A stretch of 64,000 bases of DNA, from NCBI RefSeq assembly GCF_034372165.1, contig NZ_CP139698.1:62001-126000 (forward strand), in the 5' to 3' direction. Under the pieces are notes generated by a model. That model was given only the letters and a program-made list of their open reading frames with translations, had not been told where the DNA came from and ran no database searches. A program made the translations under genes and the position numbers. The stretch comes from Christiangramia sp. OXR-203 (lineage in GTDB: Bacteria; Bacteroidota; Bacteroidia; Flavobacteriales; Flavobacteriaceae). The first letter of the stretch is position 1. Each line of letters starts with the position of its first letter. This document shows positions 1 through 64,000 of this stretch, piece after piece.

Positions 1-680
1 TAAGAGTCGGTTAGGTTAGGACCAATTCCACCTCCACCATCAATTTTGTGACAGGCAGCACAGTTTCCTGAGAAAATTGCTTTCCCGGCATTGATATCTT
101 CAGTACCTGTAAGCAACTCCACAGTATTAGCATCAATAAGGCCTTTGGCGTTTTCTTTATAGGCTTCCACCGCTGCCTTAGCTTCTGCAACCTCAGCCAG
201 GTATTCGTCTTTTTGAGTAGCACCATCGAAAACATGGTATCTTGCCAGATAAATTCCGGCGAAAATTATACTGGCGTAAAATCCATAAAGCCACCAGGGT
301 GGAAGATTATTATCCAGCTCTTTGATGCCGTCATAATTATGATCAAGAATGATCTCATCTTCATTTTCAATTGGCTTTTTGTCCAGTAACTTGTCGTAAG
401 TTTCTTTGAACCAGGCAAAACGATTCTTTTCCCTTACCGCCACGGCTGCATCATAAGCTGCACGATCATCGGGCTTTAAAGACATATATAAGGTCTTGTC
501 CAGGGCTGCAACCGAAACTTCGATGGCAATCGCTAGAAGCAGGATCACTCCAAGAACAAGCCAGAAAATTGGATAGACTTCGAAAACAGATTTATCACCG
601 GTATCAATGGTGAGTTCTGCCAGTATGATCGCCAGGGCGATTAGTCCGCTAATTCTTAATACTGAAAACGTATTTTTCAT
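1..680 (-). CDS. ccoP: cbb3 cytochrome c oxidase subunit III, partial (3' end outside window)
   Basis: Diheme cytochrome c subunit that feeds electrons to the CcoN catalytic subunit of cbb3 oxidase in the inner membrane. The ATG is at 680 and the frame is open to the window edge (about 226 residues seen). Two hydrophobic segments occur near residues 8-55, then a charged linker, another membrane segment beginning PPWWLYGFYASIIFAGIYLA, and a first heme c motif CAACH near the cut end followed by GGGGIGPNLT. A second CxxCH is expected beyond the edge. It overlaps ccoQ by 4 bp (677-680), which supports translational coupling in ccoSNOQP. Assignment is firm from motif and context. Confidence 0.93.
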   Translation of the reverse strand, partial: MKNTFSVLRISGLIALAIILAELTIDTGDKSVFEVYPIFWLVLGVILLLAIAIEVSVAALDKTLYMSLKPDDRAAYDAAVAVREKNRFAWFKETYDKLLDKKPIENEDEIILDHNYDGIKELDNNLPPWWLYGFYASIIFAGIYLARYHVFDGATQKDEYLAEVAEAKAAVEAYKENAKGLIDANTVELLTGTEDINAGKAIFSGNCAACHKIDGGGGIGPNLTDS

Positions 681-889
681 GATTTGTTATCTTTTACGAT
701 GATAGGCATCATTAGTTCATCTTCCTGGTCTAATGGAATGTCGCTCACTTTCCTGATATAATCCTTTTTAGCTGTAAACACCCACCAGAAGAGCGCAGTG
801 AAAAAGATGAAGAATATAAGCAGTGAGATAATGGGATAGATCGCTACCCCTTCTATACTTTCCAGTGGACCTTTTACGAATTTCAACAT
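677..889 (-). CDS. ccoQ: cbb3 oxidase small subunit CcoQ/FixQ
   Basis: A 70-residue single-span membrane protein. One long hydrophobic segment (about residues 17-38, rich in Ile, Phe and Trp, ending FTAKKDYI) is followed by an acidic tail. CcoQ proteins stabilise the cbb3 complex and have little sequence conservation, so the call rests on size, topology and its place between ccoNO and ccoP. It lies 11 bp after ccoNO and its stop overlaps the ccoP start. Confidence 0.85.
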   Translation of the reverse strand: MLKFVKGPLESIEGVAIYPIISLLIFFIFFTALFWWVFTAKKDYIRKVSDIPLDQEDELMMPIIVKDNKS

Positions 890-900
890 GGTCTCAGGTT

Positions 901-3096
901 TTAGTTAGTTGATACTTGTTTTAAATCTTCGGCTTTGATATCTGTTCCCAGTCGCTGCAAGTATGCAATAAGAGCTACGATCTCACGATCTCTCATTTCT
1001 GTGAACTCCTCGCCATTCTCTACAGCAAACTTTTTATCTGCCTCATAACTCTTAACAAAATCTGGATCCTGATAAAGGTTCTTTTCAATTTCAGTTCCCT
1101 GTTCTGTCATCCACTGCTGGGCTCTTTCAATCTCCTCATCTGTATAAGGCACTCCTAGAGTTTGCATCGCACGCATTTTATCTTCAGTATCAGATTTGTC
1201 AAGTTCATCCTGAATTAGCCAGGTATAAGAAGGCATAATAGAACCTGAAGAAGTACTTTGAGGATCGTACATATGATTAAGGTGCCAGTTATCTGAATAT
1301 TTCATACCCACCCTATGAAGATCTGGTCCGGTTCTTTTACTTCCCCAAAGAAATGGGAAGTCATACCTGTATTCACCAGCTTTCGAATATTCTCCATAGC
1401 GTTCCACTTCACTTCTAAAAGGTCGTACCATCTGAGAATGACAGGAAACACAACCTTCGCGGATATAAAGATCCCGGCCTTCCAATTCCAGAGGTGTGTA
1501 TGGTTTTACACTGGAAATTACCGGCACATATTCATCTACCATTAATGATGGAACTATTTGCACAATACCTCCAATAAGAATAGCGATAGTAGCAAAAATG
1601 GTAAGTTTTACAGGTCTTCTTTCAAGCCAGCTGTGGTAAGCTTCACCGGCAGTTCTTTTACTGGTTACCGGTTGCAATGCAGCAGCTTCAGCAAGTTCAT
1701 CTTCCACGGCACTACCCTGGCGTATCGTTTTTACAATATTATAAAGCATTACGAAAGCACCTACGATGTATAAACTTCCACCAATAGCTCTCATCCAGTA
1801 CATTGGAATGATCTGCGTAACTGTTTCCAGAAAGTTACCGTAGGTTAGGGTTCCATCTGGATTGAACTGTTTCCACATAGAAGCCTGTACGAATCCCGCA
1901 ACATACATTGGCAATGCGTAAATGATAATTCCCAGCGTTCCTATCCAGAAATGTGTGTTCGCCAGTTTAATTGAATATAGTTTTGTTTTGAACAATCTTG
2001 GTACCAGCCAGTAGATCATCCCGAAGGTCATAAAACCATTCCATGCCAGTGCTCCAACATGTACGTGCGCAATGATCCAGTCACTAAAATGTGCGATGGC
2101 ATTTACATTTTTAAGGGAAAGCATGGGACCTTCAAAAGTTGCCATTCCATACCCGGTAATTGCCACCACCATAAATTTCAATACAGGGTCTACTCTAACT
2201 TTATCCCAGGCTCCACGAAGCGTTAGCAAACCATTGATCATTCCACCCCATGATGGGAATAGTAGCATTACAGAAAAGGCAACTCCAAGATTCTGTGCCC
2301 AGTCTGGTAACGAAGTATATAGTAAATGGTGAGGTCCAGCCCAGATATAGATAAATATCAGCGACCAGAAGTGAATGATCGAAAGTCGGTAAGAATATAC
2401 GGGACGATTTGCAGCCTTTGGAACAAAATAATACATCAATCCAAGGAAAGGCGTGGTTAGGAAGAATGCCACGGCATTATGACCATACCACCATTGTACA
2501 AGGGCATCCTGAACACCTGAATAAAAAGAATAACTTTTCAAAGCGCTTACAGGAATTTCAATATTATTAACGATATGGAGTACAGCAACGGTTACGAACG
2601 TGGCAAGGTAAAACCAGATCGCCACATACAGGTGGCGTTGTCTCCTTTTAATCATCGTACCAATAAGATTGGCACCAAAGGCTACCCAGATCACGGCGAT
2701 CGCAATATCAAAAGGCCATTCCAGTTCTGCATACTCTTTAGAGGAAGTATACCCTAATGGCAGAGTGATCGCTGCTCCAATGATTATAAGCTGCCATCCC
2801 CAAAAGTTGATATTACTAAGGGCATCGCTCCACATCCTCGCCTTCAAAAGACGCTGGGTAGAATAGTATACCCCGGCGAAGATCGCATTCCCTACAAATG
2901 CGAAGATTACCGCGTTGGTATGCAGCGGCCTTAATCTACCAAAGCTAAGCCAGGGTATACCTTCGGTTATATTTGGAAAAATGAACATAAAAGCGAGCAG
3001 TAAGCCAACGCTCATACCAATAATGCCCCAGAACATGGTGGCAATGATAAATTTCTTTACGATCTTATTATCGTAATAGAATTGCTGTAGATCCAT
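901..3096 (-). CDS. ccoNO: cbb3 cytochrome c oxidase fused subunits I and II (CcoNO)
   Basis: High-affinity terminal oxidase core, 731 residues. Residues about 1-480 are CcoN: a multi-span heme-copper oxidase with the early heme-ligand region LHTNAVIFAF, the CuB histidines in GPHHLLYTSLP, and HVHVGALAWNG for the two heme b groups. After a linker with a further membrane span (about 520-540), residues 545-731 are CcoO, a monoheme cytochrome c with CVSCHSQMVRPF. CcoN and CcoO are separate genes in proteobacteria; fusion is the usual state in Bacteroidota. It starts 2 bp after the ccoS stop. Expression probably comes from the palindrome-bearing promoter upstream of ccoS at 3313-3356. Confidence 0.97.
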   Translation of the reverse strand: MDLQQFYYDNKIVKKFIIATMFWGIIGMSVGLLLAFMFIFPNITEGIPWLSFGRLRPLHTNAVIFAFVGNAIFAGVYYSTQRLLKARMWSDALSNINFWGWQLIIIGAAITLPLGYTSSKEYAELEWPFDIAIAVIWVAFGANLIGTMIKRRQRHLYVAIWFYLATFVTVAVLHIVNNIEIPVSALKSYSFYSGVQDALVQWWYGHNAVAFFLTTPFLGLMYYFVPKAANRPVYSYRLSIIHFWSLIFIYIWAGPHHLLYTSLPDWAQNLGVAFSVMLLFPSWGGMINGLLTLRGAWDKVRVDPVLKFMVVAITGYGMATFEGPMLSLKNVNAIAHFSDWIIAHVHVGALAWNGFMTFGMIYWLVPRLFKTKLYSIKLANTHFWIGTLGIIIYALPMYVAGFVQASMWKQFNPDGTLTYGNFLETVTQIIPMYWMRAIGGSLYIVGAFVMLYNIVKTIRQGSAVEDELAEAAALQPVTSKRTAGEAYHSWLERRPVKLTIFATIAILIGGIVQIVPSLMVDEYVPVISSVKPYTPLELEGRDLYIREGCVSCHSQMVRPFRSEVERYGEYSKAGEYRYDFPFLWGSKRTGPDLHRVGMKYSDNWHLNHMYDPQSTSSGSIMPSYTWLIQDELDKSDTEDKMRAMQTLGVPYTDEEIERAQQWMTEQGTEIEKNLYQDPDFVKSYEADKKFAVENGEEFTEMRDREIVALIAYLQRLGTDIKAEDLKQVSTN

Positions 3097-3098
3097 AA

Positions 3099-3293
3099 TT
3101 AATTAAATTTCTCTTTATTGACGGGTTGATTTTCTTTCGCTGGAGATTTAACAAGTTCATCTTCAAAAAGCATTCGTACAGAGGGTGTATACACATCATC
3201 ATACTGGCCTTTCCTGACTGAAACTATAAAGGCTACGAAAAAGATGATGGCCACCACAACACTAATAGCCAGTAACATGTAGATAATGCTCAT
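3099..3293 (-). CDS. ccoS: cbb3 oxidase maturation protein CcoS
   Basis: A 64-residue protein with an N-terminal membrane segment (residues 3-26) followed by a basic and then acidic tail with DDVYTPSVRMLFEDE, matching the CcoS pattern. CcoS is needed to assemble heme b and CuB into cbb3 oxidase, together with CcoI. It is first in the ccoS-NO-Q-P operon and is preceded by a dedicated promoter with a regulatory palindrome. Separation from ccoI by a promoter means the two maturation genes are not necessarily co-transcribed. Confidence 0.9.
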   Translation of the reverse strand: MSIIYMLLAISVVVAIIFFVAFIVSVRKGQYDDVYTPSVRMLFEDELVKSPAKENQPVNKEKFN

Positions 3294-3312
3294 TATTCTG
3301 TTAATCTGGGTG

Positions 3313-3356
3313 TAAAAGTATTTCGCGGAAAGGCTCTAAAAAATGACGATTGTCAG
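3313..3356 (-). promoter_or_regulatory. ccoS-NO-Q-P promoter with FNR/FixK-like operator
   Basis: The palindrome TGAC-GATT-GTCA lies at 3344-3355 (centre 3349.5). On the minus strand TACTTTTA at 3313-3320 matches the Bacteroidota -7 consensus TAnnTTTG in all but the last base. The centres are 33 bp apart, which places the operator near -41.5, the position used by class II Crp/Fnr activators. The ccoS ATG is about 16 nt after the predicted start site. Confidence 0.75.
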
Positions 3357-3371
3357 CTTTGAGATTTTATT

Positions 3372-5756
3372 TTATTTTTTAAGCTTTTTTGATAGAATTT
3401 GAGTGGCCAGCGTTGTAAAGATCACGATGCTTATGGAGCTTAGCGGCATAAGGATCGCAGCGACCACGGGCATAAGATTCCCGGTGACTGCAAAGGCAAG
3501 TCCGGTAATATTATACACGAGAGATAGTATAAAGCTCGCCTGGATGATACTGACTCCCTTTTTAGCCAGATCAAAATAATCGGCTAAATTCGATAATATG
3601 GAGGCATCCATCACGCCATCACAGGCAGGAGAAAATACATTGATATTTTCTGAAACTGCAATTCCAATTTCACTTTGCGCAAGGGCTCCGGCATCATTCA
3701 GGCCATCTCCAACCATCATTACCTTGCGGCCTCCATGCTGTAGTTGTCTAATGAACTCAAGTTTATCACCGGGCTTCTGGTTAAAGTGTATTCCCGATTC
3801 CACAGGAAGTAAACTTTGCAAACGATCGCGCTCCCCCTCATTATCTCCGGAAAGTACAATGATGTATTTGTCCCTGGAAAGTTGCTGGAACAGGCCAGAC
3901 ATTCCTTTTCTATAAGTATTTCTAAAACTGAAGCAACCTTTATATTGCTCATTCGAACTTATATGAACTGCAGTTTTCCCATTACTAATTTCTTCGGAAT
4001 CACTTTCTCCGGTAAATCTTGCTGAGCCGATTTTTATACGATTTCCTTCGAAATCGCATTCAATTCCTGCGCCCACATATTCTTTATAGCTATCGGGCGT
4101 TCGTATACCGTGATGCTGAAGGATCGAATACAATGATCTACTTAAAGGATGTGAAGAGGCTTTTAGACTACCACCCAGCATTTGAAGTTCTTTATCACTT
4201 AGTTCAAGTCCCTCATATTCAGCAGTGGTTTGTCCCGTCGTGGTGATCGTTCCAGTTTTATCAAAAACTACTGTATCAATTGCCGCCATTCTTTCTATTA
4301 CTGAAGCGTCCTTTAGATAGATTCCTTTCTTTCCGAAAATTCTAAGCAGGTTACCAAGAGTAAAAGGCGCAGCAAGGGCGATCGCACAGGGACAGGCAAT
4401 AATTAATACCGCGGTGAATACGTTCCATGCTTTTGATGGATCTGCGAACAGCCAGAAAGTGGTAGCCAGGACTGCAATACTTAGCACGGCAATGGTAAAA
4501 TTTTTACTAATCCTGTTGGTAAGCGACTGGAAACCGAAAGATCTGTCCTTCTGGAACACCTCATTACTCCACAATTCGGTTAAATAGCTCTGCTCTACCG
4601 GCTTGAGAACCTTCAGTTTAATTATGCTGCCTTTTTGCCTTCCTCCTGCGTAGACTTTATCTCCTTCAGCTTTATTCACAAGGTCTGCTTCCCCGGTGAC
4701 AAAACTATAGTCAATGTTCGCCTGTCCTTCCAGAATTTCAGCGTCCATTGGGATAAGTTCTTCATTTCTAATGAGCACAGTATCACCTTTCCTGATCTTA
4801 TAAACCTGAACCTGTTCTTCAATTTGTTCTTCTTCAGAAGAGATACGGGTAACAGCAATAGGAAAATATGATTTATAATCTCTTTCAAAAGAAAGAAACG
4901 AATAGGTTTTTTGTTGAAAGAACTTTCCGAAAAGAAGGAAAAATACGAGTCCGCTAAGGCTATCGAAAAATCCCGTTCCCAGGTCGAGTACGATTTCTGC
5001 GGTACTTCTCACGAATAGCACGAAAATTCCCAGGGCAATAGGAACATCAATATTCAGCATTCCAGATCTAAGTCCTTTATAGGCAGAAATGAAATAATCC
5101 TTACCCGAATAAAAAACCACCGGCAGTGAAAAACTGAACATCAACCAGCGAAACAAATATTTGAACTGATCCAGCCAGAATTCATTGATTTCAAAATATT
5201 CAGGAAACGAAAGAAACATGATATTTCCAAAAGCAAAACCAGCAACCCCGAGTTTATAGATCAGGCTTCGATCATGCTCAGATTCTTTTTTCTCGAAATT
5301 GTCCAGAGAAATATTCGGTTCGTATCCAATCCTGCTAAGTAGGATTACCAGGTTTTTCAGGCTGATCTCTTCAGCAGTAAAACTCAGCCTGATCGTTTTC
5401 TTCGGAAAGTCGACCTGGGAGCTTTTCACTCCGTCATGAAGTTTATGAAGGTTTTCAAGGATCCAGATACAGGAACTACAATGTATAGATGGAATGCTGA
5501 ATGATACTATTTGTGTTTTCTCATGATCGAATTCCAGAAGCCTGTCTACAATCTCTGCATTTTCGAGGTATTCATATTTATCATCTTTTAGCTTTGGAGA
5601 AATTCCGGGCGCTTCCTGCAGGTCATAATAATAGGAGAGATCATTACTATTTAAGATCTCGAAAACAGTTTTACAACCAGCACAGCAAAATGATTTCTTC
5701 TCAAAGGTGATCAATTCCTCCAGGCAATCCTCGCCGCAATGAAAACATGATTCCAT
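3372..5756 (-). CDS. ccoI: copper-transporting P1B-type ATPase for cbb3 oxidase assembly (CcoI/FixI)
   Basis: Inner-membrane heavy-metal P-type ATPase of 794 residues that exports copper for CuB insertion into cbb3 oxidase. Visible parts in order: an N-terminal Cys cluster (CFHCGEDC and CCAGC, the domain typical of Bacteroidota FixI), a degenerate HMA domain with the metal site IHCSSC, the transmembrane metal motif CPCAIALAAP, the phosphorylation motif DKTGTITTTG, and the hinge GDGLNDAGAL. Length is normal. It is upstream of ccoS on the same strand but with its own operator-bearing promoter. The cbb3 context argues for FixI rather than general CopA. Confidence 0.93.
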   Translation of the reverse strand: MESCFHCGEDCLEELITFEKKSFCCAGCKTVFEILNSNDLSYYYDLQEAPGISPKLKDDKYEYLENAEIVDRLLEFDHEKTQIVSFSIPSIHCSSCIWILENLHKLHDGVKSSQVDFPKKTIRLSFTAEEISLKNLVILLSRIGYEPNISLDNFEKKESEHDRSLIYKLGVAGFAFGNIMFLSFPEYFEINEFWLDQFKYLFRWLMFSFSLPVVFYSGKDYFISAYKGLRSGMLNIDVPIALGIFVLFVRSTAEIVLDLGTGFFDSLSGLVFFLLFGKFFQQKTYSFLSFERDYKSYFPIAVTRISSEEEQIEEQVQVYKIRKGDTVLIRNEELIPMDAEILEGQANIDYSFVTGEADLVNKAEGDKVYAGGRQKGSIIKLKVLKPVEQSYLTELWSNEVFQKDRSFGFQSLTNRISKNFTIAVLSIAVLATTFWLFADPSKAWNVFTAVLIIACPCAIALAAPFTLGNLLRIFGKKGIYLKDASVIERMAAIDTVVFDKTGTITTTGQTTAEYEGLELSDKELQMLGGSLKASSHPLSRSLYSILQHHGIRTPDSYKEYVGAGIECDFEGNRIKIGSARFTGESDSEEISNGKTAVHISSNEQYKGCFSFRNTYRKGMSGLFQQLSRDKYIIVLSGDNEGERDRLQSLLPVESGIHFNQKPGDKLEFIRQLQHGGRKVMMVGDGLNDAGALAQSEIGIAVSENINVFSPACDGVMDASILSNLADYFDLAKKGVSIIQASFILSLVYNITGLAFAVTGNLMPVVAAILMPLSSISIVIFTTLATQILSKKLKK

Positions 5757-5780
5757 ATATCACATATAAAATTAAGGCTA

Positions 5781-5824
5781 CAAAACTGCCCAATTTGATC
5801 TCCTTAAAATATGACGGGCGTCAT
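5781..5824 (-). promoter_or_regulatory. ccoI promoter with FNR/FixK-like operator
   Basis: ATGAC-GGGC-GTCAT at 5811-5824 is a perfect 5+5 palindrome (centre 5817.5). On the minus strand CAGTTTTG at 5781-5788 is a 7/8 -7 box, again 33 bp from the operator centre. The ATG at 5756 is about 21 nt after the predicted start. Toward the divergent YceI gene the -7 match at the same spacing (5847-5854, AAGGTTTT) is poor, so control of that side is doubtful. Confidence 0.72.
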
Positions 5825-5956
5825 CGAATACATTCTTTAACACTATAAGGTTTTCGCTAGCTCACGAGGTTTTAAAATATTCCAAAACCTGACATTCATC
5901 ATAATTTACGTCCTATCCCTACAGCATCTTTGTACAGATTTAAAAATGTAAATGAT

Positions 5957-6535
5957 ATGAGACCTTACCAAACCATTAAGATGTTTACAGCTTTACTACT
6001 TATTAGCCTGGGAGTAAATGCTCAATCTTATCAATTAAATAATCGGGCTTCAACTTTATTTATTAATGGGACCTCCAATATCCATGACTGGACGATCGAA
6101 GCTGAAAATACCAGCGGACTTCTAATTACTGAATTTGACGATGGTTCACTGGAGGATATAGAACAACTCGAATTAAATGTGATCGCAGAAAGCCTGGTAA
6201 GTGGAAAAAGCGGAATGGATAAGAACACCTACAAGGCTTTAAACACTAATAAGTTTAAGGAAATCAACTTTAAACTGAAAAAGGTAGATCATATAGAAAA
6301 GCTCTCAAATAACACATATAACGTAAAGGCTACTGGAAACCTGATGATCGCTGGCTCTAAGAAGGACATCCAGCTACAGTTTTCTTTAAAAGCCGACTCT
6401 AATAAGTTGCTATTAAGTGGCCTTCACGAAATCAATATGACAAATTTCGGGATTGAAGCACCAACTGCCATGTTCGGGACCATTAAGACCGGCGATAAAG
6501 TGACCATAAAATTTGAAACTCAATTTAATAAGTAG
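5957..6535 (+). CDS. YceI-like domain secreted protein
   Basis: 192 residues from the ATG at 5957, with a signal peptide (MFTALLLISLGVNAQ) and then a YceI-type lipocalin-like barrel beginning YQLNNRASTLFINGTSNIHDW and ending in a strand typical of the family (GDKVTIKFETQF). YceI proteins bind polyisoprenoid chains in the periplasm; the ligand here is unknown. An upstream in-frame TTG at 5930 overlaps a probable -7 box (CATCTTTG, 5925-5932), so the ATG is preferred. A porin gene follows 24 bp downstream, and a second YceI-like gene lies beyond it. Confidence 0.85.
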   Translation: MRPYQTIKMFTALLLISLGVNAQSYQLNNRASTLFINGTSNIHDWTIEAENTSGLLITEFDDGSLEDIEQLELNVIAESLVSGKSGMDKNTYKALNTNKFKEINFKLKKVDHIEKLSNNTYNVKATGNLMIAGSKKDIQLQFSLKADSNKLLLSGLHEINMTNFGIEAPTAMFGTIKTGDKVTIKFETQFNK

Positions 6536-6559
6536 ACCTAACCTTAATCATTAGAAATC

Positions 6560-7858
6560 ATGAAAAATTCAATTAAATATCTCGTAATACTGCTCGTAGC
6601 CACTTTTGGACTACAAATGCAGGCCCAGGATAATAGTTTCTTCAAAAAATCACTTTTTGACCGTGACTTTGAGAACTTCAGGCATCCAGATCAAAGAGGA
6701 ATTAATGACTTTGAAGCTGCGAAAGATACCCTCACCAGTTTTGATGGGATCAATGTAAGAGTAGGTGGAGCTTTTGCACTACAATTTCAGGAAATAGATC
6801 ATGAAAACTCTGGAAACGAAGCGACACCTGCATTACAGGATATAGGAGGAAATTTTAACCTGGCAACTGCCAACCTGGATTTTGATGTACGACTGTATGA
6901 TGGAGTGCAATTGCACTTAAGAACTTATCTCTCTTCTCAAAATCATGAAGATACCTGGGTGAAAGGTGGATACCTTCAAATAGACAAGCTGGACTTTATT
7001 AGCGAAGGTTTTGCTGAAGACCTTATGAAGCACATGAGAATTAAAATAGGTCACATGGAGAATAACTACGGGGATGCTCATTTTAGACGGTCTGATAACG
7101 CAATGGCGCTTTACAACCCGTTTGTTGGTAACTACTTGATGGATAGTTTTACTACAGAGGTTGGTGCTGAGGTGTACTATTTTGACAAAGGATTTTTGGC
7201 CATGGTAGGTGCTACCAATGGTAAACTTAACCAATCTGTGACCAATCCAGAAAATACGAGCCCATCTCTACTTGCTAAAGTTGGTTATGACAGCTATTTA
7301 AAAGAAGACCTGAGGTTTAGATTAACAGGTTCTGTATACCATACCAACCAGACTGCCAGTGCTTACTTATATAGTGGTGACCGCGCAGGATCACGTTACT
7401 ACAACATATTTACAGATGTAAATGGCGCGGGAGACGGTTTTAGAGCTGCCCGGGTAAACCCAAACCTTAAAAATGAATTGACCTCTTTTATGATCAACCC
7501 ATTTGTAAAATATGGCGGACTCGAATTCTTCGGGATCTACGAAAGAGCTACCGGGAAAGCAGCTGAAGAAAGCGATACTAGAGCATGGAATCAATATGCC
7601 GGAGAACTGCTATACAGGTTTGGTAATAAAGAGCAACTCTATGTTGGAGGAAGATACAATTATGTGGATGGAGAATTAGCCACTGGAGAAAATGTAAGTG
7701 TAGATAGATTTAACCTTGGTGCCGGCTGGTTTATGACTAAAAATATCCTGGCGAAGATCGAATACATGAACCAGACTTACGACGACTATCCGGTATTTGA
7801 TGTTCATAACGATGGTGATGCTCATGGAATCGTATTCGAAGCCGTGATTAGTTTCTAG
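6560..7858 (+). CDS. outer-membrane beta-barrel porin-like protein
   Basis: 432 residues with a signal peptide (cleavage near LQMQAQ-DNS), then alternating-strand sequence rich in Gly and aromatic residues through to a C-terminal ...VFEAVISF, the terminal Phe typical of OMP barrels. The pattern resembles porins of the phosphate-selective OprP/OprO type, but the substrate cannot be read from sequence. It follows the first YceI gene by 24 bp and is ended by a strong terminator. YceI protein and porin may act together in the envelope, an inference from gene order only. Confidence 0.75.
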   Translation: MKNSIKYLVILLVATFGLQMQAQDNSFFKKSLFDRDFENFRHPDQRGINDFEAAKDTLTSFDGINVRVGGAFALQFQEIDHENSGNEATPALQDIGGNFNLATANLDFDVRLYDGVQLHLRTYLSSQNHEDTWVKGGYLQIDKLDFISEGFAEDLMKHMRIKIGHMENNYGDAHFRRSDNAMALYNPFVGNYLMDSFTTEVGAEVYYFDKGFLAMVGATNGKLNQSVTNPENTSPSLLAKVGYDSYLKEDLRFRLTGSVYHTNQTASAYLYSGDRAGSRYYNIFTDVNGAGDGFRAARVNPNLKNELTSFMINPFVKYGGLEFFGIYERATGKAAEESDTRAWNQYAGELLYRFGNKEQLYVGGRYNYVDGELATGENVSVDRFNLGAGWFMTKNILAKIEYMNQTYDDYPVFDVHNDGDAHGIVFEAVISF

Positions 7859-7872
7859 CATTGCTATAGTGA

Positions 7873-7931
7873 TTTCGGGTAGTAAACTAAAGTTCATCTT
7901 AAGATTTTAGTCTACTGCCCGAAATTTTTTA
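7873..7931 (+). terminator. intrinsic terminator after the porin gene
   Basis: A long inverted repeat: TTTCGGGTAGTAAACTAAA at 7873 pairs with TTTAGTCTACTGCCCGAAA ending at 7924 with only two non-Watson-Crick positions, followed by a T run. Confidence 0.8.
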
Positions 7932-7953
7932 TAAACCCCCTAATTGGCAAATC

Positions 7954-8523
7954 ATGATACGTTCTTACATAATGGGTCTAGCATTAATGATCTCCAGCAA
8001 CCTTATGGTAGCACAGGATTCCTATAGAAATGAGATCATCTCGATCCAACCTCATAGCGAATTGATCATTGCTGGTAGTACTAACGTTAATAAGTTTGAT
8101 TGTACGTTTGATATCGAACTCATATCCTCTCCAATAGCGATCGCTTACCAGAGGAAAGAGGATCTTGTAAAGCTCAAGGATCTCAAGCTTTCCTTACGAA
8201 CCAGTGGCTTTGATTGCGGTAATAAACGCATGAATGCAGATTTTCAGGATCTACTCATGTCCCATAAATATCCTGCAATAGAGATCGAAGTGAAACAACT
8301 GGAGCTTATCGCAGGAGACTATCAAAAAGCCTTCCTCCAGGTAACAATGGCTGGAAAAAGTAAACAGTATGAGCTACCGGTCCTGGTGAAAGATGACTTT
8401 TATAAAGGGAAACTTAGATTGAACATTAGAGACTTTGGACTGGAGCCACCACGCAAAGCACTTGGTCTAATTGAAGTGAATGAAATAATAAAAGTACAAT
8501 TCGATCTTAAAGTTGCTCGCTAG
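7954..8523 (+). CDS. second YceI-like domain secreted protein
   Basis: 189 residues with a signal peptide (MGLALMISSNLMVAQ) and a YceI-like barrel: HSELIIAGSTNVNKFDCTF at the start, MNADFQDLLMSHKYPAIEIEV in the middle, and a final strand EIIKVQFDLKV. It diverges clearly from the YceI protein at 5957, so this is not a recent duplication. It is separated from the porin by a terminator and followed 46 bp later by the acetyl-CoA hydrolase gene. Ligand unknown. Confidence 0.8.
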   Translation: MIRSYIMGLALMISSNLMVAQDSYRNEIISIQPHSELIIAGSTNVNKFDCTFDIELISSPIAIAYQRKEDLVKLKDLKLSLRTSGFDCGNKRMNADFQDLLMSHKYPAIEIEVKQLELIAGDYQKAFLQVTMAGKSKQYELPVLVKDDFYKGKLRLNIRDFGLEPPRKALGLIEVNEIIKVQFDLKVAR

Positions 8524-8569
8524 AATAAGTCTGTGATTTTTATTAAATTCTGAAATTAAATAACATAGT

Positions 8570-9847
8570 ATGCATCATCTCAAAGTAGTTTCAGCTCTGG
8601 AAGCTGTAGAACCTGTAAAAAGCAACCAAAGGATTTTTATCCAGGGCGCCGCCATGACACCTAATGTACTCATAGATGCTCTTTGCCATCGTTACCAGGA
8701 TCTCAAAAACGTAGAGATCATACAAATCCATACTGAAGGGAAAGCACTTTATACAGAAGCTCCGTACCATGACTCCTTTAAAACCAATAGTTGTTTTGTA
8801 GGTGGAAATGTAAGGAAAGCGGTCAATTCAAATTATGGGGCGTACATTCCAATTTTTCTAAGTGAGATCCATGTACTCTTCCGAAGAAATATATTACCGT
8901 TGGATTTTGCTTTTATCCAGGTATCTCCACCAGATAAGCACGGGTATTGTTCCCTGGGAGTTTCAGTAGACATCACGCTGCCCGCCATCCAAAACGCAAA
9001 AAAGGTCATTGCTCAGGTTAACCCTCAGGTACCAAGAACTCATGGTGATGGTATTATTCACATGAGCCAGATAGATGCTGTTGTAGAGGTAGACCAGCCA
9101 ATACATGCTGCTCATTTAGCAACTCCTACAGAGATAGAAAAAAAGATAGGAAGCCATGTAGCGGGTCTGGTAGAAGATGGGGCTACCCTGCAAATGGGTA
9201 TTGGTGGTATTCCCAATGTGGTGCTTAGCAATCTTACCAATCATAAAAGACTGGGGATTCATACCGAAATGTTCTCTGATGGAATTCTACCTTTAATTGA
9301 AAAAGGTGTGATCACTGGCGAAGAAAAAGAGATTAAAACCGGCAAACTGGTTACCTGTTTTGCGGTTGGTTCCCCGAAGTTATATGATTTCGTAGATGAT
9401 AATCCACTGGTGCATTTTAAGGAAGCTGCTTACACCAATGATACGGCCATCATTAGAAGGAATCCAAAGGTGACCGCGATCAACTCGGCGATAGAAATTG
9501 ACCTAACAGGCCAGGTTTGTGCAGATACCATCGGGAAAATACAATATTCTGGAGTGGGTGGACAAATGGACTTTATAAGAGGCGCTTCATTATCTCATGG
9601 AGGAAAAGCGATTTTTGCGATGCCCTCTGTAACCAGAAATGGAGTTTCCAAGATCGTTCCGTATCTAAAAGAAGGTGCCGGAGTGACCACCACCCGTGCT
9701 CATGTACATTACATTGCTACTGAATATGGAGTGGTTGATCTTTTCGGAAAGAATCTAAAACAACGAGCCGAGGCATTGATCTCGATAGCACATCCAGATC
9801 ACCAGGATGAATTAGCAAAACAGGCTTTTGAGCGGTTGAACGCCTAA
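8570..9847 (+). CDS. acetyl-CoA hydrolase/CoA-transferase family protein
   Basis: 425 residues of the acetyl-CoA hydrolase/4-hydroxybutyrate CoA-transferase family, cytoplasmic. The family pattern is clear: DFAFIQVSPPDKHGYCSLG near residue 120, GATLQMGIGGIPNVV near 205, HTEMFSDG, and the C-terminal half with YSGVGGQMDFIRGASLSHGG and TTTRAHVHYIATEYGVVDLFG. Such enzymes move CoA between acetate and other short acids, or hydrolyse acetyl-CoA, which fits overflow metabolism at low oxygen. The exact acyl donor cannot be decided. A terminator hairpin follows. Confidence 0.88.
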   Translation: MHHLKVVSALEAVEPVKSNQRIFIQGAAMTPNVLIDALCHRYQDLKNVEIIQIHTEGKALYTEAPYHDSFKTNSCFVGGNVRKAVNSNYGAYIPIFLSEIHVLFRRNILPLDFAFIQVSPPDKHGYCSLGVSVDITLPAIQNAKKVIAQVNPQVPRTHGDGIIHMSQIDAVVEVDQPIHAAHLATPTEIEKKIGSHVAGLVEDGATLQMGIGGIPNVVLSNLTNHKRLGIHTEMFSDGILPLIEKGVITGEEKEIKTGKLVTCFAVGSPKLYDFVDDNPLVHFKEAAYTNDTAIIRRNPKVTAINSAIEIDLTGQVCADTIGKIQYSGVGGQMDFIRGASLSHGGKAIFAMPSVTRNGVSKIVPYLKEGAGVTTTRAHVHYIATEYGVVDLFGKNLKQRAEALISIAHPDHQDELAKQAFERLNA

Positions 9848-9873
9848 AGCTTAATTAATTTTTATACCGAAAG

Positions 9874-9911
9874 CGGAACGAATTTATACTGAAAGCGTTC
9901 CGTTTCTTATT
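9874..9911 (+). terminator. intrinsic terminator after the CoA-transferase gene
   Basis: CGGAACG at 9874-9880 pairs with CGTTCCG at 9896-9902; a flanking GAAAG/TTTC extends the stem with one bulge, and a T-rich tail follows. Confidence 0.65.
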
Positions 9912-9979
9912 TTATATCTGTTTATAACTGAAGATCAATTACTTCAGAAATAATATTTCAGGGATAGAAGAGCTGTTTA

Positions 9980-10023
9980 ATGACTGTGGTCATATTTTAG
10001 AAGAATGCCTGAGGCTATTTTTA
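9980..10023 (+). promoter_or_regulatory. globin-operon promoter with FNR/FixK-like operator
   Basis: ATGAC-TGTG-GTCAT at 9980-9993 (centre 9986.5) is a perfect 5+5 palindrome. TATTTTTA at 10016-10023 is a 7/8 -7 box with its centre 33 bp downstream. The predicted start site near 10027 lies beyond the ATG at 10005, so translation should begin at the ATG at 10047. Confidence 0.75.
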
Positions 10024-10046
10024 CACCATCATTAAAACTAGAAATC

Positions 10047-10331
10047 ATGACTTTTTATCAAAAACAACTTTCAGAATTTACAAGAGATTTTTACGCAGGA
10101 GCATCTACAGGGATTATCGTTTCAAGTTGTCTTGGATCTATTGCAGCCATGCTTATACTAATGAATGGTCACGCACTGGCAGATATGATCCAGCTTGGAA
10201 TGATCGTAGTGGCCTGTATGTGGTACAATGCTTCAGTCCTGGCACAGTTAAAAGCAAAATTCGTTTTTAATTCTTTAATTATTAGCATATTAATGAGTAC
10301 TACCTTCATTCTTATCAATATCTTTCAGTAG
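10047..10331 (+). CDS. small three-span membrane protein, function unknown
   Basis: 94 residues from ATG 10047 (MTFYQKQLSEF). An upstream in-frame ATG at 10005 would give 108 residues but lies before the predicted transcription start. A short amphipathic N-terminus is followed by three hydrophobic segments at about residues 20-39, 47-66 and 72-92. I recognise no family. It directly precedes the truncated globin gene (the stop TAG abuts the globin ATG), so the two are surely co-transcribed. The arrangement suggests a membrane partner of the globin or of the respiratory chain, an inference only. Confidence 0.7.
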   Translation: MTFYQKQLSEFTRDFYAGASTGIIVSSCLGSIAAMLILMNGHALADMIQLGMIVVACMWYNASVLAQLKAKFVFNSLIISILMSTTFILINIFQ

Positions 10332-10724
10332 ATGCAGAAAGATGTAAAGAATCGTGAGGATATTTATAAACTGGTACTGGAATTTTACAGAAAAGTTCGA
10401 GAGAATGAGGAAATAGGTTACTTTTTCAATACGACCATCCAGGATTGGGAATCGCACCTGGAAAAGATCACAGATTTTTGGGAAAGTAACCTCTTTTTTA
10501 CCGGTAGTTTTCAAGGAAATCCTGCTATTGCCCACGTAAAAGTTGACATGGCACATCAACATACCATTACCGAATATCACTTTGGTATCTGGCTCAACCT
10601 CTGGTTCCAAACTATAGATAAGCTTTTTAAAGGAGAAATGGCCTCCCGCCTTAAAAATAATGCTCGCAAGATGTCTACACACCTATTCCTTAGGATCTAC
10701 CAGGGCAGACATTTAAAAAATTAA
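10332..10724 (+). CDS. group III truncated hemoglobin
   Basis: 130 residues with the layout of Campylobacter Ctb-type group III truncated globins. The B10 Tyr (Y19 in LEFYRKV), E7-region His (H42 in WESHLEKI), proximal F8 His (H68 in IAHVKVD) and G8 Trp (W87 in FGIWLNLW) can all be assigned. Family members bind oxygen and NO and are linked to NO tolerance or oxygen handling under microaerobic conditions. It sits immediately after the small membrane protein under the operator-bearing promoter at 9980-10023. Confidence 0.9.
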   Translation: MQKDVKNREDIYKLVLEFYRKVRENEEIGYFFNTTIQDWESHLEKITDFWESNLFFTGSFQGNPAIAHVKVDMAHQHTITEYHFGIWLNLWFQTIDKLFKGEMASRLKNNARKMSTHLFLRIYQGRHLKN

Positions 10725-10854
10725 ATATCTAATTTTTTATCTTAAAGGCTGGATTATTCAGTTCCTGCTGAGTCTATCGGCTTCATTCTTTTATACGCTG
10801 TGTAGAATACTAAGCAATTTGAAGCAGATTCATCAAGAAATGACTTTAGAAGTT

Positions 10855-11622
10855 TTAACCGTGGTACACGAAAATAGGGATCTCCACATTCATCTCTGAC
10901 GAAAATCCATGCCTGGAATGAAGCAGTCTATCACAGATGCTCAAATTTTTCCCAACCACGAATATAATATGAAACTGTCTCTGAATTTCTCTGAATAGAT
11001 CACGGGTAAATGGAACAGGAGTTTTAAAAGGAATATCCCTGTTATCCTCATTTGGATATTTAATATCCCCATCTTTAATCTCAAGCAGTGTAAATTGAGA
11101 AGATTGTAAGAATTGAAGTTTGTCCAGAATATTGTTCTGTTCCTGCACTGCTAAGACTGCGGGGTCTACTGGAAAAACCGTCTTTTCAGGTTTCTCATAC
11201 GTACATCCTCCAGGTACGGCAATAATGTTGCACTTAATCTTTCTAACTACCTCATAGGCATGATCCCCAAGAATTGGATGGGCATGCTCATTCTGGCTTA
11301 CTGCGCCAATAAAGATCAAGTCAATCTTCTTATCTATGAGTGCTTTTCTAATAGCACCTATAAGATTTTCTGAAGACAGAATAAGATCGAATTTATGCAA
11401 TTTTGGTTTAGAATACTCGCCAAGAGAATCCACGGTGCTCTGTAGCGCATCGAGCGTGGAAACCAATTCCTTTTCCAGGCCTTTACTAGCAGATCTCTCA
11501 AAATTAAAGTTATGAATATTCAGAATATGAAAATTCACTTCCTTATCATGAAGGAAATCTACCGCATATTTACCTGCATTGGTCGAGGTTTCTGAAAAAT
11601 CGGTTAGTATTAGAACATTCAT
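10855..11622 (-). CDS. universal stress protein family, tandem-domain type
   Basis: 255 residues. The N-terminal half is a UspA fold (MNVLILTDFSETSTNAGKYAVDFL, then KIDLIFIGA...GDHAYEVVRKIKCNIIAVPGG). The C-terminal half (about 150-255) has lost clear motifs, including the second glycine-rich ATP site. Cytoplasmic Usp proteins respond to energy or oxygen limitation; no target is predictable. It is a single-gene unit convergent with the globin gene, with its own operator-bearing promoter. Confidence 0.85.
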   Translation of the reverse strand: MNVLILTDFSETSTNAGKYAVDFLHDKEVNFHILNIHNFNFERSASKGLEKELVSTLDALQSTVDSLGEYSKPKLHKFDLILSSENLIGAIRKALIDKKIDLIFIGAVSQNEHAHPILGDHAYEVVRKIKCNIIAVPGGCTYEKPEKTVFPVDPAVLAVQEQNNILDKLQFLQSSQFTLLEIKDGDIKYPNEDNRDIPFKTPVPFTRDLFREIQRQFHIIFVVGKNLSICDRLLHSRHGFSSEMNVEIPIFVYHG

Positions 11623-11641
11623 CTATCTTCACTTAATACAG

Positions 11642-11684
11642 CGAAATTAGGCGAAGTCCTTCTGCAAAAAAATGATTAAAATCA
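11642..11684 (-). promoter_or_regulatory. usp promoter with FNR-like operator
   Basis: TGAT-TAAA-ATCA at 11673-11684 (centre 11678.5) uses the TGAT/ATCA arms of the classical FNR box rather than TGAC/GTCA. On the minus strand TAATTTCG at 11642-11649 is a one-mismatch -7 box with its centre 33 bp away. The ATG at 11622 is about 16 nt after the predicted start. Confidence 0.62.
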
Positions 11685-11711
11685 GTTCTTACAAATTTAA
11701 TGAGCTAGTGA

Positions 11712-12752
11712 TCATTTTACCATTTTCAATGCCTGTGAATCCAGTAATTTTATATTCCTACCCTCGATCTCAATAAGTCCTTCTTTTTTAAATTCTGAAA
11801 GAGTTCTTATTAAACTTTCCGGAGCCATTCCTGCAACTCCAGCCAGGTCTGCTCTTGAAATTCTGATACTTTTCAGCGGATGTTTTTCGATCCTTTCAGC
11901 AAATAAAAGAATAGTGTTGGCCGTTTTCTTTCTTACTGAGCCGTAGGCCATATCCATTAATTGCTTTTTTAGCTCAGACAGGTTGTTGTTCAAAACCTCA
12001 ACCAGTTGCATCGTGATCCTGGGGTTTCCAGCAAGGATCTTTTGAAATTCCTCTCTCGAAACCGTATACAACTGAGTCTCTTCCATAGCGGTGGCATAAT
12101 CTTCATAGGATGACTGAGGATCATTTGCGTGGTTTCCGAAAAAATCATCTTCCTTATACAGCTCGGTGATCAACTCCTTTCCCTGGTTATCCAGGCGATG
12201 AGCCTTTACAATCCCACGTTTAACGAGATAGAAATAATTCGCGTGTTTATCTTTCTCATAAATGGTTTCTCCCTTTTTAAAATACTGGAGTTCCTGTTTT
12301 GAGAATAGCTCCCTGAGATCGTTCAGGTCCTTCAGCTTCTCCTCATCCTCAGGGGTTTCCTCTTTGATATAAGATTTTAGAATTGCCACTTTTGCGAGCC
12401 TGCTTTCAATAGCACTTAACAACTCTTCTTCTTCAAAAGGTTTGGTCAAATAATCATCTGCGCCCAGGTCCATTCCTTTGCGAATATCCTTATGTTCGGT
12501 TTTTGCTGAAAGAAATATAAATGGAATATTTAGAGTTGAAGGATTTTTACTGAGAGCTTCTAAAACTCCATAACCGTCGATCTCTGGCATCATGATATCA
12601 CAAATAATGATATCAGGAATTTCCTGCTGCGCGGTCTCGATTCCAAGTTTTCCATTAGACGCGGTGATCACATCGTAATTGGAAAGTTCTAGCAATTCTG
12701 CCGTATTTTCCCGCACTGTGACATCATCCTCTATTAGCAACAATTTTTTCAT
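11712..12752 (-). CDS. response regulator fused to a Crp/Fnr-type transcription factor (FixJ/FixK-like fusion)
   Basis: 346 residues. Residues 1-120 are a receiver domain with phospho-acceptor D52 (CDIMMPEIDGYG), acidic E8-D10, and K104 in LTKPF. Residues about 145-265 are a cyclic-nucleotide-binding-type domain, and about 275-335 a Crp-type winged helix with recognition helix PESLIR. E312 and R316 match the DNA-contacting E209 and R213 of FNR; FNR S212 is replaced by I315. The only cysteine seen is next to D52, so there is no FNR-type Fe-S cluster and the input should come through phosphorylation. It lies 24 bp after the PAS kinase gene. It is the best local candidate to bind the TGAC-N4-GTCA palindromes. 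Confidence 0.93.
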   Translation of the reverse strand: MKKLLLIEDDVTVRENTAELLELSNYDVITASNGKLGIETAQQEIPDIIICDIMMPEIDGYGVLEALSKNPSTLNIPFIFLSAKTEHKDIRKGMDLGADDYLTKPFEEEELLSAIESRLAKVAILKSYIKEETPEDEEKLKDLNDLRELFSKQELQYFKKGETIYEKDKHANYFYLVKRGIVKAHRLDNQGKELITELYKEDDFFGNHANDPQSSYEDYATAMEETQLYTVSREEFQKILAGNPRITMQLVEVLNNNLSELKKQLMDMAYGSVRKKTANTILLFAERIEKHPLKSIRISRADLAGVAGMAPESLIRTLSEFKKEGLIEIEGRNIKLLDSQALKMVK

Positions 12753-12776
12753 AAGTCGGCTTAAAATTTTATCAGG

Positions 12777-14027
12777 TTAGGACTTATCCATAGGAACTTC
12801 TATGGTAAAAGTGGTTCCTTTATTTTCTTCGCTTTCAAACTGGATCGTTCCTCCCAGGTTTTCAAGATGAGTTTTCGCAATGTTCAATCCAATTCCTGTT
12901 CCCTGGTCCAGCAAAGCATTTTCTGCTCTAAAATATCGCTCAAAAATATGTTTTTGATCTTTCTTCGGAATCCCTCTCCCCTGATCTTTAATTTTGAAAA
13001 CGATTAGATCATCATGGAAATCTACCATGAATTGAATGGAAGTATTTTCAGGAGAATATTTGATCGCGTTGCCTAATAGATTGGAAAGAATCAATTCAAG
13101 GATCTTTTCATCCATAAAAAGCTCTACATCTTCGATATCTTTTGGGTAAGAGATCTCCTGACCATCCTTGAGGGTAATATTTGCATTGTAAATGACTTCG
13201 TTAATAAGTCGCTTTAACCTGAATTTTGAAAATTTGTACTGTCCTCTTCCGCTGTCCAGACGTTCAATGGAAAGGAAATCATTCAGAATATTATTGAGGT
13301 AATGAACCTTATTCCTAATGGTCACGAGATGCTTCTCGCGCTTAGGCTGTTGTTCTTCTTTGGTATATTTTTCAGCAAGAGTAGCAGAAGTGAGGATTCC
13401 GCTCAAGGGAGTTTTAAATTCGTGAGATACCAGTGAAAGGAACTTGGTTTTTAGTTCATTAAGCTCTTTTTCTTTCTGAAGAGCATCTTTGATCTTTTCT
13501 TCAGCTTCTTTTCTACGATTGATCTCTTCGCCAAGTTCGACGTTCAGGTTTTTAAGATCTTCTACACTTTCACTTAGTTCCCGGGTTCTAAGTTCAATTT
13601 TCTCTTCCAGCTCAGTATTTAGCTCTCTAATTTGCCTTTGGGTCTCCTTACGGATCGTGATATCGATAATTAGCGACATCACATACTTTTCACCATCGAT
13701 CTCAAATGGATTAAGACCTGCTTCCACAGGAAATAGTGAACCATCCTTTCGTACACCATAAAGATCACGGCCATGACCCATCTGGCGTTTTTCACTATTA
13801 TCAATAAACTGATCTACGTGTTTATGATGCACATGATGGTAGTCTTTGGGTACCAGACGATCAAGATGTTGACTCAATAATTCCCCTTGCTTATAACCAA
13901 ACATTTCTTCAGCAGCAAGATTAGCTGCAACTACGATCTGCCTAGAGTCGACTACAATGATACCTTCAGAAGCTGCCTGGAACAGTAAATTAAGAATGTT
14001 CTTATTATCGAAAAAGTTTTCCTGCAA
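12777..14027 (-). CDS. PAS-domain sensor histidine kinase, FixL-like
   Basis: 416 residues without membrane segments, so cytosolic. A PAS domain (about 12-128) is followed by a coiled coil (about 130-190), HisKA with phospho-acceptor H202 (SHEFKTPLSG) and an HATPase with DQGRGIPKKDQ and GTGIGLNIAK. By hand alignment with rhizobial FixL, H67 (in HHVHHKH) falls on the heme-ligating His200 and R87 (in GHGRDLYG) on Arg220, both 20 residues apart. Heme binding is therefore plausible but unproven, since related PAS domains share these residues. It is transcribed just before the receiver-Crp/Fnr fusion and is its likely partner. Confidence 0.92.
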   Translation of the reverse strand: MQENFFDNKNILNLLFQAASEGIIVVDSRQIVVAANLAAEEMFGYKQGELLSQHLDRLVPKDYHHVHHKHVDQFIDNSEKRQMGHGRDLYGVRKDGSLFPVEAGLNPFEIDGEKYVMSLIIDITIRKETQRQIRELNTELEEKIELRTRELSESVEDLKNLNVELGEEINRRKEAEEKIKDALQKEKELNELKTKFLSLVSHEFKTPLSGILTSATLAEKYTKEEQQPKREKHLVTIRNKVHYLNNILNDFLSIERLDSGRGQYKFSKFRLKRLINEVIYNANITLKDGQEISYPKDIEDVELFMDEKILELILSNLLGNAIKYSPENTSIQFMVDFHDDLIVFKIKDQGRGIPKKDQKHIFERYFRAENALLDQGTGIGLNIAKTHLENLGGTIQFESEENKGTTFTIEVPMDKS

Positions 14028-14091
14028 AGTGGGTTTCGTTTAAGATCACTAAGTTAAAATCTTTTTTATGATCCCCCATAAACTTGAGGCC

Positions 14092-14316
14092 TTATTCGTC
14101 TAGACCTGGAGTATGATCCTGATATCCATCCTTGAATGTTTTGCTGGTTTTATAATCATCGGTAAGGACTTTATAAACTGTAATGAGAAACAGTGCCTGA
14201 CCTGCGATCATGAGGTAAAAAACCGGTGCGAAACCAGTTCCTGTAGAAGCCAGTATGGTGAGAAGCAATAGCATCACACTGGTAATGATCAAAAAAGTTA
14301 TTCCTGTAATTTTCAT
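14092..14316 (-). CDS. small two-span membrane protein, function unknown
   Basis: 74 residues: two hydrophobic segments (about 5-24 and 31-49), then a polar tail DDYKTSKTFKDGYQDHTPGLDE. No family recognised. It lies 64 bp before the PAS kinase gene on the same strand and may be the first gene of a three-gene unit with the kinase and regulator. The nearby operator at 14400-14413 fits the opposite strand better; on this strand a -7-like TATTTTAG is at 34 rather than 33 bp, so shared control is possible. Confidence 0.65.
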   Translation of the reverse strand: MKITGITFLIITSVMLLLLTILASTGTGFAPVFYLMIAGQALFLITVYKVLTDDYKTSKTFKDGYQDHTPGLDE

Positions 14317-14399
14317 TGTTTTCTATTTAATTTACAGAAAATTAGAAGGAACGATTCATAATATTTATCTAAAATAGTTGAAGATAGATCAATATTTTC

Positions 14400-14443
14400 A
14401 TGATTTCTGTCATATTTTTTCACGCATGTATCTTTTAGCTTTA
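14400..14443 (+). promoter_or_regulatory. hpf-usp promoter with FNR/FixK-like operator
   Basis: ATGAT-TTCT-GTCAT at 14400-14413 (centre 14406.5) mixes a TGAT and a GTCA arm. TAGCTTTA at 14436-14443 is a 7/8 -7 box with its centre 33 bp downstream. The ATG at 14469 is about 22 nt after the predicted start. Confidence 0.68.
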
Positions 14444-14468
14444 CGTATCGACCAAAAATTGTGATATT

Positions 14469-14768
14469 ATGCTCAACCAGATACACTATGTGAAAATTCC
14501 TGAAAGTCCCGCACTGAGCAACTTTACGAACCGGAAATTAGATCTGCTTCGTCGAAGATATGATACCATACAGAATTTGCATGTTCATTTTAAGCTGGAA
14601 AACACCAGGCAGGGAAATGCTAAAGTTTGCGCGATAGAATGCACAACTCCGGGCTTCAGGATTCATGCCAGCGCTACCAGGGAATATTTTGAACACGCAT
14701 TAAAGACGGCTATGAACGAGTTGATAAAACAGCTTGAAAAGAGAAATGCCGTATTACAGATTGTCTAA
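14469..14768 (+). CDS. ribosome hibernation factor, HPF/RaiA-like
   Basis: 99 residues in the short HPF/YfiA fold: strands around YVKIPESPALSNFTNRKLDLLRRRY, KVCAIECTTPGFRIHASATREYFEHALKTAMNELIKQLEKR. Family members bind the 30S decoding region and silence ribosomes in stationary phase or stress. The long-HPF C-terminal dimerisation domain is absent. It is first in a two-gene unit with a universal stress protein (16 bp gap) under an operator-bearing promoter, which suggests ribosome sparing at low oxygen. Confidence 0.78.
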   Translation: MLNQIHYVKIPESPALSNFTNRKLDLLRRRYDTIQNLHVHFKLENTRQGNAKVCAIECTTPGFRIHASATREYFEHALKTAMNELIKQLEKRNAVLQIV

Positions 14769-14784
14769 TTAAAAGCTAAGTATC

Positions 14785-15618
14785 ATGAAAACTATATTCG
14801 TACCCGTAGACTTTTCAAAATATTCTGAAAACGCCCTCGAAGTGGCCGCCGACTTGGCGAAAAAACATGGTTCCCGGATCATTCTCGCACATATGCTTGA
14901 AATAGCTAACTCCTACCTCACCAAGGATCAACAGCAGGAAGTATTTAACGTGATGTATTATATAAAGATCGCAGACCAGCATTTCAAAGAACTTCGGAAG
15001 AAGGAATACCTTAAAGGGATTGAAGTAGTGGAAGTGATGAAGCCCTATCGAATTTTCTCTGAAATTAATACCATCGCTGCGGAACATGATAGCGATTTAA
15101 TCGTGATGGGATCTCATGGAGCGACGGGTATAAAAGAGGTTTTTATCGGTTCCAATACCGAAAAAGTGGTGCGCACAGCAGATATTCCCGTACTCGTTAT
15201 CAAGGAAAGAAGTCCAGACTTCCATATTGATAAAGCAGTGTTCGTAACCGATTTTGATGATAGCAACCAGGATACTTTTAAAAAGGCCAGGAAGTTCTTT
15301 AGTTATTTTGACGTTGAGCCTAAGTTGCTATATATTAATATTCCTGAAAAATTTATGAGCACAGCCGAAATAAAACGTAACGCACATAATTTTATGAGTA
15401 CTGCAGGTATTGATCCTTCAGACTTCGACAAACACGTAGTATTTTATGCTGATTATACCGCTGAAAGAGGTGTCTTCAATTATTGTGAAGAAGCGAAAAT
15501 TGATGCTATCGCTATTTCAACGCATGGTAGAAAAGGTCTGGGGCATTTCTTCTATGGCAGTGTAGGAGAAGATGTTGCAAATCATGCTAATGTTCCAGTC
15601 ATCACCTTTAAGATCTGA
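14785..15618 (+). CDS. universal stress protein, tandem UspA domains
   Basis: 277 residues with two complete Usp domains. The first (1-147) opens MKTIFVPVDFSKYSENALEVA and has the ATP-type loop GSHGATGIKEVFIGSNTEKV. The second (about 152-277) has STHGRKGLGHFFYGSVGEDV. Both G-2x-G-9x-G(S/T) loops look intact, unlike the Usp gene at 10855. Co-transcribed with the HPF-like gene; a terminator follows. Confidence 0.92.
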   Translation: MKTIFVPVDFSKYSENALEVAADLAKKHGSRIILAHMLEIANSYLTKDQQQEVFNVMYYIKIADQHFKELRKKEYLKGIEVVEVMKPYRIFSEINTIAAEHDSDLIVMGSHGATGIKEVFIGSNTEKVVRTADIPVLVIKERSPDFHIDKAVFVTDFDDSNQDTFKKARKFFSYFDVEPKLLYINIPEKFMSTAEIKRNAHNFMSTAGIDPSDFDKHVVFYADYTAERGVFNYCEEAKIDAIAISTHGRKGLGHFFYGSVGEDVANHANVPVITFKI

Positions 15619-15628
15619 AAAATGAAGA

Positions 15629-15660
15629 AGGGAGCTACAAGTTATTGGCTCCCTTTTTTA
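15629..15660 (+). terminator. terminator between usp and deoD
   Basis: GGGAGC at 15630-15635 pairs with GCTCCC at 15648-15653, then a run of T. It ends the plus-strand unit just before the convergent deoD stop. Confidence 0.75.
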
Positions 15661-15678
15661 TTCTGAAACTAGAATATA

Positions 15679-16377
15679 CTAGAAAGAATTCAGTGCTATG
15701 TTCACCATATCGCTGAGTTTTTGCTCTCTCATTTCTGCGGAAATTTCTTCAGTAGTTACCAGTGAATCAGAAATAGTTAAAATGGATAATGCTTTCACTC
15801 CAAATTTGGCAGCCAGCGTGTATATTGCCGCAGTTTCCATTTCAGCACAAAGCACTCCATAATTAGCCCATTGTTTAAAATAATCAGGGTTCTCATCATA
15901 AAAGAAGTCAGATGAGAGAACGTTACCGGCATGAAACGTAATAGTGCTTTTTTCCGCAAAATTTATGGCCTTTAGTAAAAGGTCGATATTGGCGGTTGGA
16001 GCAAAGTCGGCACTACCAAATACAGCTCTGTTCAAGGAAGAATTTGTAGAAGCCGACATGGCGATCACAATATCCATCAATTTTAGCTCTGGCTGGAAAG
16101 CACCGGCGCTACCAACCCGGATAAGGTTTTGAACCTTATAGGTCTCCAGCAATTCCTGACAATAAATGAGCGTAGATGGAATGCCCATTCCCGTTCCCTG
16201 TACCGACACCCTTTTTCCCCGGTAAGTTCCTGTAAAGCCCAGCATCCCCCGAATATTATTATAGCAAAAACTATCTTCGAGAAAGGTTTCAGCGATCCAC
16301 TTTGCCCGTAAAGGATCCCCGGGAAGTAAGACCGTTTCGGATATATCACCTTTTTTCGCTTCTAAATGTATACTCAT
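15679..16377 (-). CDS. deoD: purine nucleoside phosphorylase, DeoD type
   Basis: 232 residues of the hexameric bacterial PNP family, cytoplasmic; it phosphorolyses purine (deoxy)ribonucleosides. The opening SIHLEAKKGDISETVLLPGDPLRAKWIAE contains the phosphate-binding GDPLRA, followed by TGTYRGKRVSVQGTGMGIPS, IRVGSAGAFQ and the substrate-binding EMETAAIY; SDSL near residue 205 holds the expected catalytic Asp. It is transcribed in the hemN direction but no operator of the local type was seen before it. Confidence 0.95.
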   Translation of the reverse strand: MSIHLEAKKGDISETVLLPGDPLRAKWIAETFLEDSFCYNNIRGMLGFTGTYRGKRVSVQGTGMGIPSTLIYCQELLETYKVQNLIRVGSAGAFQPELKLMDIVIAMSASTNSSLNRAVFGSADFAPTANIDLLLKAINFAEKSTITFHAGNVLSSDFFYDENPDYFKQWANYGVLCAEMETAAIYTLAAKFGVKALSILTISDSLVTTEEISAEMREQKLSDMVNIALNSF

Positions 16378-16490
16378 TTTGTTTGTATTGCTTTAGTTTC
16401 TGATGTGATTCAGAGATCGATCAATTCCTCTTTTTAGTAATCTATGTTGTAAAAACTGTCGAATAGTGGAATAAAAGTATCGCTTAATAT

Positions 16491-17858
16491 CTATACTGTC
16501 ATTGAAAATAATTTCGCATCAGGTTTTTTCCTGATTAACCTGAGATCAAAAGCCATACACACATTTCTAACAAATGGCCTTCCTTTCTCGGTAACAATGA
16601 TATAATTTGAATCTCTTTCTATGAGTCCGTCATCTGCCATCTCCTGTAAACTAATAAGGACATCAGGTAATTCCTGGAAAGTTTGATCTGCCGTATACCA
16701 GGAAGTTTTCAGTTTACACATTATATTGAGAACATGTTTTCTAATAATCAGATCTTCTTCGTTTAAAATATGTCCTCTTAATAAAGGGAGCATCCCATTA
16801 TTCACCAGATTTTGATATTCTTCCACACCCTTAACATTCTGGGCGAAACCATACCAGCTATCACTAATCGCAGAAACACCAAGCCCTAACATAGCCTGAG
16901 TTTTCGAAGCCGTGTAGCCCATAAAATTTCTATGAAGCGTTTTATTATCTAATGCCATACTGAGAGTATCAGATTTGAGGGCGAAGTGATCCATCCCAAT
17001 TTCCACATAACCGGCATTTAATAACATTTGTTTACCAGTTTCATACTGCACGCGTTTTTCAGCCGCTGTTGGAACATCCTTCTCGTTAAAACCTCTCTGC
17101 CCGCTACCTTTGATCCATGGAACATGGGCGTAACTATAAAATGCGATCCTGTCTGGCATAAGATCAAGGGTACGTTGCATGGTATAAATGATATCGTTTC
17201 TGGTCTGAAATGGCAATCCAAAGATAATATCATGACCTACTGAAGTAAATCCAGCTTCCCTTGCATTTTGCGTTGCAAGTAGGACATTTTCATACGACTG
17301 AACTCTATGAATAGCTTTCTGTACTTCTGGGTTATAATCCTGAACTCCATAGCTTACCCGGGTAAATCCAAACTTTGCAAACAGCTCGAGATGTTCCCTA
17401 CTGGTATTATTGGGATGCCCTTCAAAACTAAATTCGGAAGCTTTAGATCTTTTAGCGCGTTTAAATATTCCTTCCAGTAGATAGCCCAGGTTTTCAGCAG
17501 AAAAGAAAGTGGGAGTTCCTCCCCCCAGGTGCAGTTCCCTGATGACCGGTTTTTCCGGAAATAAAGTACAGTACATCTCCCATTCTTTTAGAACCGAATT
17601 GATATAGGGAACCTCCATTCCATGGTTTTTTGTAATTCTTTTGTTACAACCACAAAAAGTGCAAAGACTTTCACAGAATGGCAGATGTATGTAAAGACTT
17701 ATACCTTCAGAAGAATTCGATTCTCTAAAACTTTGAAGTAGCGATGATTTCCAGGCACTTTCTGAAAAGCTGTCCTGATCCCAGTAAGGCACGGTTGGAT
17801 AGCTGGTATACCTTGGACCCTGGATATTATACTTCTGAACTAAGGCTGAATGAGTCAT
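16491..17858 (-). CDS. hemN: oxygen-independent coproporphyrinogen III oxidase
   Basis: 455 residues, a cytoplasmic radical-SAM enzyme that makes protoporphyrinogen IX without oxygen. The 4Fe-4S motif is HLPFCESLCTFCGCNK, with the extra Cys of true HemN after CxxxCxxC. GGGTPTF and the SAM-binding strands follow, and the HemN C-terminal domain is complete, so this is HemN rather than the HemW chaperone. It serves heme supply for cbb3 oxidase and globin under low oxygen and carries the same promoter architecture (17875-17918). Confidence 0.95.
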   Translation of the reverse strand: MTHSALVQKYNIQGPRYTSYPTVPYWDQDSFSESAWKSSLLQSFRESNSSEGISLYIHLPFCESLCTFCGCNKRITKNHGMEVPYINSVLKEWEMYCTLFPEKPVIRELHLGGGTPTFFSAENLGYLLEGIFKRAKRSKASEFSFEGHPNNTSREHLELFAKFGFTRVSYGVQDYNPEVQKAIHRVQSYENVLLATQNAREAGFTSVGHDIIFGLPFQTRNDIIYTMQRTLDLMPDRIAFYSYAHVPWIKGSGQRGFNEKDVPTAAEKRVQYETGKQMLLNAGYVEIGMDHFALKSDTLSMALDNKTLHRNFMGYTASKTQAMLGLGVSAISDSWYGFAQNVKGVEEYQNLVNNGMLPLLRGHILNEEDLIIRKHVLNIMCKLKTSWYTADQTFQELPDVLISLQEMADDGLIERDSNYIIVTEKGRPFVRNVCMAFDLRLIRKKPDAKLFSMTV

Positions 17859-17874
17859 AGTAAAATTTTGAATT

Positions 17875-17918
17875 CAAAACTATGAACAGGTTCAAAAAGG
17901 AAATATGACAACCGTCAG
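17875..17918 (-). promoter_or_regulatory. hemN promoter with FNR/FixK-like operator
   Basis: TGAC-AACC-GTCA at 17906-17917 (centre 17911.5). On the minus strand TAGTTTTG at 17875-17882 matches TAnnTTTG at all fixed positions, with its centre 33 bp away. The hemN ATG at 17858 is about 13 nt after the predicted start. This is the best -7 box of the six. Confidence 0.78.
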
Positions 17919-18083
17919 CTAAGAGGAAATCTTCTCTTCTGAAGTAACTTCAGAATCAATGAAAAATCGAGTCATCATAGTAAAAAGGTTTAGCAACTAA
18001 AGTGTTGAAATATAATAGGATACGAAAAGTTCTATAGCACTAAAATGCTTGTAGTTCTAAAATAGAATAGCACCTAATACTAA

Positions 18084-18115
18084 AAATCCTGCACGATTAT
18101 ATGCAGGATTTAAAA
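18084..18115 (-). terminator. intrinsic terminator after the 115-residue protein gene
   Basis: AAATCCTGCA at 18084-18093 is perfectly repeated in inverse at 18102-18111 with an 8-base loop. Read on the minus strand it ends in TTTTTAG just after the stop of the gene at 18137. Confidence 0.65.
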
Positions 18116-18136
18116 CTTTAATATATCTGAACTTGA

Positions 18137-18484
18137 CTATTTAGCCTGAATCAATTGATAAGCTTCTCTAACCTGGCCTTTGATCATTTCCGGCATCTGG
18201 CTTTGATCCAGTTTTTCGAATTGCTCAAGATCAAGGTCGGGACCTACCAGATATTGATACTTACGATCTTCGTTTACTAGTATAGACACAATAGCAAAAT
18301 GATCTCTTTGGGAGGTATTTATGGCTACCTGATCTGGAATTACTTCAAATTCTATATTGAAATTTTGAAGGTTTTCATCGATCTCTGTTTTATCCATATT
18401 AAGATAAAGATCGTCCAGGATCTTCTGGCCACTATTATATTCAACTATTTCGCCATTATCATTTTTTAATTTCATATTCTCCAT
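18137..18484 (-). CDS. hypothetical protein, 115 residues
   Basis: A soluble, acidic protein with no signal peptide or membrane segment; the alternative start Met4 is possible. It has alternating strands in the middle (NIEFEVIPDQVAINTSQRDHFAIVSILV) and a helical C-terminus. I do not recognise the family. It stands alone between hemN and the fructan locus with its own terminator. The 293 bp upstream (18485-18777) show no other gene, RNA or clear operator. Confidence 0.7.
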   Translation of the reverse strand: MENMKLKNDNGEIVEYNSGQKILDDLYLNMDKTEIDENLQNFNIEFEVIPDQVAINTSQRDHFAIVSILVNEDRKYQYLVGPDLDLEQFEKLDQSQMPEMIKGQVREAYQLIQAK

Positions 18485-18777
18485 TTCTTCTAAGTTTATG
18501 AAAGCTAAGATATCATCACTTTCAGATTTTTTTCAAAAATAAAAACCAAAACCCTGGTAAAATTATCTAAAAGTTGGTTCTGGAATTGCTCTAAACGTAT
18601 ATCAGAGCTTTTCACCGACTTTTCTACTACTATGGAGTATGTAAACAACCTCAAGCGTTGAATTGCAGTGCTGAAAGAGTTTGAGATAATAGATTTTATA
18701 GAAAACCTTGTCCAAATAATATGATTATAGACTAATTAGAGAGAAAAGGTTTATTTATATTAAAAGACAGGTATGAT

Positions 18778-19665
18778 CTATCCTCGCCAGAGTAAGTCAT
18801 TTATCTCCTCCTGGGAAACAATGGAATTCGCTCCAGCTTTAGAAGCTACCAATCCCGCTAGAGCACAAGCAAAATCTAAGGCCAAATTGGGTCTTTTTCC
18901 TTGAATTAATTGGGATATGTAACCCGCTAGAAAAGAGTCTCCCGCACCAACGGTATCTTTTACTTTTACCAAAAAACCCGTGTTATGATAGAATTTTCCA
19001 TCGTAAAATAAAGTTACACCACATGCTCCCAGGGTAACGCAAATATGATCTGTTTGAGTATGTTCAGAAACCAATTTGAGCATATCTGTCACTGAGGTGG
19101 CACTATCACCTTTCAAATAATTGCAAACCTCTTCAAGCTCATCTCGGTTAAGCTTGATGAAGTCGGCATAGGACATTAAATCAACTAAAGTGGCCATATC
19201 ATAATGTGGCTTTCGCAGGTTTACATCCAGCACCTTATAATTGGCTGCTTCGAGAAGTTCAAATAAGGTTTTTCGAGAAACTTCATTTCTATTTACCAGA
19301 CTTCCGTAAATGAAATAATCAGCATCTGAGACCTTTTTCTTTAACACCTGGGTAGGTTCAATGAAATCCCAGGCTGCTGGAAACCTGATGTCATAGGACG
19401 CATTCCCATTCGTATCTACATCGACGTTTACAACACCCGTTTCGCAATTCTTATCTTCCTGGATAATATGACTTTGTCCGTTCTCTCTCAAAAATTCTAC
19501 AAGTTTTTCTCCATATTGATCATTACCAACTTTACTGATTATCGTTGAATCTACTTTCAGGGAATTCAGCCTTAAAGCCACATTTAAGGGTGCTCCTCCA
19601 ATTTTTTCTCCTGTAGGCAGTAAGTCCCAAAGGACTTCTCCAAAACAAACTACATTTTTAGACAT
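18778..19665 (-). CDS. fructokinase, PfkB family
   Basis: 295 residues, cytoplasmic sugar kinase. The N-terminal CFGEVLWDLLPTGEKIGGAPLNVA holds the sugar-binding Asp and GGAPxN signature of fructokinases, and DTVGAGDSFLAGY near residue 240 has the catalytic Asp and anion hole. It is the last gene of the fructan run, 16 bp after a GH32 gene, and would phosphorylate fructose imported by the MFS porter. Fructose-6-phosphate is the likely product, as for other ROK-independent bacterial fructokinases. Confidence 0.93.
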   Translation of the reverse strand: MSKNVVCFGEVLWDLLPTGEKIGGAPLNVALRLNSLKVDSTIISKVGNDQYGEKLVEFLRENGQSHIIQEDKNCETGVVNVDVDTNGNASYDIRFPAAWDFIEPTQVLKKKVSDADYFIYGSLVNRNEVSRKTLFELLEAANYKVLDVNLRKPHYDMATLVDLMSYADFIKLNRDELEEVCNYLKGDSATSVTDMLKLVSEHTQTDHICVTLGACGVTLFYDGKFYHNTGFLVKVKDTVGAGDSFLAGYISQLIQGKRPNLALDFACALAGLVASKAGANSIVSQEEINDLLWRG

Positions 19666-19680
19666 AATCTACCTTAAAAG

Positions 19681-21927
19681 TTATTCAACGTATTTCCAGT
19701 CAATTGCATTCATTTGCCAGATAGTTAAACTCTTTATCTTTTTATTGTCTGGACTTATTATCTTCAAACCTTCTGCATCTTCCTTTTGAAAATAAATTCT
19801 ATCAGTGATAGAAACTTTATCGTTAATATAAATTTCAACCATAGAGCGATCCAGGAATACACGAATATTTAGTTCCGAAATATCATCACCAACGGGTGCT
19901 TTCAAAGCTTTAAAAGCGCGCTCGGGATTTTCCTGCTTTTTATCAAAAACAACAGACTTTGTATCGGGATCGTAATAGATCATAGCTTTGGTATAACCAT
20001 CACTGGTACGGCGTACTTCTATGCCCTGCTTAGAATCTGAAGCTTCAAGATTCATTTCAATTTCAAACTGATCTCCTTTTACCTCAATAAGCTTAGCGTT
20101 AAGGGTTTCTATGCTACAATCATCGCAGGATACCAGTTCCTCTCCTCTTAAACTTTTAATTTCTTCAATAGGAGCAAATCTTAGTTCGTTGGAGTCATTT
20201 AACCATAACTCTATGGGCAGTCCGGCATTATGTGCCCATCCCATATTATATGTATCTAAGTTTCCATATTTCCCCTGTGCGATGGAGAATACAATAGTTC
20301 TTCCAGTTTTTGGATCAACAAATCCGCTGGGACCTGTAAAACCAAAATCTCCATAATCCATTAATTTCGGTTCAGGATCATCCGGTACAAATTGCTTTTT
20401 ATCCTGATCGAATTCTCCTATCCAATAGAAGACCTCTACATCAGCTTCATTTCTAAGTGGTAGGACGAGGAGTGCATACTTTTCTGTCTTAGAACCGTCT
20501 TCTCGGCTCAAAGGAAGAAATATTGGTAACTCCCATACACCTCCCAGAAAAGGATACTTTTCAATATCTGAAATATAAAATGGCTTCACATAACTCCAAT
20601 TTATAGCATCTTCAGACTCAAATAAAGGAGCGCTTCCTCCTTTTCCCTCGATCCCGGAACCAACAATCATATAATATTTATCTTCGATCTGGAAAACAAA
20701 AGGATCACGAAATTCATTTTTTTTGTATTCGTCAGGTTTGTCGACTATAATATTCGTTTTCTCCCATGCCTGAAGGTTTTTATCTGTAGTATCCAATGGG
20801 ATCGCAATGGATGTATATTGATTCTGATCCTTAGATAGATTGCCTGCGGTATAAAATAACATAGGTGTGTTATTGGGTCCTACATAGGCAGAACCAGACC
20901 AGATACCATCAGGTGCGATGAGACCCTTTTCGGGAGCTAAAGCAATTTTAATATGTTTCCAGTTAATCATATCATCACTAACCCAATGTCCCCAATGAAT
21001 TTGCCCCCAATAAGGTCCAAATGGATTATGCTGGTAGAACAAATGATACTTGCCATTGTAATACATGGGCGCATGTGGTTCATTCATCCAGTGAGCCGGA
21101 GCTGTAGCATGATAGGCTGGTTTAAAGCGCTCGCCAGAATACTTTGAATAATCCAGTCGCAAAGCTTTCTCCAGATCCGTGTTTCTTAATCTGGTTAATT
21201 TGCTTCGATCAATATTATCAGGTTCTGCCAAGCTAGATATTTCCACCTCGTCGAGCAATCCACTGATCATATTAAATTTAAATTTTTCACTAAATCCACC
21301 TGCATCTGAATTTCGACCTATCCTCAAATTCAGCTTTTTTTTATAAAAATCCTGAAAGTTTATTTTAAACGACTCTTCCAGAATAGCTTTATCATTTATT
21401 CTAAGCTTTACCTCATGTCCGTTTTTAATTAACGAAACATAATTCCAACTATTTTTGTCTAAAAATGAATTCTCATTTGTTATTCTTTCAGAAGTTGCAC
21501 CTTGCTGAATCTCTACAGCTAACTGGCCATGCTTAAGCATTCCTATTCTAAAAGCGGTAGTATCCTCATGGCTATAGAAATCAAGAATTGATGAAAGTTT
21601 ATTTCCGATAGCACTGTCAAATGCTCTTGGTGCAATCCAAAAACTAATTGCAAAGTCATTTTTTAATTCAACTTCTTTTATCTCAAGATAAGTGGAATAA
21701 CCGTCAAAGAGCAGACTACCATTTTTAACCCCTTGCTCTTTCCATAGGTATTGAGGTTTTACCTCATGCATAGAATAAGAGGAATTGAAAAGTTGGACCT
21801 GATGATCCTCCTGAAATTCTTCCCACCATTCACTCCCGTCAAAACTCAAGGCAAGTTGAGTCTCTTGCGATCTTCCATACACCGTGAAAAGAGAAATTAT
21901 ACAAAATAAGAAAGCTGATCTAAACAT
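19681..21927 (-). CDS. GH32 family protein with N-terminal LamG-like domain and Glu at the nucleophile position
   Basis: 748 residues. A type I signal peptide (no lipobox) is followed by a concanavalin/LamG-like module (about 60-235), the GH32 five-bladed propeller (about 268-600) and the family's C-terminal beta-sandwich (about 615-740). The family's WMNDPNG is WMNEPHAP here, placing Glu283 at the nucleophile; the RDP motif (R407-D408) and acid/base Glu466 (in WELPIF) are present. GH32 enzymes cleave fructosyl bonds in levan, inulin or sucrose. The substitution may alter activity or specificity, or mark a subfamily. Probably periplasmic or secreted. Confidence 0.88.
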   Translation of the reverse strand: MFRSAFLFCIISLFTVYGRSQETQLALSFDGSEWWEEFQEDHQVQLFNSSYSMHEVKPQYLWKEQGVKNGSLLFDGYSTYLEIKEVELKNDFAISFWIAPRAFDSAIGNKLSSILDFYSHEDTTAFRIGMLKHGQLAVEIQQGATSERITNENSFLDKNSWNYVSLIKNGHEVKLRINDKAILEESFKINFQDFYKKKLNLRIGRNSDAGGFSEKFKFNMISGLLDEVEISSLAEPDNIDRSKLTRLRNTDLEKALRLDYSKYSGERFKPAYHATAPAHWMNEPHAPMYYNGKYHLFYQHNPFGPYWGQIHWGHWVSDDMINWKHIKIALAPEKGLIAPDGIWSGSAYVGPNNTPMLFYTAGNLSKDQNQYTSIAIPLDTTDKNLQAWEKTNIIVDKPDEYKKNEFRDPFVFQIEDKYYMIVGSGIEGKGGSAPLFESEDAINWSYVKPFYISDIEKYPFLGGVWELPIFLPLSREDGSKTEKYALLVLPLRNEADVEVFYWIGEFDQDKKQFVPDDPEPKLMDYGDFGFTGPSGFVDPKTGRTIVFSIAQGKYGNLDTYNMGWAHNAGLPIELWLNDSNELRFAPIEEIKSLRGEELVSCDDCSIETLNAKLIEVKGDQFEIEMNLEASDSKQGIEVRRTSDGYTKAMIYYDPDTKSVVFDKKQENPERAFKALKAPVGDDISELNIRVFLDRSMVEIYINDKVSITDRIYFQKEDAEGLKIISPDNKKIKSLTIWQMNAIDWKYVE

Positions 21928-21987
21928 AAGAATAATTAAAAACTGGCTAAAGGAATTAAAGACCTTCAGCCAGTAAGTGGCTAATTT

Positions 21988-23145
21988 CTATAAAGTAGAT
22001 AGGTAGTCAATCGAGTTCTTATACATTCCTTCTATATTATCTCGATATTCGTTTGTACGGCCATCATTCATATTCCACTCAATACCTCCAATACCTATAG
22101 CGATAATAGTACCACTATAAGGTGATTTTGGTTGAAATTCTATAATCCCTGGACAACATTCATCTGCAACACCGCCCCAAACAGCAAGAACAACTCCATT
22201 ATATAATCTTTCAAACTCTCCAAATTGTCCTAATTGATGTCCTGCGGCTAAAAGAGGAGAAGCATCCCATAGATTATTATGGTCTTCTCTATATCCAGCA
22301 TCGATAACTGGGATGAATCCATTTTCATCAAATTCAATAAGCCCAGGATTAAAGGAATAAATGGGGTGATTAAGCTTTGAGTTTGCGAAATTCACTCCGC
22401 CATCAATTGTCCAGGTATCAGGAGAGTCAAACCCTTCCCCATTACCTTGAATGGTTTGCATGCCGCTTTTATCCCTACCGATCGTCTCAGCAAAGCTAGT
22501 GGCCATACCGCCTAAAAGCATCTTACCACCTTCAACTACATATTGTATGAAAGCAGATTTACTATTACCTTCTGTAAATACTGCAGGAAGTTCTGAGGAG
22601 CCAACCTGGTCGTAATAAAAAACTACTACATTAAATTCTTCCAGCTCATCATAAGTGACTTCTGAAGCATTTATATATTCAAAGTCTTCAGGATAAGTCT
22701 CATTTACCCATTGAGCCGCAGCGACAATATCATCATCAGCATTAGCAATTAATTCGTCGTAACTTTCGGCCGCTCCAAGAAATCCTATTTTACTAGGTAG
22801 TACTCTTGTAATTAACTGATAATTACGCGTCGAATTTCCATAGATCGCAGAAATTTCCTGTCGCTGTGAAAGATCTAAAACTGTACCGCTTGGGGGATCA
22901 ATCTGGACGCCATCAGGAGCTTCTATTTCCAATTCTACATTTGTAACATCGGTTCGGGGTGGAAGCACCAGGTTTATTGTACTCTGTAGATTATTTACAG
23001 TTGCTTTGGTTCCGTTTCCTGATAGTTCAGTGACTATATTGAGCACGGGATCTAAGTCCTCATCAAAATTTTCTCTTTCGTCACATGATACAAACATGGT
23101 TATGGAAAGGAAACAAAGAATATAATATTCAAACTTCTTTATCAT
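21988..23145 (-). CDS. DUF4960-type fructan-locus lipoprotein (short form)
   Basis: 385 residues. The signal peptide ends in a lipobox (SITMFVSC), followed by DERE, an acidic stretch compatible with surface export. One Ig-like repeat (about 35-110) precedes a domain of about 270 residues starting KIGFLGAAESYDELIANADD. That domain has the fold hints of a glutamine amidotransferase-like Rossmann domain (FNVVVFYYDQ, GGKMLLGG) and is the type I associate with DUF4960 in levan loci. No catalytic triad is obvious, and binding of glycan is the likely role. It follows its longer paralogue by 12 bp. Confidence 0.75.
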   Translation of the reverse strand: MIKKFEYYILCFLSITMFVSCDERENFDEDLDPVLNIVTELSGNGTKATVNNLQSTINLVLPPRTDVTNVELEIEAPDGVQIDPPSGTVLDLSQRQEISAIYGNSTRNYQLITRVLPSKIGFLGAAESYDELIANADDDIVAAAQWVNETYPEDFEYINASEVTYDELEEFNVVVFYYDQVGSSELPAVFTEGNSKSAFIQYVVEGGKMLLGGMATSFAETIGRDKSGMQTIQGNGEGFDSPDTWTIDGGVNFANSKLNHPIYSFNPGLIEFDENGFIPVIDAGYREDHNNLWDASPLLAAGHQLGQFGEFERLYNGVVLAVWGGVADECCPGIIEFQPKSPYSGTIIAIGIGGIEWNMNDGRTNEYRDNIEGMYKNSIDYLSTL

Positions 23146-23157
23146 AGTGCGTGATTT

Positions 23158-24987
23158 TTAATCTTCTAAATTATATAGGTAGTCTAAAATATTACCGGTA
23201 AATGTTTCAATATTGGACTGGTAATCGTTTACAGTTCCATTAGAATCCCACTCATATCCAACAATAGTATTCTGGATACTAAAAATAGAACCTTTAAAAT
23301 CTGTGGAAATTTGATCATCGAACATTTCATGGTTATTAATATCAGTTCTGTTCCATAAAACTGCTCCATATCCGAAGGCATCTCCAATATGTCTCAGCGT
23401 TCCAAATTTTGTTGCAGCTAGAGTTTGTTCAAATGTTGTTGCCGCATCTTGTCCACAACAACTTGGATCTAGAATCCCGTCAAAATGTTGCCACCAGATC
23501 AAACGTACTTCTCGTGTTGCTGAATTTTGAAGCGCCAGGTACTCTCCATTTTCAAAACTTAATCCTTCAAATACCGGATGTCCCTGTCTATCCAGCGAAT
23601 TATTGGTAGGACGCATCCCAAGCCCCCAAATATCGTCTGCTGGTTTTCCTGTATCAACACAACCTCCAGATTCAGCACATCCAAATTCCGAGTAAACATA
23701 ATTTCCTGGCTCTCTAGGAGCTGAAAAGTCCGCTGGAACACGATCTAAAGAGAAAATCAAAGGATTTGCATCTCCGGCAATTAACATATCTCCTCCGTTC
23801 TGAACCCAGTTCTTCAATACCTGGGCTTTAGCTCCTTCAGGTCTTAAACTTGGAGGTAATAAAGTTGAAGCATTATCAGGAGTAGCGCTATAACCTAAAT
23901 CTTCAGCGGGGGATAGATAATAAATCATGGCTACCTTGATTTCAGCCATGGTTTGTGGAGAAATCTCACTGAACTGGATATAATCAAAATCATCTCCATA
24001 TGTATTTTGCATCCATGTAGCTGCAGCTTTAGCGTCATCATCAACAAGAGATTCTATATCCGCTTGCTCGCCTAAAAATGCATACTTAGTAGGATTTGCC
24101 TGTTGAGTCTCCACTGTCACGGTGTAAGTTTTAGTTACATTCTCTGTATTGGTAACTGTATATTCAACCGGTTCTGTAAAATCAGTTTCAACTTCTGATG
24201 CAGGATCTATAGATTGTCCTTCTGGCAGATCAATTATCGGACTAAGGTTAGTAAGATCTGTTCCTGCAGGCATGGAAACATAAATAGTGTTTTCCTCATT
24301 ATCGATTACTCCCGAAGATTCTTCTATCGTAAATGAATTGATTTTTGGTCCTTCAATTTGATTTACGACTACAGTATATTCGCTAGCACTAAATCCGTCA
24401 TTAGAAAGTACAGTATAAGTAACCGGGCTTGTAAAATTCCTGGAAACTCCAGAAGCCACATCAACACTAGTACCATCTGCAATCACAAAGTTAGGTGCGA
24501 GATTAGCAATATCACCATCCTGGCTTCCTATTTCTACATTGATAGTATTATTATCTTCATCAATTACACCTGTATTTTCGCCTATAGTAAAGCTTAGAAT
24601 TTTTGGATCTCCAAATGCACCAACCATGGCTGTATATTCTCTATTCGCACCATTTTCAGCCATTGTTTGAAAAACTACCGGTCCACTCGAAAAATCGATA
24701 GTTGAACCAGATTCGGGCGTTACTGTTGTTCCTTCAGGAACGCTTAACATTACATTAATTGAGGAGAGATCTGTTCCTGCGGGTAAAGTCATCGTAATTG
24801 TTGCAGATGAATGTTCTATTTGAGCGAACTCTCCATTCACCTCGAAAGACCTAATTATCGCCTGAGCGAAATCTGGCACAACATCGTCAAAATTATCATC
24901 ATCATCACTACAGGAATTCAGTAGGAAAAATGGTAATAAAAGTAACATACCAGCGGCATATCTTACTATATTTTTCAATGATTTCAT
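23158..24987 (-). CDS. DUF4960-type lipoprotein with three Ig-like repeats (SusE-position surface protein)
   Basis: 609 residues. The lipobox LLNSC is followed by SDDDDN, a good Bacteroidota lipoprotein-export signal, so surface exposure is expected. Three repeats of about 85 residues, each with the pattern aromatic-containing strand / ITMTLPAGTDLSSINV-like / YTV strand, cover about 35-295. The DUF4960-like domain (about 300-609) shares KYAFLGEQADIESLVDDDAKAAATWMQ with the shorter paralogue. It takes the SusE/SusF position after SusD and probably displays fructan-binding sites away from the membrane. Confidence 0.75.
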   Translation of the reverse strand: MKSLKNIVRYAAGMLLLLPFFLLNSCSDDDDNFDDVVPDFAQAIIRSFEVNGEFAQIEHSSATITMTLPAGTDLSSINVMLSVPEGTTVTPESGSTIDFSSGPVVFQTMAENGANREYTAMVGAFGDPKILSFTIGENTGVIDEDNNTINVEIGSQDGDIANLAPNFVIADGTSVDVASGVSRNFTSPVTYTVLSNDGFSASEYTVVVNQIEGPKINSFTIEESSGVIDNEENTIYVSMPAGTDLTNLSPIIDLPEGQSIDPASEVETDFTEPVEYTVTNTENVTKTYTVTVETQQANPTKYAFLGEQADIESLVDDDAKAAATWMQNTYGDDFDYIQFSEISPQTMAEIKVAMIYYLSPAEDLGYSATPDNASTLLPPSLRPEGAKAQVLKNWVQNGGDMLIAGDANPLIFSLDRVPADFSAPREPGNYVYSEFGCAESGGCVDTGKPADDIWGLGMRPTNNSLDRQGHPVFEGLSFENGEYLALQNSATREVRLIWWQHFDGILDPSCCGQDAATTFEQTLAATKFGTLRHIGDAFGYGAVLWNRTDINNHEMFDDQISTDFKGSIFSIQNTIVGYEWDSNGTVNDYQSNIETFTGNILDYLYNLED

Positions 24988-25019
24988 TTTATAAAGTTTT
25001 AATTGATTTCGATTAGTTT

Positions 25020-26732
25020 TTAATATCCGGAACGTTGAGTATATGTTCCACCACTGGCATCTATTTCAACCTGCGGAATTGGTAAATAATACTCATGAGG
25101 TTCAAGATTGGCGCCTGTTAAATAAGGTCTTCTAACTTGTTCACTTGATACATATTGATCGATATAACTGTCTGCAATTCCCCATCTTACAAGATCAAAA
25201 AACCTGTGTCCTTCATTAGCAAGTTCCAATCTGCGTTCAAATCTAAGTGCCTGAATTGCCATTTCCTGAGACATGCCCATTGGATAAGTTTCTATAAGAT
25301 AGTTAGCTGCATCTTCAGAAGGATTTTCAAAATCCTTGACATAAGGTGAATTTTTTGCTCTTGATCGAATCTGATTTATTATCTCAATACCTGTAGCTAC
25401 ATCACCAGTCTCTATTGAAGCCTCTGCTTTCCAAAGAAGTAAGTCTCCGTATTTAATCAACGGAAAATCTAAATTTCCTAAGGCCCATGGAAAACCGTTC
25501 GGGTTGGACGCCATACCATCAGAAGTGGGATAAATCATATTCTTCTTTCGAACATATAATCCGTAGGTGCCACTATCTCTACTCCAATTTTCCTGTTGTG
25601 CCATAGGTTCCCAATCCTTCCAGGTGATTCCAGGTCTCCCAATTGTATGATCAAGCCTTGGATCTACAAAATCTTGATCATCGACATTGCTGGAATTATA
25701 AGAGTTAAACAAAGGCAATCCGTTTTCTCCAACTTTATATGCATTGGCTAAATTCTGACTAGGTTTATGAAAGTCATCACCATTCAAATAAGGATGGTTA
25801 GGATTATCGCTAGGACTGTCAGGAGAATTTAAAAGATCTCCAAAATTTAAATTACCATATTGCGATCCGTCATTAATAGAAAACTGGATAGCGAAAATAT
25901 TTTCAGGATTTCCATACCCTGGCTCTGAGTATAATCTTTCAATATCCTCTACAAGTCTATATTGACCTGAGTTAATTACTATATTAGTTTGATTTATTAC
26001 CTCCTGCCATTCTTCCTGAAATAAATGAGCTTTGGCCAAATAAGATCTGGCTACCATTTCATTTACCCTTCCAAGATCAGGTTGCATTTCTGGTAATAGT
26101 TCAATTGCTCTGTTTAGATCACCTTCAATTTTTTCCCAGATAAAGGCTTCATCAAAGGTGTTGGGAATTTTGGTTAAATCAGTTACAGGTGTATTTTCAT
26201 CATACCAAACTATTGAACCGAAATTCTTCATTGCTTCGAAGTAGAAATGAGCTCGAAGGGTATATAATTCACCTAATCTTACATCTCTATTTTCAAATTC
26301 ACCATCATCCAGGTTAACCAAAAATCTAATTCCTGTATCCACTCTTTTTAGTCCAAAATAAATTGATCTCCAAAGATTATATACGTTGTCACTTGAAGGA
26401 AAAAGATTATGAGTTTCCATCTGATGCATTCCGCCACCTGGGTTGTCTCCGGTACCTCCCCCGCCTTTGTAAGCGTCTCCAGATCTAATATCTGATGTTG
26501 GCCAGTTCGAAGGAGCATGATCAAAAGGATACAAATCTCTAAATTCACCTGTATTATACCTATAATCCAAAGCACTATATGCTGCAATCACAAGTTCTTC
26601 AGGCTCTAAATTGTCCTCAGAAATCGTATTATATTCGGTTACGTTCAGATCATCCTCTGAAACACAGCCGACGATCAATGTTATTCCAAAAAGGAATAGT
26701 GCCATTATTGATTTGTTCATTGTTCTTTTCAT
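25020..26732 (-). CDS. susD: SusD-family surface glycan-binding lipoprotein
   Basis: 570 residues with a lipobox (GITLIVGC) followed by VSEDD. The RagB/SusD architecture is present: TPR-like helices with LGELYTLRAHFYFEAMKNFG near residue 150, NEMVARSYLAKAHLFQEEWQ near 220, and the C-terminal FERRLELANEGHRFFDLVRWG. It forms the lid of the SusC transporter and captures fructan or oligosaccharides. It is encoded 9 bp after susC. susD here is the family name; the substrate is inferred from the neighbouring GH32 genes. Confidence 0.93.
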   Translation of the reverse strand: MKRTMNKSIMALFLFGITLIVGCVSEDDLNVTEYNTISEDNLEPEELVIAAYSALDYRYNTGEFRDLYPFDHAPSNWPTSDIRSGDAYKGGGGTGDNPGGGMHQMETHNLFPSSDNVYNLWRSIYFGLKRVDTGIRFLVNLDDGEFENRDVRLGELYTLRAHFYFEAMKNFGSIVWYDENTPVTDLTKIPNTFDEAFIWEKIEGDLNRAIELLPEMQPDLGRVNEMVARSYLAKAHLFQEEWQEVINQTNIVINSGQYRLVEDIERLYSEPGYGNPENIFAIQFSINDGSQYGNLNFGDLLNSPDSPSDNPNHPYLNGDDFHKPSQNLANAYKVGENGLPLFNSYNSSNVDDQDFVDPRLDHTIGRPGITWKDWEPMAQQENWSRDSGTYGLYVRKKNMIYPTSDGMASNPNGFPWALGNLDFPLIKYGDLLLWKAEASIETGDVATGIEIINQIRSRAKNSPYVKDFENPSEDAANYLIETYPMGMSQEMAIQALRFERRLELANEGHRFFDLVRWGIADSYIDQYVSSEQVRRPYLTGANLEPHEYYLPIPQVEIDASGGTYTQRSGY

Positions 26733-26741
26733 AAGATGTTT

Positions 26742-29700
26742 TTAAAATTTTGTTGAAACTCCGAAAGTGATTGACTTTGTATGAGGGATACCATAACCGG
26801 CGACTCCGATACCTCCAGCCCCAAGACCGGATACTTCATAATCAAATCCAGTAAAAGAAGTAAAGTTTAATAAGTTCTGACCAGACATATATAGCCTTAA
26901 TTCATTTAGACCAATACCCTCCGCCGTTTGCTGAGGAAATGTATACCCCACAGTAATGTTCTTCATTCTAAAATAAGATCCATCCTCAATAAAATAACTT
27001 GATGGTTGAGTTTCGTTATTTACATTACTAGTACTAAGTGCCGGAATATTGGAATTTGCATTCTCGGGTGACCAGGCATCTAAAGTATTTTCTCCAAAAT
27101 TGAAGCTGAAGTAAGTGAAATCTCCCAGGTTTCTTTGTGTATTATACAAGTCATGTCCTTGTTTACCATCAAAATAGGCACTAAGATTGAAACCTTTATA
27201 TCCCAAGTTTAAACTTACCCCATAGATAAAGTCTGGATGAGGATTCCCAATAATAGTCCTATCATCAGAGTTAATAACTCCATCATTATTTAAATCTCTA
27301 TATCTTATTCTACCTAATCCCTTACCCGGTTGTTGAGCATGAACAGCGACCTCTTCAGGTGTTCTGAAAAGTCCATCTGCTATTAGACCGTAAAATGAGG
27401 CAATAGGATCTCCGGCTCTGGTGATCGATACTCCATTAAGAAGGAAATTATTATCTGTATCAAGTGACTCTACATTGTTCTCATATTTAGAGAAATTAAG
27501 ATCAACGCCATAATACCAGTCACCTTCAGCCTTATTCTGATAACTCAAAACTGCTTCAAAACCGATATTGGAAACTTCTCCTGCATTGATAAATGGAGGT
27601 TGTGCTTCTCCATTAATAGACTGGGGAATAGGTTGTAGAAGTAAATCTGTGGTGCGTTTGTCAAAGAAATCTGTGCTAAGAGTAAGACGATTTCTTAAAA
27701 ACCCAATATCAAATCCTACATTGGTTTGGGCTGTTTGTTCCCATTGAATATCCGGATTAGCTTGTCTTGCCTGCACAATACCTTCTGACACTCCAATACC
27801 ATCTCCATCGATATCATAATTTAAGAATTCAATGGCATTTCCAATAGAGCTATTGTAAAAAGTACTTAGATATAGGAAATTGGGTATTTGGTCATTCCCG
27901 TTTATACCGTAAGATGCACGAAGCTTTAAATTGGAAATTAAATCAGAGTCTTCGAGAAAACTTTCGTTTGAAACATTCCACGCGAAAGATCCTGCTGGAT
28001 AAATGGCAAATTTATTATTAGGACCGAATCTGGAGGATCCATCCCTTCTCATACTACCTGATAAAATGTATCTGTCGTCATATACATATTTCAGGGATCC
28101 AAAGAATGATTGTTTTCTGTATTGGATTTCATTTTCAATAGTCCTGAATTCTGCATCGCTTTGAATAATATAGGATGGGTATTCAGTGATATCAACTCCA
28201 TTTGTTAATTCTACTGTGGATTCAAAGTCTTCTTTTGTAAACTCTACTCCTCCTAGTAAATTAAATCTATGTTTGTTTATTTCGAAATCATAGGTTAATA
28301 GATTTGTCCAGATCGTTCTTAAAGAATTGTTTCTATCCTTTGAAACAGTAATATTGTTAAACACACTTGGAATTCTACCAACCTGAACAAAAGGTTGAGT
28401 TCTGGTATCAAATGCAAACTCGGTATAATCGAAATTCAATGAAGTATCGAAAGTTAAACCATCTAGTATATCAATTTTCGCAAAAACATTTCCTAACAAA
28501 CGATTATTTCGTTGTTCATTTTTTCTGTTGGACCAAAGATTAGCGAGAGAGTTTGCTTTATCCTGAATTGTGGGTGCTGTATAATCGCCGTCTACTGTAT
28601 ATACTGGTATAAGTGGATTCTGAAGAATAGCATTTTCAAACTCATTAGCCTGTACTTCATTAAAATTTGAATACAGGAAATTCTCACCTATTATTATTCT
28701 ATCATCCCAGAAATCAAAGCTTGTGTTCAGCCTCGCATTATATCTTTCATAATGGGTGTACTTCTGGATTCCATTATCTCTAGTGTAGTTGAGACTTGCA
28801 AATAGTTGCATGTCTTCCTTCCCATATCGATAACTGAAATCTGTATTGTAGGAAATTGATTCATCAATTATTACATCTAACCAATTTGTATCTGATGATC
28901 TGATTAATTCATCCACATCTAAAAATTCAGGAATATCGAACCCATTACCGTTATCAGTTAGTACATTAAAATCTCCTGATATACCGTCATTTGCTCTAGC
29001 CTCATAATAGACATCTGCCCACTGCCGTGCATTTAGAATATCGACTTTATCTCTTAGCATATTAACCGTAGCCTCGGATTTCACAGCAAACTCTGATACT
29101 CCTGCTTTACCTTTTTTAGTGGTAACTACAATAACCCCATTTGCAGCTGAAGTACCATATAAAGCAGTTGAGGCACCATCTTTTAGAACCTGAATACTAG
29201 CAATCTCATCTGGATTCAGAGAAGAAGGATTGAAAGTTTGAACTCCATCGATTACCCATAATGGACTCGATCCAGCGGTGATAGTAGTCAAACCGCGAAT
29301 GGCAATTTGAGAATCATTCCCACCAGGAGTTCCACCAGAATTAATTTGAAGACCCGGCACTCTTCCCTGTAGACTAGTAATAATATTGGGACTAAATTCC
29401 TGAGATAATTCCTCAACGTCAACCACACTTATTGCTCCAGCTATATCCGATTTTTTCTCGGAAGTATAACCCGTCACTACCACTTCATCGAGTTGTGCTA
29501 CATCTTCTGTCAAAGTAATCTCATAATTAGAAGATTGGTCTACGGCTACTTCCTTTGTCCTATATCCTATAAAGGATATCACTAGAGTTTCACCTGTACT
29601 AACTTCAAGTTCAAAGTTTCCATCAAAGTCAGTCATTGTCCCACGATTAGCATCCTTTACTGCTACGGTAGCACCCGCCACAGGTATTCCTTCTTCAGAA

Positions 29701-29783
29701 GTAATGATACCTGTGATGGTCTTGTTTTGTCCAAACAAGCCGACAGTAAATAACATGAGGGATATCACAATTAGATTTTTCAT
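26742..29783 (-). CDS. susC: SusC-family TonB-dependent outer-membrane transporter
   Basis: 1013 residues: signal peptide, carboxypeptidase-regulatory-like domain (about 22-100, TITGIITSEEGIPVAGATVAV), TonB box/plug (about 110-225, with SLQGRVPGLQI and the SusC signature GTSAANGVIVVTTKKGK), then a 22-strand barrel ending SITFGVSTKF. It imports fructo-oligosaccharides in a TonB-driven manner together with SusD. It is placed after a GH32 lipoprotein gene by 19 bp with no visible promoter, so it is read as part of the long run that starts at the MFS gene. Confidence 0.95.
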   Translation of the reverse strand: MKNLIVISLMLFTVGLFGQNKTITGIITSEEGIPVAGATVAVKDANRGTMTDFDGNFELEVSTGETLVISFIGYRTKEVAVDQSSNYEITLTEDVAQLDEVVVTGYTSEKKSDIAGAISVVDVEELSQEFSPNIITSLQGRVPGLQINSGGTPGGNDSQIAIRGLTTITAGSSPLWVIDGVQTFNPSSLNPDEIASIQVLKDGASTALYGTSAANGVIVVTTKKGKAGVSEFAVKSEATVNMLRDKVDILNARQWADVYYEARANDGISGDFNVLTDNGNGFDIPEFLDVDELIRSSDTNWLDVIIDESISYNTDFSYRYGKEDMQLFASLNYTRDNGIQKYTHYERYNARLNTSFDFWDDRIIIGENFLYSNFNEVQANEFENAILQNPLIPVYTVDGDYTAPTIQDKANSLANLWSNRKNEQRNNRLLGNVFAKIDILDGLTFDTSLNFDYTEFAFDTRTQPFVQVGRIPSVFNNITVSKDRNNSLRTIWTNLLTYDFEINKHRFNLLGGVEFTKEDFESTVELTNGVDITEYPSYIIQSDAEFRTIENEIQYRKQSFFGSLKYVYDDRYILSGSMRRDGSSRFGPNNKFAIYPAGSFAWNVSNESFLEDSDLISNLKLRASYGINGNDQIPNFLYLSTFYNSSIGNAIEFLNYDIDGDGIGVSEGIVQARQANPDIQWEQTAQTNVGFDIGFLRNRLTLSTDFFDKRTTDLLLQPIPQSINGEAQPPFINAGEVSNIGFEAVLSYQNKAEGDWYYGVDLNFSKYENNVESLDTDNNFLLNGVSITRAGDPIASFYGLIADGLFRTPEEVAVHAQQPGKGLGRIRYRDLNNDGVINSDDRTIIGNPHPDFIYGVSLNLGYKGFNLSAYFDGKQGHDLYNTQRNLGDFTYFSFNFGENTLDAWSPENANSNIPALSTSNVNNETQPSSYFIEDGSYFRMKNITVGYTFPQQTAEGIGLNELRLYMSGQNLLNFTSFTGFDYEVSGLGAGGIGVAGYGIPHTKSITFGVSTKF

Positions 29784-29802
29784 AATTGGCTATTGGTTGT
29801 TT

Positions 29803-31995
29803 TTAATTATTTTCAATTTCATAAATAGTAACTTCCGCGGAAGCTGAACCACCCTCCGTGAATAGATCAACACCGTTTGCATCATTACTCTCGGGGAAGA
29901 ATCTACCTGTGAAATGTGATTCTCCGTTGATAAATACTTCTAATACAGAGCCATCAACGAAAACTCTTAGCTCAACAGAATTTCCCTGGTTAATACTGAA
30001 ATCCCCTCTTTGAACATCTCTTCTTACTAGATCTGAAGTTGAGGAATCTGATGCATCCACAACCCATTCCTGAGCTCCAAAATCATAGTATACCCTATAC
30101 TCTTCTCCACTAGGTTCAGCCTGTCCTAATACGAAACCGAAACGATCAGCGGTTCCTGTATTGATTGTTGTTTCCATTTCGAAGTGCCTACCAGTAAAAT
30201 CAATGTTATCAGTGCTTCCAGGATTGATATCTACCGTTCCAAAACTTATCTCTTCCCCTCTATAGTTTTCCAGATTTGGATGTGGCTCAATTAAAATTGT
30301 ACCGTCTTCATCCAGGGTCCATACTTGGGCAAGACTAAAAAGGTTTGCATAACCTTGTTGTTGTTGAAACTCTGGAGCTACCTCATCTGGGATAATTCCG
30401 ATTGCCGTAGTTCTACCCTGATCGTCCAGGGTAACGGCTGGAGATAAAAATCCGTTTACTACTTCGAGATACTTAGGATCTTCAAAGTCTGGAGTAAATA
30501 CTCCATTTTCAAAACTACCAGTCCAATAGAACGTAATGGCCGGAGTAGTATCAGGAGTTTTTTGAACTAATAGAATAAATCTACCATCTTCAAATTCATG
30601 GAGAACTGGCATCTCCCAGAAGCTTCCTTCTCCTTGATTGCTTTGTCCCTGGAAAAGAATTCCTTTGTAATCCCAGTTTTCAAAATCTTCACTAGTATAA
30701 TAAACTACGTTACCACCAATAGAAGAGATTCCGCTACCTATTATCATATGGTATAATCCATCTTTATAGATGACATAAGGATCACGAAAATCCAGGTCGA
30801 CCTCTGGTGGTGCAGCTGGTATTACCGGGTTACCATCAAATTTATCAAGGGTTTGATAATTATCATCTGAAAATGCGGTTCCAATTCCTGCCTTTATTCC
30901 ATCTACACCGGTATAAACAACAGCAGGTGTTCCATCTTCAAGTATAATAGCATCACCAGACCAGATCCCAAAATTATCCCAACCTGTCGAGGGCCATAAC
31001 ACAGCATCTTGCTCTTCCCAATCTACCAGATCTGAACTAGTAAAATGTCCCCAATTCTGATTCGCTATCCCTAGAAAAACTTCATTTTTCTGATAGAACA
31101 TATGGTAAGTTCCATCTAAACCAACCAGACCATAAGATTCATTAGCCCATCCAAAATCGGGTATTGGATGATATAGAGGTCTGTTATTATCTCCTGAGTA
31201 GTCCAGACCTAAATTATAATCCGGTACTGCAGGAGATCCGTACTGGCTGGATATAAATTCTGCCACAGCAGGTGAAGAGAATCCAGAGTAAATTTGAATT
31301 TCATCGAGCGCTCCAGAATAATAATCTATATCAAATATACCCATCATTTCACCCATAGTATTTTTACCAATACTAATTGGAGTAGAACCCGTAGGCCAGG
31401 TGATTGAACCAGATGGAATATTAGCTGTAGTTAACAGCTCCTCATTCATATATATTGCAATACTTTGGGATGCTGGACTTATTCCTACCAAAATATGATT
31501 CCACTGATTTCTAGGAATTATTTCATTAGTTACAGTTTGAGAAAAAGAACCATCAATAAAATATTGTACAACGATGTGGCCGAATTTGTTTAGACCAACC
31601 ATAATTCCAGTACTTGAACCCTCTGAAGTCATAGCCAGCATGGCAGCCGTACCTACTGGATAAGATCTTGGTGAGGCCCATAGTGAGATCGTTAGTTCAT
31701 CTTCTGGAAGAAGATTTGTCTCAATTTCTCCATCGATTTCGTTAGTTAACCCATCAAAGAAGATGGCGCTCTCTGAAACCCCGGCCATACGGCTTACTGC
31801 TTTCCCTTCAATTTCAAAAGTGTTCCCGGTTTCTGACTCCGTAGTAGTATTTCCAGAGGCTTCATCGAATTTAAATTCAAGAAGTTTATTGATACGAAGA
31901 TTATCAGTTTCATCTACAAACACCACATCATCATCATAACAGGAAGTCAACAGACTTACTGCAAAGAGTAGCTTTAAGAATATCATTTTTTTCAT
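29803..31995 (-). CDS. GH32 family lipoprotein with LamG-like domain and Glu at the nucleophile position
   Basis: 730 residues. The lipobox LLTSC is followed by YDDD, suggesting a cell-surface lipoprotein. A LamG-like domain (about 35-240) is followed by a GH32 propeller (about 272-590) and sandwich. The motif at the nucleophile is GWANESYG (Glu286 in place of Asp), while DFRDP (R404-D405) and the acid/base Glu461 in FWEMPV remain. It differs strongly from the other LamG-GH32 protein, so the shared Asp-to-Glu change is either ancestral in a subfamily or convergent. A surface endo-fructanase role, as for BT1760 of Bacteroides, is possible but not shown. Confidence 0.87.
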   Translation of the reverse strand: MKKMIFLKLLFAVSLLTSCYDDDVVFVDETDNLRINKLLEFKFDEASGNTTTESETGNTFEIEGKAVSRMAGVSESAIFFDGLTNEIDGEIETNLLPEDELTISLWASPRSYPVGTAAMLAMTSEGSSTGIMVGLNKFGHIVVQYFIDGSFSQTVTNEIIPRNQWNHILVGISPASQSIAIYMNEELLTTANIPSGSITWPTGSTPISIGKNTMGEMMGIFDIDYYSGALDEIQIYSGFSSPAVAEFISSQYGSPAVPDYNLGLDYSGDNNRPLYHPIPDFGWANESYGLVGLDGTYHMFYQKNEVFLGIANQNWGHFTSSDLVDWEEQDAVLWPSTGWDNFGIWSGDAIILEDGTPAVVYTGVDGIKAGIGTAFSDDNYQTLDKFDGNPVIPAAPPEVDLDFRDPYVIYKDGLYHMIIGSGISSIGGNVVYYTSEDFENWDYKGILFQGQSNQGEGSFWEMPVLHEFEDGRFILLVQKTPDTTPAITFYWTGSFENGVFTPDFEDPKYLEVVNGFLSPAVTLDDQGRTTAIGIIPDEVAPEFQQQQGYANLFSLAQVWTLDEDGTILIEPHPNLENYRGEEISFGTVDINPGSTDNIDFTGRHFEMETTINTGTADRFGFVLGQAEPSGEEYRVYYDFGAQEWVVDASDSSTSDLVRRDVQRGDFSINQGNSVELRVFVDGSVLEVFINGESHFTGRFFPESNDANGVDLFTEGGSASAEVTIYEIENN

Positions 31996-32028
31996 TGGTC
32001 TGGTTTGTGTTATTAATATGTACTTTTT

Positions 32029-33594
32029 TTACTTCTTATCTAAAAGCTCAAGATTTACTTTTCTAATCTTTACATTATTAATTCTGGTATCTTCATTAGT
32101 TACTATTTTCAGCACTTGCCATGGCGTTTCCGGATAAACCAGATTAGTCATTGCATAATTGCCATCATTCAGAAAAATCTCAACTGAAGACTTGTCTATA
32201 AATAGTTTAACCTTAAGGGTATCAAGATTCCCTATCTGAACTTTTTGAGGTTCCGTGTTGGTGAATTTCTCGTTAAAGTCTACCAATCCTGAATTGGTTC
32301 GGTTAGTATAAAAGTTATTCCCTTTATATCCCATGGTGAATTTATTTCCCGCACTATTATTTAGGCTGAATTCCACTCCATCAGGGCTTACTATCTCAAA
32401 ACTTACAATACTATTGGAAAGTTCGTCAGAATTAATGGACATAACATTATCTGATTTTTCTGTATCCATTGCGATACTTTCAGAAACCCTTGCAATTTCA
32501 TCTATTACATTAGTGTTTAAGTTATATCCATCTTCAGTTTGAACTAAGTATAATTCTCTTGGTAAAGTCATAGCACTACGCCATCCCTTTGTGGGAGTTG
32601 TTGTTGCATAGTTCCAGTTACTCATCCAGCCTATGAGTATCCTTCTTCCTTCTGGTGTATTATTGAAAGTGACCCCTGCATAGTTATCGGTACCATAATC
32701 AAGCCACTGGCTTTCATCCTGATCCGTTGTAAATTTCTGGCCATCAAATTCTCCAACGAAATACCTGGTCCCTGAACCTCCATTTGGTGAGCTTTCCCCT
32801 CCATGACTAACGATCATCACCCATTTTTTTTCGCCTGTGCCCTGAACTTGAAGTTCAAAGAGATCAGGACATTCCCATACGCCTAGTTCAGGATTATCTG
32901 GGAAATTAAAATCACTAAGTTTTTGCCAATCTTTTAAATCTTCAGATTGAAATATTTCAATATGATCTTTTGCAGCCAAAAGCATCTGCCACTTTTGAAG
33001 GTCTTCATTCCAGAAAACTTTTGGATCTCTAAAATCTCTAATCCCTGGGTTTTCTATAACAGGGTTGCCTTTATATTTTGTCCAGGTTTTTCCTTCATCT
33101 AAGCTATAGGCTATTCCCTGCGTTTGAAATTTATCACTTTTAGCTTTTTCGCCTTCAGGATCATGGTAGGTAAAAATGGCGATCATGGCATCTTCTCCAA
33201 AACCTGCAGTATTATTTTTGTCAATTACTGCACTTCCAGAGAAAATATAACCGAGACTATCAGGGTATAATGCTATAGGTTTTTCTTCCCAGGTTAGTAA
33301 GTCTTTACTAACAGCGTGTCCCCAATGCATTGGTCCCCAAACAGTACTATCGGGGTAATGCTGAAAGAATAAATGATACTTTCCATTTTGATAAACTAGC
33401 CCATTTGGGTCATTCATCCATTTTTCCTTTGGGGTGAAGTGAAAATTAGGTCGAAATGGATCATTAGATAGAGTATCGTTTTCCTCATTGGAAACCACAT
33501 CTGAGTTTTCATCCTGAGAATTCATATTATCGCAGGAAACAACAAATGAAATAAGAATCAGGCCTAAAGCCAGTTTTAAGGAAGTTTTGATCAT
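32029..33594 (-). CDS. GH32 fructanase lipoprotein (canonical catalytic residues)
   Basis: 521 residues from ATG 33594; a longer reading from 33957 would run through the MFS gene in another frame and is rejected. The lipobox is SFVVSC followed by DNMNSQDE, without an immediate acidic cluster. The GH32 domain (about 50-370) has the canonical WMNDPNG (nucleophile D62), the RDP motif in FRDPKVFW, and the acid/base Glu in WECPDLF, then the C-terminal sandwich. The best match by eye is to exo-acting levanases/inulinases such as B. subtilis SacC, so release of fructose is likely. Its ATG overlaps the MFS stop (ATGA). Confidence 0.94.
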   Translation of the reverse strand: MIKTSLKLALGLILISFVVSCDNMNSQDENSDVVSNEENDTLSNDPFRPNFHFTPKEKWMNDPNGLVYQNGKYHLFFQHYPDSTVWGPMHWGHAVSKDLLTWEEKPIALYPDSLGYIFSGSAVIDKNNTAGFGEDAMIAIFTYHDPEGEKAKSDKFQTQGIAYSLDEGKTWTKYKGNPVIENPGIRDFRDPKVFWNEDLQKWQMLLAAKDHIEIFQSEDLKDWQKLSDFNFPDNPELGVWECPDLFELQVQGTGEKKWVMIVSHGGESSPNGGSGTRYFVGEFDGQKFTTDQDESQWLDYGTDNYAGVTFNNTPEGRRILIGWMSNWNYATTTPTKGWRSAMTLPRELYLVQTEDGYNLNTNVIDEIARVSESIAMDTEKSDNVMSINSDELSNSIVSFEIVSPDGVEFSLNNSAGNKFTMGYKGNNFYTNRTNSGLVDFNEKFTNTEPQKVQIGNLDTLKVKLFIDKSSVEIFLNDGNYAMTNLVYPETPWQVLKIVTNEDTRINNVKIRKVNLELLDKK

Positions 33595-34946
33595 TTTGTG
33601 TTGATTTCTAAAATTGTTGAATTGTTCAAATTGTCTGGTAAATGAAGTTCTATATCCTCTAAGGATTTTCCTTTGGTTTCTGGCATGATGAAAATGACAA
33701 ATAGCAATTGTAAAACCATCATAAAGGCGAAAAAGGCAAAGACATAGCCAGGCCCAATGGTAGAAAAAAGTAATGGTACCAGTGACGGGATTATTGCTGC
33801 AAGCACCCAATGAGTTGAACTTCCAAATGCCTGACCTGAAGCTCGTAGTTTGTTTGGAAATATTTCTGATATAAAGACCCAGATTACAGCTCCTTGGCCA
33901 ATGGCGTGCGAGGCAATAAAAAGGAAAAGGAAAATTGGCACCCACATTCCACCCCAATTAAGGAAAAACGCTGCAGCAACCAGGTTTAAAGAAATTATAT
34001 ATCCTATGGAACCAAAAAGCATGAGTTTTTTACGTCCAACCTTATCTATAAGAAAAACACCAAATAACGTAAAAACTAAATTTACAGCCCCTACTCCAAT
34101 ACTACTCAACAAGGCTGTGCTTTCGCCAAGTCCAGCGGTTTCAAAAATTCTAGGTGCATAATACAGAAATGCATTAATTCCAGATAATTGATTAAAAAAG
34201 GCTATTAAAAATGCCAACATAAGAGGAAATCGATATTTCTTCATGAAAATATTTTCATTGACTTCTTCGACTTCTGCCTGAGCCCTTAGTTCCTTTAGAG
34301 TTTTATCAAGTTCTATAGAATTTGGCTGAATTATTTGTAACACCTTTTTTGCTTTCGCTTCCTTACCTTTTGAAAACAACCATCTTGGACTCTTTGGAAT
34401 AAAGAATACTAATATTAAATATAATACCGCAGGTACCGCTTCGGCTCCTATCATCCATCTCCAGGGCTGATTGCCAAAGTCTCTTAATAGATAATTGGAT
34501 AGAAAAGCGATTAATATCCCGAATACAATATTGAACTGGTATAGCGAAACTAGTTTACCGCGACTTTTGGAAGGAGCGATTTCTGAGACGTAAGCCGGGG
34601 CTGCAATGGTAGAAGCTCCTACTCCCAGACCCCCCAAAAATCTGAATATCGCAAACGTTATAGGGTCTGTAGCTAATGAAGAACCTAAGGCAGAGACTAA
34701 ATATAAAACACCAATGCCTATTAGAGTATTACGTCTTCCATATGAATTGGTAGGTATACCTCCCAAAATAGCACCAACTACGGTCCCCCATAATGCCATC
34801 GCCATTACAATCGAACCATGAAATGCATCGGAAGTATTCCATAATTCTTGCAATTGTTTATCTGCTCCAGATATTACCACTGTATCAAATCCGAATAAAA
34901 AACCGGCTAGTGCAGCTACTAAAGACCAAACCCAAATATTTCTCAT
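33591..34946 (-). CDS. MFS sugar porter, probable fructose importer
   Basis: 451 residues from ATG 34946; a GTG two codons earlier is also possible. Twelve membrane segments are expected. Family signatures: FLFGFDTVVISGA in helix 1, YGRRNTLIG after helix 2, PKSPRWLFSKGK at the end of the first half, NQLSGINAFLYYAPRIFE in helix 7, GRKKLMLFGS, and PETKGKSLEDIE at the C-terminus. These are the hexose porter family signatures; fructose is inferred from the GH32 and fructokinase genes. It is the first gene of the fructan run, downstream of the repeats at 35113-35155. Confidence 0.93.
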   Translation of the reverse strand: MRNIWVWSLVAALAGFLFGFDTVVISGADKQLQELWNTSDAFHGSIVMAMALWGTVVGAILGGIPTNSYGRRNTLIGIGVLYLVSALGSSLATDPITFAIFRFLGGLGVGASTIAAPAYVSEIAPSKSRGKLVSLYQFNIVFGILIAFLSNYLLRDFGNQPWRWMIGAEAVPAVLYLILVFFIPKSPRWLFSKGKEAKAKKVLQIIQPNSIELDKTLKELRAQAEVEEVNENIFMKKYRFPLMLAFLIAFFNQLSGINAFLYYAPRIFETAGLGESTALLSSIGVGAVNLVFTLFGVFLIDKVGRKKLMLFGSIGYIISLNLVAAAFFLNWGGMWVPIFLFLFIASHAIGQGAVIWVFISEIFPNKLRASGQAFGSSTHWVLAAIIPSLVPLLFSTIGPGYVFAFFAFMMVLQLLFVIFIMPETKGKSLEDIELHLPDNLNNSTILEINTK

Positions 34947-35036
34947 TATCACAATTTTTATTGGATTTGACTAAACTATTCTAATTTTTCAGGGGATGTT
35001 TTTGATAATGTTGCAATAGGGTTTGGAATTGTTATC

Positions 35037-35155
35037 GAAATGTAAAAAAATGGTTAACACGTTTATTTACAGATTGTTACGATGATGGGGAATTTTTAAC
35101 TAAAACGTTATAGTTACAGTTTCGTTACAATTTCTTACGAAATTGTAACAGTTTC
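35037..35155 (-). promoter_or_regulatory. candidate control region of the fructan run
   Basis: A perfect 10-bp palindrome GTTACAATTT-N6-AAATTGTAAC lies at 35124-35149. It is built into direct repeats GTTACAGTTTC (35113), GTTACAATTTC (35124) and GTAACAGTTTC (35145), spaced 11 and 21 bp, that is about one and two helical turns. Another GTTAC is at 35076. On the minus strand TACATTTC at 35037-35044 is a weak -7 box. AraC-type outputs of hybrid two-component regulators bind repeated half-sites, so the neighbouring regulator is the natural ligand. Confidence 0.5.
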
Positions 35156-35220
35156 ATTGTATCACAAGGTAAAAGAAGGGTGTAAAGGATAAACAGACTT
35201 TAAAGCCATGTTAATTCCAG

Positions 35221-37965
35221 TTAACCTTTATAACTTTTTCGATAAAAAGCCGGACTGGAACCATATTTATTTTTAAAGCTGGTAGAGAAATAATTGGGGG
35301 TAGAGAACCCGCATTTATAAGCAATTTCACTAACAGAAAGATCAGTATCCTCTAGCATCATCTTAGCGCTCTCTAATTTATAGTTATTGATGTAATCGCT
35401 AATGTTCAATCCTAATAGCGCTTTTACTTTTCTGTAAAGCTGAACTCTGGAAACATTCAATTCCTCAGCTAGCCTTTCTACTGTAAAATCTGAATGATCC
35501 AAACGCTCTTTTATCAAGTGGTTGAGGCGAGAAATAAAATCCTGCTCACTATTACTAAATTTATTCTCCTTTTCAAGTTTAAATAAGTTATTGGTATAAT
35601 AATACCTAAGTTTCTCCCGATTGTATAAAAGAGATTTTAATGATTGTACCAATATTGCAAAACTGAATGGTTTAGTTAAATAAAGGTCAGCACCACTTTC
35701 AAGACCTTTTAAATATGACTCTCTGTCTCCAAGTGCTGTTAATATTATTGTTGGTATGTGAGAAGTTCTCAAATCGTTCTTAAGAGTTTCGCAAATTTCA
35801 AATCCATCTTTTTCCGGCAAATTAATATCACAAATTATAATGTCTGGAATATGTTCAAAGGCCTTTTCGAGGGCATCAGATCCATCTGATAAATAAGTCC
35901 TGTAGTGTTTACCTAGTTTTTTATTTAGAAATCGTGATAAATCATAATTATCTTCTATGATTAAGATTGAATACTGATCCTGGTCCCCTGCTACTAACGT
36001 CGGTATTAATCCCTCATTTTCTTCTAATCCAAAGTCAGCCTCAAAATATGATGGTTGCGGGTCATCTGTAGAGGAAATTATTTGTCCCGAAGAAAATTGA
36101 TTTTTAGTAGTTGGAAGGCTAATTACAACTTCGGTTCCCTGATGTGATTTTACTTCAATATCTCCTTTATGTAGCTCCACAAACTGTTTAGTAATATTTA
36201 AACCTATACCAGAACTATTCTTATTGTTATTAGATGCTTTAAAAAAAGGTTTAAAAAGTTGTTCTTTTTCATTTTCGGGTATTCCAATCCCAGAATCCTT
36301 GAAGTAGATTTTTACTAAATTTCCTTTTCTTAAATGATCAATTTTAATTTTTATTGAACCATGGTCAGGAGTAAATTTAAAGGCATTGGATAGTAAATTA
36401 AAATAAACTTTGTCCATTAAATAACGGTCCATATAGATAGCCAATTCTTTATCATTAGATTCAATTTCAAAATTGATACTTCTCTTTTTTGCCTCTTTTT
36501 TAAAGTCCATTGAGACTTTCTCTGTGAAGTCTAAGAGATTTATTTTGTTCACTTTCAAATTAAATTTCTCATCTTCAATTCTCCTAAAATCAAGCAGGTT
36601 ATTAATTAGCCTGAGTAATCGCTTTGAATTTCTGGATATTACATCTAAATCAGATTGATGTTTGGATTTATTCCCTTTTAATTCAATATAAATTGATTCA
36701 AGAGAGCTCATTATTAAAGTGAGTGGTGTTTTAAATTCGTGAGATACTCCAGTAAAAAAGTTAATTTTTGCTTTATTAACTCTCTTAATTTCTTCAGCAA
36801 TAGATTTTATTTTGTTACGTTGTTTTATAACCTTTTCATTAGTAAGTTGTAGCTCCCTATTTTTTCTCCTAATTATACGGATAGAATAAATAGAATATAT
36901 GGCCAAACTAAGAATGATCGCTAAAAGGGCCATGGCAATTTTGAGCAGGTTGTTTTGGACGTAATACTTCTCTTCCTGTTCTTCAATCGCCTGTAATTGT
37001 TTCTCAAGTTCCAGTTGCTGTTCATTGATCTTCTCATACTGATTCTTCATGATATCAGCATTTAACCTATCAATCAATGTTATATTTAAGGAATTATTTT
37101 TTGGAACCTGTTCACCGGCGTATACTCGTCTTGCTAGTTTAATCGCTTCGGCACCTCCAGTGGGATAAAGCACGGTAGCCTGTAATCTACCATCCAATAC
37201 CATATTTATTCCTCCATCGGGTCCCACAAGTCCATCAACCCCTACAAATTTGAGATCATCTGCTAAACTTTTATTCTCAGCTACCTGCCAGGCAGATCGA
37301 GCCAGTATATCATTAAAGGAGAAAACATAATCGATTTTAGAAGCATCCAGCGTATCCAGTATTCTCGAGAATTGATCATCAGTATAATTTTCAATTGTGT
37401 AAACATTTGAGATATTATCTAAACGATCCGCTACCTGGTTAAAACCAAGACTTCTTTCAAGAGTTGGTGACGAATTATCCGTCCCTTTTATCTCCAGTAC
37501 TTTTATATTGCTATCTGCAGAAGAGGCAATATAACTAGCGGCCATTCTCCCTACGGCTATATTATCCGCACCTACAAAGGCCGTATATTTATCGGAATCA
37601 ATTTTTCGGTCTATAAGAATTACTGGTATACCCTTATTATATGCTCTTTCAATAACAGGAACTATTTTCTCAGTCTCTAACGGAGAAACCAAAAGCACAT
37701 CCACATCTTCTTCAATAAAATCTACAATTTGAGCAATCTGTTTTTCAACGCTCCTATTTGCTTCGCTAATTTTTAGATTAATATTTGGATATAGTGAGGT
37801 CTGAACCATCATAGAATGATTCATGTCCTTCCTCCATTGATCAGAACTTATACATTGTGAGAATCCAATGTAGATCTCATCTTCATTCTTATTGGTATCA
37901 CAGGAACTATAAAATGTTAGTAAAAGAACAATTAGTAAGAATATAGGTTGTTTCTGTTGTATCAC
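35221..37965 (-). CDS. hybrid two-component system regulator with periplasmic sugar-binding sensor
   Basis: 914 residues: signal/anchor with Cys (TFYSSC), a type I periplasmic-binding-protein sensor (about 30-310, IYIGFSQC...VDVLLVSPLETEKI...VILIDRKID), coiled coil, membrane span (about 340-362), HisKA (SHEFKTPLTL), HATPase (DSGIGIPENE, SSGIGLNITK), receiver (CDINLPEKDGFE) and C-terminal AraC helix-turn-helix. The PBP-type sensor rather than the more common Reg_prop propeller is the arrangement of Bacteroides BT1754, which binds fructose. The start is a GTG: a stop lies six codons upstream and the next Met is about 48 residues in. It is encoded just upstream of the fructan run. Confidence 0.94.
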   Translation of the reverse strand: MIQQKQPIFLLIVLLLTFYSSCDTNKNEDEIYIGFSQCISSDQWRKDMNHSMMVQTSLYPNINLKISEANRSVEKQIAQIVDFIEEDVDVLLVSPLETEKIVPVIERAYNKGIPVILIDRKIDSDKYTAFVGADNIAVGRMAASYIASSADSNIKVLEIKGTDNSSPTLERSLGFNQVADRLDNISNVYTIENYTDDQFSRILDTLDASKIDYVFSFNDILARSAWQVAENKSLADDLKFVGVDGLVGPDGGINMVLDGRLQATVLYPTGGAEAIKLARRVYAGEQVPKNNSLNITLIDRLNADIMKNQYEKINEQQLELEKQLQAIEEQEEKYYVQNNLLKIAMALLAIILSLAIYSIYSIRIIRRKNRELQLTNEKVIKQRNKIKSIAEEIKRVNKAKINFFTGVSHEFKTPLTLIMSSLESIYIELKGNKSKHQSDLDVISRNSKRLLRLINNLLDFRRIEDEKFNLKVNKINLLDFTEKVSMDFKKEAKKRSINFEIESNDKELAIYMDRYLMDKVYFNLLSNAFKFTPDHGSIKIKIDHLRKGNLVKIYFKDSGIGIPENEKEQLFKPFFKASNNNKNSSGIGLNITKQFVELHKGDIEVKSHQGTEVVISLPTTKNQFSSGQIISSTDDPQPSYFEADFGLEENEGLIPTLVAGDQDQYSILIIEDNYDLSRFLNKKLGKHYRTYLSDGSDALEKAFEHIPDIIICDINLPEKDGFEICETLKNDLRTSHIPTIILTALGDRESYLKGLESGADLYLTKPFSFAILVQSLKSLLYNREKLRYYYTNNLFKLEKENKFSNSEQDFISRLNHLIKERLDHSDFTVERLAEELNVSRVQLYRKVKALLGLNISDYINNYKLESAKMMLEDTDLSVSEIAYKCGFSTPNYFSTSFKNKYGSSPAFYRKSYKG

Positions 37966-38151
37966 AGTTTTACTCTTTTTTTACAATACTATGAAAAAGA
38001 TTAGTTTCTTAACATTATTTTATGGTTCGTATATCTACTACGACCAAAGAAAAACCAAGGAAAAACTATCTATCAGTTTTGAACCTACTAAGCTTTTATT
38101 TCTTTTTATGTGTTTCTGGAAAGTCTGAATTAGTATTGAATTAATTACTTT

Positions 38152-38406
38152 TTAGCCACTCGTCATACAATATACTCCCTCATTTTCGATAAGCAACTTT
38201 CTGACAAGATTCTCAGCATGCTCCTTCCTTCTATCGAAAGCGTTCTCTTCCAGTTCCTGTAAAAAATCAATTTTGGTGATAGTCTTATTTACACAAATTG
38301 TGTTTAACCTCTGAAGTATTGCAAATTCTCTTAGTATCTCCTGGATTATCACTAACCAAATGCTGGTTGAATACAATCTTCGCATCTTTTTCTTGATTAC
38401 ATCCAT
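38152..38406 (-). CDS. possible small protein, 84 residues
   Basis: An open frame with a basic N-terminus (MDVIKKKMRRLYSTS), a hydrophobic stretch and a charged helical second half (LQELEENAFDRRKEHAENLVRKLL). No family recognised, no clear ribosome binding site, and it borders a long stretch without genes. It may be a real small gene, a remnant or chance. Confidence 0.25.
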   Translation of the reverse strand: MDVIKKKMRRLYSTSIWLVIIQEILREFAILQRLNTICVNKTITKIDFLQELEENAFDRRKEHAENLVRKLLIENEGVYCMTSG

Positions 38407-39222
38407 ATTAAATAAATGCCTTGGTGCGAGATAGACTTAAGGCTTTACTTATCATTTATAGAAATTTATAGGTATTCTTCATATCATTCCTTATTACTAA
38501 CCTTATCGCTTAGAAAAGACCTTTTTCGAATAATATTCTCAATCCACGAATAGTTGTAATGGACTTTTGCAGGGACATGGTATATGAATATCTTCTAATC
38601 TGTAAGTCGACGAACTACTTCCTTGTTAAGGCAGATCTTCGGCAATATTCACTGACATTTGAATCCGATTAGTTGCGAGTATACGAATAAGCAAAAAAGT
38701 TTTCTAAGGTTAGGTAGACTAGGATTTTTTGCAGTAAACTTCCAATCAATTTTTAGATCTACTATCTCAAAAAAAGAAGATGAAATTGCCGACTTTATTT
38801 TTCATCAAATTGAAAAAATAAATTTCCATCAGATATAAATGCAGTTCATCGAACTTGACATTTAAATTTTCATCTTGTTTAATATCATAGTAATTCAAGA
38901 AGGTATCTACATCATGAACTAAAAGCTAAATTGCAGGAAAAATCAATAACAGTAGCAATAGCTCATCTATAAATAAATGCTAACAGCAACGTCAGAATAA
39001 AAAGATAGAGGTACAATAGCCGGAAATAGAATTGAAATTAGAATATAAATTTTCCTCCTATTTGAAATTTGATACTTAATCCTAAATTGGTAATCAAGCT
39101 GCTAATGAAAATTATAAAGTTTATTAGCAATGTTCTTAGATAGGCTATCCATGGTTAAAAGAGTTAGAGATAATAAATCTAACCAAAAGAAAATTAGCTT
39201 ATTGTACCCAGCCTAAAACAAA
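38407..39222. other. gene-free AT-rich stretch between the fructan locus and a tRNA
   Basis: About 815 bp with frequent stops in all frames that I followed, short A/T runs, and no RNA gene, long repeat or promoter that I can support. It is the longest gene-free stretch of the window and may hold decayed genes. Confidence 0.5.
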
Positions 39223-39223
39223 A

Positions 39224-39250
39224 AAGCCTTCCAGTTTCCTGAAAGGCTTT
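39224..39250 (-). terminator. terminator after the tRNA gene
   Basis: Read on the minus strand, AAAGCCTTTCAGG pairs with CTGGAAGGCTTTT around a short AAA loop with one mismatch, ending in T residues. It lies 13 bp past the tRNA 3' end. Confidence 0.8.
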
Positions 39251-39262
39251 CCATCACTATCG

Positions 39263-39336
39263 TGGTCCCACTTGGGCTCGAACCAAGGACCACCTGATTA
39301 TGAGTCAGGTGCTCTAACCAACTGAGCTATGGGACC
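39263..39336 (-). tRNA. tRNA with CAT anticodon (elongator Met, or Ile2 if modified)
   Basis: A complete cloverleaf on the minus strand: acceptor GGTCCCA/TGGGACC with discriminator A, D arm TAGCTCAGTTGGTTAGAGC, anticodon stem CCTGA/TCAGG with loop CTCATAA, T arm CTTGG-TTCGAGC-CCAAG. CCA is not encoded. Met versus lysidine-modified Ile cannot be settled from sequence alone. Confidence 0.95.
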
Positions 39337-39402
39337 TGATACGTATTCGTATCGCGAGCGCAAATTTAGATAATTGCCTCTTACGCACCAAACAAATTAA
39401 TT

Positions 39403-39801
39403 CTATTTTTCCTGGCAAAGCTCAACCAGGACTCCGTTACCATCTTTAGGATGCATAAATGCTACTATTTTATTATCGGCTCCTTGCTTTGGAATTTCAT
39501 TTAGCAACCTGAAACCTTCAGATTTTAAACGGGTTATCTCCTTTTTAATATCGTCTACCAGAAAGGCCATGTGATGTATCCCCTCTCCTCGTTTCTCCAG
39601 AAATTTCGCAATCGGACTATCATCCCTGGTTGCCGCAAGCAATTCTATCTTACTATCACCAATCTTAAAAAAAGAAGTATTTACACCTTCCCTATCTACC
39701 TCTTCGGTTTTGTAATGCTCTGCTCCTAAAATCGCTTTGTAGGTTCGGTTAGCAGCTTCCAGATCTTTTACAGCAATACCTATATGTTCTATCTTTTTCA
39801 T
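39403..39801 (-). CDS. mce: methylmalonyl-CoA epimerase
   Basis: 132 residues in the glyoxalase/VOC fold, cytoplasmic. Metal-binding residues are recognisable: H5 in KIEHIGIAV, the Glu of GDSKIELLAA, H in GEGIHHMAFLVDD, and E in NGVLVELCQ. The enzyme interconverts (R)- and (S)-methylmalonyl-CoA in propionate metabolism. Its length matches the family. It is a single-gene unit after the tRNA and is divergent from rbfA. Confidence 0.9.
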   Translation of the reverse strand: MKKIEHIGIAVKDLEAANRTYKAILGAEHYKTEEVDREGVNTSFFKIGDSKIELLAATRDDSPIAKFLEKRGEGIHHMAFLVDDIKKEITRLKSEGFRLLNEIPKQGADNKIVAFMHPKDGNGVLVELCQEK

Positions 39802-39901
39802 GAATTTATATTTTGCGATACAAATATCTATATTTCAGCTTAGACTATTCAAATTCATACGAATGAAGAAGAATCACAGTTAAAAATTTTACTTTTGTAG
39901 C

Positions 39902-40297
39902 ATGGAAGAAACAAATAGACAGAAGAAGATAGGTGGATTGTTGCAGAAGGACCTGGCAGACATTCTGCAAAACTCACTAAGAGAAAGCGGGCGTACAGGA
40001 ATTTTGATCTCAGTTTCAAAAGTTCGGGTAACTACAGATCTCTCGATCGCCAAAGCATACGTTAGCATTTTCCCTTCTAAACATCAGGAGGAAGTCATTG
40101 AGGAAGTCAATGAAAACAAGTATAAGATCAAGCATGAAATGGCTCAGCGAACCAGGCATCAGCTAAGAAAAATGCCCGATCTTAGTTTCTTTGTAGACGA
40201 TTCTCTGGAATATATCGACGGAATTGAGAAATCTATCAAGGGAAAAGAGGATCCTGTATCCAATCCAGATCTTTTAGACAAGAGGAAAAAATCTTAA
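39902..40297 (+). CDS. rbfA: ribosome-binding factor A
   Basis: 131 residues of the RbfA KH-like fold, needed for 30S subunit maturation (16S 5' end). The start RQKKIGGLLQKDLADILQ, the centre VSKVRVTTDLSIAKAYVSIFP and MAQRTRHQLRKMPDLSFFVDDSLEYIDGIEKS are typical. The next gene begins one base after its stop, so rbfA and the permease gene are co-transcribed. Confidence 0.93.
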   Translation: MEETNRQKKIGGLLQKDLADILQNSLRESGRTGILISVSKVRVTTDLSIAKAYVSIFPSKHQEEVIEEVNENKYKIKHEMAQRTRHQLRKMPDLSFFVDDSLEYIDGIEKSIKGKEDPVSNPDLLDKRKKS

Positions 40298-40298
40298 G

Positions 40299-41501
40299 TT
40301 GAAGTTCCCACTCTACATTGCCAAACGCTACCTGTTCACTAAGAGCAAGAGCAATGCGATCAATATTATTACCATTATCGCGGCAATTGGAGTATTTGCA
40401 GGAGCATTTTCATTATTTATCGTATTAAGCGGATTCTCAGGACTACGCGATTTCAGCCTTTCCTTTTCGAATGAATTCGATCCCGATCTTAAAGCCTTAC
40501 CAGATACTGGAAAAATTATTCAGCTATCTGAAGAGCAGGAAGACAGGTTATTGAAAATTAAAGGAATCGAAGAGCTAACTCAGGTTATTGAGGAACGTGT
40601 CATTCTTAGCTACAAACAGAAGTCAAACCCTGCATATATCAAAGGCGTTGATGCCAATTACCAGCAGGTCAACAAGATCGATAGTGCAATTGTTTTTGGC
40701 ACCTGGCTAACTAAAAGCGAGCCGCAGGTGGTTATTGGAAACGGACTCTCCCGCCTGCTTGATATTGGCACTTTCAATTATCAGAATTTACTGAAGATCA
40801 TGGTGCCCAAACCAGGAAAGGGACAGGTAACCATGACCAATATCCAGAATGCTTTTTCCACCCGGCAGACCATTGTTAGTGGGGTTTACAGCATTAATGA
40901 AGAGCTGGATTCAAAGTATGTTTTTACCAATATCAATTTTGCCCGTGATCTGCTAAGCATGCAGCCTGATGAGGTGACAGGCGTAGAATTTAAGATTTCT
41001 TCGGAAGCAGATCTCGATAGAATTTCAGAAGAAATCATTACAGTTCTGGGCGATAATGTACAGATCAAAACCCGTGAAGAACTGAATGATGCACTGAACA
41101 AAATGCTAAATTCTGAAAACCTCTTTGTTTATCTAATTTTCACACTAGTACTCACAATCGCACTATTTAACGTAGTAGGTTCTATAATCGTTATGATCCT
41201 GGATAAACGGGAAAATATGAAGACCCTGCATAGTCTTGGTGCTACTACCAGACAAATAAGAAATATCTTTTTTTACCAGGGAATGTTGATGACCGTTCTG
41301 GGCGGACTTTTAGGCCTTAGTTTTGCCATTGTCCTTATACTTTTACAAATGCAATTTGATTTGGTCATGATCACTCCCAGCCTGCCCTATCCTGTGCAAA
41401 TGCGTGCAAAAAATGTAATTATCGTAGTAGCCACGATCTTTACTCTCGGTTTTATTGCTTCCTATATCGCTGCAGGAACTACCAGGAAAGCTTTAAAGTA
41501 A
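40299..41501 (+). CDS. ABC transporter permease of the LolC/LolE (FtsX-like) type, TTG start
   Basis: 400 residues, inner membrane. The start codon is TTG, placed one base after the rbfA stop; the resulting MKFPLYIAKRYLFTKSKSNAINIITIIAAIGVFAG is the normal N-terminus of the family. One membrane span (about 22-45) precedes a large periplasmic domain (about 50-260), then three spans form the FtsX module (from NLFVYLIFTLVLTIALFNVVGSIIVM to the end). Such proteins release lipoproteins to the carrier LolA. The ATPase subunit is not in the window. Confidence 0.88.
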   Translation: MKFPLYIAKRYLFTKSKSNAINIITIIAAIGVFAGAFSLFIVLSGFSGLRDFSLSFSNEFDPDLKALPDTGKIIQLSEEQEDRLLKIKGIEELTQVIEERVILSYKQKSNPAYIKGVDANYQQVNKIDSAIVFGTWLTKSEPQVVIGNGLSRLLDIGTFNYQNLLKIMVPKPGKGQVTMTNIQNAFSTRQTIVSGVYSINEELDSKYVFTNINFARDLLSMQPDEVTGVEFKISSEADLDRISEEIITVLGDNVQIKTREELNDALNKMLNSENLFVYLIFTLVLTIALFNVVGSIIVMILDKRENMKTLHSLGATTRQIRNIFFYQGMLMTVLGGLLGLSFAIVLILLQMQFDLVMITPSLPYPVQMRAKNVIIVVATIFTLGFIASYIAAGTTRKALK

Positions 41502-42494
41502 TTAAGCGAATTCGTAACCTGCGAACTCCTTCTCTACCTCGTCGAAAGCTTTAAATACATCTACAGAATCATCACTGGTTACCATTTTCATACGATACTC
41601 CTTAAAGTGCGGAATTCCTTTGAAATAGTTCGTATAATGACGACGGGTTTCGAAAACACCCAGACGTTCTCCTTTCCAGTCGATAGACATCTGTAAATGT
41701 CGTCTGGCCGCGTCTACGCGCTCTTCCAGTGTTGGCGGCGCCATGTGTTTTCCGGTCTCAAAATAATGCTTCACTTCCCGAAAGAACCATGGATAGCCAA
41801 TACTTGCACGACCAATCATTGCACCATCAAGTCCAAATTCATCACGCATAAGCATGGCTTTCTCTGGAGAATCCACATCACCATTTCCAAAAACCGGAAT
41901 ATGCATACGAGGATTATTCTTTACCTGCGCGATTGGCTTCCAGTCGGCTTCGCCCTTGTACATCTGTGCTCTGGTTCGACCATGAATGGAAATAGCCTTG
42001 CAGCCAACATCCTGTAATCTTTCAGCAACCTCAAGGATCTTTATAGAATCGTGATCCCAACCTAAACGTGTCTTTACCGTGATTGGTAAGTTTGTGTGCT
42101 TTACCATCGCTTCGGTCAAAGAAACCATTAAATCTACATCTTTCAGAATTCCCGCTCCGGCGCCTTTAGAAACCACTTTTTTCACCGGGCATCCAAAGTT
42201 GATATCTATAATATCAGGACCAGACTTTTCAACAATCTCAACAGACTGTAACATCGACTCCAGGTTAGCCCCGAATATCTGGATCCCAACAGGTCGTTCT
42301 TTTTCGTAAATATCAAGTTTCATGGTACTTTTCGCGGCATCGCGAATAAGTCCTTCAGAAGAAATAAATTCAGTATACACCACATCTGCACCCTGTTCCT
42401 TACATAATGCTCGAAATGGTGGATCACTCACGTCTTCCATCGGTGCCAACAGCAACGGGAAGTCTCCTACATCTATATTTCCAATTTTAGCCAA
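41502..42494 (-). CDS. dusB: tRNA-dihydrouridine synthase, TTG start
   Basis: 330 residues, FMN-dependent TIM-barrel enzyme that reduces uridines in the tRNA D-loop. Family motifs: LLLAPMEDVSDPPFRALC, INFGCPVKKVVSKGAGAGIL with the catalytic Cys, TVKTRLGWDHDSI, ISIHGRTRAQMYKGEADW and GNGDVDSPEKA, MIGRASIGYPWFF. The frame has a stop three codons before the TTG and the first internal Met is at residue 17 within a conserved motif, so TTG is the start. The gene ends tail-to-tail against the permease gene with no spacer. Confidence 0.93.
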   Translation of the reverse strand: MAKIGNIDVGDFPLLLAPMEDVSDPPFRALCKEQGADVVYTEFISSEGLIRDAAKSTMKLDIYEKERPVGIQIFGANLESMLQSVEIVEKSGPDIIDINFGCPVKKVVSKGAGAGILKDVDLMVSLTEAMVKHTNLPITVKTRLGWDHDSIKILEVAERLQDVGCKAISIHGRTRAQMYKGEADWKPIAQVKNNPRMHIPVFGNGDVDSPEKAMLMRDEFGLDGAMIGRASIGYPWFFREVKHYFETGKHMAPPTLEERVDAARRHLQMSIDWKGERLGVFETRRHYTNYFKGIPHFKEYRMKMVTSDDSVDVFKAFDEVEKEFAGYEFA

Positions 42495-42544
42495 AGCCTT
42501 TCAGTTTTATGCTGCAAAATTAAGAAATAAACCGGAAGTAAAAA

Positions 42545-44950
42545 TTATGGTCTTAATCGTTCTCTTTCGGCTTCATCTATTGTACGCTGATTGTCACTCA
42601 GCCTGAAGTTTCCGAAGTTATATTTAAAACCTATCTGGACATTCCTGTTTTCAGCAAAAGAAAAGAAACTGTTACTCTGGTTTAAATATTCTGAAGTAAG
42701 GCGGGTGTTCGTAGAATTAAATATATCATTCACATTCAAACTTAGCTCTGCTCTATTATCCCATAAGGTCTTTCTTAAACCAATACTTACAGTGGTCATT
42801 GGCTCCAGATTGTAAGATCCGGATAAATAATCTGAAAGATATTGTGCAAACAAAGTTCCCTCAAAAGTACCATCCTGGGACAACGTAAAGATATTATAGA
42901 CGTATGCCTGAACACCTTCAGCTTCTATCGTTACCTCAGCATTATTACTCTCCAGGGCAAGCAACGTATTTTCCATACGGAATAGCGATGTAAAAAATTG
43001 TGCATACCAGAAATCTGTGATAGAAGTTCCATGAAAAATATCAATTCCATAGGATTTAGAATCCAGCAGATTCTGATTCACATTACGAATGGTAAGGTTT
43101 TGATTATCCTGAAATACTAGGACTTCCGGAGCTTCCCCAAGATCCTTGTAATAGAAGTCAAAGAACCATGCATTATTTAAAGTATAGTTCAGATTCAAAT
43201 TGTTACTAATGGACGCGATAAGATTTGGGTTTCCAGCGTTGAAATTCGTCTCATTCAGAAAGTATCTGAATGGATTCAGACTTTCATATCGTGGTCGTTG
43301 AATTCTACGGCTGTAATCCAGCGTAAAACTATGATTCTCTGAAGCTCGATATTGCAGGTATGCCGTTGGAAACAATTCAAAGTATTCACGATCATTGATA
43401 GTTTCAACACTCATGCTCTCCCCTGTTCTATCGGTATATTCCCCACGAAGTCCTAATTTACCACTCCATTTCGTCCAGTCGTGACTTATAGAAAGATATG
43501 CTGCGTAGATATTTTCATCATATAAAAATACATCTCCTAGTTCATCATACAGCGATTCCAAACGTCGCTCGTTCATGTACTCGATCCCACTTTCAGATTC
43601 TATGGACGAAAATTTAAGTCCGCTTTCAAAAGCAGATTCCCCGATCGTCCTGGAATAATCTGCCTGCGCTGTGTATATATCGATCTCCTGGCTGGCATCG
43701 GTTTCAAATTCAAGTGCATCCAGACGTTGACCCTGAGGATTAAAATATTGAGAAAAGACAGTTTGCTCACGATCCTGGTCAAACCTTGTATAATGTGCTT
43801 TTAAGGAAAGATCGCCACCATTTTCAAAAGATGTTGTGTAATCAAGGTTCAATGCAACGTTATTTTGATCTGTAAAAACCCCGGAATCTGTTACCAGTGT
43901 TGAATCAAGTCCTCCGGAAGCATTTCTCATCTCCGTCGTTACATCATTATCGAATTCACGGTTTGGTGAAAAGTTGGCATTTACAGAAAAGTTTAGATTG
44001 CTCTTTTCTGAAAGTTCAAAATCTATGATAGCGTTGGCGTTATGAGCCTGGCTTGTAGTTTCCCTTGTAAAATCTGTGTCCCACCTGGAAAATGGCTGCC
44101 CATCCTGAATGAAATTGATATAAGAATCGTCATTCTTATAATCCTTACGCGGACTAAAATTATAATTCGCAAACACGTTCACCTTATCACCCTGGAAATA
44201 ATGACTGGTTCCAATCTTATATTTCGAATAGATCGCCTGGGTATAAGTTCCTTCTACGCTTCCCTTGTAACCCGGGGTAATGGATTTACTAGTGGTAATA
44301 TTAAGGATCGCTCCGCCTTCAGCATCATATTTTGCTGGAGGATTCGTAATGATCTCAATAGATTTTATGTTTTCTGCGGAATAAGATTCCAGTAAGGTCT
44401 GCAATTCTGAAGCAGATAAATAGATCTTGCGATCATTTAAATAGACCTGCACTGCCGCATTTCGAACCATCAATTGTCCCTGGTTATCGATAACTCCAGG
44501 TGATTTCTTTAATATTTCCCAGGTATTTCCAGAGGATAAAGTAGAATTCTCCACATCAAATACGATACGATCCACTTCCCTGCTAATTCTTGGTTTCCTG
44601 GCTTGAATCGTTATCTCCTCCAGATCTCCTGAAGATGGTGCAACTTTCAAGGTTTTAAGGTTAGTGTCTCCTTTTACCCTGATCTTCTTCAGCAGGTCGT
44701 CATAACCTACATAAGTAATTTTTAGTACGTAATTATCATCTTTAATATCCTTCAGCAAGAAGCTCCCATCCTCTTCACTCACCGTTCCTTTGACGACAGA
44801 TACTGAATCCTGGGCGCTCAAAAGAATGACATTCGCGTAAGCAAGTGGATCGTTATTAAGGTCGGTTAACTTTCCTGAAAGTTCATTTTGTGAAAATACC
44901 AGCGTACTTAAAAAGCAAAGAAAAATGCTTAGAGATGTTCTAATATTCAT
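42545..44950 (-). CDS. TonB-dependent outer-membrane receptor, CarboxypepD-like N-terminus
   Basis: 801 residues. Signal peptide (FLCFLSTLVFSQ), carboxypeptidase-regulatory-like domain (about 22-105, LSGKLTDLNNDPLAYANVIL), plug (about 120-215, with SAENIKSIEIITNPPAKYDAEGGAILNI) and an outer-membrane barrel ending before an unusually polar tail (GNFRLSDNQRTIDEAERERLRP). It is the beta-barrel family common in Bacteroidota without a SusD partner. The substrate is unknown; no neighbouring gene suggests one. Confidence 0.85.
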   Translation of the reverse strand: MNIRTSLSIFLCFLSTLVFSQNELSGKLTDLNNDPLAYANVILLSAQDSVSVVKGTVSEEDGSFLLKDIKDDNYVLKITYVGYDDLLKKIRVKGDTNLKTLKVAPSSGDLEEITIQARKPRISREVDRIVFDVENSTLSSGNTWEILKKSPGVIDNQGQLMVRNAAVQVYLNDRKIYLSASELQTLLESYSAENIKSIEIITNPPAKYDAEGGAILNITTSKSITPGYKGSVEGTYTQAIYSKYKIGTSHYFQGDKVNVFANYNFSPRKDYKNDDSYINFIQDGQPFSRWDTDFTRETTSQAHNANAIIDFELSEKSNLNFSVNANFSPNREFDNDVTTEMRNASGGLDSTLVTDSGVFTDQNNVALNLDYTTSFENGGDLSLKAHYTRFDQDREQTVFSQYFNPQGQRLDALEFETDASQEIDIYTAQADYSRTIGESAFESGLKFSSIESESGIEYMNERRLESLYDELGDVFLYDENIYAAYLSISHDWTKWSGKLGLRGEYTDRTGESMSVETINDREYFELFPTAYLQYRASENHSFTLDYSRRIQRPRYESLNPFRYFLNETNFNAGNPNLIASISNNLNLNYTLNNAWFFDFYYKDLGEAPEVLVFQDNQNLTIRNVNQNLLDSKSYGIDIFHGTSITDFWYAQFFTSLFRMENTLLALESNNAEVTIEAEGVQAYVYNIFTLSQDGTFEGTLFAQYLSDYLSGSYNLEPMTTVSIGLRKTLWDNRAELSLNVNDIFNSTNTRLTSEYLNQSNSFFSFAENRNVQIGFKYNFGNFRLSDNQRTIDEAERERLRP

Positions 44951-45107
44951 GTTTGGTTAGTTCGGTTTGTTTGGTAACAAGGGCAAATATAGCTTTTATG
45001 TGATTTTTAGCAAGAAAAAGCTTTTATATCGACCTGAAGCTAAATTAATTAGCAATTGATAAACAATCCCTGCAAAATCAACGCTTAAAGCACTGTTTCG
45101 CCTAAAA

Positions 45108-46313
45108 TTAATGAGTATTACCGCTATAAAAATCCTGCTGTTGCAAGTATTTGAGTCCACTTGATTGTTGATCCAGATATCTTTTAGTTCTTAAATATCG
45201 GCTTTTGTTGAATTCATCAAAATTTTCAGCGTTATCATCTACACTACTAATATGAACATCTCCCGAAGAATGAATAAATTCATTATTACCAATCCACATT
45301 CCTACGTGTACAACTTTTTCCGAAGTAGAATCTGTTGCCGGTCTACCAAAGAACAGTAGATCCCCTACTTCCAGTTTGCTGAAATCTGATTCGTCGTCCA
45401 CGAGCGTACCCTCTTTGATCTGTTGAGAAGCATCCCTGGGAATGACCACGCCATTCATGAAATAGATCGTTTTGGTGAATCCGCTACAATCTACTCCTTT
45501 CGCAGAAGTCCCTCCCCATAGATAAGGTAACCCCATCAACTTTTCAGAAACCCTCGTTAGACTTTCGCCATCAGGTTCCAAATTCTGTAACCATTCCCGG
45601 TAGTTCTTCGCATCGTCTTTAGAAACGTAGGCTTCACGAGCGTCAGGATATCTAACCTTATAAAAATCTCCTGAATCTTCCAGCAATTCCAGGACTGCCC
45701 CGGTTACCAGATCTGTAACTGGATTAGAATTTAAATCAGCCTTAGCATAGGAGTTCCCATAGGCTCTCGTGAAAATGATCTTTTCTGAAGTTTTCCAATT
45801 ATTAAATTCACTTTCGTTCATGGTCGTAATTCCTCCGTGGTCCACCCACGAAAGATAATCGTCTGGAGTTTGAATATAATACCATTCTTCGGTTCGTTTC
45901 CAGATCTTTACAGGAGTTCCGAGTGTGGCCTGAGTGACAAGTTCAGATGAATGCATGCTATCTCCTCTTAGGTTAGCCACAGAAACATCAATGATCCCGT
46001 AAAGTTTTTCTCCCAATTCTTCGGAAGGCAAAACCTGAATACTGTCTTTATAATTAATCCCAGCCGAATCAAGATCTGATAAAAGTCTTTTTTTTGCTTC
46101 TTCTGAATTGGTTTCACCTTTAAGAATGATTCCGTTCTCATCTTCTTCCGCAGAAATATCAAAAAGCGCTACCCGTTTGTCTGGAGCAAATTCAGTTCTG
46201 GTTTGTTCTACAATTTCTTCGATCTGACCAGTTTTAGCCGATTCCTTTTTAGATTCTCCACAGGAAAGGAAGAAAATTGCTGCTACAAAATATATTATAG
46301 ATCTGGTTTTCAT
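45108..46313 (-). CDS. NlpC/P60 cell-wall peptidase with SH3-type domains
   Basis: 401 residues, lipoprotein (AIFFLSCGES). SH3b-like segments lie at about 110-250 (SVANLRGDSMHSSELVTQATLGTPVKIW and DLVTGAVLELLEDSGDFYKVRYP). The NlpC/P60 domain (about 255-385) has the catalytic Cys in GVDCSGFTKT and His in VVHVGMWIGNNEFIHSSG. The layout matches gamma-D-Glu-diamino acid endopeptidases that trim muropeptides. It is third in the murQ operon (2 bp gap). Confidence 0.9.
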   Translation of the reverse strand: MKTRSIIYFVAAIFFLSCGESKKESAKTGQIEEIVEQTRTEFAPDKRVALFDISAEEDENGIILKGETNSEEAKKRLLSDLDSAGINYKDSIQVLPSEELGEKLYGIIDVSVANLRGDSMHSSELVTQATLGTPVKIWKRTEEWYYIQTPDDYLSWVDHGGITTMNESEFNNWKTSEKIIFTRAYGNSYAKADLNSNPVTDLVTGAVLELLEDSGDFYKVRYPDAREAYVSKDDAKNYREWLQNLEPDGESLTRVSEKLMGLPYLWGGTSAKGVDCSGFTKTIYFMNGVVIPRDASQQIKEGTLVDDESDFSKLEVGDLLFFGRPATDSTSEKVVHVGMWIGNNEFIHSSGDVHISSVDDNAENFDEFNKSRYLRTKRYLDQQSSGLKYLQQQDFYSGNTH

Positions 46314-46315
46314 AA

Positions 46316-47923
46316 TTAAGATTTTATAAGGTCAAGGATTTGAAGATCATATTGCTGGAAACTACTCTGGGCTCCAGTACGATCTACCGCAGTAATCCCT
46401 ATTTTGATCAATTTATTATTGTCTTTATTCTGAATTGGGAGTGAATGTGAATCCTGTTCCTGATTCAAAATTTTGTAGTTCCAGCCACTATTTTCATACT
46501 GATAATAAACCACCCACCTGAAGTGCTCATCTAAACTGGAATTCTTTATAGTATATTCTGAAGCTGTTTTAGCTAGTTCAATGCTGGGAATTTCAGGAAC
46601 CTCAGTAGATAACCATGGACTTGCAGGCACCAAAGCATTATGTTGATAAGGTCCGTTTTTCAATGAATTTCTTAGTTTCTCACTTTTCATCAGCGGTCCA
46701 ATATTCCAGTGAACCGCGCCAGGGCTATCTGGAAGAATTCCACGAGAGATCATGATCTGTGAGGCAATTTCACCTGGTGTTTCTTCGTCCAGAGCAAGAT
46801 TAATTCCCGGCCATAAATGTCTTCCAACTACATTTTCAGATTCCCACCAACCCAATAAAACCGGAAAGCTTTGCCCTACTTTTGCCGTGGGCCAGTATAG
46901 TTGCGGTGTGAAATAATCGATCCAGCCTTTATTCAGCCATAATTTTGCATCAGCATATAATTCTTCATACTGGTCCATTCCTTTAATACTTGCAGGAAAA
47001 CCAGGTCTCCAAATCCCAAACGGACTAATTCCGAATTTTACGAAAGACTTTTCAGCTTTGATTTCAGCAGCAATCCTTTCGATAAAATCATTAACATTCT
47101 TACGCCTCCAATCGGCTCTGGAAAGTTTACCTCCACTACTTTGGTATTTCTGGTAACTTATATCATCCGGGAATCCGCTTTTACCATTATAAGATGCATA
47201 CGGATAGAAATAGTCATCAAAATGAACGCCATCTATATCGTAGCGTTCCACAATATCCATGACTACTGCAGCCGAATGTTCCTGCACCTTTTCACTTCCT
47301 GGATCCATCCACCACATCCCATTTTTCAGTTCCATTACGAGTTCAGGATTGGTCTTAACAATAGACTTTTCACCAATTTCTTTACCAGTGGTATGATGCG
47401 CCCGGTATGGATTGAGCCAGACATGGAGCTCCAGTCCTCTTATATGAGCCTGGTCTATCCAGAATTCCAGCGGATCGTAAAAAGGTTCTGGAGCCTTTCC
47501 ACTTTTGCCGGTAAGAAAATAAGACCATGGTTCCAGTTCGCTTTGATATAATGCATCAGCCTGTGGCCGAACCTGTAAAATGACCGCGTTGAAATTATTA
47601 TCTTCAAGAAAATCAAGCATTTCCAGGGCTTCCTTTTTCTGTACTTCAGTAGATAAACCTGCTTTACTAGGCCAGTTGATATTTGCAACCGTGGCGATCC
47701 AGGCTGCTCTAAATTCTGCTATTTCAAGCGGTGGTTGAATAAATGTATTTTCTGTAATTTCTTTTGAAACCTCAGGTTTATCAATCTCCTTCTGAACCAA
47801 AGTATCTATGGTATCAGGTTGTTTTTCAGCTACTGAAACATTTTTAGTGGATTTACAGGAATATGCGAAAAACACCAGAAGAACCAGCGATAATAATTTG
47901 TAGTATTTTAATGATTTAATCAT
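46316..47923 (-). CDS. GH10-like (GHL10/DUF187) glycosidase lipoprotein
   Basis: 535 residues. Lipobox VFFAYSC, then a TIM-barrel from FRAAWIATVANINWPSKAGLS through NNFNAVILQVRPQADALYQS, LELHVWLNPYRAH, YDIDGVHFDDYFYP and WIDYFTPQLYWP, followed by a C-terminal fibronectin-like domain (about 425-530). Members of the family act on peptidoglycan-related glycans. Its start overlaps the murQ stop by one base, which points to cell-wall recycling. Confidence 0.85.
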   Translation of the reverse strand: MIKSLKYYKLLSLVLLVFFAYSCKSTKNVSVAEKQPDTIDTLVQKEIDKPEVSKEITENTFIQPPLEIAEFRAAWIATVANINWPSKAGLSTEVQKKEALEMLDFLEDNNFNAVILQVRPQADALYQSELEPWSYFLTGKSGKAPEPFYDPLEFWIDQAHIRGLELHVWLNPYRAHHTTGKEIGEKSIVKTNPELVMELKNGMWWMDPGSEKVQEHSAAVVMDIVERYDIDGVHFDDYFYPYASYNGKSGFPDDISYQKYQSSGGKLSRADWRRKNVNDFIERIAAEIKAEKSFVKFGISPFGIWRPGFPASIKGMDQYEELYADAKLWLNKGWIDYFTPQLYWPTAKVGQSFPVLLGWWESENVVGRHLWPGINLALDEETPGEIASQIMISRGILPDSPGAVHWNIGPLMKSEKLRNSLKNGPYQHNALVPASPWLSTEVPEIPSIELAKTASEYTIKNSSLDEHFRWVVYYQYENSGWNYKILNQEQDSHSLPIQNKDNNKLIKIGITAVDRTGAQSSFQQYDLQILDLIKS

Positions 47924-48744
47924 TAACTATTCTGTTGAAAATTAGCGATTGCCAGTCTCACACTGCCATGCTCTAATAACAAAGCTTTAGCCTGCTGTTC
48001 CTCGATATGCAATTCATCCATGATCATCTGGGTTCCACGTCCCACCAGCTTTTTGTTGGATAACTGCATATCTACCATCTTATTTCCTTTGATTTTACCT
48101 AACCTGATCATGGTAGACGTTGTGATCATATTCAACACCATTTTCTGCGCTGTTCCTGCTTTCATACGTGTGCTACCCGTTACAAATTCTGGTCCGGTGA
48201 TTACTTCCACCGGATATTCTGAAGCTTGGGCCAGTGGACTTCCGGAGCTACAGGTAACACATCCCGTGATTATATTATTCTCTCTGGCTTTTTCAATTCC
48301 TCCAATCACGTAAGGCGTGGTTCCAGATGCAGCGATGCCTACCAGGACATCTCTTGAAGAGATCTTATATTGTTGAAGATCTTTCCATGCCTGCTCCGTA
48401 TCATCTTCTGCATTTTCAACAGCATTCCTCAAAGCAGTATCACCGCCGGCAATTAGACCAATTACGATTCCAGGCTCAACCCCAAATGTGGGCGGACATT
48501 CTGAAGCGTCCAGAACCCCAAGCCGGCCGCTTGTACCAGCTCCAATATAAAAAAGCCTTCCTCCTGTTCCTAATTTTTCCACGATGCTGTCCACCAGAAC
48601 TTCAATTGCAGGAATTACTTTCTGCACACTTTCAGCCACCGTTTGATCTTCCTTGTTGATATTCTTCAGAAGTTCTGCAGTATTCATCTTTTCAAGATGA
48701 TCATAATTTGATGCCTTTTCAGTATCAGGTTTCAGGAAATCCAT
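47923..48744 (-). CDS. murQ: N-acetylmuramic acid 6-phosphate etherase
   Basis: 273 residues from ATG 48744 (MDFLKPDTEKASNYDHLEKM); a longer frame from 48789 lacks support. Cytoplasmic SIS-domain enzyme that cleaves the lactyl ether of MurNAc-6-phosphate. The signature is strong: LFYIGAGTSGRLGVLDASECPPTFG, GIAASGTTPYVIGGIEKAR, EVITGPEFVTGSTRMKAGTAQKMVLNM. It leads the three-gene operon with the GH10-like and NlpC/P60 genes. Confidence 0.95.
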   Translation of the reverse strand: MDFLKPDTEKASNYDHLEKMNTAELLKNINKEDQTVAESVQKVIPAIEVLVDSIVEKLGTGGRLFYIGAGTSGRLGVLDASECPPTFGVEPGIVIGLIAGGDTALRNAVENAEDDTEQAWKDLQQYKISSRDVLVGIAASGTTPYVIGGIEKARENNIITGCVTCSSGSPLAQASEYPVEVITGPEFVTGSTRMKAGTAQKMVLNMITTSTMIRLGKIKGNKMVDMQLSNKKLVGRGTQMIMDELHIEEQQAKALLLEHGSVRLAIANFQQNS

Positions 48745-48885
48745 AGTCAGTTTTTTGATGCAATGCCTTTGTAGTATAGACTTCAGCAAAGAAATTTACA
48801 AGCTCTAAAATAGCATTATCGAATGCTTTCACACAGCGAAACAAACATAAACTTGAAATTTTATATAAGACTATTAATTCAATTA

Positions 48886-48893
48886 TATTTGTA
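48886..48893 (+). promoter_or_regulatory. lepA -7 promoter element
   Basis: TATATTTG matches the Bacteroidota -7 consensus TAnnTTTG fully, about 50 bp before the lepA ATG. Confidence 0.5.
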
Positions 48894-48941
48894 GTCTTAA
48901 AATTACCTGAATTTTTAGGCCTAAGGATACAAATACTGGAG

Positions 48942-50738
48942 ATGAAGAACATTCGAAATTTTTGCATAATCGCGCATATCGATCACGGGAAAAGTACACT
49001 GGCAGATCGCCTGCTGGATTTTACCGGGACCGTAACCGAGCGTGAAAAACAGGAACAACTGCTGGACAGTATGGACCTGGAACGGGAACGCGGGATTACT
49101 ATTAAGTCTCATGCGATACAAATGGATTATGTTCATGAAGGTGAAGAATACACACTAAACCTTATCGACACTCCCGGCCACGTGGATTTTTCATATGAAG
49201 TATCCCGTTCTATTGCTGCTTGTGAAGGTGCTTTACTGGTAGTAGATGCAGCTCAAAGTATTCAGGCTCAAACTATTTCGAATCTTTATCTTGCTCTTGA
49301 AAACGATCTTGAGATCATTCCGGTACTGAATAAAGTGGATCTTCCCAGTGCAAATCCGGAAGTGGTAACAGATGACATTGTGGATCTTTTAGGTTGCGAT
49401 GCATCAGATGTTATCCCGGCAAGTGCAAAAACTGGTATCGGGATCAAAGAGATTCTTGATGCTATTATTTCCAGAATTCCTGCTCCAACAGGAAAAGTTG
49501 ATGCTCCACTTCGAGCATTGATCTTTGACTCTGTTTACAACCCATTTCGAGGTGTTGAAACTTATTTCAGAGTTATTAATGGATCTATTAAAAAAGGTGA
49601 AAAGATCAAGTTCGTTGCGACGAATAAAACATATGATGCCGATGAAGTGGGAACACTTCGTTTAAAACAATTTCCTCGAAAAGAGATCAAAACCGGTGAT
49701 GTTGGTTACCTCATCACGGGTATTAAGGATGCTCGCGAGGTGAAAGTAGGTGATACTATTACCAGCGCCGTAAATCCAACTACGGAAGCTGTAGCAGGTT
49801 TTGAAGACGTAAAACCAATGGTTTTCGCCGGAATTTATCCTGTAGATACTGAAGATTACGAAGAATTGAGAGCTTCCATGGAGAAACTACAGCTAAACGA
49901 TGCTTCGCTGGTTTTTACTCCTGAAAGTTCTGCAGCTTTAGGCTTTGGATTCCGTTGTGGATTCCTTGGAATGTTACACCTGGAAATTATTCAGGAAAGA
50001 CTGGAACGTGAGTTCGATATGACCGTGATTACTACGGTTCCTAACGTTTCTTACCAGGCTTACACCAATAAGAATCCAGATGAAGCTTTACTGGTAAATA
50101 ACCCGTCTGACCTTCCTGAACCATCTACATTAAACAGGGTTGAAGAGCCATTTATTAAGGCTACGATCATTACAAAATCAGATTATGTTGGGAATGTAAT
50201 GTCTCTATGTATTGAAAAGCGTGGAGAAATTACTAATCAGACTTATCTTACTACAGAACGTGTTGAACTAACTTTTGACATGCCTTTAGCGGAGATTGTT
50301 TTCGACTTCTACGACAGGTTGAAAACCGTTTCCAGAGGTTATGCTTCTTTCGATTATTCTCCAATTGGAATGCGCCAGTCAAAACTTGTAAAAGTTGATG
50401 TACTTCTTAATGCGAATACGGTAGATGCACTTTCTGCACTATTGCACGTGGATAACGCGTATGATATTGGAAAGAAAATGTGCGAGAAACTGAAGGAATT
50501 GATCCCAAGACAACAATTTGATATTCCAATCCAAGCCGCAATTGGTGCGAAGATCATTGCCCGTGAAACTGTAAAAGCTTTACGTAAAGATGTTACCGCG
50601 AAATGTTATGGTGGTGATATTTCCCGTAAACGTAAACTTCTTGAAAAGCAGAAAAAAGGTAAAAAGAGAATGAGACAGGTTGGAAATGTTGAAATTCCGC
50701 AGGAAGCATTTATGGCGGTTCTTAAACTGAACGATTAG
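48942..50738 (+). CDS. lepA: translation elongation factor 4 (LepA)
   Basis: 598 residues, ribosomal GTPase. G motifs: [39 protein letters not shown] and NKVDLPSA; then EF-G-like domains II, III and V, and the LepA-specific C-terminal domain ([21 protein letters not shown]). Length is typical. It is a single-gene unit, ended by an intergenic repeat and a terminator. Confidence 0.97.
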
Positions 50739-50763
50739 TCATAGCTTTCTTATAGTTTTATTA

Positions 50764-50856
50764 GGGCGTTTCGCCTCCCAGGGTCGGCGGCGGGCTATCC
50801 GTTCTAGTTTTTGGTAGCTAAGGCTTCCAAAAAGCTGCCACTACTATCCCTAACGC
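50764..50856. repeat. structured intergenic repeat-like element (REP-like)
   Basis: A 93-bp GC-rich block in an AT-rich gap. It begins GGGCGTTTCGCC, has a GTCGGCGGCGGGCTATCC core, a hairpin at 50808-50833 (TTTTTGGTAGC/GCTTCCAAAAA, one mismatch) and ends CTATCCCTAACGC, whose complement GCGTT matches the left end. I recall similar elements dispersed in flavobacterial genomes, a memory not checked here. Only one copy was seen in the window. Confidence 0.55.
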
Positions 50857-50868
50857 AAAAATTAAATA

Positions 50869-50903
50869 GACCTCACAGGTTTCAAAAACTTGTGAGGTCT
50901 TCT
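50869..50903 (+). terminator. terminator after lepA
   Basis: GACCTCACAGG (50869-50879) pairs with CTTGTGAGGTC (50889-50899) with one G-T position, followed by a short T-rich tail. Confidence 0.7.
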
Positions 50904-50999
50904 TATTCAGCTTAATTCCACGACATTTTTTTACTTTTGTGATAATGAGTTACTCGGTAGAAAATCTATCGACTACAAACCAAAATCTACAGACTAGAA

Positions 51000-51758
51000 A
51001 TGGCTGGACATAGTAAATGGGCGAATATCAAGCATCGTAAAGGAGCTCAGGACAAGAAAAGAGCGAAGCAGTTCACCAGGGCGATCAAAGAGATTACAGT
51101 TGCCGTAAAAGAAGGCGGTGGACCAGATCCTGAAGCTAATCCCGCCTTGCGTAATGCCATCCAGAATGCCAAAGGGGTAAATATGCCCAAGGATACCATT
51201 GAACGCGCGATCAAGAAGGCTAGTGGTGCAGATGCCGATAATTATGAAATGGTCACTTTTGAAGGTTATGGTCCAAATGGGATAGCCATTTTCGTAGAAG
51301 CTACTACAGATAATACTAATAGAACTGTGGCTTCAGTTCGTTCCATTTTCAGCAAAAATGGTGGAAGTCTTGGGACCAATGGTTCTCTGGAATTCCTTTT
51401 CGATAAAAAAGGGGTTTTTGTACTAGAAAAGGAAAATATCGAAATAGAACTTGAAGAACTGGAATTAGAGCTTATTGAAGGTGGTGCATCAAGTTTTGAT
51501 AAGGAAGACGATTATTTGACAGTTTATACAGATTTCAATGATTTTGGAATGATGTCATCGAAACTTGAAGAACTAAAAATAGAGCCAAAAAATTCTGAAG
51601 TACAGCGTATACCCTTAAATACAACTGAATTGCCTTTGGAAGACGCTATAAAGATCCTGAACCTCATCGAAAAATTTGAAGATGACGATGATGTTCAGAA
51701 CGTATATCATACACTGGAGGTGACCGATGAACTAATTGAGAAAATGGAGGAGGAGTGA
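51000..51758 (+). CDS. YebC/PmpR family regulatory protein
   Basis: 252 residues. The opening MAGHSKWANIKHRKGAQDKKRAKQF is the family signature, followed by GGPDPEANPALRNAIQNAKGVNMPKDTIERAIKKA and FEGYGPNGIAIFVEATTDNTNRT. Members have been described as DNA-binding regulators and, for TACO1-like proteins, as translation factors relieving stalls. It stands alone and is convergent with the antiporter gene (no gap). Confidence 0.94.
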   Translation: MAGHSKWANIKHRKGAQDKKRAKQFTRAIKEITVAVKEGGGPDPEANPALRNAIQNAKGVNMPKDTIERAIKKASGADADNYEMVTFEGYGPNGIAIFVEATTDNTNRTVASVRSIFSKNGGSLGTNGSLEFLFDKKGVFVLEKENIEIELEELELELIEGGASSFDKEDDYLTVYTDFNDFGMMSSKLEELKIEPKNSEVQRIPLNTTELPLEDAIKILNLIEKFEDDDDVQNVYHTLEVTDELIEKMEEE

Positions 51759-53630
51759 TTAATCTTCCTCCTGAATATTCTTTTCAATGTTCTCTTTTTC
51801 TTCGCTGTCTCCGGTTTCCAGTTCTTTTCCAAGATAAACCATCATAAAACCTTCTTCAATTTCTACTTCAAGACTGTTTGAAGGAATAATACTAAGCTCC
51901 CCTTCCTCATCTTTTACAAAAAGTGGAATGATATCAGAATCGGTTTTACTAATTTCTATGAGACCTTCGTAGTGCTCCTTGGAATTCAGTTCAATTTCAT
52001 GAATAGAAGGATACTTTCTGGCAAGGTTCGTTAACTTGATATAATCGTCGGTTTGCGAGAACAGTCCCTCTTTAGGATTGTTTTCAGGATCATACATTTC
52101 ATCTGAAGAAACTACTCTAAAAGATCCATTTTCTCCAAAATGTTTTCTGAACTTTTCGATGGCATTCAGGTTTACTTCCGTATTTCCAGTCATTGCCATT
52201 AAATAACCGATATCACTTAATTCAATATTATTGATAAGATCATCTGAATAAACATTTTCCTGGATCGCATCCAATCCAAGTTCCTGTGCTTTTTTAATAT
52301 TTGTTCCATTACTATCAACCAAGACCACATGTCGATTGTTCTTCTTCAGATAACTACCAATCAATCTTGAGATTGTAGATGCTCCAATGATTAAGATTCC
52401 CTGAGAATTCTTCAGAAATACTCCTACCAATTGAGCGAATAACCTTGCTGTGGTGGCATTGAGAAGAACAGTTCCCAGTACGATCATGAATACAAGCGGA
52501 GTGATATATTCTGCTCCGGGAACGCCTTGATTAGAAAGTTCAATTCCGAATAGAGAAGCGATACCTGCGGCTACGATACCACGAGGTCCAACCCAGCTTA
52601 TAAATAGTTTTTCGTTGAATTTTAGTGATGAGCCTATACTACTCACAAATACACCCAGTGGTCTAACGATGAGTACCACGGTAGCAAACAGGATCAAAGC
52701 TTTGACGTCATACACCAGCATCAGGTCTTCTACATTGATATTCGCAGCGAGAAGTATGAACAGGATCGAAATAAGCAGTACGCTTAGAGATTCTTTAAAA
52801 TAAAGTAATTCTTTCAGGTTTGGAAGGTTGATGTTTCCCATCACCATTCCCATCACTACCACGGCTAAAAGTCCGCTTTCATGAGCGAAAAGATCTGCCA
52901 GTACAAAAACTCCCAGCACGGTTGCCAGCGTTAGTACATTCAGTAAATAATGAGGGATCACGTTCTTTTTGATGGCAAAGGCCAGAGCATGAGCAAAGGT
53001 GAATCCAAAGGTAAATCCAAAAAGAACGATCTTTCCAAATTCTATCAATGCTGTTTCTGTAAATTCGGTTCCAGTACCAGCGCTTATAAATTCAAACATC
53101 AATACCGCTACCAGGGCACCAATAGGATCGATAAGGATCCCTTCCCATTTCAGAATAGTTGAGATATCAGATTTTAAAGGAATATTCCGAAGAATAGGGG
53201 TAATTACGGTAGGACCGGTTACAATAATAAGTGCCGCGAATAAGAACGATATCTGCCAGCTAAGGTCAAATATCAGGTATGCTGCTACACCGGCTCCAAA
53301 GAAAGTAACGATCACGGCTATGGTTATCAACTTGATGATCACCGGGCCAACATTAAGAATTTCACCCTTCCGCAGCGTTAAACCACCTTCGAAAAGTATG
53401 ATCCCGATCGCCAGCGAAACAAAGTAGAAAAGGCTTTCCCCCGGAAATAATCCGGATTCACCATTCCAGATTGGTTCTATAATCTTGGAACCATCTTCAG
53501 TAAAAAAAGTAGAAATTGGACCTACTGCAAGGCCAACCAGGATCAATGGTAAAATGGCGGGGATCTTAAATCGCCATGCTGCCCACTGTGCCAATATCCC
53601 AAGGATCACTATTCCTGCCAATTCAACCAT
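51759..53630 (-). CDS. CPA-type cation:proton antiporter with TrkA-like nucleotide-binding domain
   Basis: 623 residues. Thirteen or so membrane segments (about 1-395, with FEGGLTLRKGEI and ESGLLAVVVMGMVMGN as CPA1-like motifs) are followed by a TrkA-N Rossmann domain (GILIIGASTISRLIGSYLKKNNRHVVLVD, about 403-520) and a TrkA-C-like domain (about 530-605). It exchanges Na+ or K+ for H+ across the inner membrane, gated by nucleotide binding. The cation preference cannot be read from sequence. Confidence 0.9.
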   Translation of the reverse strand: MVELAGIVILGILAQWAAWRFKIPAILPLILVGLAVGPISTFFTEDGSKIIEPIWNGESGLFPGESLFYFVSLAIGIILFEGGLTLRKGEILNVGPVIIKLITIAVIVTFFGAGVAAYLIFDLSWQISFLFAALIIVTGPTVITPILRNIPLKSDISTILKWEGILIDPIGALVAVLMFEFISAGTGTEFTETALIEFGKIVLFGFTFGFTFAHALAFAIKKNVIPHYLLNVLTLATVLGVFVLADLFAHESGLLAVVVMGMVMGNINLPNLKELLYFKESLSVLLISILFILLAANINVEDLMLVYDVKALILFATVVLIVRPLGVFVSSIGSSLKFNEKLFISWVGPRGIVAAGIASLFGIELSNQGVPGAEYITPLVFMIVLGTVLLNATTARLFAQLVGVFLKNSQGILIIGASTISRLIGSYLKKNNRHVVLVDSNGTNIKKAQELGLDAIQENVYSDDLINNIELSDIGYLMAMTGNTEVNLNAIEKFRKHFGENGSFRVVSSDEMYDPENNPKEGLFSQTDDYIKLTNLARKYPSIHEIELNSKEHYEGLIEISKTDSDIIPLFVKDEEGELSIIPSNSLEVEIEEGFMMVYLGKELETGDSEEKENIEKNIQEED

Positions 53631-53797
53631 AGATTCTGTATTTGCTTACGATTGCTAAAAATATTAAAAATGTTTTACTATGAAAGCTTATTATTAAAAG
53701 CCTAACATTATTGAGCGCCTGTTAAATCATTTAGAAAATAATTCGAATTAGCTATGAGATTTTCTATTTTGCGGAGAAATCTTCAAATTTATTCTGA

Positions 53798-54661
53798 ATG
53801 ACCCTTTATCCTATACAAGCCGGAAATTTTAAATTAGATGGTGGAGCTATGTTTGGAGTGGTCCCGAAAAGTCTCTGGACCCGCACCAATCCTGCCGACT
53901 CGAATAATATGATAGATATCGCTGCCCGTTGTTTGCTCATTGAGGATGGTGATAAACTTATTCTAATTGATACCGGAATGGGTGATAAGCAAAGTGAGAA
54001 ATTCTTTAGCTATTACTATCCATGGGGAGATCATAGTATAGACAGCTCACTCAAGGAACATGGTTTTCATCGTGATGACATCACAGATATTTTTATGACT
54101 CACCTGCATTTTGACCACTGTGGAGGTTGTATACAGTGGAATAAAGAGCGTACGGGATATGAACCGGCTTTCAAAAATGCCAGGTTCTGGAGCAATGAAG
54201 ATCACTGGGAATGGGCTACGAATCCAAATGCTCGTGAAAAAGCATCTTTTCTGAAAGAAAATATACTTCCTATGGAACAAAGCGGAAAACTTCATTTTGT
54301 GGAGCGGGAGGGAAGCAGTGAATTTTGCAAAGCAAATCACATTGGCTTCGAATCACTTCTGGTAGATGGACATACAGATAAGCAAATGATCCCGCATATT
54401 GACTATAAGGGTAAGAAACTGGTTTTTATGGCAGATCTTCTTCCTACCGTGGGACATATTCCCTTGCCATATGTTATGGGCTTCGACACCAGACCACTTT
54501 TAACTCTTGCTGAAAAAGAGAAATTTCTACAAACCGCAGCAAACGAAAATTATTACCTGTTCATGGAGCATGATGCTCACAATGAAATAATAACTCTAAA
54601 AAATACCGAAAAAGGGGTAAGACACGATCAGACTTATACCTTCAAAGAATTATTCAATTAA
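53798..54661 (+). CDS. metallo-beta-lactamase-fold hydrolase
   Basis: 287 residues without signal peptide. The di-zinc motif is THLHFDHCGG near residue 103, with a preceding DTGMGDK; VDGHTDKQMIPHI and FMADLLPTVGHIP contribute further ligands, and EHDAHNE closes the site. It resembles the lactonase/hydrolase subgroup, but the substrate is unknown. It may be co-transcribed with the S8 protease gene 7 bp downstream. Confidence 0.88.
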   Translation: MTLYPIQAGNFKLDGGAMFGVVPKSLWTRTNPADSNNMIDIAARCLLIEDGDKLILIDTGMGDKQSEKFFSYYYPWGDHSIDSSLKEHGFHRDDITDIFMTHLHFDHCGGCIQWNKERTGYEPAFKNARFWSNEDHWEWATNPNAREKASFLKENILPMEQSGKLHFVEREGSSEFCKANHIGFESLLVDGHTDKQMIPHIDYKGKKLVFMADLLPTVGHIPLPYVMGFDTRPLLTLAEKEKFLQTAANENYYLFMEHDAHNEIITLKNTEKGVRHDQTYTFKELFN

Positions 54662-54668
54662 AATAACT

Positions 54669-56354
54669 ATGAGAATACCTGTTTATAAGCCGTTCCTGAC
54701 CATACTGGCAGCCGGTGCCTTAACTGCATGTAGCAGTACTGCTCCAAGAGTAGTTTCCACCCCCGTAAGCAATATTGATTCTATTCCTTTAAAGGTAAAG
54801 GACCTTACAGATGCCCAGTTAAAAGACTGGACTAATTCAGATCTTTCCAGGGATACTATTCCGGGAATGAGCGTGGACAGAGCTTATGCTGAAATTATCA
54901 AAAACAACAAACCTTCTACAGTGATTGTAGGAGTTGTGGACAGCGGTATAGATATTACACATGAAGATCTGCAAGGGGTGATCTGGACTAATGAGGATGA
55001 GATCGCTGGTAATGGAAAAGATGATGATAATAACGGTTTTATAGATGATGTGCATGGCTGGAACTTTCTGGGTGATGCCGTGGAAGAAAACATGGAGTTT
55101 ACTCGTATCATCAAGCGTTTAAAACCCAAATATGAAGGGAAAACCCAGAGTAGCATAAGCACAGCAGACAGGGAAGAATACAATTTGTACCTGGAAGCTA
55201 AAAAAGAATACGACAAAGAATACCAGGAAGCTCAGCAAACTCAGCAGCAGTATACCCAGATCCTACAGCAGGTCAAAAATGCACATGCAGCTATGACAAA
55301 AGCCCTGGGAACTGAAGATTATACTAAAAAGCAGGTGTTGGATTTCAAACCTGAAACCCAGGAACTACAACAGGCAAAAATGATCGTTGGGCAAATGCAA
55401 AGCAACGTGAACGAGAGTATACCTGAAGTAATCAAGGAGATCAATGAAGGTGTAGAATATTTCAGTGGCCGTCTTGATACCCATTTCAACCTTGACCTGG
55501 ATGGTAGAGCTGTTGTGGGTGACGATCCTTACGATATCACCGATACCAACTATGGAAACAATAAAGTTTCAGGACCAGATCCAAAAAAAGAAGATGCCAA
55601 ACATGGAACACATGTTGCCGGGATCATTGCAGCTAACAGAAATAATTCCGTAGGACTTAAAGGAGTTGCCAGCAATGCAAAAATTATGGCGGTAAGAGCT
55701 GTGCCAGATGGTGATGAATATGATAAAGATATTGCACTGGGAATTCGTTATGCCGTAGATAATGGTGCGAAAGTGATTAATACCAGTTTTGGAAAATACT
55801 TTTCTCAAAATCCGGAATGGGTGATCGATGCTATAAAATATGCAGCAGATAATGATGTTCTAATCGTAAATGCAGCTGGAAATGAAGGAATAGATCTTGA
55901 CAAAAAAAGAGTTTATCCTAACGATCAAAATCCGCAGGAAACTACAGAGATCAGTGATAACTTTTTAACGGTTGGTGCTTTGAATTATGAATACGGAGCG
56001 AATCTTATCGCAACATTTTCTAACTATGGAGCTACCAACGTAGATGTTTTCGCACCTGGAACCAAGATCTGGTCTACAACTCCAAACGATACATACGAGT
56101 ATCTTCAGGGAACTTCCATGGCGTCACCAGCAGTTGCAGGGATCGCGGCGATCATAAGAGGTTATTACCCAAAATTATCTGCGGGACAGGTAAAACAAAT
56201 AATCATGGATAGTGGTATCTCTACAAAAGCAACTGTAGTGCTGGGAGGAGATACCAGCAATACTAAAAAATTCCAGACTATTTCAACTTCAGGAAAAATG
56301 GCCAACCTATATAACGCCTTAATTTTAGCAGATCAAATTTCAAAAAATAACTAG
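54669..56354 (+). CDS. subtilisin-like S8 serine protease lipoprotein
   Basis: 561 residues with a lipobox (GALTAC). The catalytic triad is split by a large insert: Asp in GVVDSGIDITHEDL, His in KHGTHVAGIIAANR (about residue 314) and Ser in GTSMASPAVAGIAAI (about 486). The insert (about 140-270) is a helical, coiled-coil-like region rich in Gln and Lys, seen in S8 proteases of Bacteroidota. It is followed after one base by an M1 peptidase gene, so the pair probably works together on peptides in the envelope. Confidence 0.93.
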   Translation: MRIPVYKPFLTILAAGALTACSSTAPRVVSTPVSNIDSIPLKVKDLTDAQLKDWTNSDLSRDTIPGMSVDRAYAEIIKNNKPSTVIVGVVDSGIDITHEDLQGVIWTNEDEIAGNGKDDDNNGFIDDVHGWNFLGDAVEENMEFTRIIKRLKPKYEGKTQSSISTADREEYNLYLEAKKEYDKEYQEAQQTQQQYTQILQQVKNAHAAMTKALGTEDYTKKQVLDFKPETQELQQAKMIVGQMQSNVNESIPEVIKEINEGVEYFSGRLDTHFNLDLDGRAVVGDDPYDITDTNYGNNKVSGPDPKKEDAKHGTHVAGIIAANRNNSVGLKGVASNAKIMAVRAVPDGDEYDKDIALGIRYAVDNGAKVINTSFGKYFSQNPEWVIDAIKYAADNDVLIVNAAGNEGIDLDKKRVYPNDQNPQETTEISDNFLTVGALNYEYGANLIATFSNYGATNVDVFAPGTKIWSTTPNDTYEYLQGTSMASPAVAGIAAIIRGYYPKLSAGQVKQIIMDSGISTKATVVLGGDTSNTKKFQTISTSGKMANLYNALILADQISKNN

Positions 56355-56355
56355 A

Positions 56356-58251
56356 ATGAAGAATATTTTTTTCAGCTTAATACTACTTACCGCCGGAGTA
56401 ATTCAGGCACAGAACAACACTTCCTACTGGCAGCAGCATGTAGATTACAAAATGGATGTGGATGTAAATGTGGAAAATTTTAAATTCACCGGAACCCAGG
56501 AATTGACCTATACCAACAATTCCCCAGACACTCTTAACCGAGTTTTCTATCACCTATATTTTAATGCCTTTCAACCAGGTTCAGAAATGAATGCAAGACT
56601 GGAAAGTATTGCAGATCCTGATGGTAGAATGGTTAGAAATGAAGGTACTGAGGAAGAACCAAAAAGGGTAAGCCGTATTAGTGATCTTTCTGAAGATCAA
56701 ATTGGTTATTTGAGAGTAAACTCTCTAACTCAGGATGGAACTTCATTAGATTACGAAGAAGTTGGAACCGTTCTGGAGGTAGAACTTGCCCAGCCAATTC
56801 TTCCTGGTAAAAAAGTAAAGTTCAACATGGAATTTGAAGGGCAGGTACCGGAACAGATTAGAAGATCTGGTAGAAACAGTTCTGAAGGTGTAGCGCTTTC
56901 TATGAGTCAGTGGTATCCTAAACTGGCAGAATATGACTTCCAGGGATGGCATGCAGATCCTTATGTTGCCCGTGAATTTCATGGCGTATGGGGAGATTTT
57001 GATGTGAAGATCAGTATCGATAAGGATTATATACTTGGAAGTACAGGATATCTTCAAAATCCTCAGGAAATCGGGTACAACTACGAAGAAGAAGGAACTA
57101 AAGTGAAAAGAAAAAAAGGGGATAAGCTAACCTGGCATTTCAAAGCTCCTAAAGTTCATGATTTTACCTGGGCAGCAGATCCTGACTATATCCATGACAA
57201 GTTAGTTGCTGAAGATGGTACTGTACTGCATTTCCTTTATAAAGACAATGAAGATATCAAAGAGAACTGGAAGAATCTTCAGCCAAAAACAGCAGAATTA
57301 CTTCTGTATTTCAACGAACATATTGGACCATATCCATGGGATCAATACTCTGTAGTTCAGGGTGGAGATGGTGGAATGGAGTATGCAATGCTTACTCTAA
57401 TCACTGGTGAACGTTCTTTTGGAAGTCTTGTTGGCGTTACTGCTCACGAAATGGCGCATGCATGGTTTCAACATTTAATGGCTACTAATGAAAGTAAACA
57501 CGAGTGGATGGATGAAGGTTTTACTTCCTACATTTCTTCGGAAGCTGAAAATGTAATCCTTGGAGAAAATAAGGAGAATCCGCACACTGGATCTTACAGA
57601 GGTTACCAGTACCTGGCGAATTCAGGAAGAGAGCAACCGCAATCTACGCATGCCGATAGGTATGAACTGAATGCCCTTTATGGAACTTCTGCATACTCTA
57701 AAGGAGCTGTATTCCTTGCACAGCTTGGATACATCATAGGTGAAGAGAATCTTTCAAAAACCTTGAATAGGTACTATGATGAATGGAAATTCAAGCATCC
57801 AACTCCAAACGATTTTATTAGAATTGCTGAAAAGGTTTCTGGAGCAGAGCTGGACTGGTACCTAATGGATTGGACACAAACCACCAATACGATCGATTAC
57901 GCAATAGATGATGTTGAAATAAAGGATGGCAAGGCAACTGTATCTTTGAAAAGAAACGGATTGATGCCAATGCCTATAGATATTGATGTAACCTATGCCG
58001 ATGGTTCTAAGAAAACCTACTATATCCCATTGGAAATGATGCGTTGGGAGAAAGAAGCACGTGAAGGTGAAGAGAGAACTATAGCTGAAGACTGGGCATG
58101 GGGATTCCCTACCTACGAATTGGAGATCGATGCCACCAAAGACATTGCTACTATAGAAATTGATAGTTCGAAAATGATGGCAGACGTAAATCCTTCAGAT
58201 AACGTTTGGAACAAAGACGGAGAATCTTCCGAAGAAGAAGGTGAAGAATAA
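56356..58251 (+). CDS. M1 family metallopeptidase (aminopeptidase N-like)
   Basis: 631 residues with a signal peptide (LLTAGVIQAQ). An N-terminal beta domain (about 25-260) precedes the catalytic domain with the GGMEYAML exopeptidase motif, zinc site HEMAH in TAHEMAHAWFQHLM and downstream Glu in WMDEGFTSYISSEAE. The C-terminal part is short compared with classical PepN. It degrades peptides from the periplasm or surface. A terminator follows. Confidence 0.94.
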   Translation: MKNIFFSLILLTAGVIQAQNNTSYWQQHVDYKMDVDVNVENFKFTGTQELTYTNNSPDTLNRVFYHLYFNAFQPGSEMNARLESIADPDGRMVRNEGTEEEPKRVSRISDLSEDQIGYLRVNSLTQDGTSLDYEEVGTVLEVELAQPILPGKKVKFNMEFEGQVPEQIRRSGRNSSEGVALSMSQWYPKLAEYDFQGWHADPYVAREFHGVWGDFDVKISIDKDYILGSTGYLQNPQEIGYNYEEEGTKVKRKKGDKLTWHFKAPKVHDFTWAADPDYIHDKLVAEDGTVLHFLYKDNEDIKENWKNLQPKTAELLLYFNEHIGPYPWDQYSVVQGGDGGMEYAMLTLITGERSFGSLVGVTAHEMAHAWFQHLMATNESKHEWMDEGFTSYISSEAENVILGENKENPHTGSYRGYQYLANSGREQPQSTHADRYELNALYGTSAYSKGAVFLAQLGYIIGEENLSKTLNRYYDEWKFKHPTPNDFIRIAEKVSGAELDWYLMDWTQTTNTIDYAIDDVEIKDGKATVSLKRNGLMPMPIDIDVTYADGSKKTYYIPLEMMRWEKEAREGEERTIAEDWAWGFPTYELEIDATKDIATIEIDSSKMMADVNPSDNVWNKDGESSEEEGEE

Positions 58252-58271
58252 ACTCTTTCAGTAAATATTAT

Positions 58272-58301
58272 AAAACCCTTTCTCTACGGAAGGGTTTTTT
58301 T
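58272..58301 (+). terminator. terminator after the M1 peptidase gene
   Basis: AAAACCCTT at 58272-58280 pairs with AAGGGTTTT at 58290-58298 and runs into T residues. Confidence 0.8.
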
Positions 58302-58328
58302 ATTTGAAAGTATTGGTACTTTTGAAAC

Positions 58329-58718
58329 ATGGATCAGAGGTTCGGAAAATTGGAAAAATTAAAAAGCAAAAAGCATATAGATCTGCTCTTTGCTGAAGGT
58401 AGAAATCTGAAAAGTTATCCGCTAAAACTTATCTATGCACCAATCCAGACTTCAGATAAACCAGAATTAAAAACAGGAGTTTCGGTGCCTAAAAAACTGG
58501 TGAAAACAGCAGTAAAACGTAACCGGATCAAACGATTGATGCGCGAAGCTTTCAGAAAAAATAAGTACCTTGTTACCAGCGATCTTGCAATTTCTCATGC
58601 TTTTATGTTCATATATATTTCCAGGGATGAGATCGATCATTCTAAAATGGAAAAGAATATGATCAAATTGTTGAAGAACTTTTCAGAAAAACAGCCGACT
58701 CATGAAAAAGAACTTTAA
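58329..58718 (+). CDS. rnpA: ribonuclease P protein component
   Basis: 129 residues. The family signature is GVSVPKKLVKTAVKRNRIKRLMREAFR in the RNA-binding helix, preceded by a strand that contacts the pre-tRNA leader (KSKKHIDLLFAEGRNLKSYPLKLIY). RnpA assists the catalytic RNA in 5' processing of tRNA. rpmH is not adjacent. The following S41 protease gene starts 17 bp inside rnpA. Confidence 0.93.
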   Translation: MDQRFGKLEKLKSKKHIDLLFAEGRNLKSYPLKLIYAPIQTSDKPELKTGVSVPKKLVKTAVKRNRIKRLMREAFRKNKYLVTSDLAISHAFMFIYISRDEIDHSKMEKNMIKLLKNFSEKQPTHEKEL

Positions 58719-60330
58719 GAAACTTATCCTTTTACCTGTTCTTCTTGCAGGAATTTTCATAGGAACTGTAAGTTTTAAATCAGATTTTTTCGAGATCGCT
58801 AAGCAGATAGAGATCTTCACAACGCTTTTCAAGGAGATCAACATGAATTATGTTGACGAAACAAATCCTGCACAATTGATGGATTCTGCGATAAAATCAA
58901 TGCTTACAGATCTAGATCCATATACTAATTACTGGAATGAGCAGGATGTGGAGGCAGCGAGGATCAATAATTCTGGCGAATATACTGGGATTGGCGCTGC
59001 GGTTAAAAATGGAGCTACTGGAATTACTATTGTGGAAGCCTATAAGGATTATCCTGCAGATAAAGCGGGTTTAAAAGCCGGAGATCTCATTACTAAGATT
59101 GGTGATATACGAGTTTCAGATTTTAAGGAAGATGCAGGAGAGCTGCTTAATGGCGCTTCTGAAACTGCCGTGGAAATTACTTTTGTAAGACAGGGAAAGG
59201 AACAGAAAACTTCATTAAAACGGGAATCTGTAGACCTTAGCGCAGTGCCATTCTACAAATTACTCGAAGATAATACTGGTTATATCGTTCTATCCAGGTT
59301 TAATGCCAAAGCTTCAACCGAAGTATCCAGAGCTTTAAAAGAACTAAAAAATCAGGGCGCTGAAAAGATCATTCTTGATCTAAGAGGAAACCCGGGAGGA
59401 TTACTCAGTGAAGCGATTAATGTGAGTAATATTTTTGTTCCTGCAAATGAATTGATCGTTACCACACGATCTGCAATTGAAAAGTATAATAAGGATTATT
59501 ATACGCAGAGAGAACCTATAGATACTAAAATACCTTTGGTCGTGCTGGTAAACGGGCGTAGCGCCTCTGCTAGCGAGATAGTAGCCGGAGCAATGCAGGA
59601 TCTGGATAGAGGAGTGATCGTTGGAGCAAGATCCTTTGGAAAAGGGTTGGTACAAAGACCACGGGAATTAGCCTATGGAACTCAGCTTAAAATTACCATT
59701 TCCAGGTATTACACTCCGAGTGGAAGATGTATACAGGCGCTGGATTATCGTCGCCGGGATGAAAATGGCAGAGCAGTTAGAACCAAAGTTGAAGACTATA
59801 ATGAATTTAATACCCGTAATGGGCGTAAGGTGTATGATGGTGGAGGAATTTTACCAGATGTAAAATTAGAAACTTCCGAATTTAGTGATATCACGCAGGC
59901 ATTATTACTACAGGATGCGATCTTTAATTATGCTACGGAATATTATTACTCACACAAGGTAGAAGATCTAAAGGATTTTGATTTCAACGATGCAGATTTT
60001 CAGGAATTCAAAGTATACCTGAGAGGATCTGATTTTGATTATGTAACTGCTACGGAAAAGGAACTGGAAGAATTAATTGCTACCTCTGAAGAAGAAAATC
60101 TGGAATTGAAATTTGAAGCTTCAGGAATAAGGTCACAACTGGAGCAACATGAAAAACAGGAACTGGAACTCAGAAAACCTGAGATAATCAGCCTTCTTAA
60201 AGATGAGATCATCAAGAGATATTTCTATAAAGAAGGCCTGTATGAATATTATACGGTAAACAATCCAGAGATCGCTAAGGCCAGAGAGATCCTGAATAGT
60301 GAAAATAAATATGCTGAGATCCTGAAGTAA
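58702..60330 (+). CDS. S41 C-terminal processing peptidase (CtpA-like)
   Basis: 542 residues with an N-terminal signal anchor. A PDZ domain (about 90-165, GEYTGIGAAVKNGATGITIVEAYKDYPADKAGLKAGDLI) is followed by the S41 core with catalytic Ser in NGRSASASEIVAGAMQD and Lys in RSFGKGLVQ (about residues 293-320). The C-terminal 120 residues are charged and helical. It trims periplasmic proteins. Its start overlaps rnpA, so it is co-transcribed. Confidence 0.93.
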   Translation: MKKNFKKLILLPVLLAGIFIGTVSFKSDFFEIAKQIEIFTTLFKEINMNYVDETNPAQLMDSAIKSMLTDLDPYTNYWNEQDVEAARINNSGEYTGIGAAVKNGATGITIVEAYKDYPADKAGLKAGDLITKIGDIRVSDFKEDAGELLNGASETAVEITFVRQGKEQKTSLKRESVDLSAVPFYKLLEDNTGYIVLSRFNAKASTEVSRALKELKNQGAEKIILDLRGNPGGLLSEAINVSNIFVPANELIVTTRSAIEKYNKDYYTQREPIDTKIPLVVLVNGRSASASEIVAGAMQDLDRGVIVGARSFGKGLVQRPRELAYGTQLKITISRYYTPSGRCIQALDYRRRDENGRAVRTKVEDYNEFNTRNGRKVYDGGGILPDVKLETSEFSDITQALLLQDAIFNYATEYYYSHKVEDLKDFDFNDADFQEFKVYLRGSDFDYVTATEKELEELIATSEEENLELKFEASGIRSQLEQHEKQELELRKPEIISLLKDEIIKRYFYKEGLYEYYTVNNPEIAKAREILNSENKYAEILK

Positions 60331-60332
60331 TA

Positions 60333-60779
60333 CTAATCTTTGATCATAGCAATATGTGGGATACCATCTTCAAGGTAACCTTCGCCTATACTTTTATAAC
60401 CATGAGATTCGTAAAATTTGATTAAATATTGCTGCGCAGAAAGTTTAATATTTGAAGTTTTGTAGTTTTCAAGAATAGCAGAGGCAGAAGCTTTCATAAT
60501 CTGGTGTCCATAGCCATATTTTCTTTCAGATTCCTTTACGATCACACGACCAATAGCAGCTTGAGGAAAGTAATATCCAGGTGCAAAACATCGAGTATAA
60601 GCTACGATCTTCCCGTTTTTAAAACCCAGAACATGTAAAGCTTCAGCATCCTTACCATCAATATCCTGGTATACACAATCCTGTTCCACGACAAAAACTT
60701 CACAACGTAGTTGTAAAATAGCGTAAAGTTCAGCGAGACTCAGTTCGCTGAACTTTTTAATTTCAATATTCAATTCCAT
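60333..60779 (-). CDS. GNAT N-acetyltransferase, ElaA-like
   Basis: 148 residues. The opening FSELSLAELYAILQLRCEVFVVEQDCVYQDIDGKD is typical of ElaA-like proteins; the acetyl-CoA loop is IGRVIVKESERKYGYGHQIMKAS. The acceptor substrate is unknown. It follows rpiB by 2 bp and is convergent with the S41 gene. Confidence 0.88.
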   Translation of the reverse strand: MELNIEIKKFSELSLAELYAILQLRCEVFVVEQDCVYQDIDGKDAEALHVLGFKNGKIVAYTRCFAPGYYFPQAAIGRVIVKESERKYGYGHQIMKASASAILENYKTSNIKLSAQQYLIKFYESHGYKSIGEGYLEDGIPHIAMIKD

Positions 60780-60781
60780 AA

Positions 60782-61216
60782 TTATTTAGTTGCCGGAATC
60801 TTGTCTATTCTTCGTTGATGACGGCCACCTTCGAATTTCGTATTAAGGAATGCTTCCACCATCTCTGTTGCAAGCTCTTCAGAAACAAAACGGGAAGGAA
60901 TACTAAGAATATTCGCATTGTTGTGTTCCCGCGCAAGCTTCGCTATCTCAACGGTCCAGCATAAAGCAGAGCGCACACCCTGATGTTTGTTTGCAGTCAT
61001 GTTAGCACCATTTCCACTACCACATATTATGATACCAAGATCTGCATTTTCATTTTCCACATCATTTGCTACTGGATGAACAAAATCTGGGTAGTCTACA
61101 CTATCCTCTTCATTTGTTCCATAATTGGTAAGCTTATGCCCTTTTTTTTCCAGGGCAGTTTGGATCATTTGTTTATAACCAGTACCTGCATGGTCGTTTC
61201 CTATCGATATTTTCAT
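60782..61216 (-). CDS. rpiB: ribose-5-phosphate isomerase B
   Basis: 144 residues. The start MKISIGNDHAGTGYK carries the substrate-binding Asp and His, and GIIICGSGNGANMTANKHQGVRSALCW the active-site region with the family's Cys; RHQRRIDKI closes the substrate site. It interconverts ribose- and ribulose-5-phosphate in the pentose phosphate pathway. First gene of a two-gene unit. Confidence 0.94.
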   Translation of the reverse strand: MKISIGNDHAGTGYKQMIQTALEKKGHKLTNYGTNEEDSVDYPDFVHPVANDVENENADLGIIICGSGNGANMTANKHQGVRSALCWTVEIAKLAREHNNANILSIPSRFVSEELATEMVEAFLNTKFEGGRHQRRIDKIPATK

Positions 61217-61730
61217 AGTTGAGTTGTTTGTGACAAAGTTAAAAAAACAAGCAGTTAAGAAGCTTAAAACCCGTTGTTAATTACTTTCAGGTTTTAACTC
61301 ATTTTCAGCACTTTAAAATCTACATATAATTGTGTAAAACCTCTGATGATTTAATGATAAAGAAATTTGCTTTTTAAGATTTTTATAACAATAGTCAAAC
61401 CACTATCAAATATCCAAATTATAAGTAGGTTTTTTCTTTTCAAGTTATGAGCACTTAAAATCCGGTTGTTGACAATTGTTGATAGTAAACTTTTCAATAA
61501 ACAGACCTTAATAAAAATTAAGAACTTCTGTTAAGTAAATCTTAAAACCACTAGTGTATCAAAGAGTTAGCTATTAACAGTGTTGTTGATAAACTGTTAT
61601 CAAATAATTACAACTGAAATACCAAGGAAGTTGAAGTAAAATTGTTCTACAAATTAACAAGCCATCATATACCATCATTTAATTTTTTTAAAAAAGAAGA
61701 AAAGATAATAATAGTATATACTGTTCATAA
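61217..61730. other. AT-rich gene-free stretch with DnaA-box-like sequences
   Basis: About 510 bp with no gene that I can support. It contains TGTTGACAA (61467-61475), TGTTGATAG (61477-61485), and TGTTGATAA (61584-61592, whose complement TTATCAACA is one base from the DnaA box TTATCCACA). There is a TTGATAA-N4-TTATCAA palindrome at 61586-61603 and long A/T runs. Confidence 0.35.
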
Positions 61731-61973
61731 CTATACGATGCGTAGAGAAGAAGATTTGTCATTGAAGGAGTCAAGGATCTCTTTTGCTTTTGAGACATCT
61801 TGTGGATGCACCATAAGTTTGATTCCTCCAAAAGCAGAAGAACTAAACGGAATTAAACCTACGAGTGTTTCATTTTGAAAATAATGCATGATATTTTCAT
61901 CCTTAAATCTGGATCTTAGAATTAAAGTCTCGTGCGGATATGTAAAAGTTGCCAGGCAAACGTAGTCTTTCAT
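61731..61973 (-). CDS. DUF2007-type small protein
   Basis: 80 residues, MKDYVCLATFTYPHETLILRSRFKDENI at the start and GGIKLMVHPQDVSKAKEILDSF toward the end, the compact alpha/beta pattern of the DUF2007 (putative signal transducing) family. It is cytoplasmic with no known role. The gene is on the minus strand just after a small membrane-protein gene. Confidence 0.8.
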   Translation of the reverse strand: MKDYVCLATFTYPHETLILRSRFKDENIMHYFQNETLVGLIPFSSSAFGGIKLMVHPQDVSKAKEILDSFNDKSSSLRIV

Positions 61974-62002
61974 CGGAAAAAATTAGTTCCCTAAGATACG
62001 TA

Positions 62003-62176
62003 TTAATCGTTAGAAGCAGATACTAAAGTAGTTACAGTATTTTCTGTAGAAGTAGTATTCAGAAGATCACTTTTTTCGTTTAGGGATTTATTGATTATGG
62101 TCACAAAAATTATAAGTCCGATCAAAAAGATAAGAATGAAGACAACTGTATAAGATGAAGACCTATGTAGTTTCAT
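62003..62176 (-). CDS. 57-residue single-span membrane protein
   Basis: The frame starts at ATG 62176 and reads MKLHRSSSYT followed by a hydrophobic segment of about 20 residues (VVFILIFLIGLIIFVTII), then a polar tail rich in Ser, Thr and Asn ending at TAA 62003-62005. A basic head, membrane span and polar outside tail are a sensible design for a real small protein. No family is recognised. It lies 29 bp upstream of the DUF2007 gene on the same strand and may share its transcript. Confidence 0.55.
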   Translation of the reverse strand: MKLHRSSSYTVVFILIFLIGLIIFVTIINKSLNEKSDLLNTTSTENTVTTLVSASND

Positions 62177-62394
62177 GATGTTAGCAAATTTAGATGATGA
62201 ACTGATTGCTAATGTTAAAATAAAATTAAGAAAAAATTAAGATTAAATCTTAATAAAACTAAAATTTATTTGAAATATATTATTGACTATTAGTTAGTTG
62301 GCTATTTACAAGCTCTTCCGACTTAACAAAACTTTAATCTCAACAGGGTGGAGACTGATTAATATGGTGTAATTTTATCGCATACTATTTGAGA

Positions 62395-64000
62395 ATGAAG
62401 AAACAGAACAAGAATAAGCCCAAAGGACAGGGCAACCTTACCCGAAGCATTATAGATATCCTTAGAAAGAATTCGGGAAAAACATATAATTACAAACAAA
62501 TTGCTTCTATACTAGGTGTTAGCGATGCCAGTAGCAGAAACCAGATCATTAAAAAACTAGCTCAACTCACTGCCAAAAAGGAAATTGAAGAAGTTGAACG
62601 AGGTAAATTTAAGATCGAAGGTTCAAAAAATTATCATACTGCCGTACTTGATCTAACCACCAAAGGTTATGGATATGCGATTGTTGATGGATTTGATGAT
62701 GATATCTTTATTGCAAATAAAGATTTAAAGTCAGCTTTTGATGGTGATACAGTAGAGATCTACATTTACAATCGCCGTCGTAATAAGAAAAGTGAAGGTG
62801 AAGTTGTAAATATCACCAAGCGTAAGCGAACAGAATTTGTTGGAACACTTCAGAAAAGGAAAGATTTTGGATTTGTGGTAGTGGATGATAAATCCATGTA
62901 CACAGATTTCTTTGTTTCGGCTAATAAAATGAATGGTGCTGAAGATGGAGACAAAGTAGTAATCCAGTTCGAAGAGTGGCCAGATAAGGCAGACTCACCT
63001 TTTGCTACGATCACTAGAGTACTTGGTACACCTGGAGAACATAATACAGAAATTCATTCCATACTTGCACAGTATGGTCTTCCTCATGATTTTCCTGAAG
63101 AGGTGGAGGAATACGCTAATAAGATAGATACTACTATCAACGAAGATGAGATCGCTAAAAGAAGGGATATGCGTGATATCCTAACTTTTACGATAGATCC
63201 TAAAGATGCAAAGGATTTTGATGATGCTCTAAGCTTCAGAAAACTTGAAAATGGTAATTACGAGATAGGAATTCATATTGCAGATGTATCGCACTACCTG
63301 CAACCTGGAACTATTCTAGACGATGAGGCTTACGAACGTGCAACATCAGTCTACCTGGTGGATCGCGTGGTGCCTATGCTTCCTGAAATTCTTTCGAACA
63401 ATGCCTGTTCATTAAGACCAAATGAGGAAAAATTTACTTTCTCTGCAGTCTTTGAAATTAACGATAAGCTTGATGTAAAAGATCAGTGGTTTGGAAGAAC
63501 TGTGACTTATTCAGACGAGCGTTTTGCTTATGAAGAGGCTCAGCATATTATTGAAACGAATGCTGGTAGTATTCCAAAAGATATTTCAATTCGCGAAGAT
63601 GCTTATTCAGTTAGCGGTGAAGTAGTGGATGCTATTTCCACGCTGGACAGACTTGCTAAAAAGATGAGAAGTCGTCGTATGCGAAATGGTGCAATTTCTT
63701 TTGACAAGGTAGAAGTGAAATTCAACCTTAACGAAGAAAATGAACCGGTGGGAGTTTTCTTTAAAACTGCTAAAGATGCGAATAAACTTATCGAGGAATT
63801 CATGTTACTCGCTAACCGAAAAGTGGCTGAATTTATTGGTAAACAAAAGCCGAAAAAGACTTTTGTGTATAGATGTCATGATGAACCTAATGAAGAAAAA
63901 CTTGCTTCTCTACAAAGCATCGTTGGTAGATTTGGACACAAACTGAATCTCACAGACCGTAATTCCACAACCAGTTCTTTAAATAAACTTCTGGAAGATG
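62395..64000 (+). CDS. rnr: ribonuclease R, partial (3' end outside window)
   Basis: 535 residues are visible. An N-terminal winged-helix region (about 15-75), two cold-shock-like domains (GYGYAIVDGFDDDIFIANKDL and DFGFVVVDDKSMYTDFFVSANKM), then the RNB catalytic domain with TIDPKDAKDFDDALSF, where the Asp residues bind the metal, and HIADVSHYL. The S1 domain would follow past the edge. It is a 3'-5' exonuclease for structured RNA. The start ATG at 62395 gives the usual basic N-terminus (MKKQNKNKPKGQGN). Confidence 0.96.
   Translation, partial: MKKQNKNKPKGQGNLTRSIIDILRKNSGKTYNYKQIASILGVSDASSRNQIIKKLAQLTAKKEIEEVERGKFKIEGSKNYHTAVLDLTTKGYGYAIVDGFDDDIFIANKDLKSAFDGDTVEIYIYNRRRNKKSEGEVVNITKRKRTEFVGTLQKRKDFGFVVVDDKSMYTDFFVSANKMNGAEDGDKVVIQFEEWPDKADSPFATITRVLGTPGEHNTEIHSILAQYGLPHDFPEEVEEYANKIDTTINEDEIAKRRDMRDILTFTIDPKDAKDFDDALSFRKLENGNYEIGIHIADVSHYLQPGTILDDEAYERATSVYLVDRVVPMLPEILSNNACSLRPNEEKFTFSAVFEINDKLDVKDQWFGRTVTYSDERFAYEEAQHIIETNAGSIPKDISIREDAYSVSGEVVDAISTLDRLAKKMRSRRMRNGAISFDKVEVKFNLNEENEPVGVFFKTAKDANKLIEEFMLLANRKVAEFIGKQKPKKTFVYRCHDEPNEEKLASLQSIVGRFGHKLNLTDRNSTTSSLNKLLED

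Follow-up and report, generated by a model that had tools for sequence, protein, structure and literature searches.

Seven promoters within 15 kb of a Christiangramia genome share an activator-type palindrome at an identical distance from the promoter box

The window, by which we mean the whole 64-kb stretch of DNA analysed, contains seven promoters within 15 kb that carry the same activator-type palindrome at an identical distance from a promoter box (Table 1). The genes behind them encode cytochrome cbb3 oxidase and its assembly, heme synthesis, a globin, a YceI-like protein and dormancy-type proteins, and the genes of a response regulator (hereafter REC-Crp) and a histidine kinase both lie within the operator cluster. 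The ccoS gene was read from the sequence as it is too short for the ORF list. As listed, the YceI gene starts at TTG 5930, within the -7 box, but it probably begins at the ATG at 5957; similarly, the globin operon is likely to start at ATG 10047. Pfam and NCBIfam searches with the truncated haemoglobin returned no match.

Table 1. Operators, downstream genes and proposed regulators in the window
Feature	Coordinates	Strand	Remarks
Operator of ccoS-ccoNO operon, TGACAATCGTCA	3344..3355	-	-7 box TACTTTTA at 3313-3320
Operator of ccoI, TGACGCCCGTCA	5812..5823	-	-7 box CAGTTTTG at 5781-5788
Operator of YceI gene, TGACATTCATCA	5890..5901	+	centre 5895.5; -7 box CATCTTTG at 5925-5932
Operator of globin operon, TGACTGTGGTCA	9981..9992	+	-7 box TATTTTTA at 10016-10023
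Operator of usp, TGATTTTAATCA	11673..11684	-	-7 box TAATTTCG at 11642-11649
Operator of hpf-usp, TGATTTCTGTCA	14401..14412	+	-7 box TAGCTTTA at 14436-14443
Operator of hemN, TGACGGTTGTCA	17906..17917	-	-7 box TAGTTTTG at 17875-17882
ccoNO, fused cbb3 oxidase subunits I/II	901..3096	-	NCBIfam NF011053 above cut-off
ccoS, 64 codons, first gene of ccoS-ccoNO operon	3099..3293	-	FixS (PF03597) matched by a relative from another locus
ccoI, heavy-metal P-type ATPase	3372..5756	-	P-type ATPase match; named by position next to ccoS/N
YceI-like protein, first gene divergent from ccoI	5930..6535	+	PF04264
Group III truncated haemoglobin	10332..10724	+	PDB 2ig3, E 1.6e-13
Universal stress protein (usp)	10855..11622	-	PF00582
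REC-Crp, proposed activator: receiver, cNMP-binding and HTH_Crp_2 response regulator	11712..12752	-	domain search
PAS-HisKA-HATPase kinase with FixL-like PAS, proposed sensor	12777..14027	-	domain search, FixL comparison
hpf, hibernation-promoting factor family	14469..14768	+	PF02482; slightly under TIGR00741 cut-off
Universal stress protein (hpf-usp)	14785..15618	+	PF00582
hemN, oxygen-independent coproporphyrinogen III oxidase	16491..17858	-	TIGR00538 above cut-off

The six palindromes and -7 boxes of the original prediction were all found where it had placed them; on the gene-facing strand exactly 23 nt separate the palindrome from the 8-nt box downstream, so that the two centres are exactly 33 bp apart. 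The box of the usp site, TAATTTCG, is one base off NAnnTTT, and the hpf-usp operator has hpf on one side and, on the other, the divergent orf74, kinase and regulator genes. The YceI operator was absent from the earlier list; it faces the YceI gene, divergent from ccoI.

The spacing is equally rigid in related genomes. Across 80 loci of relatives, TAnnTTT was found 338 times at 23 nt from the palindrome and 2-35 times at other spacings. The operator centre lies at a median of 59 bp from the start codon (312 of the 338 sites, the other 26 being without an assignable ORF), and the downstream genes, named from one representative per cluster, are mainly those of universal stress proteins (154/312), along with hpf and cbb3 genes. 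The pattern is far from equally frequent inside genes: taking ORFs of at least 120 amino acids as genes, 329 of 455 palindromes in 238 kb of noncoding DNA had the box, against 14 of 79 in 1,315 kb of coding DNA, which makes palindrome plus box about 130 times denser outside genes. Columns that the pattern leaves free are conserved as well, with T after RTCA in 94 % of 362 sites, T as the first base of the box in 93 % and a purine as its last in 96 %.

The window itself holds 16 matches to the pattern with at most one mismatch, where 3.61 are expected (SD 1.77; 100 shuffles, the largest giving 8). A profile built from 338 sites of other genomes only, in which the columns outside the pattern alone are independent since the sites were chosen by the pattern, gives 19.6-29.2 bits for six of the seven window sites and only 7.5 for the ccoI site; the next best place in the window scores 12.2, and Markov sequence (256 kb) reaches at most 6.2. 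The claim that the cluster is hard to ascribe to chance is borne out by these figures. The profile was run over the window plus some 203 kb of other stretches of this genome, overlaps included, and on the other side of the balance there are further places in these stretches that score 18.1, 16.0, 15.0 and 14.6. In the whole genome (3,395 kb) there are 13 exact matches, seven of them inside the 15-kb cluster. These seven represent six palindromes, that of ccoI being matched a second time from its back side, with a chance box; the mismatch in its box keeps the usp site out of the count. Of the six outside the cluster, two are inside ORFs, one is at a start codon and three are of the form TTGAY-N4-RTCAA. 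A further good candidate site, C1:2075531, is flanked by two divergently oriented genes for small secreted proteins, which we take to be HYC_CC_PP-like. The regulon had been described as local, and in this genome it largely is, but in relatives there are many more matches per genome.

Conservation of single sites was surveyed from 260 bases before to 130 bases after the ORF start, leaving out homologues that start less than 150 bases from the end of a locus; with so wide a span, some sites may belong to a neighbouring gene. A site was found before 9 of 10 ccoN homologues, 4 of 4 YceI homologues, 5 of 6 homologues of the small protein of the globin operon and 19 of 22 hpf homologues, and near 116 of 186 Usp homologues. 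For ccoI the count is 6 of 9 in the 80 loci and 19 of 20 in loci with an FNR-like protein (see below), and for hemN conservation is weak (only 1 of 11). The shortness of the pattern, the AT-rich genomes and the matches that a reversed control also gives (147 genomes) are what the view that AT-rich promoters yield palindromes and TAnnTTT boxes by accident can draw upon, but the excess over shuffles, the spacing spike, the profile scores, the rarity inside genes and the retention of the site in orthologous promoters make it scarcely credible and rule it out for the set as a whole, although single sites such as those of hemN and YceI could be silent.

Each site has the two-fold TGA-N6-TCA operator of a class II Crp/Fnr-dependent promoter. 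As far as the available text of the source goes, mapped promoters of F. psychrophilum have the -7 box at -12 to -5 (PMC9723704); with the -7 position borrowed from that flavobacterium, the fixed distance of 33 bp puts the operator centre at -41.5. The class II geometry originally proposed is thus supported by the rigid spacing in the 80 loci, the depletion inside genes and the mapped flavobacterial -7 position. The site had also been said to differ from the standard FNR box, and it does so in its flanks. In FNR operators the core is preceded by T and followed by A. Here the core, TGAY-N4-RTCA, is FNR-like, the base before it is C in 51 %, A in 33 % and T in 10 % of sites and the base after it is T in 94 %, and the full FNR form TTGAT-N4-ATCAA is not what is seen. 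It is very unlikely that the seven sites are instead repressor operators, for instance of a Crp-type repressor acting at high oxygen. Palindromes do occur in repressor-like places: in 17 of 20 loci the FNR-like gene has one only 9 nt from a -7 box on that gene's side, and among 54 palindromes upstream of kinase genes 12 have a -7 box at a distance of 9-12 nt. All seven sites of the window, however, like the majority in relatives, keep one rigid spacing that fits class II activation, and repression needs no such rigidity.

No regulator had been named in the original prediction. The C-terminal half of REC-Crp matches the NCBIfam models for FixK (E 7.8e-19) and CRP (E 4.6e-18), both under cut-off; for FixK the score is 67.8 bits against a cut-off of 300. 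Receiver residues D9, D10, D52, S82 and K104 are invariant in 15 regulators. The best match of the kinase PAS is FixL (E 1.5e-16), with H67 in the column which we take to hold the heme histidine of FixL; amongst 80 aligned kinases, H67 is kept in 75 and R87 in 62. From its sequence, the kinase would have the FixL make-up, a histidine kinase joined to a PAS domain that carries a proximal histidine for the heme and a distal arginine. A full site was found before none of 85 homologues of the REC-Crp gene itself. The recognition helix is APESLIRTLSEFKKEGL in the window copy and ATESLIRTxSExKKxGL in two relatives. A closely similar helix, ATESAIRxLSQFKKEG, is present in an FNR-like protein encoded divergently from ccoI at 20 loci of genomes without REC-Crp (10 of 30 FNR-like loci, from genomes that also have REC-Crp, were set aside); a search at E 1e-25 gave no FNR-like protein in the genome of the window.

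Of 149 family genomes, 67 have a match to REC-Crp, limited in one case to the receiver. Pattern density, counted in 147 of the 149 (G147 and G148 left out), is 2.98 per Mb (control 1.66) in 26 genomes with neither regulator, 5.85 (control 1.56) in 55 with the FNR-like protein only, 7.10 (control 1.16) in 31 with REC-Crp only and 10.24 (control 1.35) in 35 with both. In this grouping FNR-like proteins were called at E 1e-43, the relatedness of genomes was ignored and G002, in which only the receiver matched, was moved out of the REC-Crp group. Genomes with neither regulator show some excess over control, G048 (82 % complete) having 35 matches, and some with only the FNR-like protein have few, the lowest at 1.43 per Mb. 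Thirteen chosen genomes, six pattern-rich and seven pattern-poor, were looked at separately.

Another Crp-type protein could be the activator at real class II sites, with REC-Crp doing something else. In this genome PF00325 (Crp) found no match, and Crp-type genes were collected with PF13545 and PF00027; there are six cNMP-binding matches, one in a CBS/nucleotidyltransferase-type protein. The candidates would be L176, L177, L178 and L179, of which L176 and L179 have E-x-x-S-R helices and could bind related sites. A helix glutamate as a feature unique to REC-Crp is ruled out by these two. The TTGAY-N4-RTCAA sites elsewhere have the same 33-bp spacing, and one lies directly after L179. Unlike the seven, however, these sites have their core flanked by T on the left and A on the right, and L177 and L178 have no helix glutamate as judged by eye. 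Amongst the Crp-type proteins found, ExxIR is common to REC-Crp and the FNR-like proteins of sister genera only, and REC-Crp is encoded inside the cluster and pattern density goes with its presence; we therefore regard another activator as unlikely.

The reading we consider probable is that a Crp/Fnr-type activator, in this genome most likely REC-Crp, uses the seven sites as class II operators at about -41.5 and is switched by the adjacent FixL-like kinase so that the regulon comes on at low oxygen. Control by low oxygen is suggested by the target genes and the FixL-like kinase. Oxygen would leave the heme of the PAS kinase, phosphotransfer to REC-Crp would follow, and the activator bound to its operator would touch RNA polymerase at the Bacteroidota -7 box (TAnnTTTR), a contact that may substitute for a true -33 element. 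The response to low oxygen would thus comprise cbb3 oxidase assembly (ccoS, ccoNO, ccoI), oxygen-independent heme synthesis (hemN), and the truncated globin, the YceI operon and the dormancy-type proteins Usp and HPF. Sister genera would use the FNR-like protein, through its similar helix, to read operators of this kind. Among the points against this reading are the uneven pattern densities, the helices of L176 and L179, the absence of a full site before the REC-Crp genes and the weak conservation of the hemN site; in addition, a CRP/FNR homologue of a Flavobacteriales MAG was assigned by another group to carbon sensing, MalR-like, in the available text of its source (PMC8510549).

With FixL-FixJ-FixK of alphaproteobacteria, one of three known systems that come closest, the cluster shares a FixL-like PAS kinase and a Crp/Fnr-type output; FixK targets include cytochrome cbb3 (cco) and hemN genes, according to the available text of PMC4999443. 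The pair described here differs in its site flanks and Bacteroidota -7 promoter, and in that the receiver and the Crp-type DNA-binding module are in one protein, with no LuxR-type FixJ between. FixJ is a receiver fused to a LuxR-type HTH, whereas the REC-Crp receiver is fused to cNMP_binding and HTH_Crp_2; nor is REC-Crp a FixK, a stand-alone Crp-type protein without a receiver, given its attached receiver and the FixK score under cut-off. With FNR/Anr it shares the operator core, class II position, low-oxygen type targets and an FNR-like relative that, in sister genera, would act on operators of this type; it differs in the operator flanks. FNR holds [4Fe-4S] by an N-terminal cysteine cluster, and REC-Crp has a single cysteine, C51, with none clustered N-terminally. 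The mycobacterial DosR/DevR dormancy regulon would be a further parallel, with heme-sensor two-component control of many Usp, Hsp20 and hibernation-type genes, but DosR belongs to the LuxR-type regulators and has no Crp domain.

To our knowledge, Bacteroidota promoters are without the usual -10/-35 boxes and their transcription control is poorly mapped, and in titles and abstract openings of the open-access literature we found no description of this operator or of a FixL/REC-Crp pair in Bacteroidota. For Flavobacteriaceae we lean towards a single operator code, M-TGAY-N4-RTCA-T at -41.5 of TAnnTTTR promoters, with two sensors that can replace each other as its readers: the FNR-like protein, and the pair of heme kinase and REC-Crp, which would be FixL-FixJ-FixK compressed to two proteins; the lineage of the window may have lost the FNR-like gene and kept the ccoI operator, the two-component system taking over the regulon. 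A rigid operator at -41.5 in hundreds of copies points to class II activation acting at the -7 (TAnnTTTG) promoter. The operator profile also provides a tool with which low-oxygen regulons could be sought across a large bacterial family, and this family would offer a natural case of one operator set with two different sensor designs.

The six TGAY-N4-RTCA palindromes and their TAnnTTT-type -7 boxes lie where the original prediction placed them, with exactly 23 nt (33 bp between centres) separating palindrome and box in every one. A seventh operator, absent from that prediction, faces the YceI gene, itself divergent from ccoI. On scanning the whole source genome (3.395 Mb, one contig, with the window at 62001-126000), the exact pattern was found 13 times; seven of these matches fall in the 15 kb under study, on six palindromes. 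With at most one mismatch allowed, a pattern scan of the window gave 16 matches against 3.61 expected. In the 80 named loci of relatives (1.55 Mb), TAnnTTT follows the palindrome at 23 nt in 338 cases, while every other spacing from 0 to 60 yields 2 to 35. Nor is the pattern equally frequent inside genes, a condition under which the original prediction was to count as refuted: counting ORFs of at least 120 aa as coding, 14 of 79 palindromes within ORFs carry a box compared with 329 of 455 outside, despite ORF DNA being 5.5 times as abundant as non-ORF DNA. Using a profile trained on other genomes, six of the seven window sites score far above background, the ccoI site scoring low (7.5 bits). 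The sites are real. A few places elsewhere in the scanned parts of the window genome score 14.6-18.1 bits; a good operator at C1:2075531 (-) (locus L272, 18.1 bits, box TACATTCG) lies between two divergent small secreted-protein genes and is likely to be a target outside the cluster.

Over 362 sites the consensus reads AAM-TGAY-N4-RTCA-T-W-T-rich, followed by TAnnTTTR. Among the columns free of the search pattern, T follows the core in 94% of sites, the box opens with T in 93% and it ends with a purine in 96%. For boxes of the form TAnnTTT(A/G), the base after the palindrome at spacing 23 is T in 317 cases, G in 8, A in 4 and C in 2. In the mapped promoters of F. psychrophilum, as described in PMC9723704, the -7 box occupies -12 to -5, and an operator 33 bp upstream would therefore be centred at -41.5; from sequence, the class II geometry originally predicted could hardly be better supported. 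The same paper reports cbb3 oxidase strongly up and heme-synthesis enzymes up under oxygen limitation, and its main text contains no occurrence of Crp or Fnr.

In relatives, homologues of the window genes keep the site to the extent tabulated below, hemN only weakly. A full site precedes none of 85 homologues of the REC-Crp gene.

Conservation of the operator near homologues of the target genes
Gene	Site kept
ccoN	9/10
ccoI	6/9
YceI	4/4
Small protein preceding globin	5/6
Usp	116/186
hpf	19/22
hemN	1/11

In the 80 loci, 312 of the 338 sites have an assignable downstream ORF, the median distance from operator centre to start codon being 59 bp. Usp proteins account for 154 of the 312 (in 74 loci), followed by an unnamed 134-residue type without Pfam match (42) and by hpf (18) and ccoS (10), with thioredoxin (5) and Hsp20 (4) among the smaller groups. 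The listed starts of window ORFs 10005-10331 and 5930-6535 fall upstream of or in the -7 box; the true starts are probably ATG 10047 and ATG 5957, respectively.

Both a REC-cNMP-HTH_Crp response regulator (REC-Crp) and a PAS histidine kinase are encoded within the operator cluster. REC-Crp, whose closest named relative is a Christiangramia lutea regulator (88% identity), has matches in 67 of 149 family genomes, one via the receiver alone; its phospho-acceptor residues do not vary across 15 regulators, and its C-terminal half is matched about equally by FixK and CRP models, both below cut-off. It is likely to be the activator in the window genome. The best matches of the kinase PAS domain are FixL structures, with H67 in the column of FixL's heme histidine (kept in 75 of 80 kinases) and R87 in that of its distal arginine (62 of 80). 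The kinase is inferred, with support, to sense oxygen by heme. The 200-bp stretches preceding 79 kinase genes (L094-L173) contain 54 palindromes, followed by G in 35 and T in 15; the -7 box lies at 9-12 nt in 12, 24-26 nt in 13 and 23 nt in 3, and is lacking in 18. They perhaps serve autoregulation.

Thirteen genomes without REC-Crp were hand-picked; at E 1e-43, an FNR-like protein is present in all six pattern-rich ones and in none of the seven pattern-poor ones. Twenty FNR-like loci from such genomes (out of L210-L239) contain 20 spacing-23 sites; downstream of 19 of them is ccoI, which diverges from the FNR-like gene. The latter has a -7 box of its own, and in 17 of the 20 loci this box and the palindrome are only 9 nt apart. 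There a single palindrome is common to the divergent pair, with the ccoI box at 23 nt. The shorter distance looks like autorepression, suggesting that a single palindrome mediates activation toward ccoI and autorepression toward the FNR-like gene. In the window genome the ccoI operator is present but a search at E 1e-25 gave no FNR-like match, the expected place being occupied by the YceI operon. Across genomes, kinship ignored, the pattern is denser where either regulator is present and densest where both are. In one genome (G048, 82% complete) there are 35 pattern matches, and the search found neither regulator.

REC-Crp and the FNR-like protein have in common the recognition helix E-x-x-I-R. 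FNR has serine at the isoleucine position and binds TTGAT. The window genome encodes an E-x-x-S-R helix in two other Crp-type proteins (L176 and L179) and, outside the window, has three promoters (L008, L293 and L294; C1:2348682, 1330322 and 1856381) in which TTGAY-N4-RTCAA again stands 33 bp from a -7 box, preceding metallo-hydrolase-like (beside a Crp gene), PfpI-like and serine acetyltransferase-like genes, named by eye. These sequences fit a rule, a correlation within one genome, whereby helix isoleucine goes with C/A and serine with T before TGA; a second Crp-type regulator may act with this geometry at sites whose flanks differ.

The whole arrangement is a variant of the FixL, FixK, FNR and class II activation designs. 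Judged by the literature searched, three features are new: an operator code carried by Bacteroidota promoters, a form reduced to two proteins, and sensors exchanged while the operator set stays fixed.
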